From Siphonodentalium dalli (Eukaryota > Mollusca > Scaphopoda > Gadilida > Siphonodentaliidae): a stretch of 64,000 bases of DNA. Below the pieces are notes generated by a model. That model was not told where the DNA came from and did no database searches. It worked only from the letters and a program-made list of their open reading frames with translations. The translations under genes and the position numbers were made by a program. Positions 1-64,000 of the stretch are shown here, piece after piece (within the stretch, counting starts at the first letter, position 1; the number at the start of each line of letters is the position of its first letter). Where the stretch lies: assembly GCA_032622095.1 (NCBI GenBank), contig CP136066.1, forward strand, positions 48,520,911-48,584,910, in the 5' to 3' direction.

Positions 1-196
1 TGAATTACTGTACACCAAACGGGGCTATGAATGGACCACACTTGAGACAGCCATTAAGGACAGACCGCCCCATAACAACGTAATAAGTGGGTCGTCAAAT
101 TGTGTTGTGGCATGTGCCGGTAAGACGCGAACCCTTGAACGATGAATCCGGAAGAGGGTGTCCTCGGGCGAATTAGATCCTGGCCAAGATTACTTT

Positions 197-596
197 AAAG
201 GCACACAATCCGATTCGATGGTCCCCCATGTCATCAAATTTCAACAACAACATTTCTTGGAATGCCGCTTCAGTTATCAGAATCGATTAATGGACAAACA
301 ATAATGCTAACATTGACTGTCAACTATACATAAAATTGCCCAAAAAGTTTTATATATCAACAATTTGTTCAACGCAATTTTGTATCGAGAGTATGTCGAT
401 CGGCATTAGTCGAATGTTTGCCAGGCCGCCATATCATGCAAATATTCCAGGTGTTGAAAAATAATAGATATCAAAAATAGATATTTAATAACTGAGCTTT
501 GGTGGGTGGATTCCTCGACTCGAATTAAATATTTGTTTTACTCCCGAAGCCAAATAAATAGTAATTTGGTAGCGTTAATTCGGATTGTGCATCTTT
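197..596 (+). mobile_element. MITE family A, copy 1
   Basis: The left terminus AGGCACACAATCCGAT and the right terminus ATTCGGATTGTGCATCT are inverted repeats, and TTAA abuts or nearly abuts both ends. Two further copies lie at 18010-18456 and 44510-44959. TTAA target sites are typical of piggyBac-type transposases, so this is probably a non-autonomous piggyBac-like element. There is no ORF. Confidence 0.75.
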
Positions 597-600
597 TAAA

Positions 601-1617
601 ATGAGTATATATTGCATTATATACAGTGGGTCGCTGGAATGTATACCTTCACATGACTAGTCGATCAACAGAAGGCAGCGTACGGTGGCGCATTTACGAC
701 AAGGTCAATACAGTTTTTTCGAAATATTATTTCGAGACTTACATGTACGTATCTTGAGATGATATAATAGTATGCATTTATACATTATTGAAGTATATGC
801 CCTGGTATAGTGAGGTGAATGATTCAAATGAGTCTTAAATGGTGTTACTTTATTTTATTCCCATTAAGTATGCATTTATGTATAGGATAATGGCTGAAAC
901 TATAGATCGTTCCATTCTCTGAAACAATTAATGTACAGTTTGAAGCTATTATCTGACTTAAAACATGGCCGAGTCCATTTGTTTGATGCGTCACCTCTTA
1001 AATGGATTAACTCGAAATTGTTGTACCATGTGTTCGATCCTATCCACTCGTTCATTGGCTGCACGGATGGTGTGAACTCTTACTTCATTGTCAACTTAAT
1101 GGACAGTCAGTACCTCATGCATTGCGTTTCGGACCCTTGAATGAACACGACTTGCCGACATTGAGCTCCTTCTGCGATTGATTTACGAATAGTATGGCGA
1201 CTTTGGCCCTCACATTTCGACATTTGTATTAAATTTTAACAGTTGAAAATTCAATGCCTATTCGCGAAACGACATGCCTGGAATTTGAAGTTATACACCC
1301 GGCCCCACCCCAACCCGAGTGACGAGGCTTTGAATACAGGTCTATCCATTCTGTCATTTTCTTGCAATCAAACAATGTGTTTTCTCCGTTAACACCGAAA
1401 ATAGATCAGTTGATTTGAAATGAAATATGCGTATGACCGATTTTAAGACAATACAAATGATTGATGCTTTTATAAACGAAGCCAGAGTGTTCTTCCATTC
1501 CCGATGTGCACTATCTATATATGATACGGATCGTTTCCGTCCAAGTTGTTTCCGCGCGTATAAATATTTATTATCTACTTGAACACTCAGGTGAAGTAGT
1601 TCAAGTCAAGTTAACCC
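601..1617. other. unannotated stretch, no gene seen
   Basis: AT-rich DNA with only short ORFs of no recognisable family. No repeat shared with the rest of the window was seen here. Confidence 0.5.
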
Positions 1618-1930
1618 TTTCTACACTGAATGGACTCTCCCATCAATCAGTTATAAAAGTGTACATTGGAATTATATATTATTCATTTGGAGGTATGTTC
1701 AGGAAATATGAGCAGACGACAGACAACAGAATGATTCATATTCATTGGTGAGACATGTTCAGATAATAAGTTCAACTATGATCGTTTGGAATTATCTATC
1801 GTTGTTCAAGATACATTAGCAGGCGACAGTATATCGAAAAGATAATATAAGGGCTGAAGGATTCTTATTCATTGGCGGGGAAATATTGATGTTCCTAAAG
1901 ATTAACTACTCGTCAATGAGTATTTAGAAG
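1618..1930 (+). repeat. dispersed repeat M, copy 1
   Basis: About 310 bp that recur inverted at 7730-8060. Shared landmarks include GGGCTGAAGGATTC, ATTCATTGGCGGGGAAAT and TAACTACTCGTCAATGAGTA. A shorter piece recurs at 51220-51310. Internal partial symmetry (ATGTTCAG...AATAAGTTCAAC) suggests a decayed inverted-repeat element. There is no coding potential. Confidence 0.65.
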
Positions 1931-1995
1931 AGAAAGGGTTAGGGGAGATCTGGTCACGCCTATAAAATATTATGGACATTTACAACATTATAATT

Positions 1996-2167
1996 AGGGG
2001 ATAACAGTGTGGTGTTTTGTGATTTCGGAAAGGTACATGGCGAATATACTGTGGCAAATTTAGTTAATGGGCGACGGCGGAGCCGGAGCCCATTAACGGG
2101 TATTTGCCACTGTATATTCGCCATTGTACCTTTCCGAAATCACAAAACACCACACTGTTATCCCCAT
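1996..2167. repeat. long imperfect palindrome (hairpin 1)
   Basis: Two arms of about 80 bp run from GGGGATAACAGTGTGGTG on the left to its complement CACCACACTGTTATCCCC on the right. They meet at a GC-rich centre containing GGGCGACGGCGGAGCC. The arms differ by a few small mismatches. A related half-arm (GGTGTGGTGTTTTGT) recurs near 2630, so the sequence may have moved or been duplicated locally. Confidence 0.85.
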
Positions 2168-3070
2168 TCTAATGCTCTTCGAACTTAAAAACGTTATTTA
2201 GACAAACAAATGCCTCGTAATTATCAACGAAATGTGCGGCCATAGAAAACACTCAGCCAATTCACGACTTTTTATTTTAAATTTAATGCGCTAAATAAAA
2301 TATAGTCCCTCAATTACCATCGCTCTTATCGTTAAAAATGCTGATAAACATGTAAAATTGCAACCTCAAATAGAAATAAATATGCACAACAATCAGTTTC
2401 TGCATGTACCTGATGTCTTTTTCAGATGTTTACCATTTACAAATTGCGGTTTTGATTTTACCGCGAACTTGAAGTTGAATTGAAAGGTGAGCGTGAGAAG
2501 GAACCCCAACCGGGAAGGTCTGGATTTATGACCTTGACCGAATAATTTGTGACGCCGTGTCTGTCGCTGTTTCATGTCAAGAAATTTGGTAAAATGATAT
2601 CGAGATACTGACATTGGTGGGATATAACGGTGTGGTGTTTTGTATTTTCTGAAAGTACATGTATACAGGGCGAATTTACTGACTGTCAATTTTCGACAAA
2701 AGCGACGTAGCTGGTTTGTTATATAGCAACGAGCTAGTAACGGAAGTCAGTAGCAAGGGCGCCAACTCTATAATCTACTCCGTAACGTCGCCGGCATGTA
2801 CTGCGTAAGGGTGACGTCATGGAGTGAAACGGAACAGTGAGCGGGGCTGGATTGGACATGGCCGAGATTTGGAATTCAGCTAACGGCAATATAGGCGCGT
2901 AGGAATATCTAACATTGCAGCGGTGAACCGGACTATACATTGCGACAGGTTATTGAATGAATAACCCCCCGCAAATATGTGGTGTTTCCGGGGGTATATT
3001 GGCCTAAGTGCATTAGAATTACCTTTATACAATTCCGGTATTACCTGCACATATATGCGCTTGTTGCATG
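2168..3070. other. unannotated stretch with a partial hairpin-1 relic
   Basis: No gene is seen. Positions 2618-2675 resemble one arm of the palindrome just upstream. A CRE-like TGACGTCA is at 2812-2819. Confidence 0.5.
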
Positions 3071-3074
3071 TTAA

Positions 3075-3497
3075 AGGCCCACTTAATTTTCGAATCACCG
3101 ATTATTATTGTTTTTATAGTGCCTTGATATACGGCTTTAATAACGATCTATGCCATAAAATATTATTAAAATACTATAATTCATCACCATTTAGAACGTT
3201 TGTGTCTCAGAATGTGCCCATAGAGTAATAGAAAATAGCTGAAATCATAAAATCATTTTCCCCGTTATGGCTCCCAGAATGCAACACAATTCAAACTATA
3301 TATATAGTTTACTTTCAATGGAAGGGGAATAACTCTATATCTAAATATATATATAGTTATTCCCCTCCCATTGAAAATAAGAGACTTTGTGCAGAAACTT
3401 GAGCACAGAACAGACACGATATCTCAACAAAAACAACATGTTCACAGTTTATTACATCGAATAAGATGGAAATAAAATGTTTTGGGGCTCCTCCTTC
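3075..3497 (+). mobile_element. MITE family B, copy 1 (right end lost)
   Basis: It starts after TTAA with AGGCCCACTTAATTTTCGAA and matches the copies at 55660-56138 and 62835-63315. Similarity stops near GGGGCTCCTCCTT, so the right terminus is missing. An internal hairpin around 3310-3376, with arms containing AATGGAAGGGGAATAACT, is also present in the other copies. Probably a piggyBac-like non-autonomous element. Confidence 0.75.
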
Positions 3498-3499
3498 AA

Positions 3500-4080
3500 T
3501 TGCCCAAAATGTACTAAGACTCAACGTTTAAAAAAAAACCTTGTCCATGTGTTGTACATATATGGCCGGAGGGAATCTTCCGATGTGCGTGCGGTGCAGC
3601 AGAGCGTGGTGACATCTGTGCCCTGCTTATATATACGGTCTACAGAGGTCAGACGCCGTGGCAACTGATTGAAGACTATACTCTTGAAAAGGTCCATTGT
3701 TACCGTAAATTAATTTTATATGTACTGGCAGGTAGTATTTTGTCCACAATTACCTGGGGCTTAGGATTAAACATATTTTATTGGAATAACTATACAACAA
3801 AGAGAGCACAAAATCCTTGAGGTATACATACAATACAATTTTGCAAACATGGCATCTAACCTGCAAAAAAAGTTATGAAATGTCAAATGGATTATTATGC
3901 CATCTAAGGTGTATACTGTTAGGCTGATCTGGCGATGTCATTGGAGCTATGGAGTAATTGTGATTAAAAACGTACTCGCTATATTGCGTACCGGTTAGAC
4001 TTTTTGCAGGATGTATGTATTCGCGGATCTGGCTTCACGGATGTCTCATTGATGCAGTATGCAACTTTTATGACCGCGAT
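3500..4080. other. unannotated stretch, no gene seen
   Basis: Low-complexity AT-rich DNA. Nothing recognisable. Confidence 0.4.
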
Positions 4081-4081
4081 A

Positions 4082-4435
4082 AATGCACCAATGGCCTTCG
4101 CGGTGGGTATGCTGTTAAATGATCACACCCATTAAAGCTGCCATACACGGAAAGAATTTTAAAATATAGACATATTTTGTTCTTATACCAATCAAAGATA
4201 TCGCGTAAATAGTATGTTATTTTCATGTTAATATGCTGTGTTATGTAAACAAACACAAGGTTTTGTAACGTTTATGGCCTTTGTTATACATAACAAAGCG
4301 TACAAACTTGACAATAACATACTATTTATGCTATATTTATGATTGGTATAAGAACAAAACCTGTCTATATTTTAATATTATTTCTGTTTGTGACTATTTT
4401 AACAGCAATAGCCACCGCGAAGGCCATCCGTGTCT
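4082..4435. mobile_element. MITE family C, copy 1 (almost a full-length palindrome)
   Basis: The right end GGCCATCCGTGTCT abuts TTAA. The left arm (CAATGGCCTTCGCGGTGG) is its inverted complement, and the symmetry runs through most of the element, with arms of roughly 140 bp. Internal blocks such as GATTGGTATAAGAACAA and AACATACTATTTATGC are shared with the copies at 8104-8557 and 21341-21864. Confidence 0.75.
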
Positions 4436-4439
4436 TTAA

Positions 4440-5305
4440 TTGCTTTCGATATTTAGGTGTGAACAAAGACTGGGCCGCTCTTGAAGGTTTTATTGCGGGA
4501 ACACAATGCATAATATAACTGCTAACATTACTGATTAAGTATGTCTCAATTGGAATGTACATTAATGGTCGTGTTGCGAAGTATTGGGCGTGTATTTAAT
4601 CCGATTAGTTTATGTTTGGTCCGCATTTAGAGGCTTTCTGGAGTTATGAATGAGAAACCTTCGGTGATAAGCCGTAGTTGTTGTAATAATTTGAAGGATT
4701 ATAATTTAACTGAATTCTGAGATTGTGCATTCATAAAACCAATATATTTTATTTGTTATATATGCCTAATAATATGATCTTGATGGCTTTACAATTTCTG
4801 ACCATGGTTCTCTTGTATTATATCATGTTCGCGAGTTAGTAATTTTGTGAGCTGGCATTGTTATATCATTATAGTTTCATAACCAACATAGTTACTTTTG
4901 GAAAGGGGCGGCACATACACATCAAGTGAAGTGATTTATTACCATGACAGATACATTTCTGGGCTGCTTGGTATATTTCTATGTTAAACATAAGGGAAAC
5001 CAAGACAACCGTTTCATCGTCTCTCGCTGGCCTGTCTATTTTCTCGACATAATCGTGTTACCGGCGAATATCCCATAACAATTGATACTAGCTAGCCTGC
5101 TTTGTTCATGACGTCATTTACGTTCAACGACGCTATATGGCAAGAGCGATAGGAGATTTTGAGATTTTCTGCTAATCATTCTTCGGAATAAATGTCAAAT
5201 TTCTAAGAATGACCAGGACTGTCGGCAGACTAGGTTAAACATAAACTCCAAGTCGTCAATTTCACACCATGTTACCATCAATCCACCACAATAACTTATG
5301 GTATT
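4440..5305. other. unannotated stretch, no gene seen
   Basis: No ORF or repeat is recognised. A CRE-like TGACGTCA is at 5109-5116. Confidence 0.4.
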
Positions 5306-5307
5306 GT

Positions 5308-5680
5308 GTTTGTGTGCATGTGTATATGTGTATATGTGTATATGTGTATATGTGTATATGTGTATATGTGTACATGTGTATATGTGTATATGTGTACATG
5401 TGTACATGTGTACATGTGTATATGTGTATATGTGTATATGTGTATATGTGTAAATGTGTAAATGTGTATATGTGTACATGTGTATATGTGTACATGTGTA
5501 TATGTGTATATGTGTATATGTGTATATGTGTATATGTGTATATGTGTATATGTGTATATGTGTATATGTGTACATGTGTACATGTGTATATGTGTATATG
5601 TGTGCATGTGTGCATGTGTATATGTGTATATGTGTATATGTGTATATGTGTATATGTGTATATGTGTATATGTGTATATG
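5308..5680. repeat. (TGTGTATA)n microsatellite
   Basis: About 46 tandem copies of an 8-bp unit, with scattered TGTGTACA, TGTGTAAA and TGTGTGCA variants. Apart from the AAA variants, the tract alternates pyrimidine and purine throughout. Because every unit lacks stops in several frames, long Cys/Val/Tyr/Met-rich and Tyr/Thr/His-rich ORFs appear on both strands. They are artefacts of the repeat. Confidence 0.97.
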
Positions 5681-5799
5681 AGTGATAATCGAAAGGGACC
5701 GTTATGACTGATGTGCAACCAAATTGCGCTATAGAAAAAAATAGTTATATCGTAAATATATATATGTCAGAGTTATGGAGGCACGGACTCAGTATGAGT

Positions 5800-6014
5800 G
5801 GTCATTGCTTCATATTTGCGTGAACAAATTCTCATTTCTTATCGAAATAGCCATGTGTCGATCGGAATGGTACATCGAGATGTTCCCCAAACCAAATCAA
5901 GCTTGAAAACCGGTCCCGATTTTCATCCATGCCGGGGTTCGAACCCGCGCCAACCTCGTCTAGCCCAGACTGTGATGATCTTATCCACGACCTAACCACC
6001 TCGGCTACGGGGAC
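5800..6014 (-). mobile_element. tRNA-derived SINE (Ser/Leu-like head)
   Basis: Read on the minus strand, the head starts GTCCCCG. An RNA polymerase III A-box (TAGCCGAGGTGG) follows at about nucleotides 8-19, and a B-box (GGTTCGAACCC) lies near nucleotide 70. The spacing and the GCCGAGGTGGTTAGG block resemble tRNAs with a long variable arm. No matching 3' acceptor strand follows the T-arm, so it is not a functional tRNA. The tail, of unknown origin, extends to about 5800. Confidence 0.65.
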
Positions 6015-6034
6015 ATCCATAAAAGGAAGCCCTT

Positions 6035-6150
6035 TCACCGAGAGTTAGGAAGCGTATCAGTCTGAACATGGGTTCGAACCCACTACCTTCGAAATTCATG
6101 ATCTGCCATTCTGGAAACATGTCAATGCACTTCCTCCGAAATTGTATCAT
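6035..6150 (-). repeat. second, decayed tRNA-like module
   Basis: On the minus strand, an anticodon-arm-like block (GATCATGAATTTCGAAGG) is followed by GTGGGTTCGAACCCA, a good B-box. The A-box is not convincing. It lies immediately upstream, in SINE orientation, of the tRNA-like head that starts at 6014, so the two may form a dimeric SINE. Confidence 0.4.
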
Positions 6151-7000
6151 ATATTACTATTTTTCATGATGACCCCAATATCCATGTTTTGGACGTTTTT
6201 TACTTGATTTATACTATTCACTACTTAGTTTGTTAATGTAACCCAACATCTTAGGGTGCTCCTCAGACACATGAGAGATCTCCACACCAACTGAACGTTG
6301 GCCACTCTATAGTTGGCATTCATAAATAAGTGTTGTGCATTTTCGACAGGATGTCCACGGGCACACATAGATGATTGACCAGTGGACCTTTGCCCAGCTG
6401 TCAATCAAATAATTTTAAGCAGATATTATTTTTCAACCAATCAGCGACTGAGTCGGTCGCTTAAGAATACTTTCAGTGTTAAATTGTCTATATTCAAACA
6501 TATTTTGTATTGTCAAATCTTAATGTACTGAAATTTATATTTACACCATGGTGTTGGAAATTCATGGGAATTCCAGTCTTGATTATAACACTGTTTTTTT
6601 ATTTTGCGCGACACATAATTTTCACAATTAAAAGCGAAATAAATGCATGTTCCCCGGTGTATAATATAACATAAGGACAGGCGCTGTTAAACTAAATAAA
6701 CTATTTCTGTATATACGCCTTGTCTCTCAGCATATGTAAGCTGCTCACACTAATGAATATGCCTGGAAAGCTCCAAATGCTTCAGGTATATATCCTCATT
6801 TAGGTCACTATATTTGCCTGTCGAACTATGTGAATACATCTTCGAATGAGTCGCCTGCACATTCAATTGGAATCATTGTTCAACAGTCGCTCCCGGCACA
6901 ACGGACATCGATAAAGATGCCTCTGATAAGCGACAGTTATTCTTCGGGGGCGGAGCCCATTTTATTGGCATTGGAATTAATCAAATAACTACGGGTTAAA
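6150..7000. other. unannotated stretch, no gene seen
   Basis: AT-rich with no recognised repeat. The last 100 bases become richer in CpG towards the candidate promoter region. Confidence 0.4.
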
Positions 7001-7012
7001 ATTAATCAACAG

Positions 7013-7022
7013 GCGCATGCGC
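7013..7022. promoter_or_regulatory. NRF1-like palindrome GCGCATGCGC
   Basis: A perfect GCGCATGCGC core, the known NRF1 recognition pattern, lies in a locally CpG-rich stretch about 430 bp upstream of the candidate signal-peptide exon. It may mark a promoter. The same motif also occurs inside the Helitrons near 22.3-22.9 kb, so the motif alone is weak evidence. Confidence 0.35.
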
Positions 7023-7446
7023 AAACAGAATAACGTCCACGCATTTGACGCGCGGGTCTCGTTGGCGGTAAAAGGAATTGACACCGTATTCATTTAAGGA
7101 GCGATATGTCAGGAATCATTCCGAGTGATCATCTCGAGTACGACAGATTTGCCGGCCGGACCATATCGTAACATCACCATCGAGCATATCAAATATTGAT
7201 AAAATTATCTCGATTTGCACTGCGCCTACGTTTAACACAGGGCGGAACTTCTTCTGAACGTGGTAGTTGCGACGATTCCCTTTGAGACAGTGGGCACAAA
7301 TTACAAAAAGAAGAGGACCGGATTTAATAACGCCTGTAGCCCGTCTCCGACGTCGACTTATATAACTAACCGTTCAAGAACTTTACAAATAAAAAAAAAA
7401 CTAATCTGGGATCGGACAATTAATTTTGGCGGTAAATCCTGGAAAT

Positions 7447-7501
7447 ATGAAAGCAAAGATTCTACCTCTGCTAGTGATTTTGTCCATTCTGCATCATTCC
7501 G
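7447..7501 (+). CDS. candidate first coding exon encoding a signal peptide
   Basis: The ATG at 7447 opens 18 codons plus one base: MKAKILPLLVILSILHHS. This has a typical secretory leader layout, with two lysines at the N-terminus followed by a run of leucine, isoleucine and valine. It is followed at 7502 by GTAAGT, a consensus splice donor, after a G, so the exon would end in phase 1, which is common for extracellular proteins. The upstream region is relatively GC- and CpG-rich with an NRF1-like site. A longer overlapping frame starting at 7260 has no such features. The downstream partner exon is not certain, so the protein family is unknown. A chance leader-plus-donor arrangement cannot be excluded. 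Confidence 0.4.
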
Positions 7502-7729
7502 GTAAGTCCTTGATATGTTATGTTAGTCACAGATGTTTATGTTACAGATTTCTGAAAAGTTCAAAGTGCTTTCTTCGCTGGTATTTGAATTAAGAACCGT
7601 GTTGTGTTAAAATCTTGAAGCTGATTTTGTTAGTCGCTCAAAAGCTTATCAGAGCGTGTGTGTTATTGTTGTGTATACTTCGGACGTTAACAAAAAATTT
7701 AGCTTAGTTTATCTTAATCCTTTCTATTA

Positions 7730-8060
7730 TAAATATTCATTGACGAGTAGTTATCCCTTATGAAATGTTCAGATTATAAGTTCAACAAACGACCATCGTG
7801 TGTTGATCTTACTATCTGAACATTTCTCGCCAATGAATAGGAATCCTTCAGCCCTTGTATCATATTATACTGTCGTCTGCTAATGTATCTTGAACACCCT
7901 CCAATTGAATGATAGAGAATTCCAAACAACGACAGTTGAACTTATTATCTGAACATGTCTCAATGAATATGAATCATTCTGCACGTTCTATTGTCTGTCA
8001 TCTGCTCATATTTCCCGAACATCCCTCCTGATGAATAGTAGACCACTCCAATGTATATTT
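7730..8060 (-). repeat. dispersed repeat M, copy 2 (inverted)
   Basis: Reverse-complement match to 1618-1930, with the same order of landmarks (CATTGACGAGTAGTTA, GAATCCTTCAGCCCTT, TCATCTGCTCATATTTCC). It sits about 230 bp downstream of the candidate donor site. Confidence 0.65.
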
Positions 8061-8103
8061 TTATGACCGAATGAGAGAATCCATTTAATATATAAAGGGC
8101 TAA

Positions 8104-8557
8104 AGATGTAGTGGGTATACAGGGTTTAAAGATACTGATATGCCAATCAGAAATATGGCATAAACAGTATGTTATTTTGTCATTTTTGTCCCCTTTGTTA
8201 TGTAAACAAAATTTATAAACGTTACGTTAACTGGCTTTTGTTTAGATTCGGAATTGGTAAACATAAAGAGCGTTATTTGTTACTGTTTTCCTGATATGGA
8301 AATAATAAAGAGCGTTTATATAAGTATTGTGTGATTAACCAATAGAATTGCGCTGCGTTATGTAAACAGAAGCACAACTTCTGTAACACGAGCAGGCTCT
8401 TGTTTACGTACACCATCGTACGCCTTGGCGACAATATACTATTTACGCGCTGATTATGTTTGGCATATGAGCGGAACTGTAAATATTTTGGTGTTCCTTC
8501 TGTTGATGGCGATTTGAACAAATATAAATATTTCTGCAACGAACGCCGCCCGTGCCT
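8104..8557 (-). mobile_element. MITE family C, copy 2
   Basis: The right end GAACGCCGCCCGTGCCT abuts TTAA. The left end is degraded (CTAAAGATGTAGTGGGTA instead of TTAAAGATACGGGCGG). The interior matches 21341-21864 in reverse, including ATGGAAATAATAAAGAGCG and TGTAACACGAGCAGGCTC. Confidence 0.7.
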
Positions 8558-8559
8558 TT

Positions 8560-9398
8560 AAAACCAAAATTTATATCAACAACACAGGGGGGTTTCCGAC
8601 ACGTATGCTGGGGGTTGTGGGTGTCAAAATAAGCCCAAAGCAATGTTTTCCATGCATTTTTTTTTTTCCTTCACACCTTTTATTGGATTTTTACTAGTTT
8701 GTACTGGTTTGTAACACTAAGAAATCAACAATAAGGAACTGCAGCAACACTAAACACGCTAGGCCCATTGGATGTTGGTTTGTGCCTCTTTCAAGTTATG
8801 ACAAGGGAAAGTATTCTTAATGCAGCTGAATCGCCCATGCAGTATTCTATGTAATTAACATCAAATAAGGATAACTTTAAAGAAATAAATTTAATGCCAA
8901 ATCTGGTCAAACATGGACATTAAACACTGATGTATAAAGAAAAAAACATGTAACATACCTAGACTTGTGAGTGGATAACACAATTATCTCATATGTGACA
9001 AAAGAGATAGAAAATGGTAATAATTCACAATATCATGTAGTCATGAATGAGTTAATACAGGTTTCTACTAAAAGTGTAGGTTTGTTTTTTATTATATGCT
9101 TTACTCTCACATGCTACACTTGAGCAGTCCAATAGAAATAATGCCTTTTCTGAACTCATACAAGATTCCTGAATTCATACACGATAAACTATGAACGTTA
9201 TAAAATTCCTAACCAATCCTGACCAATCTGAATCAATTGGAATCAATCGTAACATTAACTTTCTGTGATTCCCCATTGGTGCTCCTGTGTGCTCTAGTTT
9301 GTTGCTATATGTGCGATAAACATGTTTTAGTAATGTCTAATGAGTCTGGGTGGCACGTAGCATATAATAATTTAACCTATCTGATATAATACAATCAC
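8560..9398. other. unannotated stretch, no gene seen
   Basis: AT-rich. It contains a poly-T run near 8658 but no gene or shared repeat was seen. Confidence 0.4.
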
Positions 9399-9399
9399 C

Positions 9400-9486
9400 T
9401 ATCTGGTGTAAAACAATATCACCTATCTGGTGTAAAACAAAATCACCTATCTGGTGTAGAGAAATATCACCTACCTGGTGTATAGA
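9400..9486. repeat. short minisatellite with a CACCTATCTGGTG core
   Basis: Four tandem units of about 27-28 bp, each holding the near-palindrome CACCTATCTGGTG followed by TAAAACAAAAT-type spacer. Confidence 0.85.
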
Positions 9487-9830
9487 CATAATATCTTTAT
9501 AAATTTCCATAACAAAGTAACAAAACACAAAAACTGAAAAGGTCTCTAAAATGGACTACCACACACATTTTGGCACTAAAACAGTGACTATTAATTATGA
9601 TTAGCCGTGCGCGCTGTGTCCGTGGCCGGTTACCCACTCAGGCAGAGCTGCTATTCACGATAGCAATAAAGTTGCTTAATAGGTTTTGTGACGAGAAGGA
9701 AATTGAATGCAACCTGGACACAATACAATGACTTCAGTTTAGCAATAAAATGTTCGATGGTATATAAATATTAGAACGTCAGTTTGTCTATAAATGTTCG
9801 ATATAATATAATGATTAGAGCGCATCTTGT

Positions 9831-9935
9831 CGTTGACTACGCGAATGTAGTGGCCAGTGGGAATGGTGTAGTTCACTCGCCTTCGGCTCATGAACTACAC
9901 CCTTCCCACTGGCCACTACATTCGCGTAGTCAACT
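9831..9935. repeat. near-perfect palindrome (hairpin 2)
   Basis: Arms of about 48 bp run from AGTTGACTACGCGAATG-type sequence to its complement CATTCGCGTAGTCAACT. The centre reads CTCGCCTTCGGCTCA. Only one or two arm mismatches are visible. It is not related in sequence to hairpin 1. Confidence 0.9.
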
Positions 9936-10139
9936 CCAAGCCATGCTCTATTCATATACTAAGCTTTAAAATAAATTGACTGCAGAGCTGTGGAAATATG
10001 ATATTTAACAAAACAATTTATAAACCACTGCAGTCAAGAATATACTGCTAGAGACCAGTCCTGCTGTTCATTACTAGATTCACTGAATCTCAATGTAGGA
10101 GGTTTGGTCCTGGTTTTCTCTGTATGTTTGTGTTTTGAG

Positions 10140-10300
10140 TTCCACAAGGGGGTGTGTGTCAAAACATGGATGGAAAAAACTCTATGAAACAGGCTGTATG
10201 AAATGGGAAAAAAATTGGGGTCGGGGGTGGGTGGGTCCAAAAAGTGGTCATCGGCAAAAACAAATTCCGACCCCCCCCCCCCTGAACAACATACTAAATT
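10140..10300. repeat. repeat with G-rich block and poly-C tract, copy 1
   Basis: GGGGTCGGGGGTGGGTGGGTCC lies upstream of a run of C residues (CCGACCCCCCCC...CCTG). The same layout, including an upstream GGGGGTGTGTGTC-like block, recurs at 29585-29795, and more loosely at 46725-46820. The G-rich part could form a G-quadruplex. Confidence 0.6.
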
Positions 10301-10419
10301 CTAATCTAGGATCACTATATCGGCTTTGTTCTACTGAGTATAATGTTAAAAACAATAAACGCACATGAGAATATTATGTACAATGTACCAAACAGTACAG
10401 ATTAATTATTGAAATTTAA

Positions 10420-10669
10420 CCCTTCCATGACTTGAGCTTCCTGAAAATTTGCGAAAACCCTGTGCCAATGCATTCTCTTATATATGCGAGCTCCCATAGA
10501 GAGCATCGCGTGTAAAAGAGAATACATTTGGTCTAACAATATTTACCTTGACTGTGTAAGCCATTGCATTCTCTTATATATGCGAGGATCCCTATGTGAG
10601 ACTCGTATATATAAGAGAATTGATTGGCACAGGGTTTTAATGCTGCACCAGCGCAGCTCCCGTCGTGAA
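10420..10669 (+). mobile_element. MITE family D, copy 1
   Basis: It begins after TTAA with CCCTTCCATGACTTGAGC. The right end (GCGCAGCTCCCGTCGTGAA) is a decayed version of the end seen at 49390-49626. It carries two degenerate copies of the 69-bp palindrome, at 10463-10533 and 10560-10630, separated by TAACAATATTTACCTTGAC. Confidence 0.75.
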
Positions 10670-10721
10670 CCCACATCATGCGACAATTATTGTTGTCTCT
10701 CTAAAACTGGTCACACATATC

Positions 10722-10998
10722 ATTTTATAATCTACATTAATGCCCTAAATAATCGACTCCTTAACCACAGCAGAATTATGGGTAACTTTTCATCTGAACT
10801 TTTCAGGATTTATCGGAAATATTTCCGATTATAGTTTTATTACTTTTGAAATGAAACAAACCATATATCTCAGTGAGAGCTTTCCGAATGGCAACAAGCC
10901 ATATTTCCGACTAAATCCTGAAAAGTTACCCATTATTCTGCTGTGGTTAAGAAGTCGATTATTTAGGGCATTACTGTATCACTTTATAATCTGAATAC
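10722..10998. repeat. foldback element
   Basis: Arms of about 90 bp, TTAATGCCCTAAATAATCGA...TTTTCAGGATTTA on the left and their complement on the right, flank an 80-bp centre. The element lies directly after MITE D copy 1. The 116-residue ORF crossing it is a by-product. Confidence 0.8.
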
Positions 10999-11268
10999 AA
11001 AGTAAACAGGTTACATAAACATTGATCTTGATCCCCTTATACATCTTTGAACCGATGATGAAAACAATAATTAGTTCCAAGTGATTACTGTCAATTTATC
11101 ACCAATTGAATCGTTTTTGACTTACGAAGAAAATATAAATTATGTGAAACCATTAGTTACAATCTGGTTTATTTGTCCGAAATTCAAAAGTGTAATTATA
11201 GTTATAGTAACACGATTACCATTGGGTAGGAATTATAGGGATTTGAAATAAGAAGCGATATCACTAAG

Positions 11269-11516
11269 TCGCGGCCGTATTAGATTCATCCAGCTCCGTT
11301 CCATGGTTTCAGAGATTCGTCCAGCCCCGGTTCCGTGGTTTTAGTGCTACGTGTTCTGGATTAGCATTTACATATAATGGAGCTTTTTAATATTCATCAA
11401 TCTATGGAAGTCATGAATACTTAATAACTACATATATGGAAATGCTACTCCAGAACTTTGACATGTAGCACTAAGACCACGAACCGGTCTTGGTGGAACC
11501 AATATGGCCGCGAGTT
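11269..11516. repeat. foldback element with GCGGCC ends
   Basis: Inverted arms run from GCGGCCGTATT to AATATGGCCGC and include TTAGTGCTACGTGTTCTGGA against TCCAGAACTTTGACATGTAGCACTAA. Mismatches are frequent, so this is an older element. No copies elsewhere in the window. Confidence 0.7.
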
Positions 11517-11519
11517 AGT

Positions 11520-12850
11520 GACATGCAGGTCATATACCAAGACGTCACAAAGAACATCATGCCATAAACCTCTGCTTTGGTTTCGTCTGTAGACTTCTGT
11601 TTTGTGTTTGTAAATTCTCAAATGTGTGATATATGGTCGTATCTCCATGTTAGTCACGTGATCATTTGGTGATTTAAAATTTGTGATTGTTCCACAAATT
11701 TCTGTATGATGATGCACATGAGTGAATATTCATAATGTAGAATAGGCACTTTTTAGTTCATAGACACATGCGATTGCCACCATATTTAGCTTAATCTGTA
11801 TTTATTAGCACAACTTCCTTATAGCACGGAAACCAATCGTCGTTGGCGTACGCAAAAGGTCGTGTCTCCAAACAAGTTATTGCTTTTTAAAAGAAAACGA
11901 GGGAGTAAACAGAAAAAATATGTCAGTTTTCATTGGGATAAATACAACAATACGTCATGCTTTGTCATCATTTGGAGAAATGTTGTCTGAAAACTTCAAC
12001 CTTCATTTTCTCGGAAAGTTGAAAATGTGGGTTACGACATTATAGCACTGATGCGACGATTATGTTCCACCTGTTCAAAACCTGGGAATGTTGAAGACCT
12101 GGAGGTAAACACTGGGGGAATAATAACACAGATAATATAGTTCTCAGTCAATACCTGTTTCTTAAAGTGATGTGAAACACTCCGATCGGGTGTTAAGAAC
12201 AGGATAACAAATAATTATGCCAAAAGTAAATTATTTTCCTAAATTTGATATCCAAATAGTCAGAAAACAGTGTCCGAGCCAATGTTATAATAAATTACAC
12301 GCATTTAATATTATTGGCTCAATCATTGCCGTAATATTTATGTCAAATAAAGCGTCCCGAATAAATTAATAAATATATACGTTTTTGCATAGTTCAACCG
12401 TTGTGTTCTCTGAAATGTTACAGTCAATATGGTTGGAATTTTCGACAGTCTTAGTTCATTGTTACATTCGTCCAATGGGGAACATGTTTGGATACTAACA
12501 GATTGGTTTTATTCAATGAAATAAGTCCACAATATGTCTTTAATAATGTATTACATTGCAGCCGAAGGTCACATGCAGTCCTAGATTGCATGATCTGAGC
12601 GACGTTTGTGAGCTGACTTTATAAAAAAAAAACAATTGATTGACTACCCGGGTAAATGTCACGATTGTTTACGACGCAGAGCGAAATTTACTCACAAAAT
12701 GTCCCAAAGCATACAATCTCCCGCTTTGACATTCACACATGTATATACCGAGAAATACTCTACCTGCGTTATTGGTTCACTGTTATAAAGTTCTCCATCA
12801 GAACAGACCAGAACATCAAAAAGTTCCCAGATTTGGAACGGATGGAATGT
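11520..12850. other. unannotated stretch, no gene seen
   Basis: AT-rich. The only structure seen is a small hairpin at 12277-12319 (GAGCCAAT...ATTGGCTC). Confidence 0.4.
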
Positions 12851-12854
12851 GATT

Positions 12855-15528
12855 TGGATATATGGTTTGTTTCAGCAATAATAGGCTTGGTATACACAAT
12901 CTGAATGTGGATATACACATGGTACAAAACTGAATGTGGATATATGGTATGTTTCAGCATTAATACATGTAGGCTCGGTATACACAATCTGAATGTGGAT
13001 ATACACATGGTACAAAACTGAATGTGGATATATGGTTTGTTTCAGCATTAATAGGCTTGGTATACACAATCTGAATGTGGATATACACATGGTACAAAAC
13101 TGAATGTGGATATATGGTTTGTTTCAGCATTAATAGGCTTGGTACACACAATCTGAATGTGGATATACACATGGTACAAAACTGAATGTGGATATATGGT
13201 ATGTTTCAGCATTAATAGGCTTGGTATACACAATCTGAATGTGGATATACACATGGTACAAAACTGAATGTGGATATATGGTTTGTTTCAGCATTAATAG
13301 GCTTGGTACACACAATCTGAATGTGGATATACACATGGTACAAAACTGAATGTGGATATATGGTTTGTTTCAGCATTAATAGGCTTGGTACACACAATCT
13401 GAATGTGGATATACACATGGTACAAAACTGAATGTGGATATATGGTATGTTTCAGCATTAATACATGTAGGCTCGGTATACACAATCTGAATGTGGATAT
13501 ACACATGGTACAAAACTGAATGTGGATATATGGTTTGTTTCAGCATTAATAGGCTTGGTATACACAATCTGAATGTGGATATACACATGGTACAAAACTG
13601 AATGTGGATATATGGTTTGTTTCAGCATTAATAGGCTTGGTACACACAATCTGAATGAGGATATACACATGGTACAAAACTGAATGTGGATATATGGTAT
13701 GTTTCAGCATTAATAGGCTTGGTATTCACAATCTGAATGTGGATATACACATGGTACAAAACTGAATGTGGATATATGGTATGTTTCAGCATTAATAGGC
13801 TTGGTATTCACAATCTGAATGTGGATATACACATGGTACAAAACTGAATGTGGATATATGGTTTGTTTCAGCATTAATAGGCATGGTATACACAATCTGA
13901 ATGTGGATATACACATGGTACAAAACTGAATGTGGATATATGGTTTGTTTCAGCATTAATAGGCTTGGTACACACAATCTGAATGTGGATATACACATGG
14001 TACAAAACTGAATGTGGATATATGGTATGTTTCAGCATTAATAGGCTTGGTATTCACAATCTGAATGTGGATATACACATGGTACAAAACTGAATGTGGA
14101 TATATGGTATGTTTCAGCATTAATAGGCTTGGTATTCACAATCTGAATGTGGATATACACATGGTACAAAACTGAATGTGGATATATGGTATGTTTCAGC
14201 ATTAATAGGCTTGGTATTCACAATCTGAATGTGGATATACACATGGTACAAAACTGAATGTGGATATATGGTTTGTTTCAGCATTAATAGGCTCGGTATA
14301 CACAATCTGAATGTGGATATACACATGGTACAAAACTGAATGTGGATATATGGTTTGTTTCAGCATTAATAGGCTTGGTATACACAATCTGAATGTGGAT
14401 ATACACATGGTACAAAACTGAATGTGGATATATGGTTTGTTTCAGCATTAATAGGCTCGGTATACACAATCTGAATGTGGATATACACATGGTACAAAAC
14501 TGAATGTGGATATATGGTTCGTATCAGCATTAATAGGCTTGGTATACACAATCTGAATGTGGATATACACATGGTACAAAACTGAATGTGGATATATGGT
14601 TCGTATCAGCATTAATAGGCTTGGTATACACAATCTGAATGTGGATATACACATGGTACAAAACTGAATGTGGATATATGGTTCGTATCAGCATTAATAG
14701 GCTTGGTATACACAATCTGAATGTGGATATACACATGGTACAACACTGAATGTGGATATATGGTTCGTATCAGCATTAATATGCTTGGTATACACAATCT
14801 GAATGTGGATATACACATGGTACAAAACTGAATGTGGATATATGGTTCGTATCAGCATTAATAGGCTTGGTATACACAATCTGAATGTGGATATACACAT
14901 GGTACAAAACTGAATGTGGATATATGGTTCGTATCAGCATTAATAGGCTTGGTATACACAATCTGAATGTGGATATACACATGGTACAAAACTGAATGTG
15001 GATATATGGTTCGTATCAGCATTAATAGGCTTGGTATACACAATCTGAATGTGGATATACACATGGTACAAAACTGAATGTGGATATATGGTTCGTATCA
15101 GCATTAATAGGCTTGGTATACACAATCTGAATGTGGATATACACATGGTACAAAACTGAATGTGGATATATGGTTCGTATCAGCATTAATAGGCTTGGTA
15201 TACACAATCTGAATGTGGATATACACATGGTACAAAACTGAATGTGGATATATGGTTTGTTTCAGCATTAATAGGCTTGGTATACACAATCTGAATGTGG
15301 ATATACACATGGTACAAAACTGAATGTGGATATATGGTTTGTTTCAGCATTAATAGGCTTGGTATACACAATCTGAATGTGGATATACACATGGTACAAA
15401 ACTGAATGTGGATATATGGTTTGTTTCAGCATTAATAGGCTTGGTATACACAATCTGAATGTGGATATACACATGGTACAAATCTGAATGTGGATATATG
15501 GGTTGTTTCAGCATTAATAAAAATGAAT
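12855..15528. repeat. 82-bp satellite array, about 33 units
   Basis: The unit contains GAATGTGGATATATGG, TTCAGCATTAATAGGC, TTGGTATACACAATCTG and GGATATACACATGGTAC. Each unit holds two diverged GAATGTGGATATA half-repeats. Variants fall in blocks: GGTTTGTTTC and GGTATGTTTC units are mixed in the left half, nine consecutive GGTTCGTATC units span about 14515-15185, and four GGTTTGTTTC units follow. Two units, near 12962 and 13461, carry a 6-bp ACATGT insertion about 499 bp apart, matching a six-unit higher-order period. The 68-residue minus-strand ORFs in each unit are repeat artefacts. Confidence 0.97.
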
Positions 15529-15621
15529 GTGGATACAAATCAATTTAAAAACAAGATAACGTCTGAAGAACGCGCAGTTGTAAATGAATACTTTACTTCT
15601 GAGATGAATTAAACAAAAATG

Positions 15622-16238
15622 ACAATCATTCCGATCAGGTGAGCAACTGCTTATAATCCAATCATTCCGATCAGGTGAGCAACTGCATATAATCCACTCA
15701 TTTCGACCAGGTGAGCAACTGCTTATAATCCACTCATTTCGACCAGGTGAGCAACTGCTTATAATCCAATCATTCCGATCAGGTGAGCAACTGCATATAA
15801 TCCACTCATTTCGACCAGGTGAGCAACTGCTTATAATCCACTCATTTCGACCAGGTGAGCAACTGCTTATAATCCAATCATTCCGATCAGGTGAGCAACT
15901 GCTTATAATCCACTCATTTCGACCAGGTGAGCAACTGCTTATAATCCACTCATTTCGACCAGGTGAGCAACTGCTTATAATCCAATCATTCCGATCAGGT
16001 GAGCAACTGCATATAATCCACTCATTTCGACCAGGTGAGCAACTGCTTATAATCCACTCATTTCGACCAGGTGAGCAACTGCTTATAATCCAATCATTCC
16101 GATCAGGTGAGCAACTGCTTATAATCCACTCATTTCGACCAGGTGAGCAACTGCTTATAATCCAATCATTCCGATCAGGTGAGCAACTGCATATAATCCA
16201 CTCATTTCGACCAGGTGAGCAACTGCTTATTATCCACT
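15622..16238. repeat. 36-bp minisatellite, about 17 units
   Basis: Two unit types alternate: A with TCATTCCGATCAGGTGAGC and B with TCATTTCGACCAGGTGAGC, mostly in an A-B-B order. Because 36 is a multiple of three, a minus-strand frame stays open for 242 residues (12-residue repeats such as WIISSCSPGRNE). One plus-strand frame is also open across the array but lacks an ATG. Openness on both strands argues against coding. The array abuts the 82-bp satellite. Confidence 0.95.
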
Positions 16239-16491
16239 CCAAGTATAGGAATGATGTTTTGAGATGCCCATTTGGGTATAATAAAATTTATAAGAATACC
16301 ACTATGAGCAAGAGTATAAAAACTGTATTCTCTATTCCCATCAAATGTCCACGGGAGAAGCTTCCATGCCACGTTAACCTGATCACCCTACTGTGGTTTA
16401 TAAGAAACCCAGGCGTACATTCATTTGTTTGACTACCCCCCTCCCTCATGTCTTCCTCTGAATATATTTGCAAAATAGGAATATTTATTAT

Positions 16492-17268
16492 CAGGGTTGG
16501 GGCTCAAAATTTGCTCTTGCCAAAATGATTGCCAATTGAAATAATCTTTTGCCAAATTTCAAATTTATTTGCCAAATTAATTGTGTGGGTATCATAGAGA
16601 TAATTGAAGGAACATCTAATGTTTTTATCCCGGAAACTACGTTTAATATTGCTACACGATCATCAAACTGAAAGAATCTGTCATCAAAGCATTTATATTA
16701 TTTCGCCCAGTATCCTTGCTGACAACAACGAGCCACGAATTAATCCGTCGCCATTCACATTTGGCTGATTAATCTATTGTATTATACTCGCTGGTCATAA
16801 AACACTGACATCATAAATACGTGGTAGACAATGGCGGTATTAATGTGCATTATTATAATGAATGCATACATGTACGTCCATAATCCAAACAGTCAAAGGT
16901 AGGATTAGCTGTAAAAACAATTTAATAATTACATTTTGTTGTTTCGTGTAAAGTGATGGTGTCTACACTGAGACCAGGTTACACATTACTTATACCAGCA
17001 TCAGTTTTGTTTTGGATGAAGTAGAAGATCACTCGCGCCCAATAACACTCCTTATTTTTTTTATCCCGACTCATATTTTAACAACGGTCGATTAGCTGTT
17101 TGATAATGATTCATCATGATAATGATGGTAATGCTGACAATGATGATACCGGTGTTTATGATGATGATGTGATGACGACGACGAAGACTGCGACGATACA
17201 ACGATGACGACGACGACTAACATGATGTAGTTGATGCTGAAGATGCTACTGATGATTGACGATGCTGG

Positions 17269-17321
<53 letters not shown>

Positions 17322-17933
17322 CTGGTGTTGATGATGATGATGATGATGATGATGGTGGCGATGATGGGTGATGATTGACGATGCTGGTGATGATGATGTT
17401 GATGATGTTGATGATGCCGATGCTGGTGATGGCGATGACGGCGGCGGCGACGAAAATGGCTTACTTTTACTAACGATTTTAAGATAATGGAGCAGCTTGT
17501 GCGCCACAGTGTACCAACTTAACCGCCATTACGTCACATACGTATATAGCTTTACTAGTATATATGTTCATGTTGACACTCTAATTGTGTACTTTTTTGT
17601 GCTATTTGAGTAATAAATCACCATTACATAAATGTTTGATTGTGAAAGTGAGAAGGCATTGTCGTTTTGTGAAAAATAAGAAGTTTACATATAACTGCTG
17701 ACCACGCTAAGTTCATAGATTTCTTGGTGGGGTTTCCATATGTGTTATCTGCAAGACGGCACACGGTAACGAATAACCCACTTCCGATGATGTTGTATGA
17801 CTAGATTATCTAGATAGTCATAATTAAAACCCACTTTCCAAAAACAAACAAATTGCCAAATTAATTTGTTTTTTTGGCAAATGAAAATATTTTTTGCCAT
17901 TGGCAAATTTATCAAGTGGCAGCGCGAACCCTG
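16492..17933. mobile_element. non-autonomous hAT-type element, 1.44 kb
   Basis: Termini CAGGGTTGGGGCTCAAAA and GCAGCGCGAACCCTG form short inverted repeats. The 8-bp direct repeat TTTATTAT flanks both ends (16484-16491 and 17934-17941), the hallmark of hAT transposition. Several TTGCCAAA-like subterminal repeats lie within 100 bp of each end in inverted orientation, as expected for transposase binding sites. There is no transposase ORF. The interior carries an ATG/GAT microsatellite. Confidence 0.85.
17104..17450. repeat. (ATG)n / (GAT)n microsatellite
   Basis: An imperfect trinucleotide tract with GAC and GGC interruptions, cleanest at about 17270-17355. It lies inside the 1.44-kb hAT-type element. 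The histidine-rich minus-strand ORF is an artefact of the repeat. Confidence 0.95.
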
Positions 17934-18009
17934 TTTATTATTATTATCCTGGAAGCAAAATACATTAATTCTGATAGCTTAATGCCGGATTGGTCTTCAG
18001 AATTGATTT

Positions 18010-18456
18010 AAAGGTACTCAATCCGATCAGACGCTCCTAAATTACTAGTTCTTTGGCTTCGGGGGGGGGGGTAAAAATATTTGATTCGAGTCGATGAACC
18101 CACCCATCAAAGTTCAGAATTATCATATTTCGATTTTTGAAGTTTGTTATTTCTCGAGATGTGTTATAATATGTGGCCCAGAAACACGTGGTCAAACGGA
18201 CAATATTGCTCATGAAGATGGATAACTTTACAATCAAGTGGCAAAATTTCGTGATACTTTAATATTAATACGGCCATATTTTGTTGAACAAAATGTTGAT
18301 GAATAACAAGTTTTGGGAAATTTGATACCATAGTTGACTGTGGTTAGCATTATTTTGTTGCAATAAATCGATTCTGATAACTAAAGCGTATTTTGAAGAA
18401 ATGATGTTGTTGTATCTTGATGGTATGGGGACCGTCTGATCGGATTGAGCACCTTT
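18010..18456 (-). mobile_element. MITE family A, copy 2
   Basis: Termini AGGTACTCAATCCGATC and GATCGGATTGAGCACCT are near-perfect inverted repeats, with TTAA on both sides. The interior matches copies 1 and 3 in reverse orientation. A run of about 11 G residues lies at 18061. Confidence 0.85.
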
Positions 18457-18539
18457 AAACATGTTGTTTGAGTGATGCTATATTGTGACATTTTTGTTGG
18501 TATATAAAAACCCTTGGCCTGTTCCATGGTGGTCAGGAC

Positions 18540-18919
18540 CAGGGGCGCCGGAAGAGGGAGGCAGATGGGGCAGCTGACGCCCCTGCCCTTGACCAAGGGG
18601 GCGAGCGGGGACAGGACTTGCCCTTTTTCTGGAGACAGAAAATGCTTTTTGTGTGTTTAATCTCGTGTTTTTATAGCAAAATGTGACTTTTTTGGTCCAA
18701 ATACCACCAATTTCACAAGGAATATTATTGTTTTGTCAATTTTATCACAAAACGGCCATAAAAACCGACAAATACCATTACAATAGGGATTTTTGCCACA
18801 ATGAATTTATGGTTATTTTCCCGAGTTTGCGGAGAAAATGCCCCTTTTTGCGGAAAAGTGCCCTTTTTGTAGGCTCTGCCCCCCCCCCCCCCTGCCCTTG
18901 GATGCTTCCTGCGCCCCTG
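18540..18919. mobile_element. non-autonomous hAT-type element, 380 bp
   Basis: Inverted termini CAGGGGCGCCGGAAG and CTTCCTGCGCCCCTG, with an exact 8-bp target duplication GTCAGGAC (18532-18539 and 18920-18927). The interior is GC-rich near both ends and AT-rich in the middle, with a poly-C run near 18880. No ORF of note. It is inserted within the left terminus of the adjacent family I element. Confidence 0.9.
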
Positions 18920-19294
18920 GTCAGGACTTGAAACAGTGTGTCTGATATTTGGGGGCACCTGCTATAGGCTTCATAGGCTGTCAATAGTATCTATAGTCTC
19001 TAATTAATATATATTGCTTTCAGTTACTTTTCCCCTGCTGTTGAGTTTTTACATCCCCTAATTTGCAGAAGATAAAATGCATAATCGAGGTAACTAATGG
19101 GTGGATATAACCAACTTCCACTGTGGAAGTTCAATCATCTGACCCCAGGTCTCCCATAGCAGTTGAGTCCTAAGCAGAATGAATCCACAGAGGGTTAATT
19201 TGGTGACGCTAGCCCGACGTGCGGGTTATCGTCACTAATTTCACCCTCCGGAGACCTCATTCTGCCAATGTCAGACACACTATTCCAATGCTTG
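18920..19294 (+). mobile_element. family I hAT-type MITE, copy 1 (interrupted)
   Basis: The left end CAGGACTTGAAACAGTGTG and right end ACACTATTCCAATGCTTG resemble the termini of the intact copy at 30257-30510. The first six bases of the element lie left of the 380-bp hAT insertion, at 18534-18539. Inside, 19171-19268 is a decayed copy of the family's palindrome (CTAGCCCGACGTGCGGGTTA at the centre). Flanks GTGGT/GTGGT may be a worn target duplication. Confidence 0.65.
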
Positions 19295-19883
19295 GGAGTG
19301 GTGCCCCTCTTACCCTTGTATGGTTGTTCCTGGTGCCACTGATATACATGTTTATTAGCCCGAGCCCTCGATTCATTACAAGTTGCAGGTATAGCCTCAA
19401 TCCAATAATTTAACACCGTTGCACATAAGATTTCCCGGTCTCGTGGTGCTGTCACTTTCAATATTCTGAGAATAAACGCCGACATAAAGGAACTGATTAA
19501 TTATTAAGTGCAATCTTGTTAAACGATGCAGGCGACGCGTAGCAAAACATCCCCGGGCCGGCCGTTTGTATAAATGTATGGGAGTGTGCCAATCCATCAG
19601 CCTGGTATATTATGGACTGTTAATTGTGTTCGTCGTTTTGAACTGCACCTTTCGCACGTATTTGTGGACAGCGTGACGTCATGTATACCAATAAAGAACA
19701 TGTTGCTCTTGTTCTGGACCATATAAGGATTGTTCTGAACTGTGCTGGCATATTTAACGAGTTCACCGCCCCGCCAAGGTGGGACTTAACGAGTACACCG
19801 CCCTGCTGAGGTGTGACTAAAAAAATTGCCTCATTTGTTGAAGCGAGTAAAGAAGTTATAGAATACGAACAAACATGGACGTG
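19295..19883. other. unannotated stretch, no gene seen
   Basis: No recognised repeat or exon. A CRE-like TGACGTCA is at 19674-19681. Confidence 0.4.
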
Positions 19884-20153
19884 GACACAGGGGTGGGCAA
19901 TATAAAATTTTTAACAATTTCATAGCTGACACAACATTAGTTGGAAATTTCACACCAACAATGACTTGAAAATGTTCTCGTAGTTTGATTTCCCAACAAT
20001 TTATTAGTGGAGAATTTGTCGTTTTACATTGAGCTAACATTTGCATATTTTCCCACCTTTGGTCAAAAATTGGGACTGAAATGGCCATCAGTTGGATTTT
20101 TTCCAACTTTAGGGGGTGTCAGATTGTAAATTTTCAAGGTTTAGGTTTCCAAT
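19884..20153 (+). repeat. dispersed repeat K, copy 1
   Basis: Shares an ordered set of blocks with 32250-32530: TAGTTGGAAATTTCACACC, TTATTAGTGGAGAATTTGT, GGACTGAAATGGCCATCA and TTCCAACTTTAGGGGGTGTC. There is no ORF of known family. Confidence 0.6.
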
Positions 20154-20500
20154 TTTTCTCATAAAGAGGTCCAAACCATGGTCGGTTCGATGTGTCCTGG
20201 TTCCTCCCATGTGGCCAGTCAGAAATTGTTAATCAATTTAAGAAAATCAAGTCGATGACTTAATTTCCTGCAGTTAGACCACTAAATGTTAGGATTTTGC
20301 AATTTGAGGTTCATATCTTAAAATTCAGCTTGAAAAAAATGTAACAAGAAATGCAGCTGAAAACTTCACATGGACATTTGAAAGCTGCGCGTGGACTTTT
20401 ATCACTTTTATAAAAATCGAGTGTCGGAGGAGTAATACTGATAGCACCATGTTGCAATAATCGTGGATGACTGGTAAAATAATTTCACATATCTGCCATA

Positions 20501-20959
20501 TGTGACCCGCCATATCAAATCCAGTCGGAAGTCGGGATTTTTTTACCCTGTGCCAATGCATTCTCTTATATATGCGAGTCGACCATAGGTCGCCTCGCAT
20601 ATATAAGAGAATGCATTGGCCTAACAATATTTTACAATTTTAATAATTTTTTCTTGGATTCTTTAACAATTTTATAATTTCACCCATACAGAGCCCCAGA
20701 CAAACATGAGCAGACGAGACTCTTCTATATGCTTCTATATATGTGTGGGGCTCCCTGCAGGGTAATGGATGTTTTTTTATTTTATGTCCTAAAAATTGTC
20801 AGAAACATTTATTTAAAAAAAATGATAAAAAATTGTTAGGCCAATGCATTCTCTTATATATGCGAGGCGACCTATGGTCGACTCGCATATATAAGAGAAT
20901 GCATTGGCACAGGGTAAAAAAATACCGACTTCCGACTGGATTTGATATGGCGGGTCACA
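20501..20959. mobile_element. MITE family H with TA flanks
   Basis: Inverted termini of about 36-40 bp start TGTGACCCGCCATATCAAAT, and both ends are flanked by TA. Inside are two 69-bp palindromes in opposite orientation (20552-20620 and 20840-20908), with the same CTAACAATATTTTACAAT-type spacer edges seen in families D, E and G. The centre holds an extra 180-bp segment. TA flanks would fit a Tc1/mariner-like mover rather than piggyBac. Confidence 0.8.
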
Positions 20960-20969
20960 TATGAACATG

Positions 20970-21336
20970 AATGGCTTTTAAGTATAACAAACCAGTCTCA
21001 AATCGTTCGAATGTTCCGTAAAATGCACTTAGGTTGTTCAACCACTATTATCTATAGAGTTAGAGCTAAATCAACATGAACCACAGAGGTCGCAGCATTT
21101 TATAATTAGGATTATGATTTATACTATGGTTGATATACACTTTATGATTTTCTATTAAAATAATAAACAATTTAAACGGGTACTGTACGCCATTTTCAAT
21201 AAATTCCCGGTAATAACAACGATCTAATATCGATATTACATAGGAAAATAAGTAATTTGAGTCGAAGATGTATTCTGTAAACGATCAGGTTAATATGTTA
21301 AAATCTTAAAATCAAAGTTAATCATTTGATATAAAT
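20970..21336. other. unannotated stretch, no gene seen
   Basis: AT-rich. Nothing recognisable. Confidence 0.4.
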
Positions 21337-21340
21337 TTAA

Positions 21341-21864
21341 AGCCACGGGCGGTGTTCGTTGCAGAAATATTCATATTTGTTCAAATCGCCACCAACAGAA
21401 GGAATATTAAAATATATATAGTTTTGTTCATATGCCAAACATAATCAGCGCGTAAATAGTATATTGTCGTCAATGCGTGACGAACGATGGTGTACGTTAA
21501 AAAGAGCCTGCTCGTGTTACAGAAGTTTTGCTTCTGTTTACCTAACACAGCTCAATTCTATTGGTTAATACCACACAAATGATATCGACGCTCTTTATTA
21601 TTTCCATATCGGGAAAACAGTAACAAAGAACGCTCTTTATGTTTACCATATCCGGATATAAACAAAAGCCAGGTTCTGTAACGTTTTTTTGCTTGTGTTT
21701 ACATAACAAAGAAAAACATTTGACAATAACATACTGTTTATGCCATATTTCTGATTGGTATAAGAACAAGGTCTGTCTATATTTACTATTCTTTCCGTTT
21801 ATGGCGGTTTTTGACGGAGGTGAATATTTTAACAGCATACCCACCGCCAACACCGCCCGTATCT
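21341..21864 (+). mobile_element. MITE family C, copy 3 (most complete)
   Basis: TTAA-flanked. The left end AGCCACGGGCGGTGTTCG and right end CACCGCCCGTATCT are inverted repeats. It serves as the reference for the copies at 4082-4435 and 8104-8557. The 123- and 93-residue ORFs across it are not of a known transposase family. Confidence 0.8.
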
Positions 21865-22047
21865 TTAACTTATGGCTGGAGCCATACAATAAATTACGAA
21901 TTTCCGTGTACAAGACGTAATCAAATTACTTCATGGATAGTGGATTGGGCAACTCGTGGCACACATGATCGCGTAAACAATTATATTGTCACTGACTGGT
22001 GACTATACAATAGCTTCAATGAGTATATGGGACTAGTATACATATAA

Positions 22048-22435
22048 TCTCATATATATTTTGAAGACCTCTGTCTGTTTGTTTGTCTGTATGTTTGTCT
22101 GTATGTCATTTATACAAATCTACGATTCTCGACCGATCGGGACGAAACTTGGTACGTGTGTGTAGTTTGACCAGGCGGTGGGCGTTGTCGTATTGGTGAG
22201 CCCGTGCGGCGCCCGCTTCGCGCATGCACAGACGAGATCTCGGAAACGGGTGGAGCTATCGACTTGAAATTTGCTATGTGAATGTATCTTGCCCCGGATA
22301 CGAATTTTATCTGGTCGCCGAGCCCGTGCGTCGCCAGCTTCGCGCATGCGCAGACCAGATCTCTGAAACGGGTAGAGCTATCGACTTGAAATTTGGTTTT
22401 TGAATAGCCCGGACAATGTCGGGCTCATCGGCTAG
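22048..22435 (+). mobile_element. non-autonomous Helitron-like element, copy 1
   Basis: It starts with TCTCATATATATTTTGAAG after an A. It ends with a hairpin (AGCCCGGACAATGTCGGGCT), six bases and then CTAG. This is the Helitron layout: 5' TC, 3' hairpin, CTRR. The 5' part has CTGTCTGTTTGTTTGTCTG repeats. The body has two copies of a roughly 115-bp unit with GGAGCTATCGACTTGAAAT. No Rep/helicase ORF. The next copy starts at the base after CTAG. Confidence 0.75.
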
Positions 22436-22942
22436 TCTCATATATATTTTGAAGACCTCTGTTTGTCTGTATGTCTGTCTGTCTGTATGTCTTTAATACA
22501 AATCTACGATTCTCGACCGATCGGGACGAAACTTGGTACGTGTGTGTAGTTTGACCAGGCGGTGGACGTTGTCGTATTAGCGAGCCCGTGCGGCGCCCGC
22601 TTCGCGCATGCGTAGACGAGATCTCGGAAACGGGTGGAGCTATCGACTTGAAATTTGCTATGTGAATGTATCTTGCCCCGGATACGAAATTGTATCGGGT
22701 CGCCGAGCCCGTGCGACGCCAGATTCGCGCATGAGCAGACGAGATCTCGGAAACGGGTGGAGCTATCGACTTGAAATTTGGTATGTGAATGTATCTTGCC
22801 CCGGATACGAATTTTATCGGGTCGCGAGCCCGTGCGACGCCAGCTTCGCGCATGCGCAGACCAGATCTCGGAAACGGGGTGGAGCTATCGACTTGAAATT
22901 TGGTTTTTGAATAGCCCGGACAACGTCGGGCTCATCGGCTAG
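22436..22942 (+). mobile_element. non-autonomous Helitron-like element, copy 2
   Basis: Same 5' and 3' ends as copy 1, joined head-to-tail with no spacer, and ending CTAG before a T. The body has three, not two, of the roughly 115-bp units (CGAGCCCGTGCGACGCC, GCGCATGCGCAGAC, GGAGCTATCGACTTG). Several units contain an NRF1-like GCGCATGCGC core. The 142-residue minus-strand ORF reflects the internal repeats. Confidence 0.75.
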
Positions 22943-23975
22943 TATAACATATATTTGATACATTTGCTTGAAAACTGTCCAAAATTATCCATTTAAAGTA
23001 GCACACTCGTTTTTAATTTAAATTGTTTTAATTTACGACATACCCATTGTTTCACTGGTAATTTTCGACAGAAAGCCCTGGAGCGATCCTGATGTATTTT
23101 GTGGCAAGAGCTCTACGTCATGGCGCATTCGGCAAACCTCGTCAGATTCCATTTCAGACTCGGCTTTAATACAAGGCCATGGTTGATTCGAACTCTATCA
23201 TGTTATTTTGGGCTCGGTGACTGGGTCAAGTACAGGCGCGCCAATTTGAATTTAGATGTACTCCGTCGGTACGAAAACATTTACATTTAACGTCGAATCA
23301 AGCAATATAAAAGTGTTGTTTTACAACACTGATATAGAATATTCCATAAAATATCTATATGAAATTACCGTTGCGAGGTGACACAATTGGCGGATATGCC
23401 GTTGTCGAGTCATTACATACACCGCAAATCGGTGCTATATCAATGTCATTAAAATCGGATGGTTGACCCATGTTTCCGGATATTTGGTGATCAAAGAGCC
23501 ATAAATAATTATTGGATCGAATAACTGGTAAAACACCACACGTAATCGGAATATTTTATGCGAAACGTCGGCTATAGAGTGGTGACAAATATAATCATCC
23601 GCGAAAAATGAGTTCAAATTGCACCAGAGAGCTAGGCCCCAGAGGTCATAGGTCGAGGTGTCCAGAATGCGTCATGACGTTCCTACAGGCGGCGTAACGA
23701 GAATTTCTTATCTGTGTGATGCCAAAATTATTGCAAAACAATGAATTTCATCGAAAAAACCTTTAAAATATAATTTTCGTATTAACGGAAGCTGCCACTT
23801 TTGTCAAGTATTGTAGGTAACAGGTAATTCTAGGAGAATAAACGCGAGTGGAAACAGTAAAATTAAAACCTACACGTATGGCATATATCAGTGTACATAT
23901 TTGAATCCGAGTTTGTGATCGGTTGATCATGTACACGGCGGGAATGATCAAATCTGTCGAGATATCAACTGGACC
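22943..23975. other. unannotated stretch, no confident gene
   Basis: No repeat family is recognised. A 63-codon plus-strand ORF at 23099-23290 resembles no family I know, and no splice context was evident. Confidence 0.4.
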
Positions 23976-23978
23976 ATT

Positions 23979-24058
23979 GGAGCAACGTGACGTCATGTTT
24001 GGCATTCTACTTTTCCATATTGTTGGGAGTCATAAAGCCAACATGACGTCACGATGTT
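23979..24058. repeat. hairpin with a CRE-like site in each arm
   Basis: Arms ACGTGACGTCATGTTTGGC and GCCAACATGACGTCACGAT flank a 35-bp centre. Each arm contains TGACGTCA (23988-23995 and 24044-24051), the CREB/ATF palindrome. Confidence 0.7.
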
Positions 24059-24179
24059 CGAGCGTGGCATGTTCTCTCTGTCCATGTCATCGATCGCTGG
24101 TATCCAATGGTAACCGGCCGTTTACGGTCACACAAAGAAAGCGGATTAAAACGCACTATAAGGATTGGATTGACTTTAA

Positions 24180-24572
24180 CCCTTTACCCAACAAACCGGC
24201 CAAAACCGGCCAAATAAAGCTTCAACAGCCTAAAATATCTTCGGTCTGTCTCAATAAAACCATACAAATATGGATATCATTGGAACCGGCTCCTTGACCA
24301 CATTGTGATAGTTACAGTTATGCCCTGTGCCAATGCATTCTCTTATATATGCGAGTCGACCATAGGTCGCCTCGCATATATAAGAGAATGCATTGGCCTA
24401 AAATAAAATCTTTTTTTAACACTTTTTACCATTTTTTCTTACATTCTTTAACAATTTTATAATTTTTAATGTGTTAAGCCAATGCATTCTCTTATATATG
24501 CGAGGCGACCTATGGTCGACTCGCATATATAAGAGAATGCATTGGCACAGGGCCGTTCTGTTGGGTAAAGGG
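24180..24572. mobile_element. MITE family E, copy 1 (intact)
   Basis: TTAA-flanked with termini CCCTTTACCCAACA and TGTTGGGTAAAGGG. It contains two 69-bp palindromes in opposite orientation (24329-24397 and 24478-24546) around an AT-rich spacer with TTAACAATTTTATAATTT. The left part also has ACCGGCCAAAACCGGCC. Probably piggyBac-like by target site. It lies at the left edge of the next family I element. Confidence 0.88.
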
Positions 24573-24579
24573 TTAAGGG

Positions 24580-25000
24580 AACTATTGCAGAATGAGGTCC
24601 CCATTTAATTATGCTACCCCATGCACACAGCGTGCTATATAGCATCCCCAAATTCCCCCTCTGGGGGGATCTCAATCTGCCTATAGGCCACATTTTCTGG
24701 GAATTATCTAGTCTCAAATTTACATTGTTTACATTTTTTCTTTCTGGATAGGAAGTTTCTATATCCCCTAATTTGCAGAAGCTAAAATGCATAATCGAGG
24801 TGACTAATGAGTGACCATCAGCAACTTGAACTGGGGAACTTCAATTTACCCTACGTCTTATCTAGCAGTTGAGGCCTCATCATAATTAGGTTCACAAGGG
24901 GGGATTTGGCGATGCTAGCCCGCCGTGTGAGACATCGTCACTAAATTCACCCTCTGGGGACCTCGTTCTGCAAATGACAGACGCACTATATCCAGACTTG
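24580..25000 (+). mobile_element. family I hAT-type MITE, copy 2 (decayed)
   Basis: Contains a partial family palindrome at 24590-24682 (GCAGAATGAGGTCCCC ... GATCTCAATCTGCC) and a second at 24870-24972, then the right end CGCACTATATCCAGACTTG. Its middle (CCCCTAATTTGCAGAAG, AAAATGCATAATCGAGGT) matches family I copy 1 at 19056-19100. Confidence 0.6.
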
Positions 25001-25075
25001 TAATTCAACTGGTATATTTTTTCAATAGACAAAAGACGACGAAAGGGGGGAAAATCAGTAATGAAATATAGTTAG

Positions 25076-25336
25076 CCCTTCGATGACTGGAGCTTTGTGA
25101 AATTTTGCGAAAACCCAGTGTGAATGCATTCTCTTATATATGCGAGCCTGCATGCCATAGGGAGCCTCACATATATACGAGAATACGTTAGCCTAACAAT
25201 ATTTACCTTGACCTTGTAAGTCAGTGCATTCTATGATATATGCGAGCCGCCCTAAACTGTATACTTGCATATATAAGAGAATGCACTGGCAGAGGGGTTT
25301 TAATGCTGTACCAGTGCAGCTCCCGTCACAAAAGGG
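25076..25336 (+). mobile_element. MITE family D, copy 2
   Basis: The left end CCCTTCGATGACTGGAGC follows TTAG (a changed TTAA). The right end GTCACAAAAGGG abuts TTAA. It carries two degenerate palindromes, at 25120-25192 and 25221-25290. Confidence 0.75.
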
Positions 25337-25340
25337 TTAA

Positions 25341-25935
25341 TAACCCAATTCACCGGGTAACATTCAAGTTTCATTTTTTTCCATGAAGTTTTGAAATAGA
25401 AAAGGTAATGCAACTACGAAAAATGTTGTCTCCCTATTATGTTTTCGTCACATGTTTGTGGTCATTCTTGTTGCTGGCTTCACATATTTGGCCACCGAGA
25501 GTCAAACAGTGAGTGGGTTTTTTTTCTAGATCTATATGTCACACACATGAGTTTTGTTTACTCTACTCTATCATCGGACATGAGAGAGATGTATAGGGTA
25601 TGATATGCAAGCGCGCATACCAAACACACGAAAACCGACGTACAGCACTTAATCTTCGATATGACCATTCCATTCATCGTTTAGACTTCGCGTTCCATAT
25701 AGTACTCGTATCACATTTGTTTATATAATCTTTAAGCCTCAGATTAGACCGAATAATTGCGACATTTTGTCACGTTCCGGGAATCAATCTGGGTCGCTAA
25801 TTACAGGCAATACATACGGACTTCAGGTAGACACTGCTTGATCTTATCAACTTTTTACAGATCCGGAATAGCCCGCTCGAAAAGTTCTGTACATCATGCA
25901 CTTCCTCTCCAAGCTTTATATCAGCACGGGCATTT
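25341..25935. other. unannotated stretch, no gene seen
   Basis: No recognised repeat or exon. Confidence 0.4.
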
Positions 25936-26460
25936 CCGTAGATCACAATCATGATGACAGATAACACATCTTTGTTTACAGTATTTTAATACTTAACCCT
26001 TTACCCAACAGAAGGGCCCTGTGCCAATGCATTCTCTTATAAGAGAATGCATTGGCTTAACACATTAAAAATTATAAAATTGTTAAAGAATGTAAGAAAA
26101 AATGGTAAAAAGTGTTAAAAAGAGATTTTTTTTAGGCCAATGCATTCTCTTATATATGCGAGGCGACCTATGGTCGACTCGCATATATAAGAGAATGCAT
26201 TGGCACAGGGCATAACTGTAACTATCACAATGTGGTCCGTAGATCACAATCATGATGAAAGAACGAATGTTCCATAAGATTATATGTCTTCAGCGTATAA
26301 TATATCATATTTCAAGAGACAACGAGAAATGGTCACGCTAAATGAGATTCTGACACATTGTTCACATTCTTCAAATAACATAGTCTTATAGCGTGGGGCC
26401 AGCAAATGGATAGATAACACATCTTTGTTTACATTATTTTAATACTTAAGTTACTGGCCC
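25936..26460. repeat. local duplication flanking MITE E copy 2
   Basis: CCGTAGATCACAATCATGATGA occurs both left of the MITE (about 25936) and right of it (about 26236). GATAACACATCTTTGTTTAC followed by ATTTTAATACTTAA also occurs on both sides (25958-25996 and 26412-26452). Part of the right copy resembles 33440-33570. Confidence 0.7.
25997..26237. mobile_element. MITE family E, copy 2 (right-truncated, one collapsed palindrome)
   Basis: The left end CCCTTTACCCAACAGAAGGG follows TTAA. The first palindrome (26023-26056) has lost its entire centre and is now a perfect 34-bp palindrome. The second (26136-26204) is intact. The right terminus is absent: similarity stops at CAATGTGGTC and the duplicated flank begins. 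Confidence 0.85.
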
Positions 26461-27040
26461 TCAGTGGACATCGAATGTTTGCATATTTTACATAGTTTTC
26501 GCATCCGCACCATTGACATTCTCGGTGAATAGCAATTCTAGCAACAAGAAGTGCACATTCCTTGGTCGGTTTCAGTATCACAAAAAACTGTTGTGGGTAG
26601 ACGCCCTCTCGAAACACACTGAAACCCCACGTGATCTAAAATTGTCGCCGTCCATATATGGAGGCCCGAATAAGGTAGCTATGTCATTTCTCAGCCACTT
26701 AACCGATTTCGGTCAAACAAAAAAGGCGTTGTAGTGTGGCACCAAGACCCTTTCGCAAGCCCCACCCGATTCAACATTGCCGCCGCATTGAATCTCCAAT
26801 GTTCTTTCTGCCATTTTGGCAGTCATCCCACTTCACGCGGATGTCTGTTCAATAAAAACAAGGCGCATACACAATGAATACAGCACATTCACATCGATAT
26901 AATCACACACCCTTTACATTCACACAAAATTAGCACCCGTATATAGGAATCAGTACATTTCGCCATACAGTTTACATGACCGTTTCGGATGTTCATTAAC
27001 CAATAACTGAAGTCGACAGTTATTGTTAGCTCAACTTACT
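26460..27040. other. unannotated stretch, no gene seen
   Basis: No recognised repeat or exon. Confidence 0.4.
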
Positions 27041-27043
27041 TTG

Positions 27044-27840
27044 TAAGTGATTTTGGGGTCGTTCGGCCAAAAAACATGGCCGACAGCAGCCATCTTGGAT
27101 TTTACTCTTTGCATGACTAAATCCTTTGGCGCGGGCTACAGGTCGTACCTTTGGTCTGATCTTTATGTAATTTGTCATGAATGTTGATATTGACATGTAG
27201 ATGGGAACGAGTCATTTTGGGGTCATCTGGCCAAAAAAAATGGCGCTGGCGGCCATCTTGGATTTCAAAATTCAATCCATTGGCGCGGGCTACAGGTCGT
27301 GCTGTTCGTCTGATCATCATGAAATTTGTCATGGATGTTAATATTGACATGTAGATGGGAACGAGTGATTTTGGGTTCGTTCAGCCAAAAAACATGGCCG
27401 CCAGCAGCCATCTTGGATTTTACTCTTTGCATGACTAAATTCTTTGGCGCGGGCTACATTTTGTAGCTTTGGTCAGAACTTCATGAAATTTGTCATGGAT
27501 GTTAACAATGACATGTAGATGGGAAACGAGTCATTTTGGGGTCGTTCAGCCGAAAAACATGGCCGCCAGCAGCCATCTTGGATTTGACTATTTGCATGAC
27601 TAAATCCATTGGCACAGGCTACAGGTCGTACCTTTGATCAGATCATTATGAGATTTGTAAAGGCTGTAGATGGGAACAGGTAATTTTGGGGTAATTCGGA
27701 AAAAAACATGGCTGCCGGTGGCCATTTTAGAATTTACTCTTTGCATCAATAAATCCTTTGGCACACCATAATCACCACATCCCTGATCCGATCATTATGA
27801 AACCTGTGATGAATGTTGATATTGACATGTACATCTAGTC
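27044..27840. repeat. tandem repeat of about 158 bp with YY1-like motifs, five units
   Basis: Units contain GGTCGTTCGGCCAAAAAACA, GGCCGCCAGCAGCCATCTTG and GACATGTAGATGGGAACGAG. The CCATCTTGGATTT block resembles the YY1 site (AAGATGGC core) in reverse. Units are 150-168 bp and diverge rightward. One inverted unit lies at 29390-29535. Confidence 0.85.
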
Positions 27841-27965
27841 TTACTTAGACATTTCAATTAGCACCTTTCCTATTCCTCCATTTACTGTCAACCATAAAAT
27901 TATTCCCCTACCTAAGTTAAGTTTGATAAACATCGGAAACGCACACGTTACCTCAAGCCGATTGT

Positions 27966-28175
27966 ATGCATGCGCTTGCTGCGTGTTGTTATTGTGTGCA
28001 CGCGCTTGCTGCATGTTGTTATTGTGTGCACGCGCTTGCTGCATGTTGTTATTGTATGCACGCGCTCGCTGCATGTTGTTATTGTGTGCACGCGCTTGCT
28101 GCATGTTGTTATTGTGTGCACGCGCTCGCTGCATGTTGTTATTGTGTGCACGCGCTTGCTGCATGTTGTTATTGT
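27966..28175. repeat. 30-bp minisatellite, seven units
   Basis: Unit includes GCACGCGCTTGCTGCATG and TTGTTATTGTGT. A period of 30 keeps several frames open on both strands (Leu/Cys-rich and Asn/Ala/His-rich), so these ORFs are artefacts. Confidence 0.95.
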
Positions 28176-28286
28176 GAGACTACATGACATTGTGCTGGAA
28201 TTTAAACAATATGTTACTTATAATTGTTTTGGTAGTTTTGAAAAGTTGTTCAAATCATTAATGTCCTATTAAAATGTACTGGAGTA

Positions 28287-28446
28287 TAAGGAATGACTTG
28301 CACATCGACTGGGGGTCATCGGTTTTGACCAGCAGAGTAATTAAACAAAGTTCGTCGTGTGAATCCCTTCAGGATTCCCACACTTTGTTTAATTACTCTG
28401 TCAGTCAAAATCCAATGACCCCAATCGATCTACAAGTCATTCCTTA
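28287..28446. repeat. long imperfect palindrome (hairpin 3)
   Basis: Arms of about 70 bp run from AAGGAATGACTTG to CAAGTCATTCCTT. They include GTAATTAAACAAAG against CTTTGTTTAATTAC and a centre near GAATCCCTTCAGGATTCC. MITE G copy 1 is inserted at the TTAA at its right edge. Confidence 0.85.
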
Positions 28447-28447
28447 A

Positions 28448-28694
28448 CCCTTTGAGTGCCAGGGGCCGATCTCATCGGCCCTAAACCTACAAAATAAGTC
28501 TGTTAAAGAATATAAGAATAAATTATTAAAATTTAAATAAAAAGTAAAACAAAAAATAAAAAAAAATAAAAATAAAAAGGCCAATGCATTCTCTTATATA
28601 TGCGAGGCGACCTATGGTCGACTCGCATATATAAGAGAATGCATTGGCACAGGGTATATGGGTTGATACAAAAATAGACCTGGCACTCAAAGGG
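28448..28694. mobile_element. MITE family G, copy 1
   Basis: TTAA-flanked with termini CCCTTTGAGTGCCAGG and CCTGGCACTCAAAGGG. It carries a single 69-bp palindrome (28580-28648) and the GTTAAAGAATATAAGAA spacer shared with families E and H. Confidence 0.88.
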
Positions 28695-28699
28695 TTAAA

Positions 28700-29385
28700 T
28701 ATACTCTTTATCAACCTGGTACACATGAGATTATATTAATTTTCTAACTTGTTTAATGTACTGTAAAAAATAATGAACATCGGCGTTAAAACTTTTGAAA
28801 TCGGGCAATTGTTATCAAATTATGCCCTTAACTTTTTAAATGTTGGCATCTGTTGGCATCTGCCATATTCTGAAAATCCGCTAATGTGTACATGTACGCA
28901 TGTATCTTCTTATTTCTGTCGAACTATGGCTTAATACTCGAACTTATTTCCTATATAAAAGATCAAATCTTGGTGAAAATGGTATTTTTCTGGCGGCCAT
29001 TTTGAACATTGAAGATAGCCGTCACAGGGTCGAGCAAAAACAGTGGAAACATAGATTTCCGAACTCAGACTCAGTAAAGTCGAAGCTATATTCAAAAAGA
29101 TATATTTTCCAAAATCCACAAGAAAGAAAAACTGAACTAAGTAAGGAAAATAGCATGACATTTGGAATATATGGCCGAATTGGTATACATAATACAGTTT
29201 AATACTGCGTTTATGTCAAGTACTAGTATTCATTTGTTGTCAATGTTATTGAATGGTTCTTCTCTGCAACACGGGGTGGGGTGGTCGATGAGACTCAAAA
29301 ATATTTTTCCTGCAAGTCTTTTTGACTGTTTTTGCAATGAGTTTGGCTTAAAACACATCTATATGTCAATATTAAAATAAATGAC
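28700..29385. other. unannotated stretch, no confident gene
   Basis: ORFs of 100 and 76 codons overlap on opposite strands at about 28900-29200 and match no family known to me. Confidence 0.4.
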
Positions 29386-29389
29386 AAAT

Positions 29390-29535
29390 TTCATGATGAT
29401 CAGACACACAGTATAGCCTGTAGCCCATGCTAATGGATTGAATTTTGAAATCCAAGATGGCCGCTGGCAGCCATGTTTTTATTTGGCCGAATGACCCCAA
29501 AATGACTCGTTCCTATTTATATGTCAATGCTAACA
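29390..29535 (-). repeat. inverted single unit of the YY1-like tandem repeat
   Basis: Reverse-complement match to the units at 27044-27840: AATCCAAGATGGCCGCTGGC, TTGGCCGAATGACCCCAAAA and TGACTCGTTCC. The AAGATGGCCGC block is close to a consensus YY1 site. Confidence 0.8.
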
Positions 29536-29584
29536 TCCATGACTAATAGTATACACAGAAATTCATATACATCTGTTTACAGTG

Positions 29585-29795
29585 AATTTCCCCCCGCAAA
29601 TCTGTTTCAGTGTTAAAAGGGGGGTGGGTGTCCAAAAATGGTCAGAACAAACTGAAAAATTTTGGACGCGGGGGTGGGTGGGTCCCAAGAAGGGTCGAAA
29701 GTAAAAAATCAGCATACGTGCCTCAAAAACTTTTTCCTACCCCCCCCCCCCCTGTGCAATACGCTAAAAAGTGTAAGCGGGGTGCATGTGTATAA
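29585..29795. repeat. repeat with G-rich block and poly-C tract, copy 2
   Basis: GGGGGGTGGGTGTCC, then GCGGGGGTGGGTGGGTCCC, then a poly-C run before CCTGTGCAATACGCTAAA. Same layout as 10140-10300. Confidence 0.6.
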
Positions 29796-29869
29796 TTGTA
29801 TATATAATCCCCACTCATGGCATTCCATCAGGCTCGTATCTTATTGACTTAATTTCGAATTACAGTTAA

Positions 29870-30127
29870 CCCTTCCATGACTGGAGCTTACTGAAATTTG
29901 TGAAAACCCTGTGCCAATGCATTCTCTTATATATGTGAGTCTCCCATATAGAGAGCCTCCCATATATAAGAGCATACATTGGCCTAACAATATTTACCTT
30001 CACCTTGTAAGTCAGTGAATTCTCTTAAATATTCGAGGCTCCATATGGGAGACACGCATAAGAGAACGCGCTGGCACAGCATCTTATCTTTAATGCTGCA
30101 CCAGCGCAGCTCCAGCCATGGAAGGGT
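29870..30127 (+). mobile_element. MITE family D, copy 3
   Basis: The left end CCCTTCCATGACTGGAGC follows TTAA. The right end CAGCCATGGAAGGG is intact, but the right TTAA has become TCCT. Degenerate palindromes lie at 29913-29983 and 30011-30075. Confidence 0.8.
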
Positions 30128-30256
30128 CCTATTTCCTTCATATATAATGTAATTCTAATCAAATTCTTGAGCAATACTTCTCGGTACAAAATATTCTTGA
30201 ACGGTTTTATTCTTGTATCCCATTACATCAATCCATCGGCGTTCATTATTCCAGAT

Positions 30257-30510
30257 CAAGCCTTGAAATAGGGTGCCTGTCATTTGCAGAATGAGGTCCC
30301 CAGAGGGTGAATTTAGTGATGCTACCCCGCATAGCTGGCTAGCATCACCAAATTCACCCTCTGGGAACCTCATTCTGCTGAGTTGTAAGCAGAATGAGGT
30401 CCCCAGAGGGTGAATTTGGTGATGCTAGCCCGCTATGTGGGGTAGCATCACTAAATTCACCCTCTGGGGACCTCATTCTGCAAATGACAGACACACTATT
30501 TCAAGGCTTG
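30257..30510. mobile_element. family I hAT-type MITE, intact copy
   Basis: Termini CAAGCCTTGAAATAGGGTG and CACTATTTCAAGGCTTG are inverted repeats, flanked by an exact 8-bp duplication TTCCAGAT (30249-30256 and 30511-30518). It contains two tandem palindromes of about 90-100 bp bounded by GCAGAATGAGGTCCCC and GGGGACCTCATTCTGC. The 8-bp duplication places it with hAT. Confidence 0.9.
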
Positions 30511-30518
30511 TTCCAGAT

Positions 30519-31030
30519 CAGCGAGAATAGAAGGTGGCACATCTCTAAATCAGAAATTCATGATAATCGGCTGGTTCAATTATCATTACAACCCTCGGTG
30601 TTATGTCTATACAAAAACGCCGACAGACAGAAGTGACTCCTTAAATAAGTCATAAACGTCCGCTTCTTTTTCCCCATCCTAATATTTGGATAACTCAGTT
30701 CCAACTCCCTTCCCAATATTTATATAACCGATTGCCCTGTGGCACTCACGGACGTCAATTCATCGATTCTTGAGCCGCCCAGCCAAGTGTCCCCAACTAA
30801 ATAAGATTTGAATAGTTATTCGACGGATCTCATCTTCGAACCAAAAACATTAAGAAATATCAGACATATATGGAAATCTAAGAAAAAGTTTTACGAGCTA
30901 CTGACAAAGTCTGGTCGCGTTGACTTGAGAAAATTAACACTTTATCTGAAATTAGCATTCAAATACAGAAATAGAAATTTATAGCTGAATACTTTTTATT
31001 AATGTTATTGAAATATCAAGTCAAAATTTT
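30519..31030. other. unannotated stretch, no gene seen
   Basis: AT-rich. Nothing recognisable. Confidence 0.4.
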
Positions 31031-31033
31031 ATG

Positions 31034-31290
31034 GCTGCTGTTGTTGTTGTTGTTGTTGGTATTATATTAGTATTGATATAAGACATCCTCGAAAAGTATA
31101 CTGATAGAACGTATTAGATGAATATAAAAACGACGATAATGAGGACTGACGATGGTTAACAGAGAGACTACCGCCATATATATCTATCAATCTTCTTCTA
31201 TCTCATTCTATCTTATTCTTCTTATCTTCTTCTACTTTTCCTCTTCTTCCTCTTTTCCTCTTCTTCTTTTTCTGCTTCTTCTTCTCCATT
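31034..31290. repeat. (TTG)n and pyrimidine-rich (CTT)n tracts
   Basis: A short (TTG)7-like run at 31037-31059 and an imperfect CTT/CCT tract at about 31190-31290. The Phe/Ser-rich and Lys-rich ORFs there are artefacts. Confidence 0.85.
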
Positions 31291-31438
31291 TTATGTATAT
31301 GTATATATTTCGCACTAAGCACTTTGTAAATATTGCACATCTCGCCAGTAACATGTGAATTCATGTCTTTGAGATTAAAGCATAGCATAGCATAGAAAAA
31401 GTACAACAGAACCTAAAGTACATACCTGAGATTCGTAC

Positions 31439-31495
31439 ACATGGTGGGAAGTCACGTGGTTTATATACATGGTGGGAAGTCACGTGGTTTCGAGG
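31439..31495 (+). promoter_or_regulatory. tandem repeat carrying two CACGTG E-boxes
   Basis: ACATGGTGGGAAGTCACGTG followed by GTTT occurs twice, about 28 bp apart, giving two canonical CACGTG E-boxes (USF/MYC-type sites). A third ACGT core (TACCACGTATT) follows, then AAAATGGCCGAG, a YY1-like start-site block. A 78-codon ORF begins at 31469 and ends near an AATAAAG. This could be a small promoter-plus-transcript unit, but no protein family is recognised. Confidence 0.35.
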
Positions 31496-31703
31496 TTGGT
31501 GAGTACCACGTATTCAAAATGGCCGAGACGAGCGCAAACGCACAAAAACATAATCTTTGAGGAACTGACACAAAACGTAGCATTACGAGCATATGCTATT
31601 TTATGTTTAAAACAAGTTGATAGCTTATTTGTTCGGAAATACTCAGTAGTTTTCTGTAACATTCTGACCAAAGTTGATAATAAAGAAACTTTCCAGAGAA
31701 TAT

Positions 31704-31838
31704 GAGGCCTAAGCAGAATGAGGTACGCAGATGGTGAATTTAGTGATGCTAGCCCGCTATGTTACGTGGGATAGCATCACTAAATTCACCCTCTGGGACC
31801 TCATTCTGCAAACGACAGGCACACTTAACTCAGGCTTG
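31704..31838 (+). mobile_element. family I hAT-type MITE, copy 4 (left end lost)
   Basis: The family palindrome GCAGAATGAGGTACGCAG ... CTGGGACCTCATTCTGC is followed by the right terminus CACACTTAACTCAGGCTTG. The left terminus is absent. Confidence 0.75.
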
Positions 31839-31839
31839 C

Positions 31840-32248
31840 ATGGATGTGGTTATAAGGTCTCCGTGGTGGGATTTTTACACCCCTCCACATTGAACCAGGC
31901 CCAAATCCCCGAATCCATGAATGCATTTGCAACCCCTTTTTTTGAATTTTCAAACTGGTCTCTCGAGCTTTCCAACATCAAATAATTCCTTGACACCCCT
32001 TATAGTTGGACACATTCCAACCCGATGATCATTTCAATCAAAAAACTTACCGAAAGAGCCAAAGAGGGAAAATCAAACTACCATAGCAAATTCATTCTAT
32101 TTTCTTATATCTGAACAGTCCAATTGCTCGCTGCACAACCACTGCACAGTCTCGCGGGCTATATACATGCACTACATGATCTACGTGATCTACATGCTGA
32201 TATATGTTATGATTTAAAGGACCTTAATAATAAATTTCGCCGAATTTG
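31840..32248. other. unannotated stretch, no gene seen
   Basis: Nothing recognisable. Confidence 0.35.
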
Positions 32249-32249
32249 T

Positions 32250-32530
32250 CAGGGGGTGGTATCTAAACAGCCAACATTGGTCAAAACATTTCAATGAAAT
32301 TTCATGCCCGACACAACCTTGGTTGGAAATTTTTACACGAATATAGGTTGAAATTGATTTTTGAAACAATTAATTAGTGGGAAATTTGTTGCTTTTAGAC
32401 CAAGAGTAGCATATTTTTCAATGTTTGGTCTGAAATGGCCATCATTTTGAAATTTTCCAACCTTAGGGGGATGTCAGGAAATGTCCAACTTTTGAAAAGT
32501 TTGAGGCATAAGTTAGAAAGGGGTGCAAAT
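32250..32530 (+). repeat. dispersed repeat K, copy 2
   Basis: Matches 19884-20153 in order: TTGGTTGGAAATTTTTACAC, TTAATTAGTGGGAAATTTG, GTCTGAAATGGCCATCA, TTCCAACCTTAGGGGGATGT. Confidence 0.6.
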
Positions 32531-32600
32531 GGAGTTTGGTCGGGCGGGTGGGATGCTGTTGGCAATTTCACCCTCCTCTCCTCCCCACTGAGACCCTTTA

Positions 32601-33156
32601 CACCCCTGGTCAAGTGGTCCTGCAAATGTGCTATGATGCTGGTGGGTCCTGCTGAATTGATATGATGTTGTTAGGGCAAACTGATGCTGTTAAGAAAAAG
32701 TACCGTTATTTTTTCTAAAGTTGTCATTGTTGTGGTATTTGGCTAATCCGAGGGATTTGAGAAAAAGCCAGTGTATGTATAAAACATTCAAGAACAAAGC
32801 CAGTGTATGTATGAAACATTCAAGAACACATAGATATTTTTTTGAAAAATTGAATAATGGCTGTGCTGGTGTTTGTAAAACGACACGAATAGCCATATTG
32901 ATTAGAGTCGATTTTCAACAACCAATACAATTGCTATTACAACTATTTCGCAAAATATATGTGTTATCGAATATTTGATACAAATAATGGCTATTCCTTG
33001 ATATGCTCAGATTATTCGAAATCTACAATAATGACAACTTTATAAAAAATAACGGTACTTTTTCGTAACAGCATCAGTTTGTCATAACAGCATCATAGCA
33101 ATTCAGCAGGACCTAACCGCATCATAGCACATTTGCAGGACCACTTGGCCAGGGGT
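32601..33156. mobile_element. TIR element J, copy 1, with arms over 110 bp
   Basis: The left end CACCCCTGGTCAAGTGGTCC and right end GGACCACTTGGCCAGGGGTG are inverted, and the symmetry continues through AAAGTACCGTTATTTTTT. A 5-bp CTTTA lies directly outside both ends. Internal tandem CCAGTGTATGTATRAAACA lies near 32770. No transposase ORF. A fragment of the same family is at 45166-45293. Confidence 0.8.
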
Positions 33157-33159
33157 GCT

Positions 33160-33688
33160 TTAGCCACGTCCCTGCATGTACCCATGATTTCCAAATCTAG
33201 CTCAGACGTGAATTATTTGTCAACGAGACAGGCAGTTAACATGGCGACGAATTAAGAATATGTAGGATTATACTAGGCCTATATATAACACTTTTAATTT
33301 TGAAGGCGGATTTATTATGTAAACATGCACGTACTACAATTTAACGGGGTTTTTTTTGTGCTTAGTAAAATGTATCGGTATACCATTGGATGAGAAACGT
33401 CGATTTGATGTATATTGAATCGAAGCAGACGAACTATATTGACGGGGCATTTCTGTAGATCGCGGATTATGATTAATGAACAAATATTCCACAAGATTAA
33501 TGGTCTTCAGCCTAATATATCATATTTCAAGATACAGCGACAAATAGACGATTATTGTGTGGAATTTTGGAGAACCCTAACCAACGCTGTGGAGATCCTG
33601 CATGAGTATAATCATTAATATGACGTTTCGAGATTATGGGTACTCTAATATAACGTGTCGAGCTTATGGGTACTCTATTCATGGCATG
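33160..33688. other. unannotated stretch
   Basis: 33440-33570 resembles 26236-26330 (TAGATC..., ATTCCACAAGATTAATGGTC-like, ATATATCATATTTCAAGA), so it is a diverged copy of a dispersed repeat. No gene. Confidence 0.45.
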
Positions 33689-33689
33689 A

Positions 33690-35770
33690 TATGACCTCCC
33701 TCGATCTTCAAGTAGCTGGTATACATATGACTTCCATAACGGATGTGATGCATTTTAATTTCTCTTCCTATCGATGGAAGCTTCGCGATGGTTTCATGGG
33801 TTTGTCACCATAAAAACGCTTCTCTTGTCGGGACGTGGCCGACAGGTAGCGGTCTGTCTATATAAGAAAAAGTCTACGTATATCATCTCGACAGTAGATC
33901 AGACGATTATTAATGGGATTCATACGAGACCTGCAAACTCAAGGACCTCCCTCCCTAAATCACATCTAACATGGAGGATTAGACTGTTTGTGTTCACGTC
34001 ACCAATGTCCCACCCAGGAATGTTGCTATAGAGGGTCTCCTTTGGGTGTGAACAACTTGGTATTTCTCAGTCCAAACCGAAATTTTAAAGTCTTGGAAAT
34101 TTAATTTGCCCCACCCCGCCTTCATGGCTTGTAATTTTTCACTATAGTGTCTTAAGATTTCCAACTGTTGGAAATTTCCAACAGTTATGGTTGCAAATTT
34201 CCAGCTGATAGCGATTTCAGTCCAAACATTTTACATAATATAAGAAATCACAGAATACCTACATTTTTGTTTGAATACCGAAATATGTCAAGAGTGTCTC
34301 GAAAAGGAAAAAAATATAGAATTTTCACGAGCGACTGCAAGAAATTGGATATTTCTTTTCAGACACGAATGAGATGTTTCAGGTATTCAAACACAAAAAT
34401 GTAGGTATTCGTTTTAGTATATGCGCTTATTAGTGATCAAAGCCCTGTAGTAAAGATTTATGACATGATCTTCACTCCCTCGATATTCAAGTATAGCTGG
34501 TATACATATGACTTCCATAACCGATGTGATGTATTTTAATTTCTCTTCGAATGGAAGCGTCGCGATAGTCTGTCACCATAAAAACGCTTCTCGTGTCGTG
34601 GCCGACAGGTAGCGGTCTGTCTATATAAGAAACAGTCTACGTATATCATCTCGACAGTAGATCAGACGATTATTAATGGGATTCATACGAGACCTGCAAA
34701 CTCAAGAATCTCCTTCCCTAAATCACATCTAACTTGGAGGATTAGACTGTTTGTGTTCACGTCACCAATGTCCCACACAGGAATGTTGATATAGAGGGTC
34801 TCCTTTGGGTGTTAACAACTTGGTATTTCTAACTCCAAACCGAAATTTTAAAGTCTTGGAAATTTAATTTGCCCCACCCCCGCCTTCATGGCTTGTAATT
34901 CCACTATAAGATTTCCAACTGTTGGAAATTTCCAACCGTTATGGTTGCAAATTTCCAGCTGATAGCGATTTCAGTCCAAACATTTTACATAATATAAGAA
35001 ATAACAGAATATACCTACATTTTTGTTTGAATACCGAAATATCTCAAGAGTGTCTCGAAAAGGAAAACAATATAGAATTTTCACGAGCGACTGCAAGAAA
35101 TTGGATATTTCTTTTCAGACACGAATGAGATGTTTCAGGTATTCAAACACAAAAATGTAGGTATTCGTTTTATTATATGCGCTTATTGGTGATCAAAGCC
35201 CTGTAGTAAAGATTCATGACATTATCTTCCCTCCCTCGATCTTCAAGTATAGCTGGTATACATATGACTTCCATAACCGATGTGATGCATTTTAATTTCT
35301 CTTCGAATGGAAGCGTCGCGATGGTCTGTCACCATAAAAACGATTCTCGTGTCGTGGCCGCCACGTAGCGGTCTGTATATATATAAAAAAGTATACGTAT
35401 ATCATCTCGACAGTAGATCAGAAGAATGGTAATGGGATTCATACGAGACCTACAAACTCAAGAACCTCCCTCCCTAAATCACATCTAACATGGGGGATTA
35501 GACTGTTGGTGTTCACGCCATCAATGTTCCATCCAGGAACGTTGCTAAAGGGTCTCCTTTAGGGTGTGAACAACTTGGAATTTCCAACTGCACCCCACCC
35601 TTGAACCAGACAGAAAGTTTCAAGTCTTGGAAATTTCATTTCCACCCTCCCTCTTGGCTTGTAATTTTTCAACTAGTGTCTCAAGATTTCCAACTATTGC
35701 AATTTTCCGACCTTTATGGTTGGAAAATTTTCAGCTGATGGCAATTTCAGTCCAAACATTTGACAAAGTA
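33690..35770 (+). repeat. large tandem repeat, three units of about 760 bp
   Basis: Units begin near CTCCCTCGATCTTCAAGTA at about 33696, 34475 and 35231 and share ACATATGACTTCCATAAC, AGTCTACGTATATCATCTCG and TGGTTGCAAATTTCCAGCTG. Copies 1 and 2 are close. Copy 3 diverges in its second half. The repeated CAACTGTTGGAAATTTCC block is related to repeat K. ORFs of 78 and 68 codons in copies 1 and 2 differ by small frame changes, which argues against constraint. Confidence 0.9.
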
Positions 35771-36204
35771 TAAGACAATGCTGTGTGATTTGTCTGAATT
35801 GTTCACACTCAATATTGGTTTCAAACTCCATCAAATTAATTTGAACCTATATCTGAAATTTCCAACTAATGTGTGAGGAATTAAATTTCCAACTGTTGAA
35901 AATTTGTACCAAATTTGGAAAAGAGACACCCCAAAGCTCCGATAAGATACAACAATTATATGTTGGTGTAAATATATTTATGTTCCAATCCTGACACATG
36001 GATATGTAAATAACATCAAAACAAACGTACGTAAATATGACAGTGCATGCATGCACTGGTGCATGTATACATACACGGAATAATTGGTAAGGGAATTAAA
36101 CAGCAAGCCCGTGGTTATTCCCCTTTTGTTGCGCTCCCAATCTCCATTAAGTTGAGAGGGGATCGGGCGGGGAATATTACGTTGGAAAGAGATTTATGTA
36201 TTGA

Positions 36205-36246
36205 TAGTGGAGAGAGAGAGGGAGAGAGAGAGAGAGAGAGAGAGAG
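36205..36246. repeat. (GA)n microsatellite
   Basis: About 35 bp of GA repeats with one GGG interruption. Confidence 0.95.
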
Positions 36247-36377
36247 GGGTGTGGGCGGGTGAGAAGGAAAGAACGAAAAAAGTAAAAGGGGGAGAGGAGC
36301 ATAGTTGATTATATGATTATGTTAGCCCTTCCTATACGACTCATTGATGAGAAGCCATCCCTCAGGAAATGTCCAGT

Positions 36378-36516
36378 TATACAGAATCTACAACTCGTCC
36401 CCAGTTTATAGCGGAATTTACAAAACGAGTCCAGTAAATTTGACGAGGTCCATGCCTAAATTACTGGACAAGTTTTTTAAATTCCGCTTTAAACTTGGGA
36501 CGAGTTATAGATTCTA
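36378..36516. repeat. long imperfect palindrome (hairpin 4)
   Basis: Arms of about 60 bp: AGAATCTACAACTCGTCCC, TAGCGGAATTTA and GTCCAGTAAATTT on the left, and their complements on the right. The centre is GACGAGGTCCATGCC. Confidence 0.8.
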
Positions 36517-37118
36517 TTTAATACATCATCCGAAACCTCGATAAAACATACTTAAATCAACAAATGGGACGTGAAACTAACATCGGCTTCTATAAAGCCT
36601 GCGATGACGTTTCACGTAACTATGTGTTGTTTTCCAGCGATAAGAAATAGTCCCAGATAAATAAAGACTCTTTGACGTATTTACCAAAACGATTGCAACA
36701 ATGGGATTGTGCTCTAACGAAAGTTGTCAAACTATCAAGAGAAAACGTTCCCCACAAAACCATTCATGACACATATATATGCATGTATTTCAACAGATCG
36801 CAATGCCTTCGCTCGAGTGTTTTACAAAATATTCCCTGCCTCGACAGGCCTCGATTGAATTATTTCACATCACCAGTTCAATCGAGTGATTATTCTGTTT
36901 ATCATATTCCACTGTAAGCATCTGTTTTAGCATAAATCGGAATAATACCACCATTATACGCATATATTTCTATAGCGCGTATGAATATGCGCTAGTTAAA
37001 GTGACATGGTTCACTTGTAAAATTATCGTTTATAATCACTAGAAAATTCAAGGTAAATCACACATAGGAATGTAATAGAGCAGCATAAACAACTTTGTCG
37101 ATGCGGAAACTGTTATAA

Positions 37119-37511
37119 CCCTTTACCCAACAGAAGGGCCCTGTGCCAATGCATTCTCTTATATATGCGAGTCGACCATAGGTCGCCTCGCATATATAAG
37201 AGAATGCATTGGCTTAACACATTAAAAATTATAAAATTGTTAAAGAATGTAAGAAAAAATGATAAAAAGTGTTAAAAAAAGATTTTTTTTTAGGCCAATG
37301 CATTCTCTTATATATGCGAGGCGACCTATGGTCGACTCGCATATATAAGAGAATGCATTGGCACAGGGCATATCTGTAACTATCACAATGTGGTCAATGA
37401 CCCGGTTCCAATGATATCCATATTTGTATGGTTTTATTGAGACAGACCCAAGATATTTCAGGCTGTTGAAGCTTTATTTGGCCGGTTTTGGCCGGTTTGT
37501 TGGGTAAAGGG
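37119..37511. mobile_element. MITE family E, copy 3
   Basis: The right end abuts TTAA. The left flank reads TTATAA in place of TTAA. Two intact 69-bp palindromes (37145-37213 and 37294-37362) are oppositely oriented. Relative to copy 1 the whole element is inverted, with ACCGGCC blocks near the right end. Confidence 0.88.
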
Positions 37512-37598
37512 TTAACCCACGTAGAGCAAAAACTGATATCAGGTCGAGATGTATGTCCCCATTAGTTTTTGGAATACTAATGCTCCTCTATAGTACAA

Positions 37599-38403
37599 GA
37601 AGCTGGAGAAATTCCCTGGTTGTTAATGGGTTTCTCACTCTGCCGTGAACAAAAACGTGTGGACAATAGTAAAATGTCATTTGTGTGGAATATAAGTAAC
37701 CCTTTCGTTGGCCGCTTTATGAATAATGTATAAGATAAGTTTAATAGGCAAAACAACCTTATAAGGACAGTATGCAAACATAATAATATATAGTTGTACA
37801 TTGAACAATATAATAAATGATATAATAATAGATGGTAATATATAGCTGAATGTATATAGGGTCGTCTCGTCTTCATTTATTCATTGCTTATGAGGCGATG
37901 CTCATCGCGTGCGGAAATAATTTTCGGATTATATGACATATTGAAGTGCATGAATTTGAAATATTGTTGGATAGGATTTTGACAAGCTGTTCAGTTTGTG
38001 TCATGTTTTCAAAGCCTGGGAACTGTGTCTTCATAAGAGTTATTAGTTCGAGCCGCGGTGTGCGGTAAGCACTACATTCCAAAAGAAAGTGTTTTTCATC
38101 TTCAATAGCATCATCGGAACAAAATATACATAGTCTTTGTTCCAATGCCGTCGGTGGTTGGGTGTGGCGTCCCTTTTCAATAGCCAGTTTATGATTACTT
38201 ATACGCAGTCTAGTAAAAACGATTCTATTTTCTATTGATGGTGTGTGAAGAAGATAAGGTTCTATTTCGTACTTAAGTTTGAATAGTCGGTATGTTCGTA
38301 ATTTATTACTTAATTTATTATATATGATTCCATATATTGTATGCACGGTGTTTCTTTGTTGAATACACACTTTGGTCACACACATATCGTTCTTGATCTA
38401 CTA
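37599..38403 (-). mobile_element. 3' part of a non-LTR retrotransposon (LINE)
   Basis: Comprises the C-terminal coding fragment below plus about 290 bp downstream. It matches 40035-40258, which carries both ends but lacks about 590 bp of the middle. The shared left and right limits mark the repeat unit. No reverse transcriptase core is present, so the copy is 5'-truncated. Confidence 0.65.
37888..38385 (-). pseudogene. C-terminal fragment of a LINE ORF2-type protein
   Basis: A 165-residue frame. It contains LSNKLRTYRLFK, then RLRISNHKLAIEKGRH at about 59-74, then a zinc-binding-like C-x2-C-x9-H-x4-C motif (C86, C89, H99, C104; LCIFC and KHFLLEC). This arrangement is common in the C-terminal tails after the reverse transcriptase domain in animal non-LTR retrotransposons. 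No FADD-type catalytic motif is present, and stop codons lie directly upstream of the first methionine, so only the tail survives. A role in transposition is inferred from family resemblance. It is not expected to be active. Confidence 0.65.
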
Positions 38404-38617
38404 TTTTAGTCTGGTCGATAAAAGGTTTGACCTAGAAAAAAAATGGACTAAGTTGTTTTTATTCAATTTTGAAGAGGAATATATCCAAAACAAATTATCC
38501 AAATCCACGAAAATCCGCTTTGAGCAATTTTTTTAACAGAGATTTTAAAAATGCCCATGTTCCGGTCTTGGAAAGTAAGTTTTTCTACAATATCCGTCTT
38601 CGGCGAAACAGAACGGC

Positions 38618-38728
38618 TTACTCCTCCATCAGATATATAGCAGTATAACAGAATAGAGTGACAAGGCCAGAAACTAATGCAATCGCGGCCACGAAATGGC
38701 TGTCAAAATGGCCGCAGCTCCAAGCCAT
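38618..38728 (-). CDS. candidate small membrane-protein exon
   Basis: The ATG at 38728 opens 36 codons beginning MAWSCGHFDSHF, followed by a hydrophobic segment of about 21 residues (AAIALVSGLVTLFCYTAIYL), then MEE and a stop. Codon use is more GC-rich than the surroundings. GTAAGC overlaps the last codon and stop, so this could also be a first exon spliced before the stop. The start is preceded on the same strand by CGTATC and overlaps a YY1-like block (AAAATGGCCGC on the opposite strand), as in many 5' exons. The frame stays open upstream to a methionine at 38830, but that part looks non-coding. Family unknown. Confidence 0.35.
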   Translation of the reverse strand: MAWSCGHFDSHFVAAIALVSGLVTLFCYTAIYLMEE

Positions 38729-38829
38729 GATACGACGAACGCAACATATTGGATAACCGACTAGAAGTGAAAATGCGTATTGGTAATTTATAAGTATGTT
38801 CTTAAATATATTTAAAGGTACACATATCA

Positions 38830-40030
38830 TTAAAACAGATCCATCTGGAGGATTTATCGGTCACTCAAACACAAGTTGAACCCAATGATTTACGTCTTCA
38901 AAGTTCGGGTTTTATGCTCAGAATGCAATCAACAGTCAGGCCAAAAACAAAAATCGGGCATGCAGCACAAACGCAGTAACGTTTCGTCACACAGTCCGTG
39001 GTAGTTTCATTTGGAATGATTATTAATTATATTGCATTTAAATTCGGAATTTTCAACACATGTCGTAATGTTGATTATACTGTAAAGAAACACTCATATA
39101 TTCAATAGATTAGCATCCCATCTCACCAGATCGAAGAGACTTTACATCGTACATTTTATTTAAGACTAATTTGTATGCTGCTACCAAACTGGTTTCTTAG
39201 TAGACGATTTTGTTCAATTAACTTCAGTCGGCACTTTACAACGGGAGTATGCTACCACGCAATACACAATATTTGTTTTCACTATCTTGTTGTTTGAAAA
39301 TATCTTACCATTGCCACCCACGCACTTGATCTAAATGCCAGGCCATCGGCGTTTAAAGCTATTATTTCTGCGTTGATCATTCACTCAAAGATGCTATATT
39401 TATAGTTTTGTGTGCAACAGATATGTGTAACATTAGGGGAAAATGGTAAACGCGGTGATGCGGTTGCAGAAAACGTAGCACCTTTCGCGTAAATATATGT
39501 GTGGCCTTTTAGTGAATATAAGCAAATCTAATTTCCAGCTATAAAGTTTGTCTCTGTCACAGTATGTATAGGCAATTTTGGTTAAGTTGAGAATTTATTG
39601 AAGATGGCCTGTGGACTGTGGTGCTACTTTGTATTTTGATAAATGCGTTCATAGTATGTACAACCATGCGTTATTGGAATAAAAGCGAAATATTCGTGTC
39701 ATCACTTTACCGGAGGCAACTATGACTACTATTTCAAGACACGGACAATATAGGATCTAAACATTTTACCGAGTACTCTAGCTCTCATACTGTTCTATAG
39801 TATTGAATTTTGACAGATTTGATATGTTGTAGATATACAACAGTAGAAAAGGTCACATAATCAATTCATCCCTATTATATCACATTTAACTGTTTAATTA
39901 AACATTGCATAATTATATCACCGATTCAAGATAAACAATACAGATAAAACTGCGTTATTTCTCTCTTCCTGTGCTCACAAAAAGTTGTTAGCAGCTGTTG
40001 TATGTGACCTATTTCGCTTGCTCTCTCGTG
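38830..40030. other. unannotated stretch, no gene seen
   Basis: AT-rich with no repeat family or exon recognised. Confidence 0.4.
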
Positions 40031-40034
40031 AGAT

Positions 40035-40258
40035 ACATTAGAGAGAAGCTGGAGAAATTCCCTGGTTGCTAATGGGATGTGCCACTCTACCGTGAGCAAA
40101 AACGTGCGCTCAATAGTAAAACGCAATTTATGCGGAATATAAATAACCCCTTCGTGGGCCGCTTTGTGAATATGATTCCATATATAGTATAGTGTTTCTT
40201 TGTTGAATACACCATTTAACCACGCACATATAGTTCCTGATCTACTTACTATTTAGGC
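40035..40258 (-). mobile_element. internally deleted copy of the LINE 3' repeat
   Basis: AGCTGGAGAAATTCCCTGGT to CCGCTTTGTGAATA matches 37599-37735. The sequence then jumps to ATGATTCCATATATAGTA, which matches 38320-38403. The coding fragment is missing. Confidence 0.75.
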
Positions 40259-40259
40259 C

Positions 40260-41065
40260 TTCATAAACACAAACGCCGTCAATCGTTGAAGGAGCCGCCG
40301 CATTCGTGAATTTTCAAATAATCTCAATTTCAAACAATCAATTTGAAGGGAAAAATCATTATCCTTTATAACCAATGTATGTTTTATTGTATGTAACAAC
40401 ACGTGTGTACCCTCACAATATGAGATATATGTAAGAATTATGAAACATAAGTGGTTTAAAAAATAAAACACACCCATTTTTCCATGTAGCTCGATAGACA
40501 GTTTGACAGGAAATATTTTCAATAAACACACTGTATTATCTGGACTACATGTATATATATGAACCCAACCTGGATATACGCTCAGTCTACCATCTGAAAT
40601 CATGACTGTCTCCGAGAAAATAAATAACATTTTTCATTTCACATTTTAGTATTTTTTATCGGGTAAAGGACCAAAGCAACAAAAATCAACATAAATATTT
40701 TTCAACCACGTTTTCAATAATCTGGCAGAGAGAATACTCAATACTGATTCACCTTTTCAAACATTATGTAGTTTGATGGGGATTTTTCCTATCGACCTAT
40801 TGGGTGTTATAACCCCATTTACTTTACTTGAATAGCATGAAAAATATGTAACTTTTAACTGTTTTCAGGTACCAAAAACTTCTATAAAATATTGTTTTTC
40901 AAAAGTGCAGTTCATATATCCATGATATCATATCCGATCATCACGAGATGAGACTTAATTATTCTTGATACGTGAAATTTAATAATTATTTTTATTTAGA
41001 ATGGTAACTGTCCATCAATAAATTACAGCGACGATTAATTAAAGGGATATGCTGGATTTTGTTCA
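40260..41065. other. unannotated stretch
   Basis: Holds a 125-codon minus-strand ORF (40253-40630) without recognisable domains. That length is expected by chance in 64 kb of six-frame AT-rich DNA. Confidence 0.4.
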
Positions 41066-41209
41066 CTGACATAATAAATACGTTACGGGACGCTAAGTGG
41101 TCGGATATGGTGTCATGTGAGGCTCTGAGAGATCAATATTGATCTTACTTCGCCTCACATGACATCATATGTATCCGACCACTAAGCGTCCCGTAACTTA
41201 TATTGTCAG
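41066..41209. repeat. near-perfect palindrome (hairpin 5)
   Basis: Arms of about 65 bp, GTTACGGGACGCTAAGTGG / CCACTAAGCGTCCCGTAAC and TGTCATGTGAGGC / GCCTCACATGACA, surround AGATCAATATTGATCT. Confidence 0.92.
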
Positions 41210-43029
41210 TTCAGGTTGAGTGTGAATATAAGTATTGCATGTTGATTTTGTCGTGGAAGTGCATGGGTGTAGAGTCGAGACTCGACCATCATTGGAAATG
41301 GGTGCTAAATGGTCATTTAATTTGCCACTTCAGTGTGAATATAAGTAATAGGTGTTTTCTTTGTCATGACAGTAGTGCATTGATTGTGGAATCGAAGGAG
41401 TATATATGTATATACGGAAGATGGCACATTGATATGTATAAAACAATGTTTATACAATATCAAAATGGGCGCGAAGTGCCCAGATGGACAGCAGTGCAGG
41501 GGTCTGTCGCCATATATATATATACACGCTGCTGAATACAAGTTCCCAAAGGGAGCTTGTTCAAGATTATAATGCATGTGCGCGAAGTGTTCAGATGGGC
41601 TGCGGACCAGTCCGTCGGTGAATAAAGTCTCTGTTTCAGTTACTGTAGTATATATAGTAATAACGTAATATATGTTGATTTTGTAGCATTCCATATGTGC
41701 ATGCATATATGTGGGTGATGGTAGAAAATACAGTTTTTAATGAAATAAAGTGTTCTAGAGCCATAGGCACATAGCGGAAACCAGAAAGTAACGAAGAACA
41801 TTTATATACCCGTCATTTTGACGGGCAATACCCTAGTGATGTCATATTATGCAATTCAAAATTTAACTCAACATTATGATACCAATGAAGTCTCCTTTCA
41901 TAGATTCAAGACAATAAGCTGTTTGGTGACTGGATTGTTATGTGATATTATTAATTATTCTAGCAGTTCTTGGTACCGAAAGGGACAACAAAAGAAAATA
42001 ATATGTTCAACCTCTCAGCTGTATTAAAATCCATTGTGTTGTCGTCAATTGATAATCTATATAGATGTACAGTGAAGATGGTGATATTTTTCGCACGATA
42101 TATCCAGAGAAATTCTTTGTTGAAAAATCTCTTGTAACTTTTGGCAGGATTTATACAAAACGCGTGTCTACCCTTTGAGTTAGTATTGACTATTAACAAT
42201 GTGCGCCGTCAATACGAAACGCGCAAACGCTTTATCATAATCTGTTGTTCTGAAACACTTTCTAATTCGTTTCCACTCGAGTAGGCATTATGAGGTAACT
42301 GGACACATAGATATGTACAAGTCTTTAAAAGGTCGTGAATAATATACAAGCAGTGTATACAAAATTGTAATGTGACAATCGATGACCCTATTATTAGAAT
42401 AGTCGAGCCTCTACATGTTAGAGGCTCGGAAGTGGAATAGGACAAGCATGATATCTTGGGGTATTTACTTATATACCATTTGGGTGAATACATAATGAGG
42501 TGTTTGGTAATACACTTCGGGATTGGTCCCGCTGTTATGGTCATTTCCTATGACCATATTTGGGAGCCGTCTTCATTGTGTGTAGGTCTTGGCTGGGAGT
42601 AAGATGTGTGAGGTTTCCTTAAGGAACCGAACACGGATATTCGAGTTTGGGGTTCTACCTATAGGGACAGTGATATAATATACACGGAGTGTTATATATC
42701 CTTGAATCAAGTTATGGGAATCGGTAGTTATGTCACATCATTACCCGATAAGATAGTGTGATATCAACGGCTTTCGTGTAATCATCATTGTTGAAACAGA
42801 ATCATCTTATAGCGAATATAAATATCGTTTTGCTGCAATACCAGTTATAGTCTCACACCTTACATGGACAGTATATTTGGAGACTATCTTGTTATCCCTA
42901 AACGATTAATCGTATATTTGATCTTACCCGGCTTAAGTGTTAAGTAATCCTTAGTATATTGCACGTGTGGTATGGCCTCAATATACACATGTGGTAAAGA
43001 TGCTGGTGATGTCGCTATATGATTGCGTG
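41210..43029. other. unannotated stretch, no confident gene
   Basis: Contains ORFs up to 129 codons with no recognisable domain, and a small perfect hairpin at 42404-42428 (GAGCCTCTA...TAGAGGCTC). An ATATATATATAC run lies near 41515. Confidence 0.4.
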
Positions 43030-43505
43030 ACCCCCACCCCTGAATCCAAAATACTACTTAACAGAGGGGTGCATGCTGAATACCTGCTAACAGAGGGTGT
43101 TAATCCCGTATAGCAGTTAACGGAGGGGTGAATCTCTTAATATAAATTAACATAGGGGTGCATGCTGAATACCTACTAACAGAGGGGGTGAATTCCGAAT
43201 AGCAGTTAACGGAGGGGTGAATCCCTTAATACCAGTTAACAGAGGGGTGCCTGCTGAATACCTGCTAGTAACAGAGGGCGTGAATCCCGAATAGCAGTTA
43301 ACGGAGGGGTGAATCTCTTAATACCAGTTAACAGAGGGGTGCATGCTGAATACCTGCTAACAGAGGGGGTGAATCCAGAATAGCAGTTAACGGAAGGGTG
43401 AACCCCTTAATGCCTGCTAACAGAGGGGGTGAATGCTGAATACCTGCTAACAGAGGGGGTGAATGCTGAATACCTGCTAACATAGGGGGTGAATGTTGAA
43501 TATCA
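43030..43505. repeat. degenerate 29-31-bp minisatellite, about 15 units
   Basis: Units vary around TTAACAGAGGGGTGCATG + CTGAATACC and TTAACGGAGGGGTGAATC + CCGAATAGC. The two unit types tend to alternate. Confidence 0.92.
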
Positions 43506-43509
43506 TGCA

Positions 43510-44505
43510 GTTAAGAAAATCTGAGATGAAGGAAATAGATTTCACACTTCAATATCATCTATTTTCATCAAATTTCTCACTGTAAACCATATTAAGGGGG
43601 AGACTCACGTTTGCAAGGAATTATCAACAACGAATTTCACTGGATCTATCAGGCAAATAAATCTTAAGTTTGAAACTCATATCATCATCTTCATTCATAA
43701 AGAATCTGAGCAATTGTTGAGAGACAACAAAAACAGTGGATTTTAATACATTTGAGACGTTGAAAATATGATTTTATCTTTTGTTCGGTCTGTGTGTAGA
43801 CAGTTGACCTATTACTTCCATCGAATTTCGAAATAAGACGAATTAAATCACGATTCTTCTGTTCCAGATTCAAATTCTCGACGTTTTGTGAAGTATTGTT
43901 TATCGGATTGTCCACGGTTGGTTAGGCGGACAAAATATTAACCGGAGTTATTGATTCGCACACCGGTCGGAGAAAGAGCGAACCACCAATTAACCCTATT
44001 CAGTCGACAGAAATATGTAGAATACAAGAAAAGCCTGGAAATCCCACGTTAAACAATGAGGGGGGGGGGGGGTCAGAACAAGTTCCATACACGTGTGATA
44101 CCCTTTTACCTTTGGCAATTTGTTTAGCCGACCACCCCTCGATCCATATAAATTAGTCTCTAGTAACGATGGCAGACTAATACCAGGCAATAGAAGTGGA
44201 AGTCATACACGTTTTATTGTAGGATAAATAAACACCAACATAACGTATGTCGTAGAATGGGGAGCTCTGTGTAGCACTATAGCTCCAGTACCTTTTGTAA
44301 GTGTTTCGACCTGTTTGTATCACCATGTTAATGGGTTTCCACGCCTGATCTATGTCAGGAGGTAGATATTTTAGGTGGACTAGGTAGATCTATATACAGA
44401 AAACTACTTAATTGTTAAGCTCAGTAAACCACATGAATTAATCTATGATACCTTAAGACCACATCAAGCGTATTATGTAACAATACAAATGTAAAAAAGA
44501 TTACA
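43510..44505. other. unannotated stretch
   Basis: A run of about 12 G residues lies at 44059-44072. No gene or shared repeat is seen. Confidence 0.4.
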
Positions 44506-44509
44506 TTAA

Positions 44510-44959
44510 AGGTACTCAATCCGATTCGATGGTCCCCATATCATCAGATCCCAACATCAACAACACTTTTTGAAATGCCGCTTCAGTTATCAGAATCGAG
44601 TAATTGCCCAAAAATAATGCTAACCACAGTCAACTATAGTATAAAATTGCCCAAAAACCTGTTATTTATCAACATTTTGTTCAACGAAATTTTGCTGGTT
44701 TGTCAAATATCTGAGACAAAAAAGGCCACTTGATTTTACAGTTATCAACCTTCATCCACATTTTGGTCCGATACCGTCTTCTCGTCGACTGTTTACTGGG
44801 CAACTTAAAATTATCGGTGATGAAAAATAATACATTACAGACATCGATATCTGATCACTCTGAGCTTTGGTGGGTGGGTTCCTAGATTCGAATCAACTAT
44901 TGTTTACCTCCGAAGCCAAAGAAATAGTAATTTGCAGCGTTGATTCGGATTATGCATCT
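44510..44959 (+). mobile_element. MITE family A, copy 3
   Basis: TTAA flanks both ends exactly (44506-44509 and 44960-44963). Termini AGGTACTCAATCCGATTC and GATTCGGATTATGCATCT. Same orientation as copy 1. Confidence 0.85.
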
Positions 44960-45165
44960 TTAATATTATTTGTGACATAGTTTTAGAAGGGAACTTTTGG
45001 GAAGAGCGTTCTCATCAAGTATACAAATTGATTGGATGAATAACTGCCATAAAAAGTGCATGATCTGAACAAGTAAAAGTCCTGTAAAAATATATATGTT
45101 CCGGTTCATGAATGTCTCACTGGCTTTTTCTCAAATAGCGCGGATTTACCATCCACCGCGAACTT

Positions 45166-45293
45166 TAGAAAACGGTATACTTTCATAACAACATCATTTT
45201 CTCCCACCAGCATCATAACAATCCAGACAATTTCAGTAGGAGTCCTGCAGGACCAACCAGCATCAATACAAGGACCACTCAACCAGTGGGGTG
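45166..45293 (+). mobile_element. TIR element J, fragment
   Basis: Resembles the right arm of 32601-33156: AACGGTATACTTTCATAACA, CAGGACCAACCAGCATC and GGACCACTCAACCAGTGGGG. The left part is missing. Confidence 0.6.
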
Positions 45294-45764
45294 AATTCGT
45301 GAGCGTAATTTAAAAGTATGATTCCTGGTCACCAGGATCACAGACTTATCGACGTTTCGACGGATTTTCCTAAATAATTTCTACCAAAGTTACTAACCCA
45401 ACATTATAGGTCATACGCCTCATACACTATAAGTTTATAAATGTACTGTGTGATATAAATCCTCCGATTCCGACTCGTTACTCTATAAAGTAATGTATAA
45501 TGATGTAATTTGAAAACCACACCATATCTGCGCGCGGCGTAATGACCTTATTAGCCATGAAATACACTCCGACGTTATCGAATCAAGGAACGGGGAATGT
45601 AACAGCTTGTTACTTTTTCTGTCAAACTTTCTTGACCGTCCTGGTAATTCGGTTCGGTAAACAAATCTAACACAATTATCTATAGCGAAGTGGTTGCGAT
45701 ATGACGAAAAATCCCATACTCGGGCTGTGTGGGTGTATATCATGTCAATACTCTGGAATTTACT

Positions 45765-45985
45765 CTTCTTCTTTTTTTGCGATATCGGCTCACAAAAGTC
45801 ACAGAAAAAAGCATGCAATTTTAAGTTGGGTACATTATTAAGGACAGATTATAATTAAGAAATATATTCCCCGTGTTATTTTTTCGATTTTATAAGGGTC
45901 CCTTTCAAAAGTTCCCATGTATTTTTACTGGTGGAATATGACCTCTACGGGCGTCAGCCAGAGTATAGATTCATGGCATGATCAA
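45765..45985 (-). mobile_element. foldback element L, one-armed copy
   Basis: TTTTGCGATATCGGCTCACA, TACATTATTAAGGACAGAT and AATATATTCCCCGTGTTA match the right half of 57672-58155. The end CAGAGTATAGATTCATGGCA matches the left half of 59160-59490 inverted. Confidence 0.65.
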
Positions 45986-45999
45986 GTGTGGGTGGTACG

Positions 46000-46680
46000 G
46001 ACCCCTGAAAAACACATTTTCACGGTGCTTGCAATTTTTTTTCCCGAATTATTGACAATGAAGATATTCTGTAATTCAGCAGTCTAATTAACACCTTTTA
46101 TTAAGTAGGAGGGTAACTACATAAGTATGTTGACCCAGCTGCTTTAAATTTCCTCGGTAAGATTTAAGTGAGGTCTAAAATCTACTCAGGTGTGTTAGAA
46201 TGGGTACAATGAGCCATGCCATCATGAACAATGACATCAGAAGAACTGGAAAATATTTATCAATAAAATAGAGGGTTTCAATTCCATGTGAATGTAGAAA
46301 AAATATGCATATTATTTTATTCCAATTTGAAATTGAATTAAAAACACGACACGTGTAGTACCATCACAACACATGCCCGTGAGTTTTATGTACATAATTG
46401 TTACTATCACTCAATATCATCTGAAGTGTACGATTCAAGTGAGTCAGATATTTAAAACATTTAGTTGATAAGTAGCTGAGTCTGATACCAATTGTCTTAT
46501 AGTTTATAACAGGTACACTCAAAACCTTTCAACAGAGGAATAACGTTATTTGTATCAGTCTATCATTAAATGATGTGTATACATTATTCAGAATTAAGGG
46601 AGATGACGAAAAGTTCCAATAAAGACAAAATACATACTCGGACAGATTATATAAACAAAATTGTAAAAATCATGGGGAAA
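46000..46680. other. unannotated stretch, no gene seen
   Basis: AT-rich. Nothing recognisable. Confidence 0.4.
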
Positions 46681-46724
46681 GGGACGTGGGTCCCCAATTT
46701 GCTAGAGGTGAAATTGTTTTATTT

Positions 46725-46820
46725 TTGCACATAAGGGGTGGTGGGTACCTTGTTGCCAAGTTCTTGGGCGTTTTCAGCGCTGTGTACGGATTTTTGTTAC
46801 CCCCCCCCCCCCCATTATTA
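46725..46820. repeat. G-rich block and poly-C tract, loose copy 3
   Basis: AAGGGGTGGTGGGTACC precedes a run of about 14 C residues and CATTATTAGCGC. The layout resembles 10140-10300, but sequence identity is weak. Confidence 0.4.
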
Positions 46821-47042
46821 GCGCAGTTATAGTTAGGCTGTTAAAGCCTGTGTACAGTTTTATGCATTGTGGTGGTTGTGGGGACATACCACCCCAAGCC
46901 TGCAAAAAAAAATTGTACACAGGTTGTCCGAGTCAAGATAATATACGTAGACTTTTATTTAAATGTTGGGACCACTAGTCATCCTCACCCATTTTATATT
47001 ATGTTTTTTTCGATACACATTTCGGGCACCCCCTCCTTTATC

Positions 47043-47290
47043 ATTTCTAAATTATTGCCACGACGTCGTATTTACGACAGATGTATGAGACAAATACAAT
47101 TACTGAAAATCGTGTCTTTGTACTTGTTTCATACGAGGTCGTGTCGACAATTTAGAAATAACCCCTTGATCGAAATTTTCCAACTTTTACCTCAAGCTGA
47201 CACCCCACGCCCCTGCCACCACGTCCCTGTCACCACGTCCCTCTCACCACGCCCCTGTCCCGTGTCCCTGCTACCACGTCCCTGCAGGTA
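47043..47290. repeat. imperfect palindrome (hairpin 6) and adjoining 14-bp tandem
   Basis: 47043-47164: ATTTCTAAATTATTGCCACG pairs with GGTCGTGTCGACAATTTAGAAAT-type sequence, and GTATGAGACAAATAC with GTACTTGTTTCATAC. 47210-47290: imperfect CCACGTCCCTGTCA units. The 151-codon ORF spanning both is not supported by any domain. Confidence 0.7.
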
Positions 47291-47356
47291 CATGTTCATG
47301 TCCCTCATCTCAAGTTATATATGAACACATAGATTACTTGGTGATTGTGGCTTTAA

Positions 47357-47830
47357 CCCTTTCAGTGCCAGGGGCCGATCTTATCGGCCCTAATTTACGG
47401 TCTGTAACATCGGCCCTAAAAAATTTAAAAAAGGAAAACAATTAATTTTCGATTGTTTTTTTTTTTGTTGAATTTTTTTTGGGTATGCTTAAGCATGATA
47501 GCGAATTTAAAAACAAACTGGTTAAAACCTTAGGGATATGTTATAACTCAAAACTATCACCACGTATTCATAGTAATAATTTTGATGCTCATGAAAAATG
47601 TAAGATTCCCTGGCACTAAACCTACAAAATAAGTCTGTTAAAGAATATAAGAAAAAATTATTAAAATTGTAAAAAATTGTAAAAAATAATAACAAATGAT
47701 GAAAAATTGTTAGGCCAATGCATTCTCTTATATATGCGAGGCGACCTATGGTCGACTCTCATATATAAGAGAAGGCATTGGCACAGGGTATATGGGTTGA
47801 TACAAAAAATCGGACCTGGCACTGAAAGGG
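47357..47830. mobile_element. MITE family G, copy 2
   Basis: TTAA-flanked with termini CCCTTTCAGTGCCAGG and CCTGGCACTGAAAGGG. It has a 69-bp palindrome with two changes (47714-47782) and the GTTAAAGAATATAAGAAAAA spacer. It is longer than copy 1 by an extra AT-rich left half containing a second ATCGGCCCTAA. Confidence 0.88.
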
Positions 47831-47922
47831 TTAAAACCTAATAGTGCACCTTGAACATCAGTATAATCTATTGAAGATATCTACCTCTTGAATTATCTTC
47901 CCAACAGGTCATTGATTCCAGG

Positions 47923-48992
47923 CAGGGCCTGATCCAGGTTTTATTTGGGGACACCTCCCGATGATCGAAGGTCATCGCCGACTGCCGAAGGGGAGAGTAT
48001 GAGAGGGGTGGCCCCACTCATTGGGGCTGTCCGGGGGGCCTCCCCCGGGAAATTTCTTGAAATTTCAATGCTCTGAGAGTGATCTTGGGCATATCTGAAG
48101 GATGATTTTCATTTTTTAACCAAAGAGAATTTTATACTTTCAGTAGCTATTAATATGACCAGAGTCACTTAAGCTAGAAAAAAAAATTCATTTAATACAT
48201 GAATTCAATTTATATTTATACACAAAAGAAAAGACATAATGAACCAACATATTTATTTCAACTTACAAGATAACATTGTTTTTAACAGAATTAAACAAAC
48301 ACACATAATGATAACAGATTAATATATGATCATAATAATGCATAATATAATCTAATAATGTATAATATGAGCCACTGTATGACTGAGATGAAAAAGATAG
48401 AATGAACAGTCCTGCAACATTTGTCATTATTTCTTATTCTAGGTTTGTAGTTAAACACTCTCAAAATTATGTTGTGTTGTTCTATTTGTTTCCAATTGAT
48501 ATACCGGTATATGTTAGGGCCCTAGTAATTAGAACTAATCTCTACGTTAATTATTCATTTGGTATTATGAGATCCCACCTGATAACCAGGTTGATTTGAT
48601 CAAATTGTCACTGTTCCTATACTGTATTGTGTAATTTAGCTTTAATTTGATTGAAATACTAAAGTCTGAAGGCTGAATGGTAACAAACCTGAACTATTTG
48701 AAGTTTTCACAGATGAAAGCTAGATAGAACCAAACATACTTTACAGTATGATTCCAACTGCTAAACTTAAATCTTTTTGTAAACTTAAATGTCTTATGTC
48801 AATATATATAAATACATAAATTCTGTGTATCTTGTTATAATATGAATTGGGACCTGAATTTTTTTTTTTAAATTGTATTTTTTTTTTTTTGGAATAATTT
48901 TTTTTTTTTTGCCTTCAATTTGTTTGGGCGCCCAAACTCAATGTCCCCAAACCCGGTATACCGGCGTCGAAAACGGGCTGGGTCAGGCCCTG
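47923..48992. mobile_element. non-autonomous hAT-type element, 1.07 kb
   Basis: Inverted termini CAGGGCCTGATCCAGG and CTGGGTCAGGCCCTG. GC-rich next to the ends (GGGGGGCCTCCCCCGGGAAA) and AT-rich inside, with poly-T runs near 48890. No clean 8-bp target duplication (CCAGG lies near both ends) and no transposase ORF. Confidence 0.7.
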
Positions 48993-49389
48993 CCAGGGTA
49001 CACAATAATATATATCAATCGAGGATGCATATCCGGAAAATTAAGCTTCTATCAATTAATATCGATTTTATTTAGAATTTCTTATGACATGGGACAGTTT
49101 TAGTGACTATTTTTAGAACAGAAATATGCGCGAAACGCACGGAGCGTTCCAAGAGAGAGATAGAGAGAGAGGGAACCGTGTCTTATTGGTATCCTCTATC
49201 AAGGCAAACTGCAGATCTGCTAAGAGATTTACCGCGAATTACGATCGAAATAGACAAATAATATACCACATCTTCAGTTTGATCTGTATGTTATTCATGA
49301 AATAGCCATTTGCCCGCCTTGAAATCGGGATTTATAAATCATTATGGTGTTATTTGAATTGTTGCCTGGAACAGTTAGACCACCTTTAA

Positions 49390-49626
49390 CCCTTCCATGA
49401 CTGGCTCTTCCTGAAAACCCTGTGCCAATGCATTCCTTATATATGCCAGTCTCCCATAAGAAGCCTCGCGTATACAAGAGAATACATTGGCCTAACAATA
49501 TTTACCTTGACCTTGTAAGCCAGATCATTCTCTTGAATATGCGAGGCTCCCTAGGGGAGAGTCATAAGAGAATGCGCTGGCACAGGTTCTTTAATGCTAC
49601 ATCAGCGCAGCTCCTGCCATGAAGGG
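49390..49626 (+). mobile_element. MITE family D, copy 4 (both TTAA sites intact)
   Basis: Left end CCCTTCCATGACTGGCTC and right end GCTCCTGCCATGAAGGG, both abutting TTAA. Degenerate palindromes lie at 49423-49491 and 49519-49581. Confidence 0.85.
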
Positions 49627-49849
49627 TTAAACGATGTCGAGATCTGTTTACGTAATTGGTGGAATAAATTAATAGAGAGGTTTAGATCGAAAACTTCTAA
49701 CTCCGTTCTTCAGACATAACAGATAGACTATATAGTTATCTGCGCCCGAGGCGGAATGACCCTCTAGTCACGTCCCTGTGAATAAGCTATAGGTTACATG
49801 AACCTTCTGCAATACTGAGGAGATTAGATTCGATTATGTGGGCTTCTAT

Positions 49850-49980
49850 ATATATAAAAGAGTAGGATCTGTCTGTCTGTTCTGATTTTTCTCCAGACCC
49901 CTATACCGATTTCAACCAAAGTTGGTGTGATGACTCGAGCTACCCTGGCGGAGGTTATAAAATTTTGCTTTAAAAAAAAT
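49850..49980 (+). mobile_element. possible Helitron-like 5' end
   Basis: TCTATATATATAAAAGAGTA, CTGTCTGTCTGTTCTG and ATACCGATTTCAACCAAAGT resemble the 5' region of the Helitrons at 22 kb in layout, not in close sequence. No matching 3' hairpin plus CTRR end was found. Confidence 0.3.
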
Positions 49981-49984
49981 TAAT

Positions 49985-50888
49985 TAGATAAATTTTAAAA
50001 CACATACAAATTAAAATATGGGCTTATTTCAGAATCAAATAAATGTGAATATTTAGGTTCAATAGGAACCCATTTTCAGACCAGATGTACGCTCTTTGTA
50101 AATGTGTTTTCACTGTGACCCGCGCCATCCAACATAATAACGCGTATAAGTCCACTATGGCCTTGCTTGGCTTATTTCAGAATCAAATCAGACAAACATG
50201 CACACAGGGCCATAGGACCCTGACATACAAAGGGGTCACGGTGAAGGTTCCGCAGGCCCATTGGACGCTGAATAAAGGCTCCCGAAGTTAGCATGTTTCA
50301 GCTATTGTACTATACATATTTAGGTTGCAATTAGTTCCAACGCTCGTGAGTAATTTTCCCAATTACCATTGACACGAAAATTTGATTTTACCTTTACATG
50401 TAAGTGGGATTTATTACATTATCGATGAACTGAAACAATTGTAGATATGTTCTCATCGACACATTCTCCACATACGTTTTTGCCATGTGCAACTATCTCG
50501 TCCACACACGTGCGACACGCAGATAAATCTGGAATATGAAACTGTAGTTCCGAGTTCTAATAGCTCTCAAACAGACGATCAACTCTACCAAACAATAGGC
50601 ATGTTCTTAATATGTTGTGCCTAACCATAGACATATTACGATCTCAGCCGACCATACGAGTGTGACGGTTAATTTTATTAAAGTATTGCAACATGTTATA
50701 AATGCATTTATCACATAATTTGGCCATAAAAGCAGTTTCATAATTATCGGTAATAGACACGTTTAATATCAGCGCGTGCGATGACGTCACGGCGTTCTTC
50801 AAATAACTTGCGATCGCTGTAGTTTATAATTGTTGTTTTCGATGAATATTTCGCGTTGCTTCGGGTTTATTTGATCATGTGATAAAAG
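49985..50888. other. unannotated stretch, no gene seen
   Basis: A CRE-like TGACGTCA is at 50782-50789 in a small CpG-rich patch. Nothing else recognisable. Confidence 0.4.
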
Positions 50889-51032
50889 GTATCTCACACT
50901 CGTCCTATTTTATACGTAATTTATCAACCTCGTCCTCTAAATTCTATTTGAGCCTCGGTAAACCTCGGCTCAAATCGAATTTAGTGAACTCGGTTGATAA
51001 ATTCCGTATAAAATAGAAACTCATGTGAGATC
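50889..51032. repeat. long imperfect palindrome (hairpin 7)
   Basis: Arms of about 65 bp, GTATCTCACACTCGTCCTATTTTATAC-like against its complement, with the centre GCCTCGGTAAACCTCGGC. Confidence 0.88.
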
Positions 51033-51219
51033 CTCTATATATGCAATAAACATGTATACAAATTATGTACATTCACGACGCTCCCACGAGGAGGCAATAA
51101 ACCATATCTCTTGAAGTTGGCTTGTTAAATATTGTGTCTCTTTGCCATGAACGTTCTGTATCGATCATGTGCAAAATAATAATTTTGAGTCAGAGAGATC
51201 AGTTGTCATGAGCTTCTAT

Positions 51220-51310
51220 ACTAAATACTCATTGACGAGTAGTTATACCTTAGGAATTGTTCGGATAATAAGTTATTATCTAAGCATGTCACTCAATTAA
51301 TAGGACTCCT
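51220..51310 (-). repeat. dispersed repeat M, short fragment
   Basis: ACTCATTGACGAGTAGTTAT, then GATAATAAGTTATTATCT and ATAGGACTCCTCA, match one end of the copies near 1.9 and 7.7 kb with an internal deletion. Confidence 0.5.
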
Positions 51311-51420
51311 CAACATTATGTCACACAAATTTCAGACGATAACAATAGGTTCACATTAATGTGATATATAGAGTTTCAAACCAATATTTATACATATCTA
51401 AACAATCCCTCCAACTTTAA

Positions 51421-51815
51421 GGGGGAGGTCAAGTGACCAAAATTGAATGGGAATTTGCATGCAAATCTCCGCAGCAAAAGTTACAGGATTGCAAATTTTT
51501 CTGGGTGTGACTTGAAAATAATACACATTTATTTGGCGGGTCGGCTTGCAATTTGTTCCATTAGAATGTTGATGTATTTATTTTTTATGTTTTATTCATT
51601 TTTCAAAACTAGGTCAAGTCTTGTAATTCCAGAAAAAAATTCTCTTAAAATAAATTTATAGCAAAAATTGCCTATTTACCAAGCCCAGCCGCCAGATAAA
51701 TGTTATGTCTATTTAATGATATGGCTGCTTTAGTTCCCAGACAAAAGCTTCATATATAACTTTTGCTGGGGAGATTTGCATGGAAATGCCCATTCAAAAT
51801 TGGGTCACTAGTCTC
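51421..51815. mobile_element. MITE family F, copy 1
   Basis: The left end GGGGGAGGTCAAGTGACC follows TTAA. The right end is worn (GGGTCACTAGTCTC) but abuts TTAA. Interior matches 52339-52752: GGCGGGTCGGCTTG, CAAAACTAGGTCAAG, TTTGCTGGGGAGATTTGC. The right TTAA is shared with MITE E copy 4. Confidence 0.8.
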
Positions 51816-51819
51816 TTAA

Positions 51820-52198
51820 CCCTTACCCAACAGAAGGGCCCTGTGCCAATGCATTCTCTTATATATGCGAGTCGACCATAGGTCGCCTCGCATATATAAG
51901 AGAATGCATTGGCTTAACACATTAAAAATTATAAAATTGTTAAAGAATGTAAGAAAAAATGGTAAAAAGTGTTTTTTTAGGCCAATGCATTCTCTTATAT
52001 ATGCGAGGCGACCTATGGTCGACTCGCATATATAAGAGAATGCATTGGCACAGGGCATAACTGTAACTATCACAATGTGGTCAAGGAGCCGGTTCCAATG
52101 ATATCCATATTTGTATGGTTCTATTGAGTCAGAGCCAAGATATATTAGGCTGTTGCAGCTTTATTTGGCCGGTTTTGGCCGGTTTGTTGGGTAAAGGG
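51820..52198. mobile_element. MITE family E, copy 4
   Basis: Both TTAA sites are present. Left CCCTTACCCAACAGAAGG, right TGTTGGGTAAAGGG. Intact oppositely oriented palindromes lie at 51845-51913 and 51981-52049. It is inserted at the TTAA that bounds MITE F copy 1. Confidence 0.9.
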
Positions 52199-52338
52199 TT
52201 AATAAATCTAAACAACATACAATGTGAATGATGCATCTTTTATTTCTCAATGACAATACAATCATACCAAGACGCGACTGCAGCCGATTCGACCACTCGA
52301 TACCGATACATGTTTAAATAGCGCTAAGTGTTTGTTAA

Positions 52339-52752
52339 GGAGGAGGTCAAGTGACCAATTTCGAATGGACATTTCCATGCAAATATCCGCAGAAAAAGTT
52401 ACAGAGTTGGAAATATTTCTGGGGGATCACTTTGTCCGGTATTGAAAACAATACACATTTACCTGGCGGGTCGGCTTGGAATTTGTTCCATTGGAAAGTT
52501 GATGTGTTTATTTTTTGAAATATGTTTTATTTAATTTACAAAACTAGGTCAAGTGTTGTAATACCAGAAAAAATTCTCAAAAATAAATTTATAGCAAAAA
52601 TTTCCTATTTACTAAGCCGAGCCGCCAGTTAAATGTTATGTCTGTTTAATAATACGGCTGCTTTAGTTCCCAGACATATGCTTCATATATAACTTTTGCT
52701 GGGGAGATTTGCATGGAAATCCCCAATCAAAATTGGTCACTTGACCTCCCCT
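52339..52752. mobile_element. MITE family F, copy 2
   Basis: TTAA-flanked with termini GGAGGAGGTCAAGTGACCAA and TTGGTCACTTGACCTCCCCT. Direct orientation relative to copy 1. Several further inner symmetric blocks (CATTTCCATGCAAAT / ATTTGCATGGAAAT). Confidence 0.88.
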
Positions 52753-52869
52753 TTAAGATTTTGCACGAAACTTAGGGTGTATTCGAATCCGTTTCTTCTC
52801 TGTTCGTGAACGACATGCTACCATGACATTATCTATATTAATCACATTGTTACAATCGTTCACCGATTG

Positions 52870-53720
52870 TCAGTAAAGTTCACCTATTCTCAAGGCTGGC
52901 AAAGTCATAGTTCAGGTCACGTGTCGTGTATCGTTATCAGCTCATGTTCAATTTCGACCTCCAGTTAATCTCGTTGTGTGCAGTCAATTGTGATATCAGT
53001 CGATCATGCAGAGCATGCGTCGGGTTGGCAAGACATAGTTCAGGTCACGTGTCGTGATCAGTTCGTGCTCAATGTCGACCTCCAGTTAATCCCATTGTGT
53101 CCAGTCAATTGTGTTATTAGTCGGTCATAGCATGCATTGGGCTGGCAAAGCCATAGTTCAGGTCGTGTGTCGTGATCAGCTCATGCTCAATGTCGATTTC
53201 CAGTTAATCTCATTGTGTCCAGTCAATTGTGCTCTTTGTCGGTCAGCGCATGTGTCGGGCTGGCAAAGGCATATAGTTCAGGTCACGGATTGTGTGTCGT
53301 GGTCGGCTCATGATCAATGTCGACCTCCAGTTGATCCCATTTTGTGCAGTCAAGTGTGCTATTAGGCGGTCGGAGCATGCGTCGGGTTGGCAAGACATAG
53401 TTCAGGTCACGTGTCGTGATCAGCGCATGTTCAATGTCGATTTCCAGTTAATCTCATTGTGTCCAGTCAATTGTGCCATTAGTCGGTGAGCGCATGTGTC
53501 GGGCTGGAAAAGGCATATAGTTCAGGTCACGGATTGTGTGTCCTGATCGGCTCATGATCAATGTCGACCTCCAGTTGATCCCATTGTGTGCAGTCAAGTG
53601 TGCTATTAGGCGGTCGGAGCATGCATCGGGTTGGCAAAGACATATTTCAGGTCACGGATTGTGTGTCGTGATCAGCACATGTTCAATGTCGACCTCCAGT
53701 TAATCTCATTGAACGCACGC
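52870..53720 (+). repeat. tandem repeat of about 120 bp, seven units
   Basis: Each unit has GTCGGGTTGGCAAGACATAG, TTCAGGTCACGTGTCGTGAT, CTCAATGTCGACCTCCAG and TTAATCTCATTGTGTCCAGT. Several units contain CACGTG. Unit lengths vary because of a GGATTGTGT insertion in some. Confidence 0.88.
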
Positions 53721-53797
53721 AATGAGATTAACTGGAGGTCGACATTGAGCTTGAGCTGATCACGACACACATGACAGGCATACTAAACTCAGGCTTG
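53660..53797. repeat. terminal hairpin of the 120-bp array plus a family I end
   Basis: The last repeat (ATGTCGACCTCCAGTTAATC) turns back on itself after an 8-base GAACGCAC centre to give an inverted copy. Then ACAGGCATACTAAACTCAGG + CTTG matches the right terminus of family I at 31821-31838. Confidence 0.8.
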
Positions 53798-53889
53798 TTG
53801 CATATGTAATTTCCGGGACTTGGACATTTCGTAATGGTTCGAATTAATGAGGCGCAAATGAAAACTCCAAGTTTCCATGTCGGTCCTCG

Positions 53890-54640
53890 GTGCATCCCAC
53901 CCCCACTCCAGCCCCAACGGATATCATCTAATGAGTCCCCGGCCACCAAACTGCCACTCCACCCCAATGGAGATCATCTAATGCGTCCCCGGCCAGCCAA
54001 CTCCCACTCCACCCCAACGGAGATCATCTAATGAGTCCCTGGTCACCCCACCCCCACTCCACCCCAACGGAGAACATCTAATGCGTCCCCGGCCAGCCAA
54101 CTCCCACTCCACCCCAACGGACATCATATAATGAGTCCCTGGTCACCCCACCCCCACTCCACCCCAACGGAGAACATCTAATGCGTCCCCGGCCAGCCAA
54201 CTCCCACTCCACCCCAACGGACATCATCTAATGAGTCCCTGGTCACCCCACCCCACTCCACCCCAACGGAGAACATCTAATGCGTCCCCGCCCAGCCAAC
54301 TCCCACTCCACCCCCAACGGACATCATCTAATGAGTCCCTGGTCACCCCACCCCCACTCCACCCAACGGAGATCATCTAATGAGTCCCCGGCCACTAAAC
54401 CCCCACTTCACCCCACTCCATCCCCATTCCACCCAGCGGAGATCATCTAATGAGTCCCCGGTCCCCCAACTCCCACTCCACCCCAAACGGAGATCATCTA
54501 ATGAGTCCCCGGCCACCCCACCCCACTCCACCCCAACGGAGATAATCTAATGGGTCACCGACCACTCCATCCCCGCTCCACCCCCACCACAGCCCACTCC
54601 ATCCCACTCAACCCCCAACGGAGATCATCTAATGAGTCCC
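53890..54640. repeat. 50-bp C-rich minisatellite, about 15 units
   Basis: Unit: ATCATCTAATGAGTCCCCGG followed by CCAACTCCCACTCCACCCCA and ACGG. Strict 50-bp spacing on the left, less regular after 54360. GAACATC and GATCATC units tend to alternate. Confidence 0.95.
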
Positions 54641-54920
54641 TGCATATGATCGCGTAATCTTGCATCGGCTCAGCATTATTCAGTTTAATCCCCCGGGTCT
54701 GTGTGGACCTTTACATGAGAAGCTGTGTAAGTGTTCGTAGGCATAACGGGCCACGAAGAAGCTCTACAAAAATCGCCACAAACGACATCATGAGAAGAGA
54801 AACTTGCCTGGCGGCCATTCATAGATCTTCTGCGTTGGGAAACCACAGAACGCCATGCAGATCGATCGCAATTAAACCCGTTTGTATCAACTACGAGTAA
54901 CCGTGTCCGTGGTTAATTAA

Positions 54921-54938
54921 TCGGTAGGGGGCGCCACC
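54921..54938 (+). promoter_or_regulatory. possible CTCF-type core
   Basis: TCGGTAGGGGGCGCCACC contains TAGGGGGCGC, the core of the bilaterian CTCF motif, though the upstream CCA part is poor. The GC level of 54650-54990 is higher than in the surroundings. Confidence 0.3.
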
Positions 54939-55013
54939 AACACTTGTCAGATCTAATCGGCGGTTAACCATTCCCCGACTGAAAATAGTGACATACTGAC
55001 ATGGTTGCAACAC

Positions 55014-55225
55014 AGGGGCCTGTAACGCGCTCCGTTGCCCGCACCCTTTACACTACCCCTATACGCCAAAACTATATACGCGCCTGCTTTACGTTAATGG
55101 TATCATATATATGACCTATATATCCTAAATATGATATACAATTAACGAAAACAGGCGCGTATAGAGGTTTTGCGTATAGGGGTAGATTAAAGGGGGGCGG
55201 GGAGCGGATCGCGTTACAGGTCCCT
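55014..55225. repeat. long imperfect palindrome (hairpin 8)
   Basis: Arms of about 95 bp, GGGCCTGTAACGCGCTCCG / GGATCGCGTTACAGGTCCC, CTACCCCTATACGCCAAAAC / GTTTTGCGTATAGGGGTAG, and TACGCGCCTG / CAGGCGCGTA. The AT-rich centre contains ATCATATATATGACC. Confidence 0.88.
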
Positions 55226-55454
55226 ATGGTTTGCATTAACGGATCGAAGGAAAAGGTAACAACGCGACTGTCTGATTGAATGATATTGCATAACATTCCA
55301 ATTTTCAACGGCGATTCGCCGTTTGTGGGAATATGGATAAAAATCACTATCTTCGTTCATCAAAAACTCCACCAAGATTAAAGGGACCAACGAACTCGCA
55401 GTGGGTAAATGTGCAAAAAATATATAATTCAGTAAAAACAACACCACTAAGAAG

Positions 55455-56300
55455 AATATGGATAAATAAATAAACTCATTATTGATAGTTCTCCAATACG
55501 AAATCGCTTGTTGGCAACCATTGTTATGTAAACAAAACTGTTTCAGTGATTTATTAACAAACATCGCTTATCGTGTAGTAAGTTCAAATAGTTTAGTCTG
55601 AATATGATTATCAGACTAGTCAATGCCTTTCAAATGTTTACCGTCAAAATTTTATTTAAAGGCCCCCTTAATTTTCGAATCACCGATTATTTTTTTTACA
55701 GTGCCTTGAATTTCGATTTTAATAACAATCTATGCCCTAAAATAGGATTAAAATACTATCATTCATCACTATTTGGAACGTCTGTGTCTCAGAATGTGCC
55801 CATAGAGTAATAGAAAATAGCTGAAATCATAAAATCATTTCACCCGTTATGGCTCCCAGAGTGCAACATAATTCAAACTATAGTTTATTTTCAATGGAAG
55901 GGGAATATCTCTATATCTAATTATATAGAGTTTTCCCCTTCCATTGAAAAATATGACTTTGTGCAGAAACTTGAGCACAGGACAGACATCGATATCTAAA
56001 AAAATAAAACATGTTCATAGTTTATTACATCGAATAAGTTGAAAATACAATGTTTTGGGGCTTCCTCTTTTAAATGGTATATAATATGGCATATATTTTA
56101 TATAATGTGATTTGGGAGTTCGAAAATTAAGTGGGTCTTTAAAGTTTTATATCTTATTCGACTAATTGAACTGTTTTCGATAATTACACTGTATCAGTAA
56201 TATTTGGATAATAATGGGTTTGACATGCGAAATCTCAATATTGGAGAGTTATTAATAATGAAGACAAGAAGAAAGTCTAAGTACTTGTTAATCCATTATA
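55455..56300. mobile_element. TIR element N, copy 1, split by MITE B
   Basis: The left arm 55455-55650 (GGATAAATAAATAAACTCAT, GTAAACAAAACTGTTTCAG, AACAAACATCGCTTATCGTG) and right piece 56150-56300 (GGAGAGTTATTAATAATGAA) match 56855-57240. MITE B copy 2 lies between them. Confidence 0.7.
55660..56138 (+). mobile_element. MITE family B, copy 2 (intact)
   Basis: TTAA on both sides (55656-55659 and 56139-56142). Termini AGGCCCCCTTAATTTTCGAA and TTCGAAAATTAAGTGGGTCT. Internal hairpin around 55880-55950. Confidence 0.9.
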
Positions 56301-56550
56301 ATTATGTATATTATTTTACAAACATTATTACAAGCTTGTTGTTCCATTCATATTTACAAATCCGAATGGAACGTACGTTCCATACGCATATCGTTGGCGT
56401 CAAATGACGTACATGACGTTCGCCTCAACCACGAAGCCGAAACTATAAAATAAAAGTATTATCACAAATGACAAAACAAGCCATGAATGTACCTAAATAA
56501 ACCTTGTAAGTCTGTATTTTTAATACTCGTATTCTAGGACGGGTGCATGA

Positions 56551-56722
56551 CATGTACTAAACACAGAACGACACTTGTGTTTAATGGGTTTCTTGATACA
56601 GCACTTGTGTCATCGTGGAAGGATATAACTCGAGGTTGCGCCACTCGTTTTCTCCTTCCGCGCTAACACTCGTGACGTATCAACATACCCATTAACACAC
56701 TCGTGTTGTTCTGTGTATTTAT
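56551..56722. repeat. long imperfect palindrome (hairpin 9)
   Basis: Arms: AACACAGAACGACACTTGTG / CACTCGTGTTGTTCTGTGT, TTAATGGGTTTCTTGATAC / GTATCAACATACCCATTAA, and CGTGGAAGGATATAACTCG / CTCGTTTTCTCCTTCCGCG. Centre AGGTTGCGCCA. Confidence 0.85.
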
Positions 56723-56854
56723 GTTATTTCCCATGAATCCACTTCGAATGCATTGAGTCCATTTGAAGCGACTGTAAGGACTCTATTGACAGCTAGGACT
56801 ACTCGGACTACTAGGACTACTGTCCACATCACCACTACGAAGAACTTGGATAAA

Positions 56855-57240
56855 TAGATAAAACTTTGTTCTTATAGTCATTATTGATAGGTCTGTAATA
56901 ACGAAATTTCGCGTGTTAAAACCATTGTAAGTAAACAAAACTGTTACAGTTATTTGTCAACAAACATCGCTAATTGTGTTGTAAGTTCAAATATTTTAGT
57001 CTGAGTAGGATTTTCAGAATATTTTTTTCCAATTTTTATCATCAAGTTTTGATTAATATTTAGTATCGTTTTGGACTAGTTAGAATTATATCAGTAATTG
57101 TGTAACAGTATTGTTTACATAACAATGGTTTAGAGTAACTTTAGACATGCGATATACCATTGTTGGAGAGTTATTAATAATGAAAATAAGAAAAGTCAAT
57201 GTATTTTTTTCATCTACTTGTTGATGATAGCTGTTCACAG
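56855..57240. mobile_element. TIR element N, copy 2
   Basis: Inverted arms of about 150-180 bp: CATTATTGATAGG...ACCATTGTAAGTAAACAAAACTG on the left and CAGTATTGTTTACATAACAATGGT...TTATTAATAATG on the right. No ORF. Confidence 0.7.
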
Positions 57241-57244
57241 ACTT

Positions 57245-57665
57245 TTATGTTATTTCTTATTTCAATTTGAAGGCATTGTGTCACTTTAAACTGTTTCAGT
57301 GCAGCTTACAAATCAAAGATCTGTTGCTGAGGTTTAGGAGAGGGAACTAATTACAATCAAACAATTTCATGATTTCATGCATTTATTGATTTTCTGTATT
57401 CAATAAATAATTGTGTGATGACATGCAGTTTGTTTTATTAGGATCTGATGAATTGGTTGTCATAAAGACCAAGATCAAAGTCCGAACTCAATCCACAATA
57501 GCCCCACATACTGTTGTCTAGTACTCATGTAGTAATTGTTTTTGTTTGAATAGATACAGAGGCGACATATAAATGTATACTGGGCCAGGGTATATGTGAC
57601 TACGTTATTTTCAAATGCATATATACACTATTAAAAGTGAAAATTGCGGAGCAAAGGGCTGTGGA
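57245..57665. other. unannotated stretch, no gene seen
   Basis: Nothing recognisable. Confidence 0.35.
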
Positions 57666-57671
57666 AATATT

Positions 57672-58155
57672 AGATCATGCCACGAATCTCTACTCTGGCT
57701 AACGGCCGTTGAGATCATATTCCACTAGTGCGAAACATAGGAACTTTTTGAAGATTTGATAGGGAACCATATAAAGTGAAAAAATAACGCGGGGAATATA
57801 TTTTTTATAGTTATTATCTGTTCCTTAATAATATACTCCCTTGTATAGCTGAAAGTCCCAACTCGAAATTGAATGTTTTTCTGTTACTTTTGCGAGCCGA
57901 TATCGCAAAAAAACATTTAACTAATTACCCATGAGAATTCCATAATTGTACACGACGCTAAGCAAAATCGCTCACAAAGTCACTTAAATAGTGATATTTC
58001 GAGTTGGGGCCTTCACCTACATGTACAGTGAAGTACATTATTAAGGAACAGATCATAACAAAGATATATATTCCCTGTGTTATTATTTCGACTTTATATG
58101 ATTCCCTGTCAAAACTTCAAAAAGTTCCCAGGTTTTGTACTGGTGGAATATATAT
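57672..58155. mobile_element. foldback element L, full copy
   Basis: The left arm (CATATTCCACTAGTGC, GGAACTTTTTGAAG, ATTATCTGTTCCTTAATAAT) is inverted as the right arm (ATTATTAAGGAACAGAT, CTTCAAAAAGTTCC, TACTGGTGGAATATAT). The arms are over 130 bp. The centre holds GCGAGCCGATATCGC. Confidence 0.82.
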
Positions 58156-58454
58156 AATCCTTTATTTCCTCCATGTAACGGAGAGCTTAGACTACATTTA
58201 TCCAAATAACGATACAAATGAACAATAACACAATAAAGAATACATCATGTAAGCATGTACCATAAGTCAATCACAGGAGAACATTCAGGCTGAGGCTGAC
58301 TTTACATGACTAATTTACAGTAAATTTACATGACTTTGGTTTGTTATTTTACGGAACAATTATTTCTGAAAGGACTAATGTCCATTAATGTGACAAGTGT
58401 AAGTGCTATAATTTTACCGACCTGTATTATAGGCTATTTGGAATAAGATTCAGG

Positions 58455-58985
58455 GTGTATTTACATTGCTGTAGATCTGTATATATACAGTTCTACACGC
58501 ATACTAGTGTAAACGGGTTGATATAGAAATGCACACAGAAAGAAAGTGGTATTCGTTCGTGTGAGCAAAAATCGTACCCGTTATAAGTCACGATCAAACC
58601 CGAGGCATTGTGACAGGCAAATCTGATTTGATTAATTGTTACTCGGGCTTGGCGAATGTGCTTAATCTTTCTTTGTCATTTCAACTCATGCAGTTCACAT
58701 TGTGTAAGCGATAACCTGTGTGCTAATACCTTAGAACACTCAGTGAACAACAGGGCGAACGCAAAAGCATAGCATAACCATTATCAACTGGTGTAAGAAT
58801 AAACTGCTTTGGTCTGCTGATAGTTGATTCATTTTTTTTGTTGTCTGGCCTAAACTAACACGCCTCATAGTGAATTGTACTGATGAGCGCGCGTTCACTA
58901 TCAGTAATCATGTTGTGATCACAGCAATCTGCGACACGTGACTTCACACAGATCTGTATACAGATCTACAGAAATGTAAATGCAC
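58455..58985. mobile_element. TIR element, 531 bp
   Basis: The left end GTGTATTTACATTGCTGTAG and right end CTACAGAAATGTAAATGCAC continue into an AGATCTGTATA palindrome on both sides. CAGG lies close to each end. Single copy, no ORF. Confidence 0.75.
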
Positions 58986-59159
58986 CATCAGGTTCATAAT
59001 TGTACGAGCTTTGTGAAATCAATTTCACGTTAACCTAGAAAGTACATATAGGTATTGTAATAGATTGTATGTTGTTGTAAATATTCTAGTCAGCTGTTAG
59101 TCCCGCTGTCTAGTTTACATGGAGCTAATTGTTCAGCAAAAGCCTGCCATTCTCTTGTT

Positions 59160-59490
59160 AGATCATGCATGCCATGAATCTCTAATCTTGCTAACGCCCG
59201 TTGAGATCATATTCCACAAGAACAAAACCTTGGAACTTTTAGAAGTTTTGACAGGGAACCTTATAAAGTCGAAAAAAATAACGCAGGGAATATATTTCTT
59301 AGTTATTATCTGTTCCTTGATAATGTACTGCACGGAAGGTGAAGGTCGCAACTCGAAATTTCATACTTAGCTGTGACTTTTCTGAGCCGATATCGCAATA
59401 AACATTGAATTAATTACTCAGGAGAAATTGCATAATTGTAAGTAACGCAAAGCAAAATCGGTCACAAAGTCACTTAAATCGTAAAATTTT
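59160..59490 (+). mobile_element. foldback element L, left-half copy
   Basis: CATGCCATGAATCTCTAATC, GTTGAGATCATATTCCAC, GGGAATATATTTCTTAG and GAGCCGATATCGCAAT match 57672-57985. The right arm is missing. Confidence 0.78.
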
Positions 59491-59639
59491 AGTTTTTTAC
59501 GGAACTATAAGGGTGATAGTTTTACGGAACTCGCATAAGCAAAGAGAGTATATATGTCAAACAACTGAACGATGATCTGAGAAATAAAGTTCCCATGCAT
59601 CGATGCATGGTCCGTATAATCATAACAGTTTCAAGGGCG

Positions 59640-60005
59640 GATCCAATGGGGGGACGCACCCTATTTTCGGAAGCGCAAGGAATTTTTGGGACATGTCCAG
59701 GCGCCACTTGTCTCGGGGCGCCCGATGATTCCACACTGAATATTGTTAACATGCATGTAAATACAGCAATTTACACGTTTTGCATTACTCAAACGTATAC
59801 AATTATTTCAACTGTGGGTTCAATTTACTTCAATTTGGTATTCCATGTAATATGTACCGTATCGCCATGCAATGGGCGAATCCAACATCCCGAGGCGTGG
59901 GCCCCGGCCTATTTTTCGCCATGAAAAGCAAATCATTTCTGCGACATTTTGTGTCGGAGTGTCGGAAAATATCCTGCCCGGCGCCACGTTTTTGGCGCCC
60001 GAAGT
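59640..60005 (+). repeat. two related degenerate segments with a hAT-like start
   Basis: 59632-59745 begins CAAGGGCGGATCCAATGGGG, like the CAGGGGCGGATC ends of many hAT elements, and ends GGGGCGCCCGATGATTCCA + CACTGAA. A similar ending GGCGCCCGAAGTTTCAA + CACTGAA closes 59878-60015. Both are probably decayed ends of one family. Confidence 0.45.
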
Positions 60006-60069
60006 TTCAACACTGAACATTTCTATAAAAAATAAATATAGCAATTCTAAAAGTGGAGTCAAAATTTAG

Positions 60070-60555
60070 ACAATTCCATCTATATATAAAGAGAAAATGA
60101 ATGTTAAACATGAGTCGACTACACTCTACATGTGGGTTATACAATATAGTCCGATCAATCGACAGTACGGAGGTTTTCCTCAGACTATATATATATCGAG
60201 CCATCATGCAGACCACCGAACGCTCGGACTATAACGCATTTGCGGCAGTAGCATCGTAAAGATAGTATATAAAGGCACATACGCCATACTATACTATGGT
60301 ATACATGTATCGTATACATAGTAGGGGAAACTGGGATGGAGTGGGACAGTGCATGGGTACTGTGGGACAGTGGCGATAACTCCATACCATCGATGAGTTG
60401 CCTCGGCTTTATGGATCATGTGATGTCCCCAGCACATATAACATGAATCAAATATGTAGCAAGCAAATTAAAAAATTTATGAGAAAAAAATGTTGGGTGG
60501 CATCTGAGCAATTTTTTCAGAACACATCATTTTGAAATTTTCAAAGTACATAAGA
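60070..60555. other. unannotated stretch, no gene seen
   Basis: Nothing recognisable. Confidence 0.35.
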
Positions 60556-60559
60556 ATGT

Positions 60560-60778
60560 TATTGTCACTCGCCCCATATAGGCCTAATATAAAGCTACAT
60601 AAACTGGGCCCAGAACACAGGAAAACGCGTCGTTTAGAATGTAGTATACACATTTTTCCCGGGGCAGGTCCCCCGGATCCCACCTAAGAGAGGGGGTCAA
60701 CCCCCTATCGCTCTCTCCCCCAATCGCCGCATCGCAAAACATAGCGCCCCCTTTTCAAATTTTCTTGATCCGCCACTG
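60560..60778 (+). mobile_element. hAT-like right end, copy 1
   Basis: TTGTCACTCGCCCCATA, AAGCTACATAAACTGGGCCC and CTTGATCCGCCACTG. The end is the complement of CAGTGGCGGATC, a frequent hAT terminus. It matches 62460-62702. No left terminus was identified. Confidence 0.6.
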
Positions 60779-60779
60779 A

Positions 60780-62455
60780 AGTTGGTGGTATAACTGCCTT
60801 CTGTTGTTGGGGAACCTAAAATAAAAATTCGTTTCGATGTTTTGAGATTAAGTTGATTTGCGCTCATCTATCATTCACGTGGAAGCGGGCCTTTCTATAC
60901 TGGGAAATTCGCGCCACGCTCCACGTAGAATTGGAATGAGGAATATGGTCTGAAGCGAACAGTCCTTTAGAGAACAACCTGGTGGGAGCTCTTAATTTCT
61001 GGAACATTAAAATGTAATAACTTTGGGACAGTAGAATATGTCGTTATATATGCTGATATCGGCCGAGCAATGAAAGGTGACATATGGGATATCTGGCATG
61101 TGGATAAACAGAGTAGTAATTACAATGCAGGTCATCGAATGGGGGGGGGGGTATTTGAACGCTCTCCTATAATAGTTGTACGCATGTGCAGTCCCAGAAT
61201 ATTTGCGTGATGTTGGCATTACCATTTCTGCATCTATTACACTGGTCATTATGTCTTACTGTTTAATATTTAAGAAACCTATTAGTTGACGATATCCTGG
61301 AGTTAATCCTAAACTGTCACAAATGAAGCTGTGTATATACCAGGCGTCGGGGAGTCAATTTCTTGCTCCCCAAGTTCAGTGTTATATTTGCTTTGTGGCT
61401 TATGGGAAAACTCAATATAATTCAAAAGGTTTGCCTATCCACTGAATTGCACAAACGACGAACCATAATATGGGTTGTATGGGATTGCGATCCGGAAGCC
61501 GGGTTAAAGTTAGTCCCGATTGCTACACGTACCGAGCTAAGGTTTTCGTTTATAGACGAAGGAAATAATTTGTCCACTAATTGCGTTACAAGTGCATGAT
61601 CATGTCAGTGGCTACATTAAACGACTTGTAAAGACTTTCGGGGATGTTAAATTTGCCATGTGTATGTATCAACTCATTACAAAGATAGACCATGTCTTCT
61701 CCATGTAGGGAGGTTGGTCCTTATGTCATGCTACTTTATGTTTGGATTATTCCATGTACATATATTCCCATTTGACTCGTTTGTGTCGCTGAAAAAGCTC
61801 CAGTCGGTGATTACATCACGCCGAAATGAATTTAATATATGTTTGGAGAATTTCCGCAAATAGATGCTGCCATCATAAAGGAAAAGTGAGTCCTCGGCAA
61901 CAGGGAAATCAGGTGTCCATTTCTAGTTCATTGACGCAAGACATCTTATCCTGTTATTTGCATAGACGTAAAGTTTATTACAAGTATATCTACTATTTTC
62001 AGACACCATGTTGATAGTCTTGACATAAGAGCTTTCTTTTCCCTATTCAAATTCCAAATCTATTATAGTAAGAGACACTGATCTTTTGTAATTAAACTCT
62101 GTATATAATGTCATATGGTAATCATATGTTAGCACCTATATATCGACCTTTGGTGAATCCGCTTTGGTCTTGGCTAATTATGTGAGGTAGGACGCTTTCA
62201 GCCTCTGTTGTGTAACCTTTGGGTGAGACATTGAATACTGTTTTGAGGAGTTGTTGTTACTTTTCTGTTTTTTAGAATAATTGTTATCATGCCTTGTTTT
62301 CGTGTAATCGAAAGTTCATTCAGCGATTTAGACAGTATTTGACAAAATGTTCCAGAACTTAAAAGGATAGCAATGTAAGCAAGAAGATATTCCTTTGTTC
62401 GATGTTTTAGTGCCACAGCCAGTTCATTTAGATTTATCGGTCGTTCTTTACTCTG
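60780..62455. other. unannotated stretch, no confident gene
   Basis: Only short ORFs and a G run at 61141-61151. No repeat shared with the rest of the window. Confidence 0.4.
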
Positions 62456-62459
62456 TTAC

Positions 62460-62702
62460 TGTCACTCGCTCCATACAAGCCTAATATAAAGCTACATAAA
62501 CTGGGCCCAGAACACAGGAAAATGTGTCCTTTAAAATGTAGTATACGCAATTTTCCCGGACCCCCACCTACGAACGGATTTAACCGCCCTCTCGTGCTCT
62601 CCCCCACTCGCCGCTTCGCGGCTCGGGTGATGCTACGCATCACATATAGGTATACAGCAATACATAGCTCCCCCCTTTTCAAATTTTATGGAACCGCCAC
62701 TG
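62460..62702 (+). mobile_element. hAT-like right end, copy 2
   Basis: Matches copy 1 at 60560-60778 through AAGCTACATAAACTGGGCCC, with an added segment GATGCTACGCATCACATAT (itself an inverted repeat). It ends GGAACCGCCACTG. Confidence 0.6.
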
Positions 62703-62834
62703 ATAACATTCACATATACTGGTCCGTTAAATAATATCCGTACTATACACACACCATAGGTTTACAATAATGTTTAACATGTATGTCAAATAGTATATAT
62801 GGGGTATGATGGTACATCGTGTGTTTAATATTAA

Positions 62835-63315
62835 AGGCCCACTAAATGTTCGAACCCCCAAATCACATTATATAAAACATATGCCATATTATATACCATT
62901 TGAAAAAGGAAGCCCCAAAACATTGTATTTTCAACTTATTCGATGTAATAAACTGTGAACATGTTGTTTTTGTTAAGATATCGATATCTGTTCTGTGCTC
63001 AAGTTTCTGCACAAAGTCTATTCTTTTCAAAGGAAGGGGAATAACTCTATATATTTAGATATAGAGTTATTCCCCTTCCATTTGAAATAAACTATGGTTT
63101 GAATTCTGTTGCATTCTGGGATCCATAACGGGGGAAATGATTTTATGATTTCAACTATTTTCTATTACTCTAAGGGCACCTTCTGAAACACAAACGTTCC
63201 AAATGGTGGTGAATTATAGTATTTTAATCATATTTTATGGCATAGATCGTTATTAAAACCGTATATGAAGGAACTATAAAGAAAATAATCGGTGATTCGA
63301 AAATTAAGTGGGACT
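62835..63315 (-). mobile_element. MITE family B, copy 3 (intact, inverted)
   Basis: TTAA on both sides. Termini AGGCCCACTAAATGTTCGAA and TTCGAAAATTAAGTGGGACT. The internal hairpin of about 63 bp (AGGAAGGGGAATAACTCTAT and complement) is best preserved here. Confidence 0.9.
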
Positions 63316-64000
63316 TTAAAATAAAATAAATAATGTGATACAAACAAGTGTTTGTATAGCTCCAAGACAAAAACATGTTATATGATCGCGTTTTCTCTCC
63401 AAATACTATTCTATAGTATAGATACAATCTGGGAATGTTCCGTAAATTCGGTCTAAATTTTACTGAACATCGAGCTGTAAATTAAAATATTTAATGAAAA
63501 TTATCTAATTACTGTATTGTTCGCATTTCTTCAGAAAACGAGCTCGCTCCTGTTGATGCCAGGATAAAAAGAGCGGAAAGCGTATAATATATAAAACATT
63601 TTAACCACGAGGCAAGCATTTTAACCTCTCAACTGTATTATGATCCATAATTTGAATGACTCCGAACCATAGTCAGAAATGGTAACGCGCTCAAGATCAT
63701 ATATTATATACCCATGATTGTAATTATAGAATATAAAATATATTGGTTTCGCGAATGACCAACTCAGAATTCCGTTAAAATAACAACAACAACCAGCACC
63801 TAATTAACGAACCGGCGGCCGACTCGGCCGTCTCCGACCACAACCATCAGTGGGCTGCAGAACGAAAAATATCTATAAAAGTTTAAATATAAGACTTACA
63901 AATTATCTTTTAAATTTCTTTTATTGGTAATTGACATAGCTTGTCACAAACCAAAAATCAGCATTATTGACATAATAATGTAAAGGACAATAAACGAAAT
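63316..64000. other. right edge, mostly unannotated
   Basis: Apart from the exon-like segment at 63535-63587, nothing is recognised. Confidence 0.35.
63535..63587 (+). CDS. candidate terminal exon after a good splice acceptor
   Basis: Preceded by CTAATTACTGTATTG and a pyrimidine-rich run ending TTTCTTCAG, a credible branch point, tract and acceptor. Two bases then complete a split codon and the frame reads NELAPVDARIKRAESV before TAA. An IKR dibasic site is present, as in processed peptide precursors. The phase is compatible with the phase-1 donor at 7502, but that would need an intron of about 56 kb. GTATAA overlapping the stop could instead be a weak donor. Short length makes chance likely. 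Confidence 0.2.

Follow-up and report, generated by a model that had tools for sequence, protein, structure and literature searches.

Elements and palindromes at the locus

The window analysed here, a 64,000-nt stretch of Siphonodentalium dalli contig CP136066.1, carries copies of four families of small element, designated D, E, G and H, which share a palindromic core. The copies, with the 75-bp units and older-type units that they contain, are as follows.

10420..10680, plus strand: D element (right end approximate), older-type core; units 10458–10528 (plus) and 10560–10634 (minus)
20502..20958, no strand assigned: H element; 44-bp terminal repeats GTGACCCGCC..., two palindrome units, unique interior
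20498–20501 and 20959–20962: ATAT duplication of this H element
20546..20620, plus strand: left 75-bp unit in H (CCCTGT and palindrome)
20840..20914, minus strand: right 75-bp unit in H
24180..24572, minus strand: E element, TTAA on both sides; units 24323–24397 (plus) and 24478–24552 (minus)
25076..25336, plus strand: D element, older-type core; units 25114–25192 (plus) and 25222–25296 (minus)
25997..26237, plus strand: E element, right end truncated (end approximate); left palindrome with a central deletion (26017–26056), right unit 26136–26210 intact
28448..28694, minus strand: G element, TTAA on both sides; one unit, 28580–28654
29870..30126, plus strand: D element, older-type core; units 29907–29983 (plus) and 30013–30079 (minus)
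37119..37511, plus strand: E element, flanked by ATAA (left) and TTAA (right); units 37139–37213 (plus) and 37294–37368 (minus)
47357..47830, minus strand: longer G element, TTAA on both sides; one near-intact unit, 47714–47788
49390..49627, plus strand: D element, older-type core; units 49418–49491 (plus) and 49526–49586 (minus)
51820..52198, plus strand: E element; units 51839–51913 (plus) and 51981–52055 (minus)

The repeat unit is 75 bp long, CCCTGT being followed by a 69-bp palindrome that folds as a 27-bp stem, one mismatch, a 5-bp stem and an ATA loop (−35.4 kcal/mol, z −15.6); this fold is the one that the initial annotation had described. All ten palindromes that it listed as intact lie where it placed them, as does the near-intact copy at 47714, although copies are not confined to the range it gave (20552..52049), others lying outside at 10458–10634. 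The 27-bp arm matched 30 places in the window at ≤3 mismatches, against 0 in 100 shuffles, and 420,400 places in the 2.23-Gb genome; there are 192,553 genome matches to the outward-facing combination of CCCTGT and arm (≤2 mismatches), which, set against the number of arms, is consistent with one CCCTGT per palindrome. Two units facing outward across an AT-rich spacer make up the core common to D, E, G and H (CCCTGTGCC...GGCACAGGG), G mostly possessing a single unit, as do both G copies of the window; the E core is off-centre, with asymmetric flanks. A search of the window against Rfam at gathering scores returned no match, and nothing on these sequences was found in the open literature.

Ends, target duplications and candidate transposases

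At least four families of non-autonomous DNA transposon have this core as their interior, and the claim of four end types around one common core proved real. D, E and G have piggyBac-like ends, with inverted repeats bearing a CC[C/T]T terminal motif (CCCTTTACCCAACA, CCCTTTSAGTGCCARG and CCCTTYCATGACKGGAG), and TTAA is their usual flank, as had been supposed: it was present on both sides of 18/19 E copies fetched by internal sequence, and at 12/13 E, 10/12 G and 10/12 D single ends that had not been chosen by TTAA. H, with ends GTGACCC...GGGTCAC, had been described as TA-flanked; instead, 7/9 paired ends showed a 4-bp AWWT duplication (ATAT 4, AAAT 2, ATTT 1), the remaining two pairs being without duplication. 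The TA duplication of a Tc1/mariner-type MITE does not fit H, since 3/7 duplications (AAAT, AAAT and ATTT) cannot be read as TA, and the AWWT duplications likewise depart from the TTAA of a piggyBac-type element. Because its ends are different and its duplication is 4-bp AWWT, H is cut and joined differently from the other three families. One pair of H ends spaced at 4.3 kb, considered as an autonomous H, consisted of two ordinary H copies (L109).

The piggyBac transposase domain (PF13843) had 128 matches in the genome, many of them without stops. Flanking sequence covered parts of both flanks for 10 of the piggyBac genes and part of the left flank for a further 8; no inverted TTAA pair was present in these partial flanks, nor were the D, E or G ends, the arm or the core, in flanks that may stop short of some of the true ends. 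Candidate left ends were recovered there (TTAACCCTTTATCTGC and TTAACACGTTGAGTGCCGG), and none of the flanks read placed a transposase gene between exact D, E, G or H ends. We infer that D, E and G most likely rely on piggyBac transposases acting in trans and that H most likely has another transposase as its driver.

Core and ends are separable

Among units without indels and with ≤5 substitutions from the reference, the majority palindrome was identical in E (55 units), H (38) and G (12). D ends occur with both the older and the newer core; the G terminal repeat was found with the core and G spacer (L057, L062) but also without a core (L097), and G ends were found around an H-like interior (L096). 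In a single-copy stretch (L129), an E left end, an H terminal repeat and a core with E spacer are joined together, the outer junction having one genome match at ≤3 mismatches; no E right end was found in the 611 bp fetched, and no donor matched at the outer breakpoint. The same stretch could also have arisen by insertion of H into E, followed by deletion between two palindromes. Interior and ends are therefore separable, given these mosaics and the core-less relative, and the idea of one module inside different ends and target duplications holds. The predicted core-less E joint had 0 hits. With few readable mosaics (L129, L096), exchange is rare now.

An alternative that we consider unlikely is nested insertion, in which the core would itself be, or once have been, a transposon with CCCTGTGCC ends that inserted into several unrelated MITEs and was amplified with them. 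Its borders are indeed constant (CCCTGT...ACAGGG) amid sequence that varies on both sides, the G terminal repeat does exist without the core, and nested insertion does happen, one H copy having landed in an ATAT within an older palindrome's arm (L091). At three of 20 places chosen for an intact arm (L052, L053, L068), the spacer is of H type but at least one of the two H ends is missing; we read these as truncations, though an independent core would look similar. The ends at the other 17/20, however, are those of D, E, G or H, and the E core borders show no direct repeat (GAANGG on one side; CAT, TAT, CT, AAT or CGT on the other). In G and H, both borders of the core can be read as bearing a TA or TATA, which would favour nested insertion; within each of these families, however, one flank is an inverted copy of the other, and the repeat is therefore not decisive.

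TTAA directly precedes the core at 274 exact junctions, compared with the 192,553 outward matches to CCCTGT and arm, a comparison in which the mismatch limits differ; the single junction read was a point variant of H (L109). The core was accordingly rejected as a stand-alone TTAA transposon. Independent mobility, one of the explanations first offered for the palindrome, found no positive evidence, the three copies without recognised ends leaving it some room.

Conservation of the palindrome

The palindrome had been thought better conserved than its surroundings, by selection or by gene conversion. In E and H sets not chosen by palindrome, its divergence was about that of the flanks (E 0.47% vs 0.62%, H 1.6% vs 2.0%; neither significant), and selection on the palindrome was rejected on this basis. 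Choosing the H set by intact arm gave p 0.05, a choice that favours intact palindromes; pooling E and H crudely gave p 0.055, at the cost of mixing ages. Palindrome deletions were seen in 4/38 E units vs 0/19 tails, numbers too few to be firm.

In 122 new-type units, pair cells had changed on one side in 73 cases, on both sides with pairing kept in 1 and on both sides without pairing in 1; the private changes of young units are almost all one-armed, which opposes ongoing conversion between arms and led us to discard intra-palindrome correction. In 18 old units, 5 pair cells had changed on both sides with pairing kept, vs 1.4 expected, and the old and new cores differ at the stem tip on both arms with pairing preserved.

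Ongoing ectopic gene conversion, keeping palindromes alike across families, would account for the shared majority sequence of E, G and H despite the divergence of H copies, 2–3 times that of E copies, but seems very improbable to us: substitutions persist in single copies and single arms, rates do not differ significantly from those of the flanks, and youth explains the identity of the palindromes.

It is improbable, too, that the palindromes are functional cis elements, that is, putative transposase-binding sites maintained in every family by selection for mobility. They lie close to the ends of the TTAA elements, as in piggyBac and piggyBat, and the paired stem-tip changes between old and new cores count in favour, together with the paired changes of the old units, partly a lineage signature. 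Against this, the palindrome greatly exceeds the 19-bp piggyBac site in length and does not evolve significantly more slowly than its flanks, G mostly has only one, the H target duplication is different, and neither arm nor core was seen in the flanks fetched for the 18 piggyBac genes, some of whose true ends may lie beyond them.

Discussion

The reading we favour, to which we give a probability of roughly 55%, is that several families carry a shared interior cassette which has gained new ends through breakage and repair of its palindromes. The cassette (CCCTGT–palindrome, AT-rich spacer, palindrome–ACAGGG) would be a passenger moved along with the ends surrounding it, and a new family would originate when it acquired new ones. 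As the likeliest route we infer a break at the hairpin-prone palindrome, which may be repaired by copying another palindrome-bearing element or by joining new DNA; a combination recognised by an abundant transposase could then be amplified to tens of thousands of copies. A more far-reaching version, which we regard as possible but doubtful, makes the hairpin interior a recombination hub at which ends were exchanged even across transposase classes with different target sites, with several switches of driver, until the palindromes of a single genome numbered in the hundreds of thousands.

The nearest precedent for the cassette, by analogy of organisation as described, is the coral CMITEs, six TTAA piggyBac-type MITE families of about 1600 copies with different terminal repeats and one interior of ~75 bp, which varies less from family to family than the ends do; tandem arrays are described as well, and to the authors it was a mystery where this interior had come from (Wang et al. 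2010, PMC2872659). Here, too, several families with different ends share one conserved interior. Compared with that description of CMITEs, however, the shared interior consists of long inverted palindrome pairs with a variable AT-rich spacer, copies are far more numerous, family H has non-TTAA 4-bp duplications, and the separation of ends from core is seen in a single-copy mosaic and in a relative without the core. What is new relative to the CMITEs so described is thus the palindromes, the scale and the crossing of target-site class.

D, E and G resemble piggyBac/TTAA MITEs in general in their TTAA duplication and CCCTT-type ends, but differ in their large palindromic core, which was not seen in the fetched flanks of 18 of the genome's piggyBac genes. 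Subterminal palindromes in piggyBac and piggyBat are described as being bound by two CRDs (C-terminal zinc domains), and as 14–19 bp long and part of autonomous ends (PMC7351741, PMC11707139). The palindromes here similarly adjoin TTAA ends; in contrast to those described, they are 69 bp long, form hairpins and are present in the non-TTAA family H as well. On end exchange in MITEs, nothing usable was found in the open literature.

These results bear on how MITE families can arise when no autonomous parent matches them. This genome has four families, old and new versions of the core, a relative without it and a single-copy mosaic, so that the sequence of events, and what palindrome breakage contributed to it, can be put to the test. 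That small elements with different ends and target sites carry the same hairpin core suggests that a successful interior can be re-equipped with new ends, and if TTAA and AWWT families have a core in common, non-autonomous interiors would be able to pass from one class of driver to another.

Results

The 27-bp palindrome arm had 30 matches in the window at ≤3 mismatches, against 0 in 100 shuffles. All ten intact palindromes listed in the initial annotation, and a further one at 47714, were found in place, and folding a single strand recovered the proposed hairpin (27 pairs, one mismatch, 5 pairs and an ATA loop; −35.4 kcal/mol, z −15.6). Across the genome (2,226,750,531 bases in 9 contigs; repeat counts are lower bounds throughout) the arm had 210,486 + 209,914 matches at ≤2 mismatches, and the reversed arm, searched as a control, had none. 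The repeated unit is 75 bp, CCCTGT followed by the palindrome, with CCCTGT oriented outward in the copies read; CCCTGT plus arm in this orientation had 192,553 matches genome-wide, 46% of the arm count, consistent with one CCCTGT per palindrome.

In the copies of families D, E and H that were read, two units face each other across an AT-rich spacer, together forming the core. Spacers are family-specific, although an AT-rich stretch like TTCTTTAACAATTTTATAATTTT is common to E, G, H and new-type D. The families are built as follows:

E: TTAA-CCCTTTACCCAACAGAANGG[core]CATAACTGTAACTATC...TGTTGGGTAAAGGG-TTAA, 380–393 bp in the three complete copies in the window
G: TTAA-CCCTTTSAGTGCCARG...CAACCCATATA[unit]..., with one unit as a rule
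D: TTAA-CCCTTYCATGACKGGAGC...
H: GTGACCCGCCATATCAAATCCAGTCG...TTTTTTTA[core], then an inverted copy of the left flank on the other side

Among units without indels and ≤5 substitutions from the reference, the majority palindrome was identical letter for letter in E (55 units), H (38) and G (12), and one base different in D units with the new-type core (3). Older D units (18) had the stem tip CTCCC/GGGAG, as against CGACC/GGTCG, and both arms were changed. End and spacer were paired as expected in 123/178 units (nine overlapping or duplicate loci having been removed). The other 55 were read one by one: many were clipped at the boundary of a short locus, others were truncated or tandem arm copies, others again combined a D end with the new spacer or a G end with an H-resembling spacer, and two were mosaics (L129 and L096). 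Places selected by an intact arm had D, E, G or H ends in 17/20 cases (two likely duplicate pairs, L063/L064 and L062/L065, included), the other three (L052, L053, L068) carrying an H-type spacer but lacking one H end or both. H ends fetched regardless of core continued into it in 16/19 cases (near-duplicates L113/L115 and L119/L120/L121 included; the end is shortened in L128); in the remainder the core was truncated (L112), preceded by a different insert (L125, seen in L130), or part of mosaic L129 (L114).

In E copies L029–L047, the base preceding GGCCCTGT may be G, C or T, and ACAGGG is followed by CAT, TAT, AAT, CGT or CT; this variability falls exactly at the core borders and is unusually high for such young copies. 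A D element contains a 22-bp tandem repeat built from the outer palindrome arm (L017:2378-2491). Core copies at G000:C1:742213-926267 are spaced ~14.6 kb, then ~11.2 kb, suggestive of large tandem duplications here.

Family counts are not additive, the mismatch limits differing between searches: E left junction 53,148 and E tail 32,813 (the latter query itself one mismatch off), H ends 28,043, H interior 18,823, G end 22,920 exact (core-less relatives included) and D end 15,073 exact (a 37-bp tandem satellite included). That satellite, derived from the transposon end, consists of tandem arrays of the D terminal repeat TTAACCCTTTCATGACGGGAGCTGCGCTGGTGCAGCA with a 37-bp period, at L108 (G000:C1:3260220-3260700) and further places.

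Of 20 stretches fetched by internal E sequence, 19 held a readable copy (L048 held none), and 18/19 copies had TTAA on both sides, the exception (L039) having CTTA at its left flank. At ends not selected by TTAA (from the window, L009–L028, and L049–L068 minus L064), TTAA adjoined 12/13 E, 10/12 G and 10/12 D ends. H is not a TTAA element, and the TA flanks first ascribed to it were a misreading: 7/9 paired ends showed a 4-bp duplication, ATAT (4), AAAT (2) or ATTT (1), which was absent from the other two pairs. ATAT or AAAT preceded 14/19 single H ends, the rest following ATTG (3, near-duplicates), ATCT or ATGT (the mosaic). One H copy (L091), with ATAT on both sides, lies within an older-type palindrome arm, showing that H is mobilised as one piece together with its ends.

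The suggestion that the palindrome is better conserved than its surroundings found no significant support. In 19 E copies, palindromes had 12 substitutions in 2,547 bp, compared with 13/2,113 in tail plus spacer (Fisher p 0.55; excluding four incomplete palindromes and ten incomplete spacers). Among 8 H copies selected without regard to the palindrome, the counts were 17/1,047 and, for terminal repeat plus interior, 38/1,898 (p 0.57; partial segments of L130, L090 and L092 left out), the interior alone giving 25/1,245; the combined rate is biased downward, six of the eight copies having been picked through an exact match to 26 bp of the terminal repeat. Seven H copies selected by intact arm, a biased set, gave 14/1,050 against 41/1,679 (p 0.05; the incomplete interior of L049 excluded). 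The unbiased comparisons are compatible with a mildly slower palindrome (E and H ratios 0.77 and 0.81), but the young age of the copies suffices to account for palindrome similarity. Long palindromes are expected to suffer internal deletions, and these affected 4/38 E units and 0/19 E tails, small numbers.

Piggybac-type transposase (PF13843) had at least 128 genome matches, many uninterrupted (116/649 candidates scored); many being stop-free, and some scoring identically, suggests recent activity. The flanks of 18 such genes were read in part (10 on both sides, 8 on the left), and contained no arm, no core, no D, E or G end beside TTAA, and no inverted TTAA pair; the true ends may therefore be located beyond the stretches read. 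One loose D-like match (L137) did not adjoin TTAA. Two sequences, TTAACCCTTTATCTGC and the G-like TTAACACGTTGAGTGCCGG, are candidate left ends.

Elsewhere in the window, long open frames at 15514-16432, 5195-5766, 17092-17460 and 27839-28272 are simple or minisatellite repeats (e.g. SFRPGEQLLIIH) and probably not genes; a 169-aa frame at 37888-38397, minus strand, is putatively similar to the C-terminal portion of LINE reverse transcriptases.

Discussion

Interior and ends act as modules that can come apart, as the initial annotation had proposed: D ends are found with the old core and, like G, E and H ends, with the new one; the G terminal repeat also occurs without any core; and one single-copy mosaic joins parts of two families. 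The core-less example (L097, G000:C1:5950160-5950400) belongs with a small MITE bearing the G-repeat variant CAGTGCCAAGTC, also seen in L007 and in further inverted pairs spanning 129–215 bp. L096, of which one end was fetched, has a G end on an H-like interior, and a second such pair in the match lists near C1:5949343-5949579 implies that this type may be a small subfamily. The single-copy mosaic, L129, combines an E left end, the H terminal repeat and a core whose spacer is of E type; the outer junction had one genome match at ≤3 mismatches, and no E right end was found in the 611 bp fetched. An H end beside the core, amid E left end and E spacer, implies that one breakpoint falls within the shared unit or adjacent to it. 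Such a breakpoint would fit break and repair at the palindrome, or a template switch within the shared 75 bp; an H insertion in E with a later deletion spanning from one palindrome to another would fit also. Given how rare mosaics are, each family probably traces back to one event of this kind and subsequent amplification.

A search of open-access papers by sequence returned no match to these sequences. The kind of phenomenon is already known, in that coral CMITEs are TTAA families whose ends differ but whose interior is common to all (PMC2872659); compared with these, the S. dalli case is larger, palindromic, and crosses target-site class.
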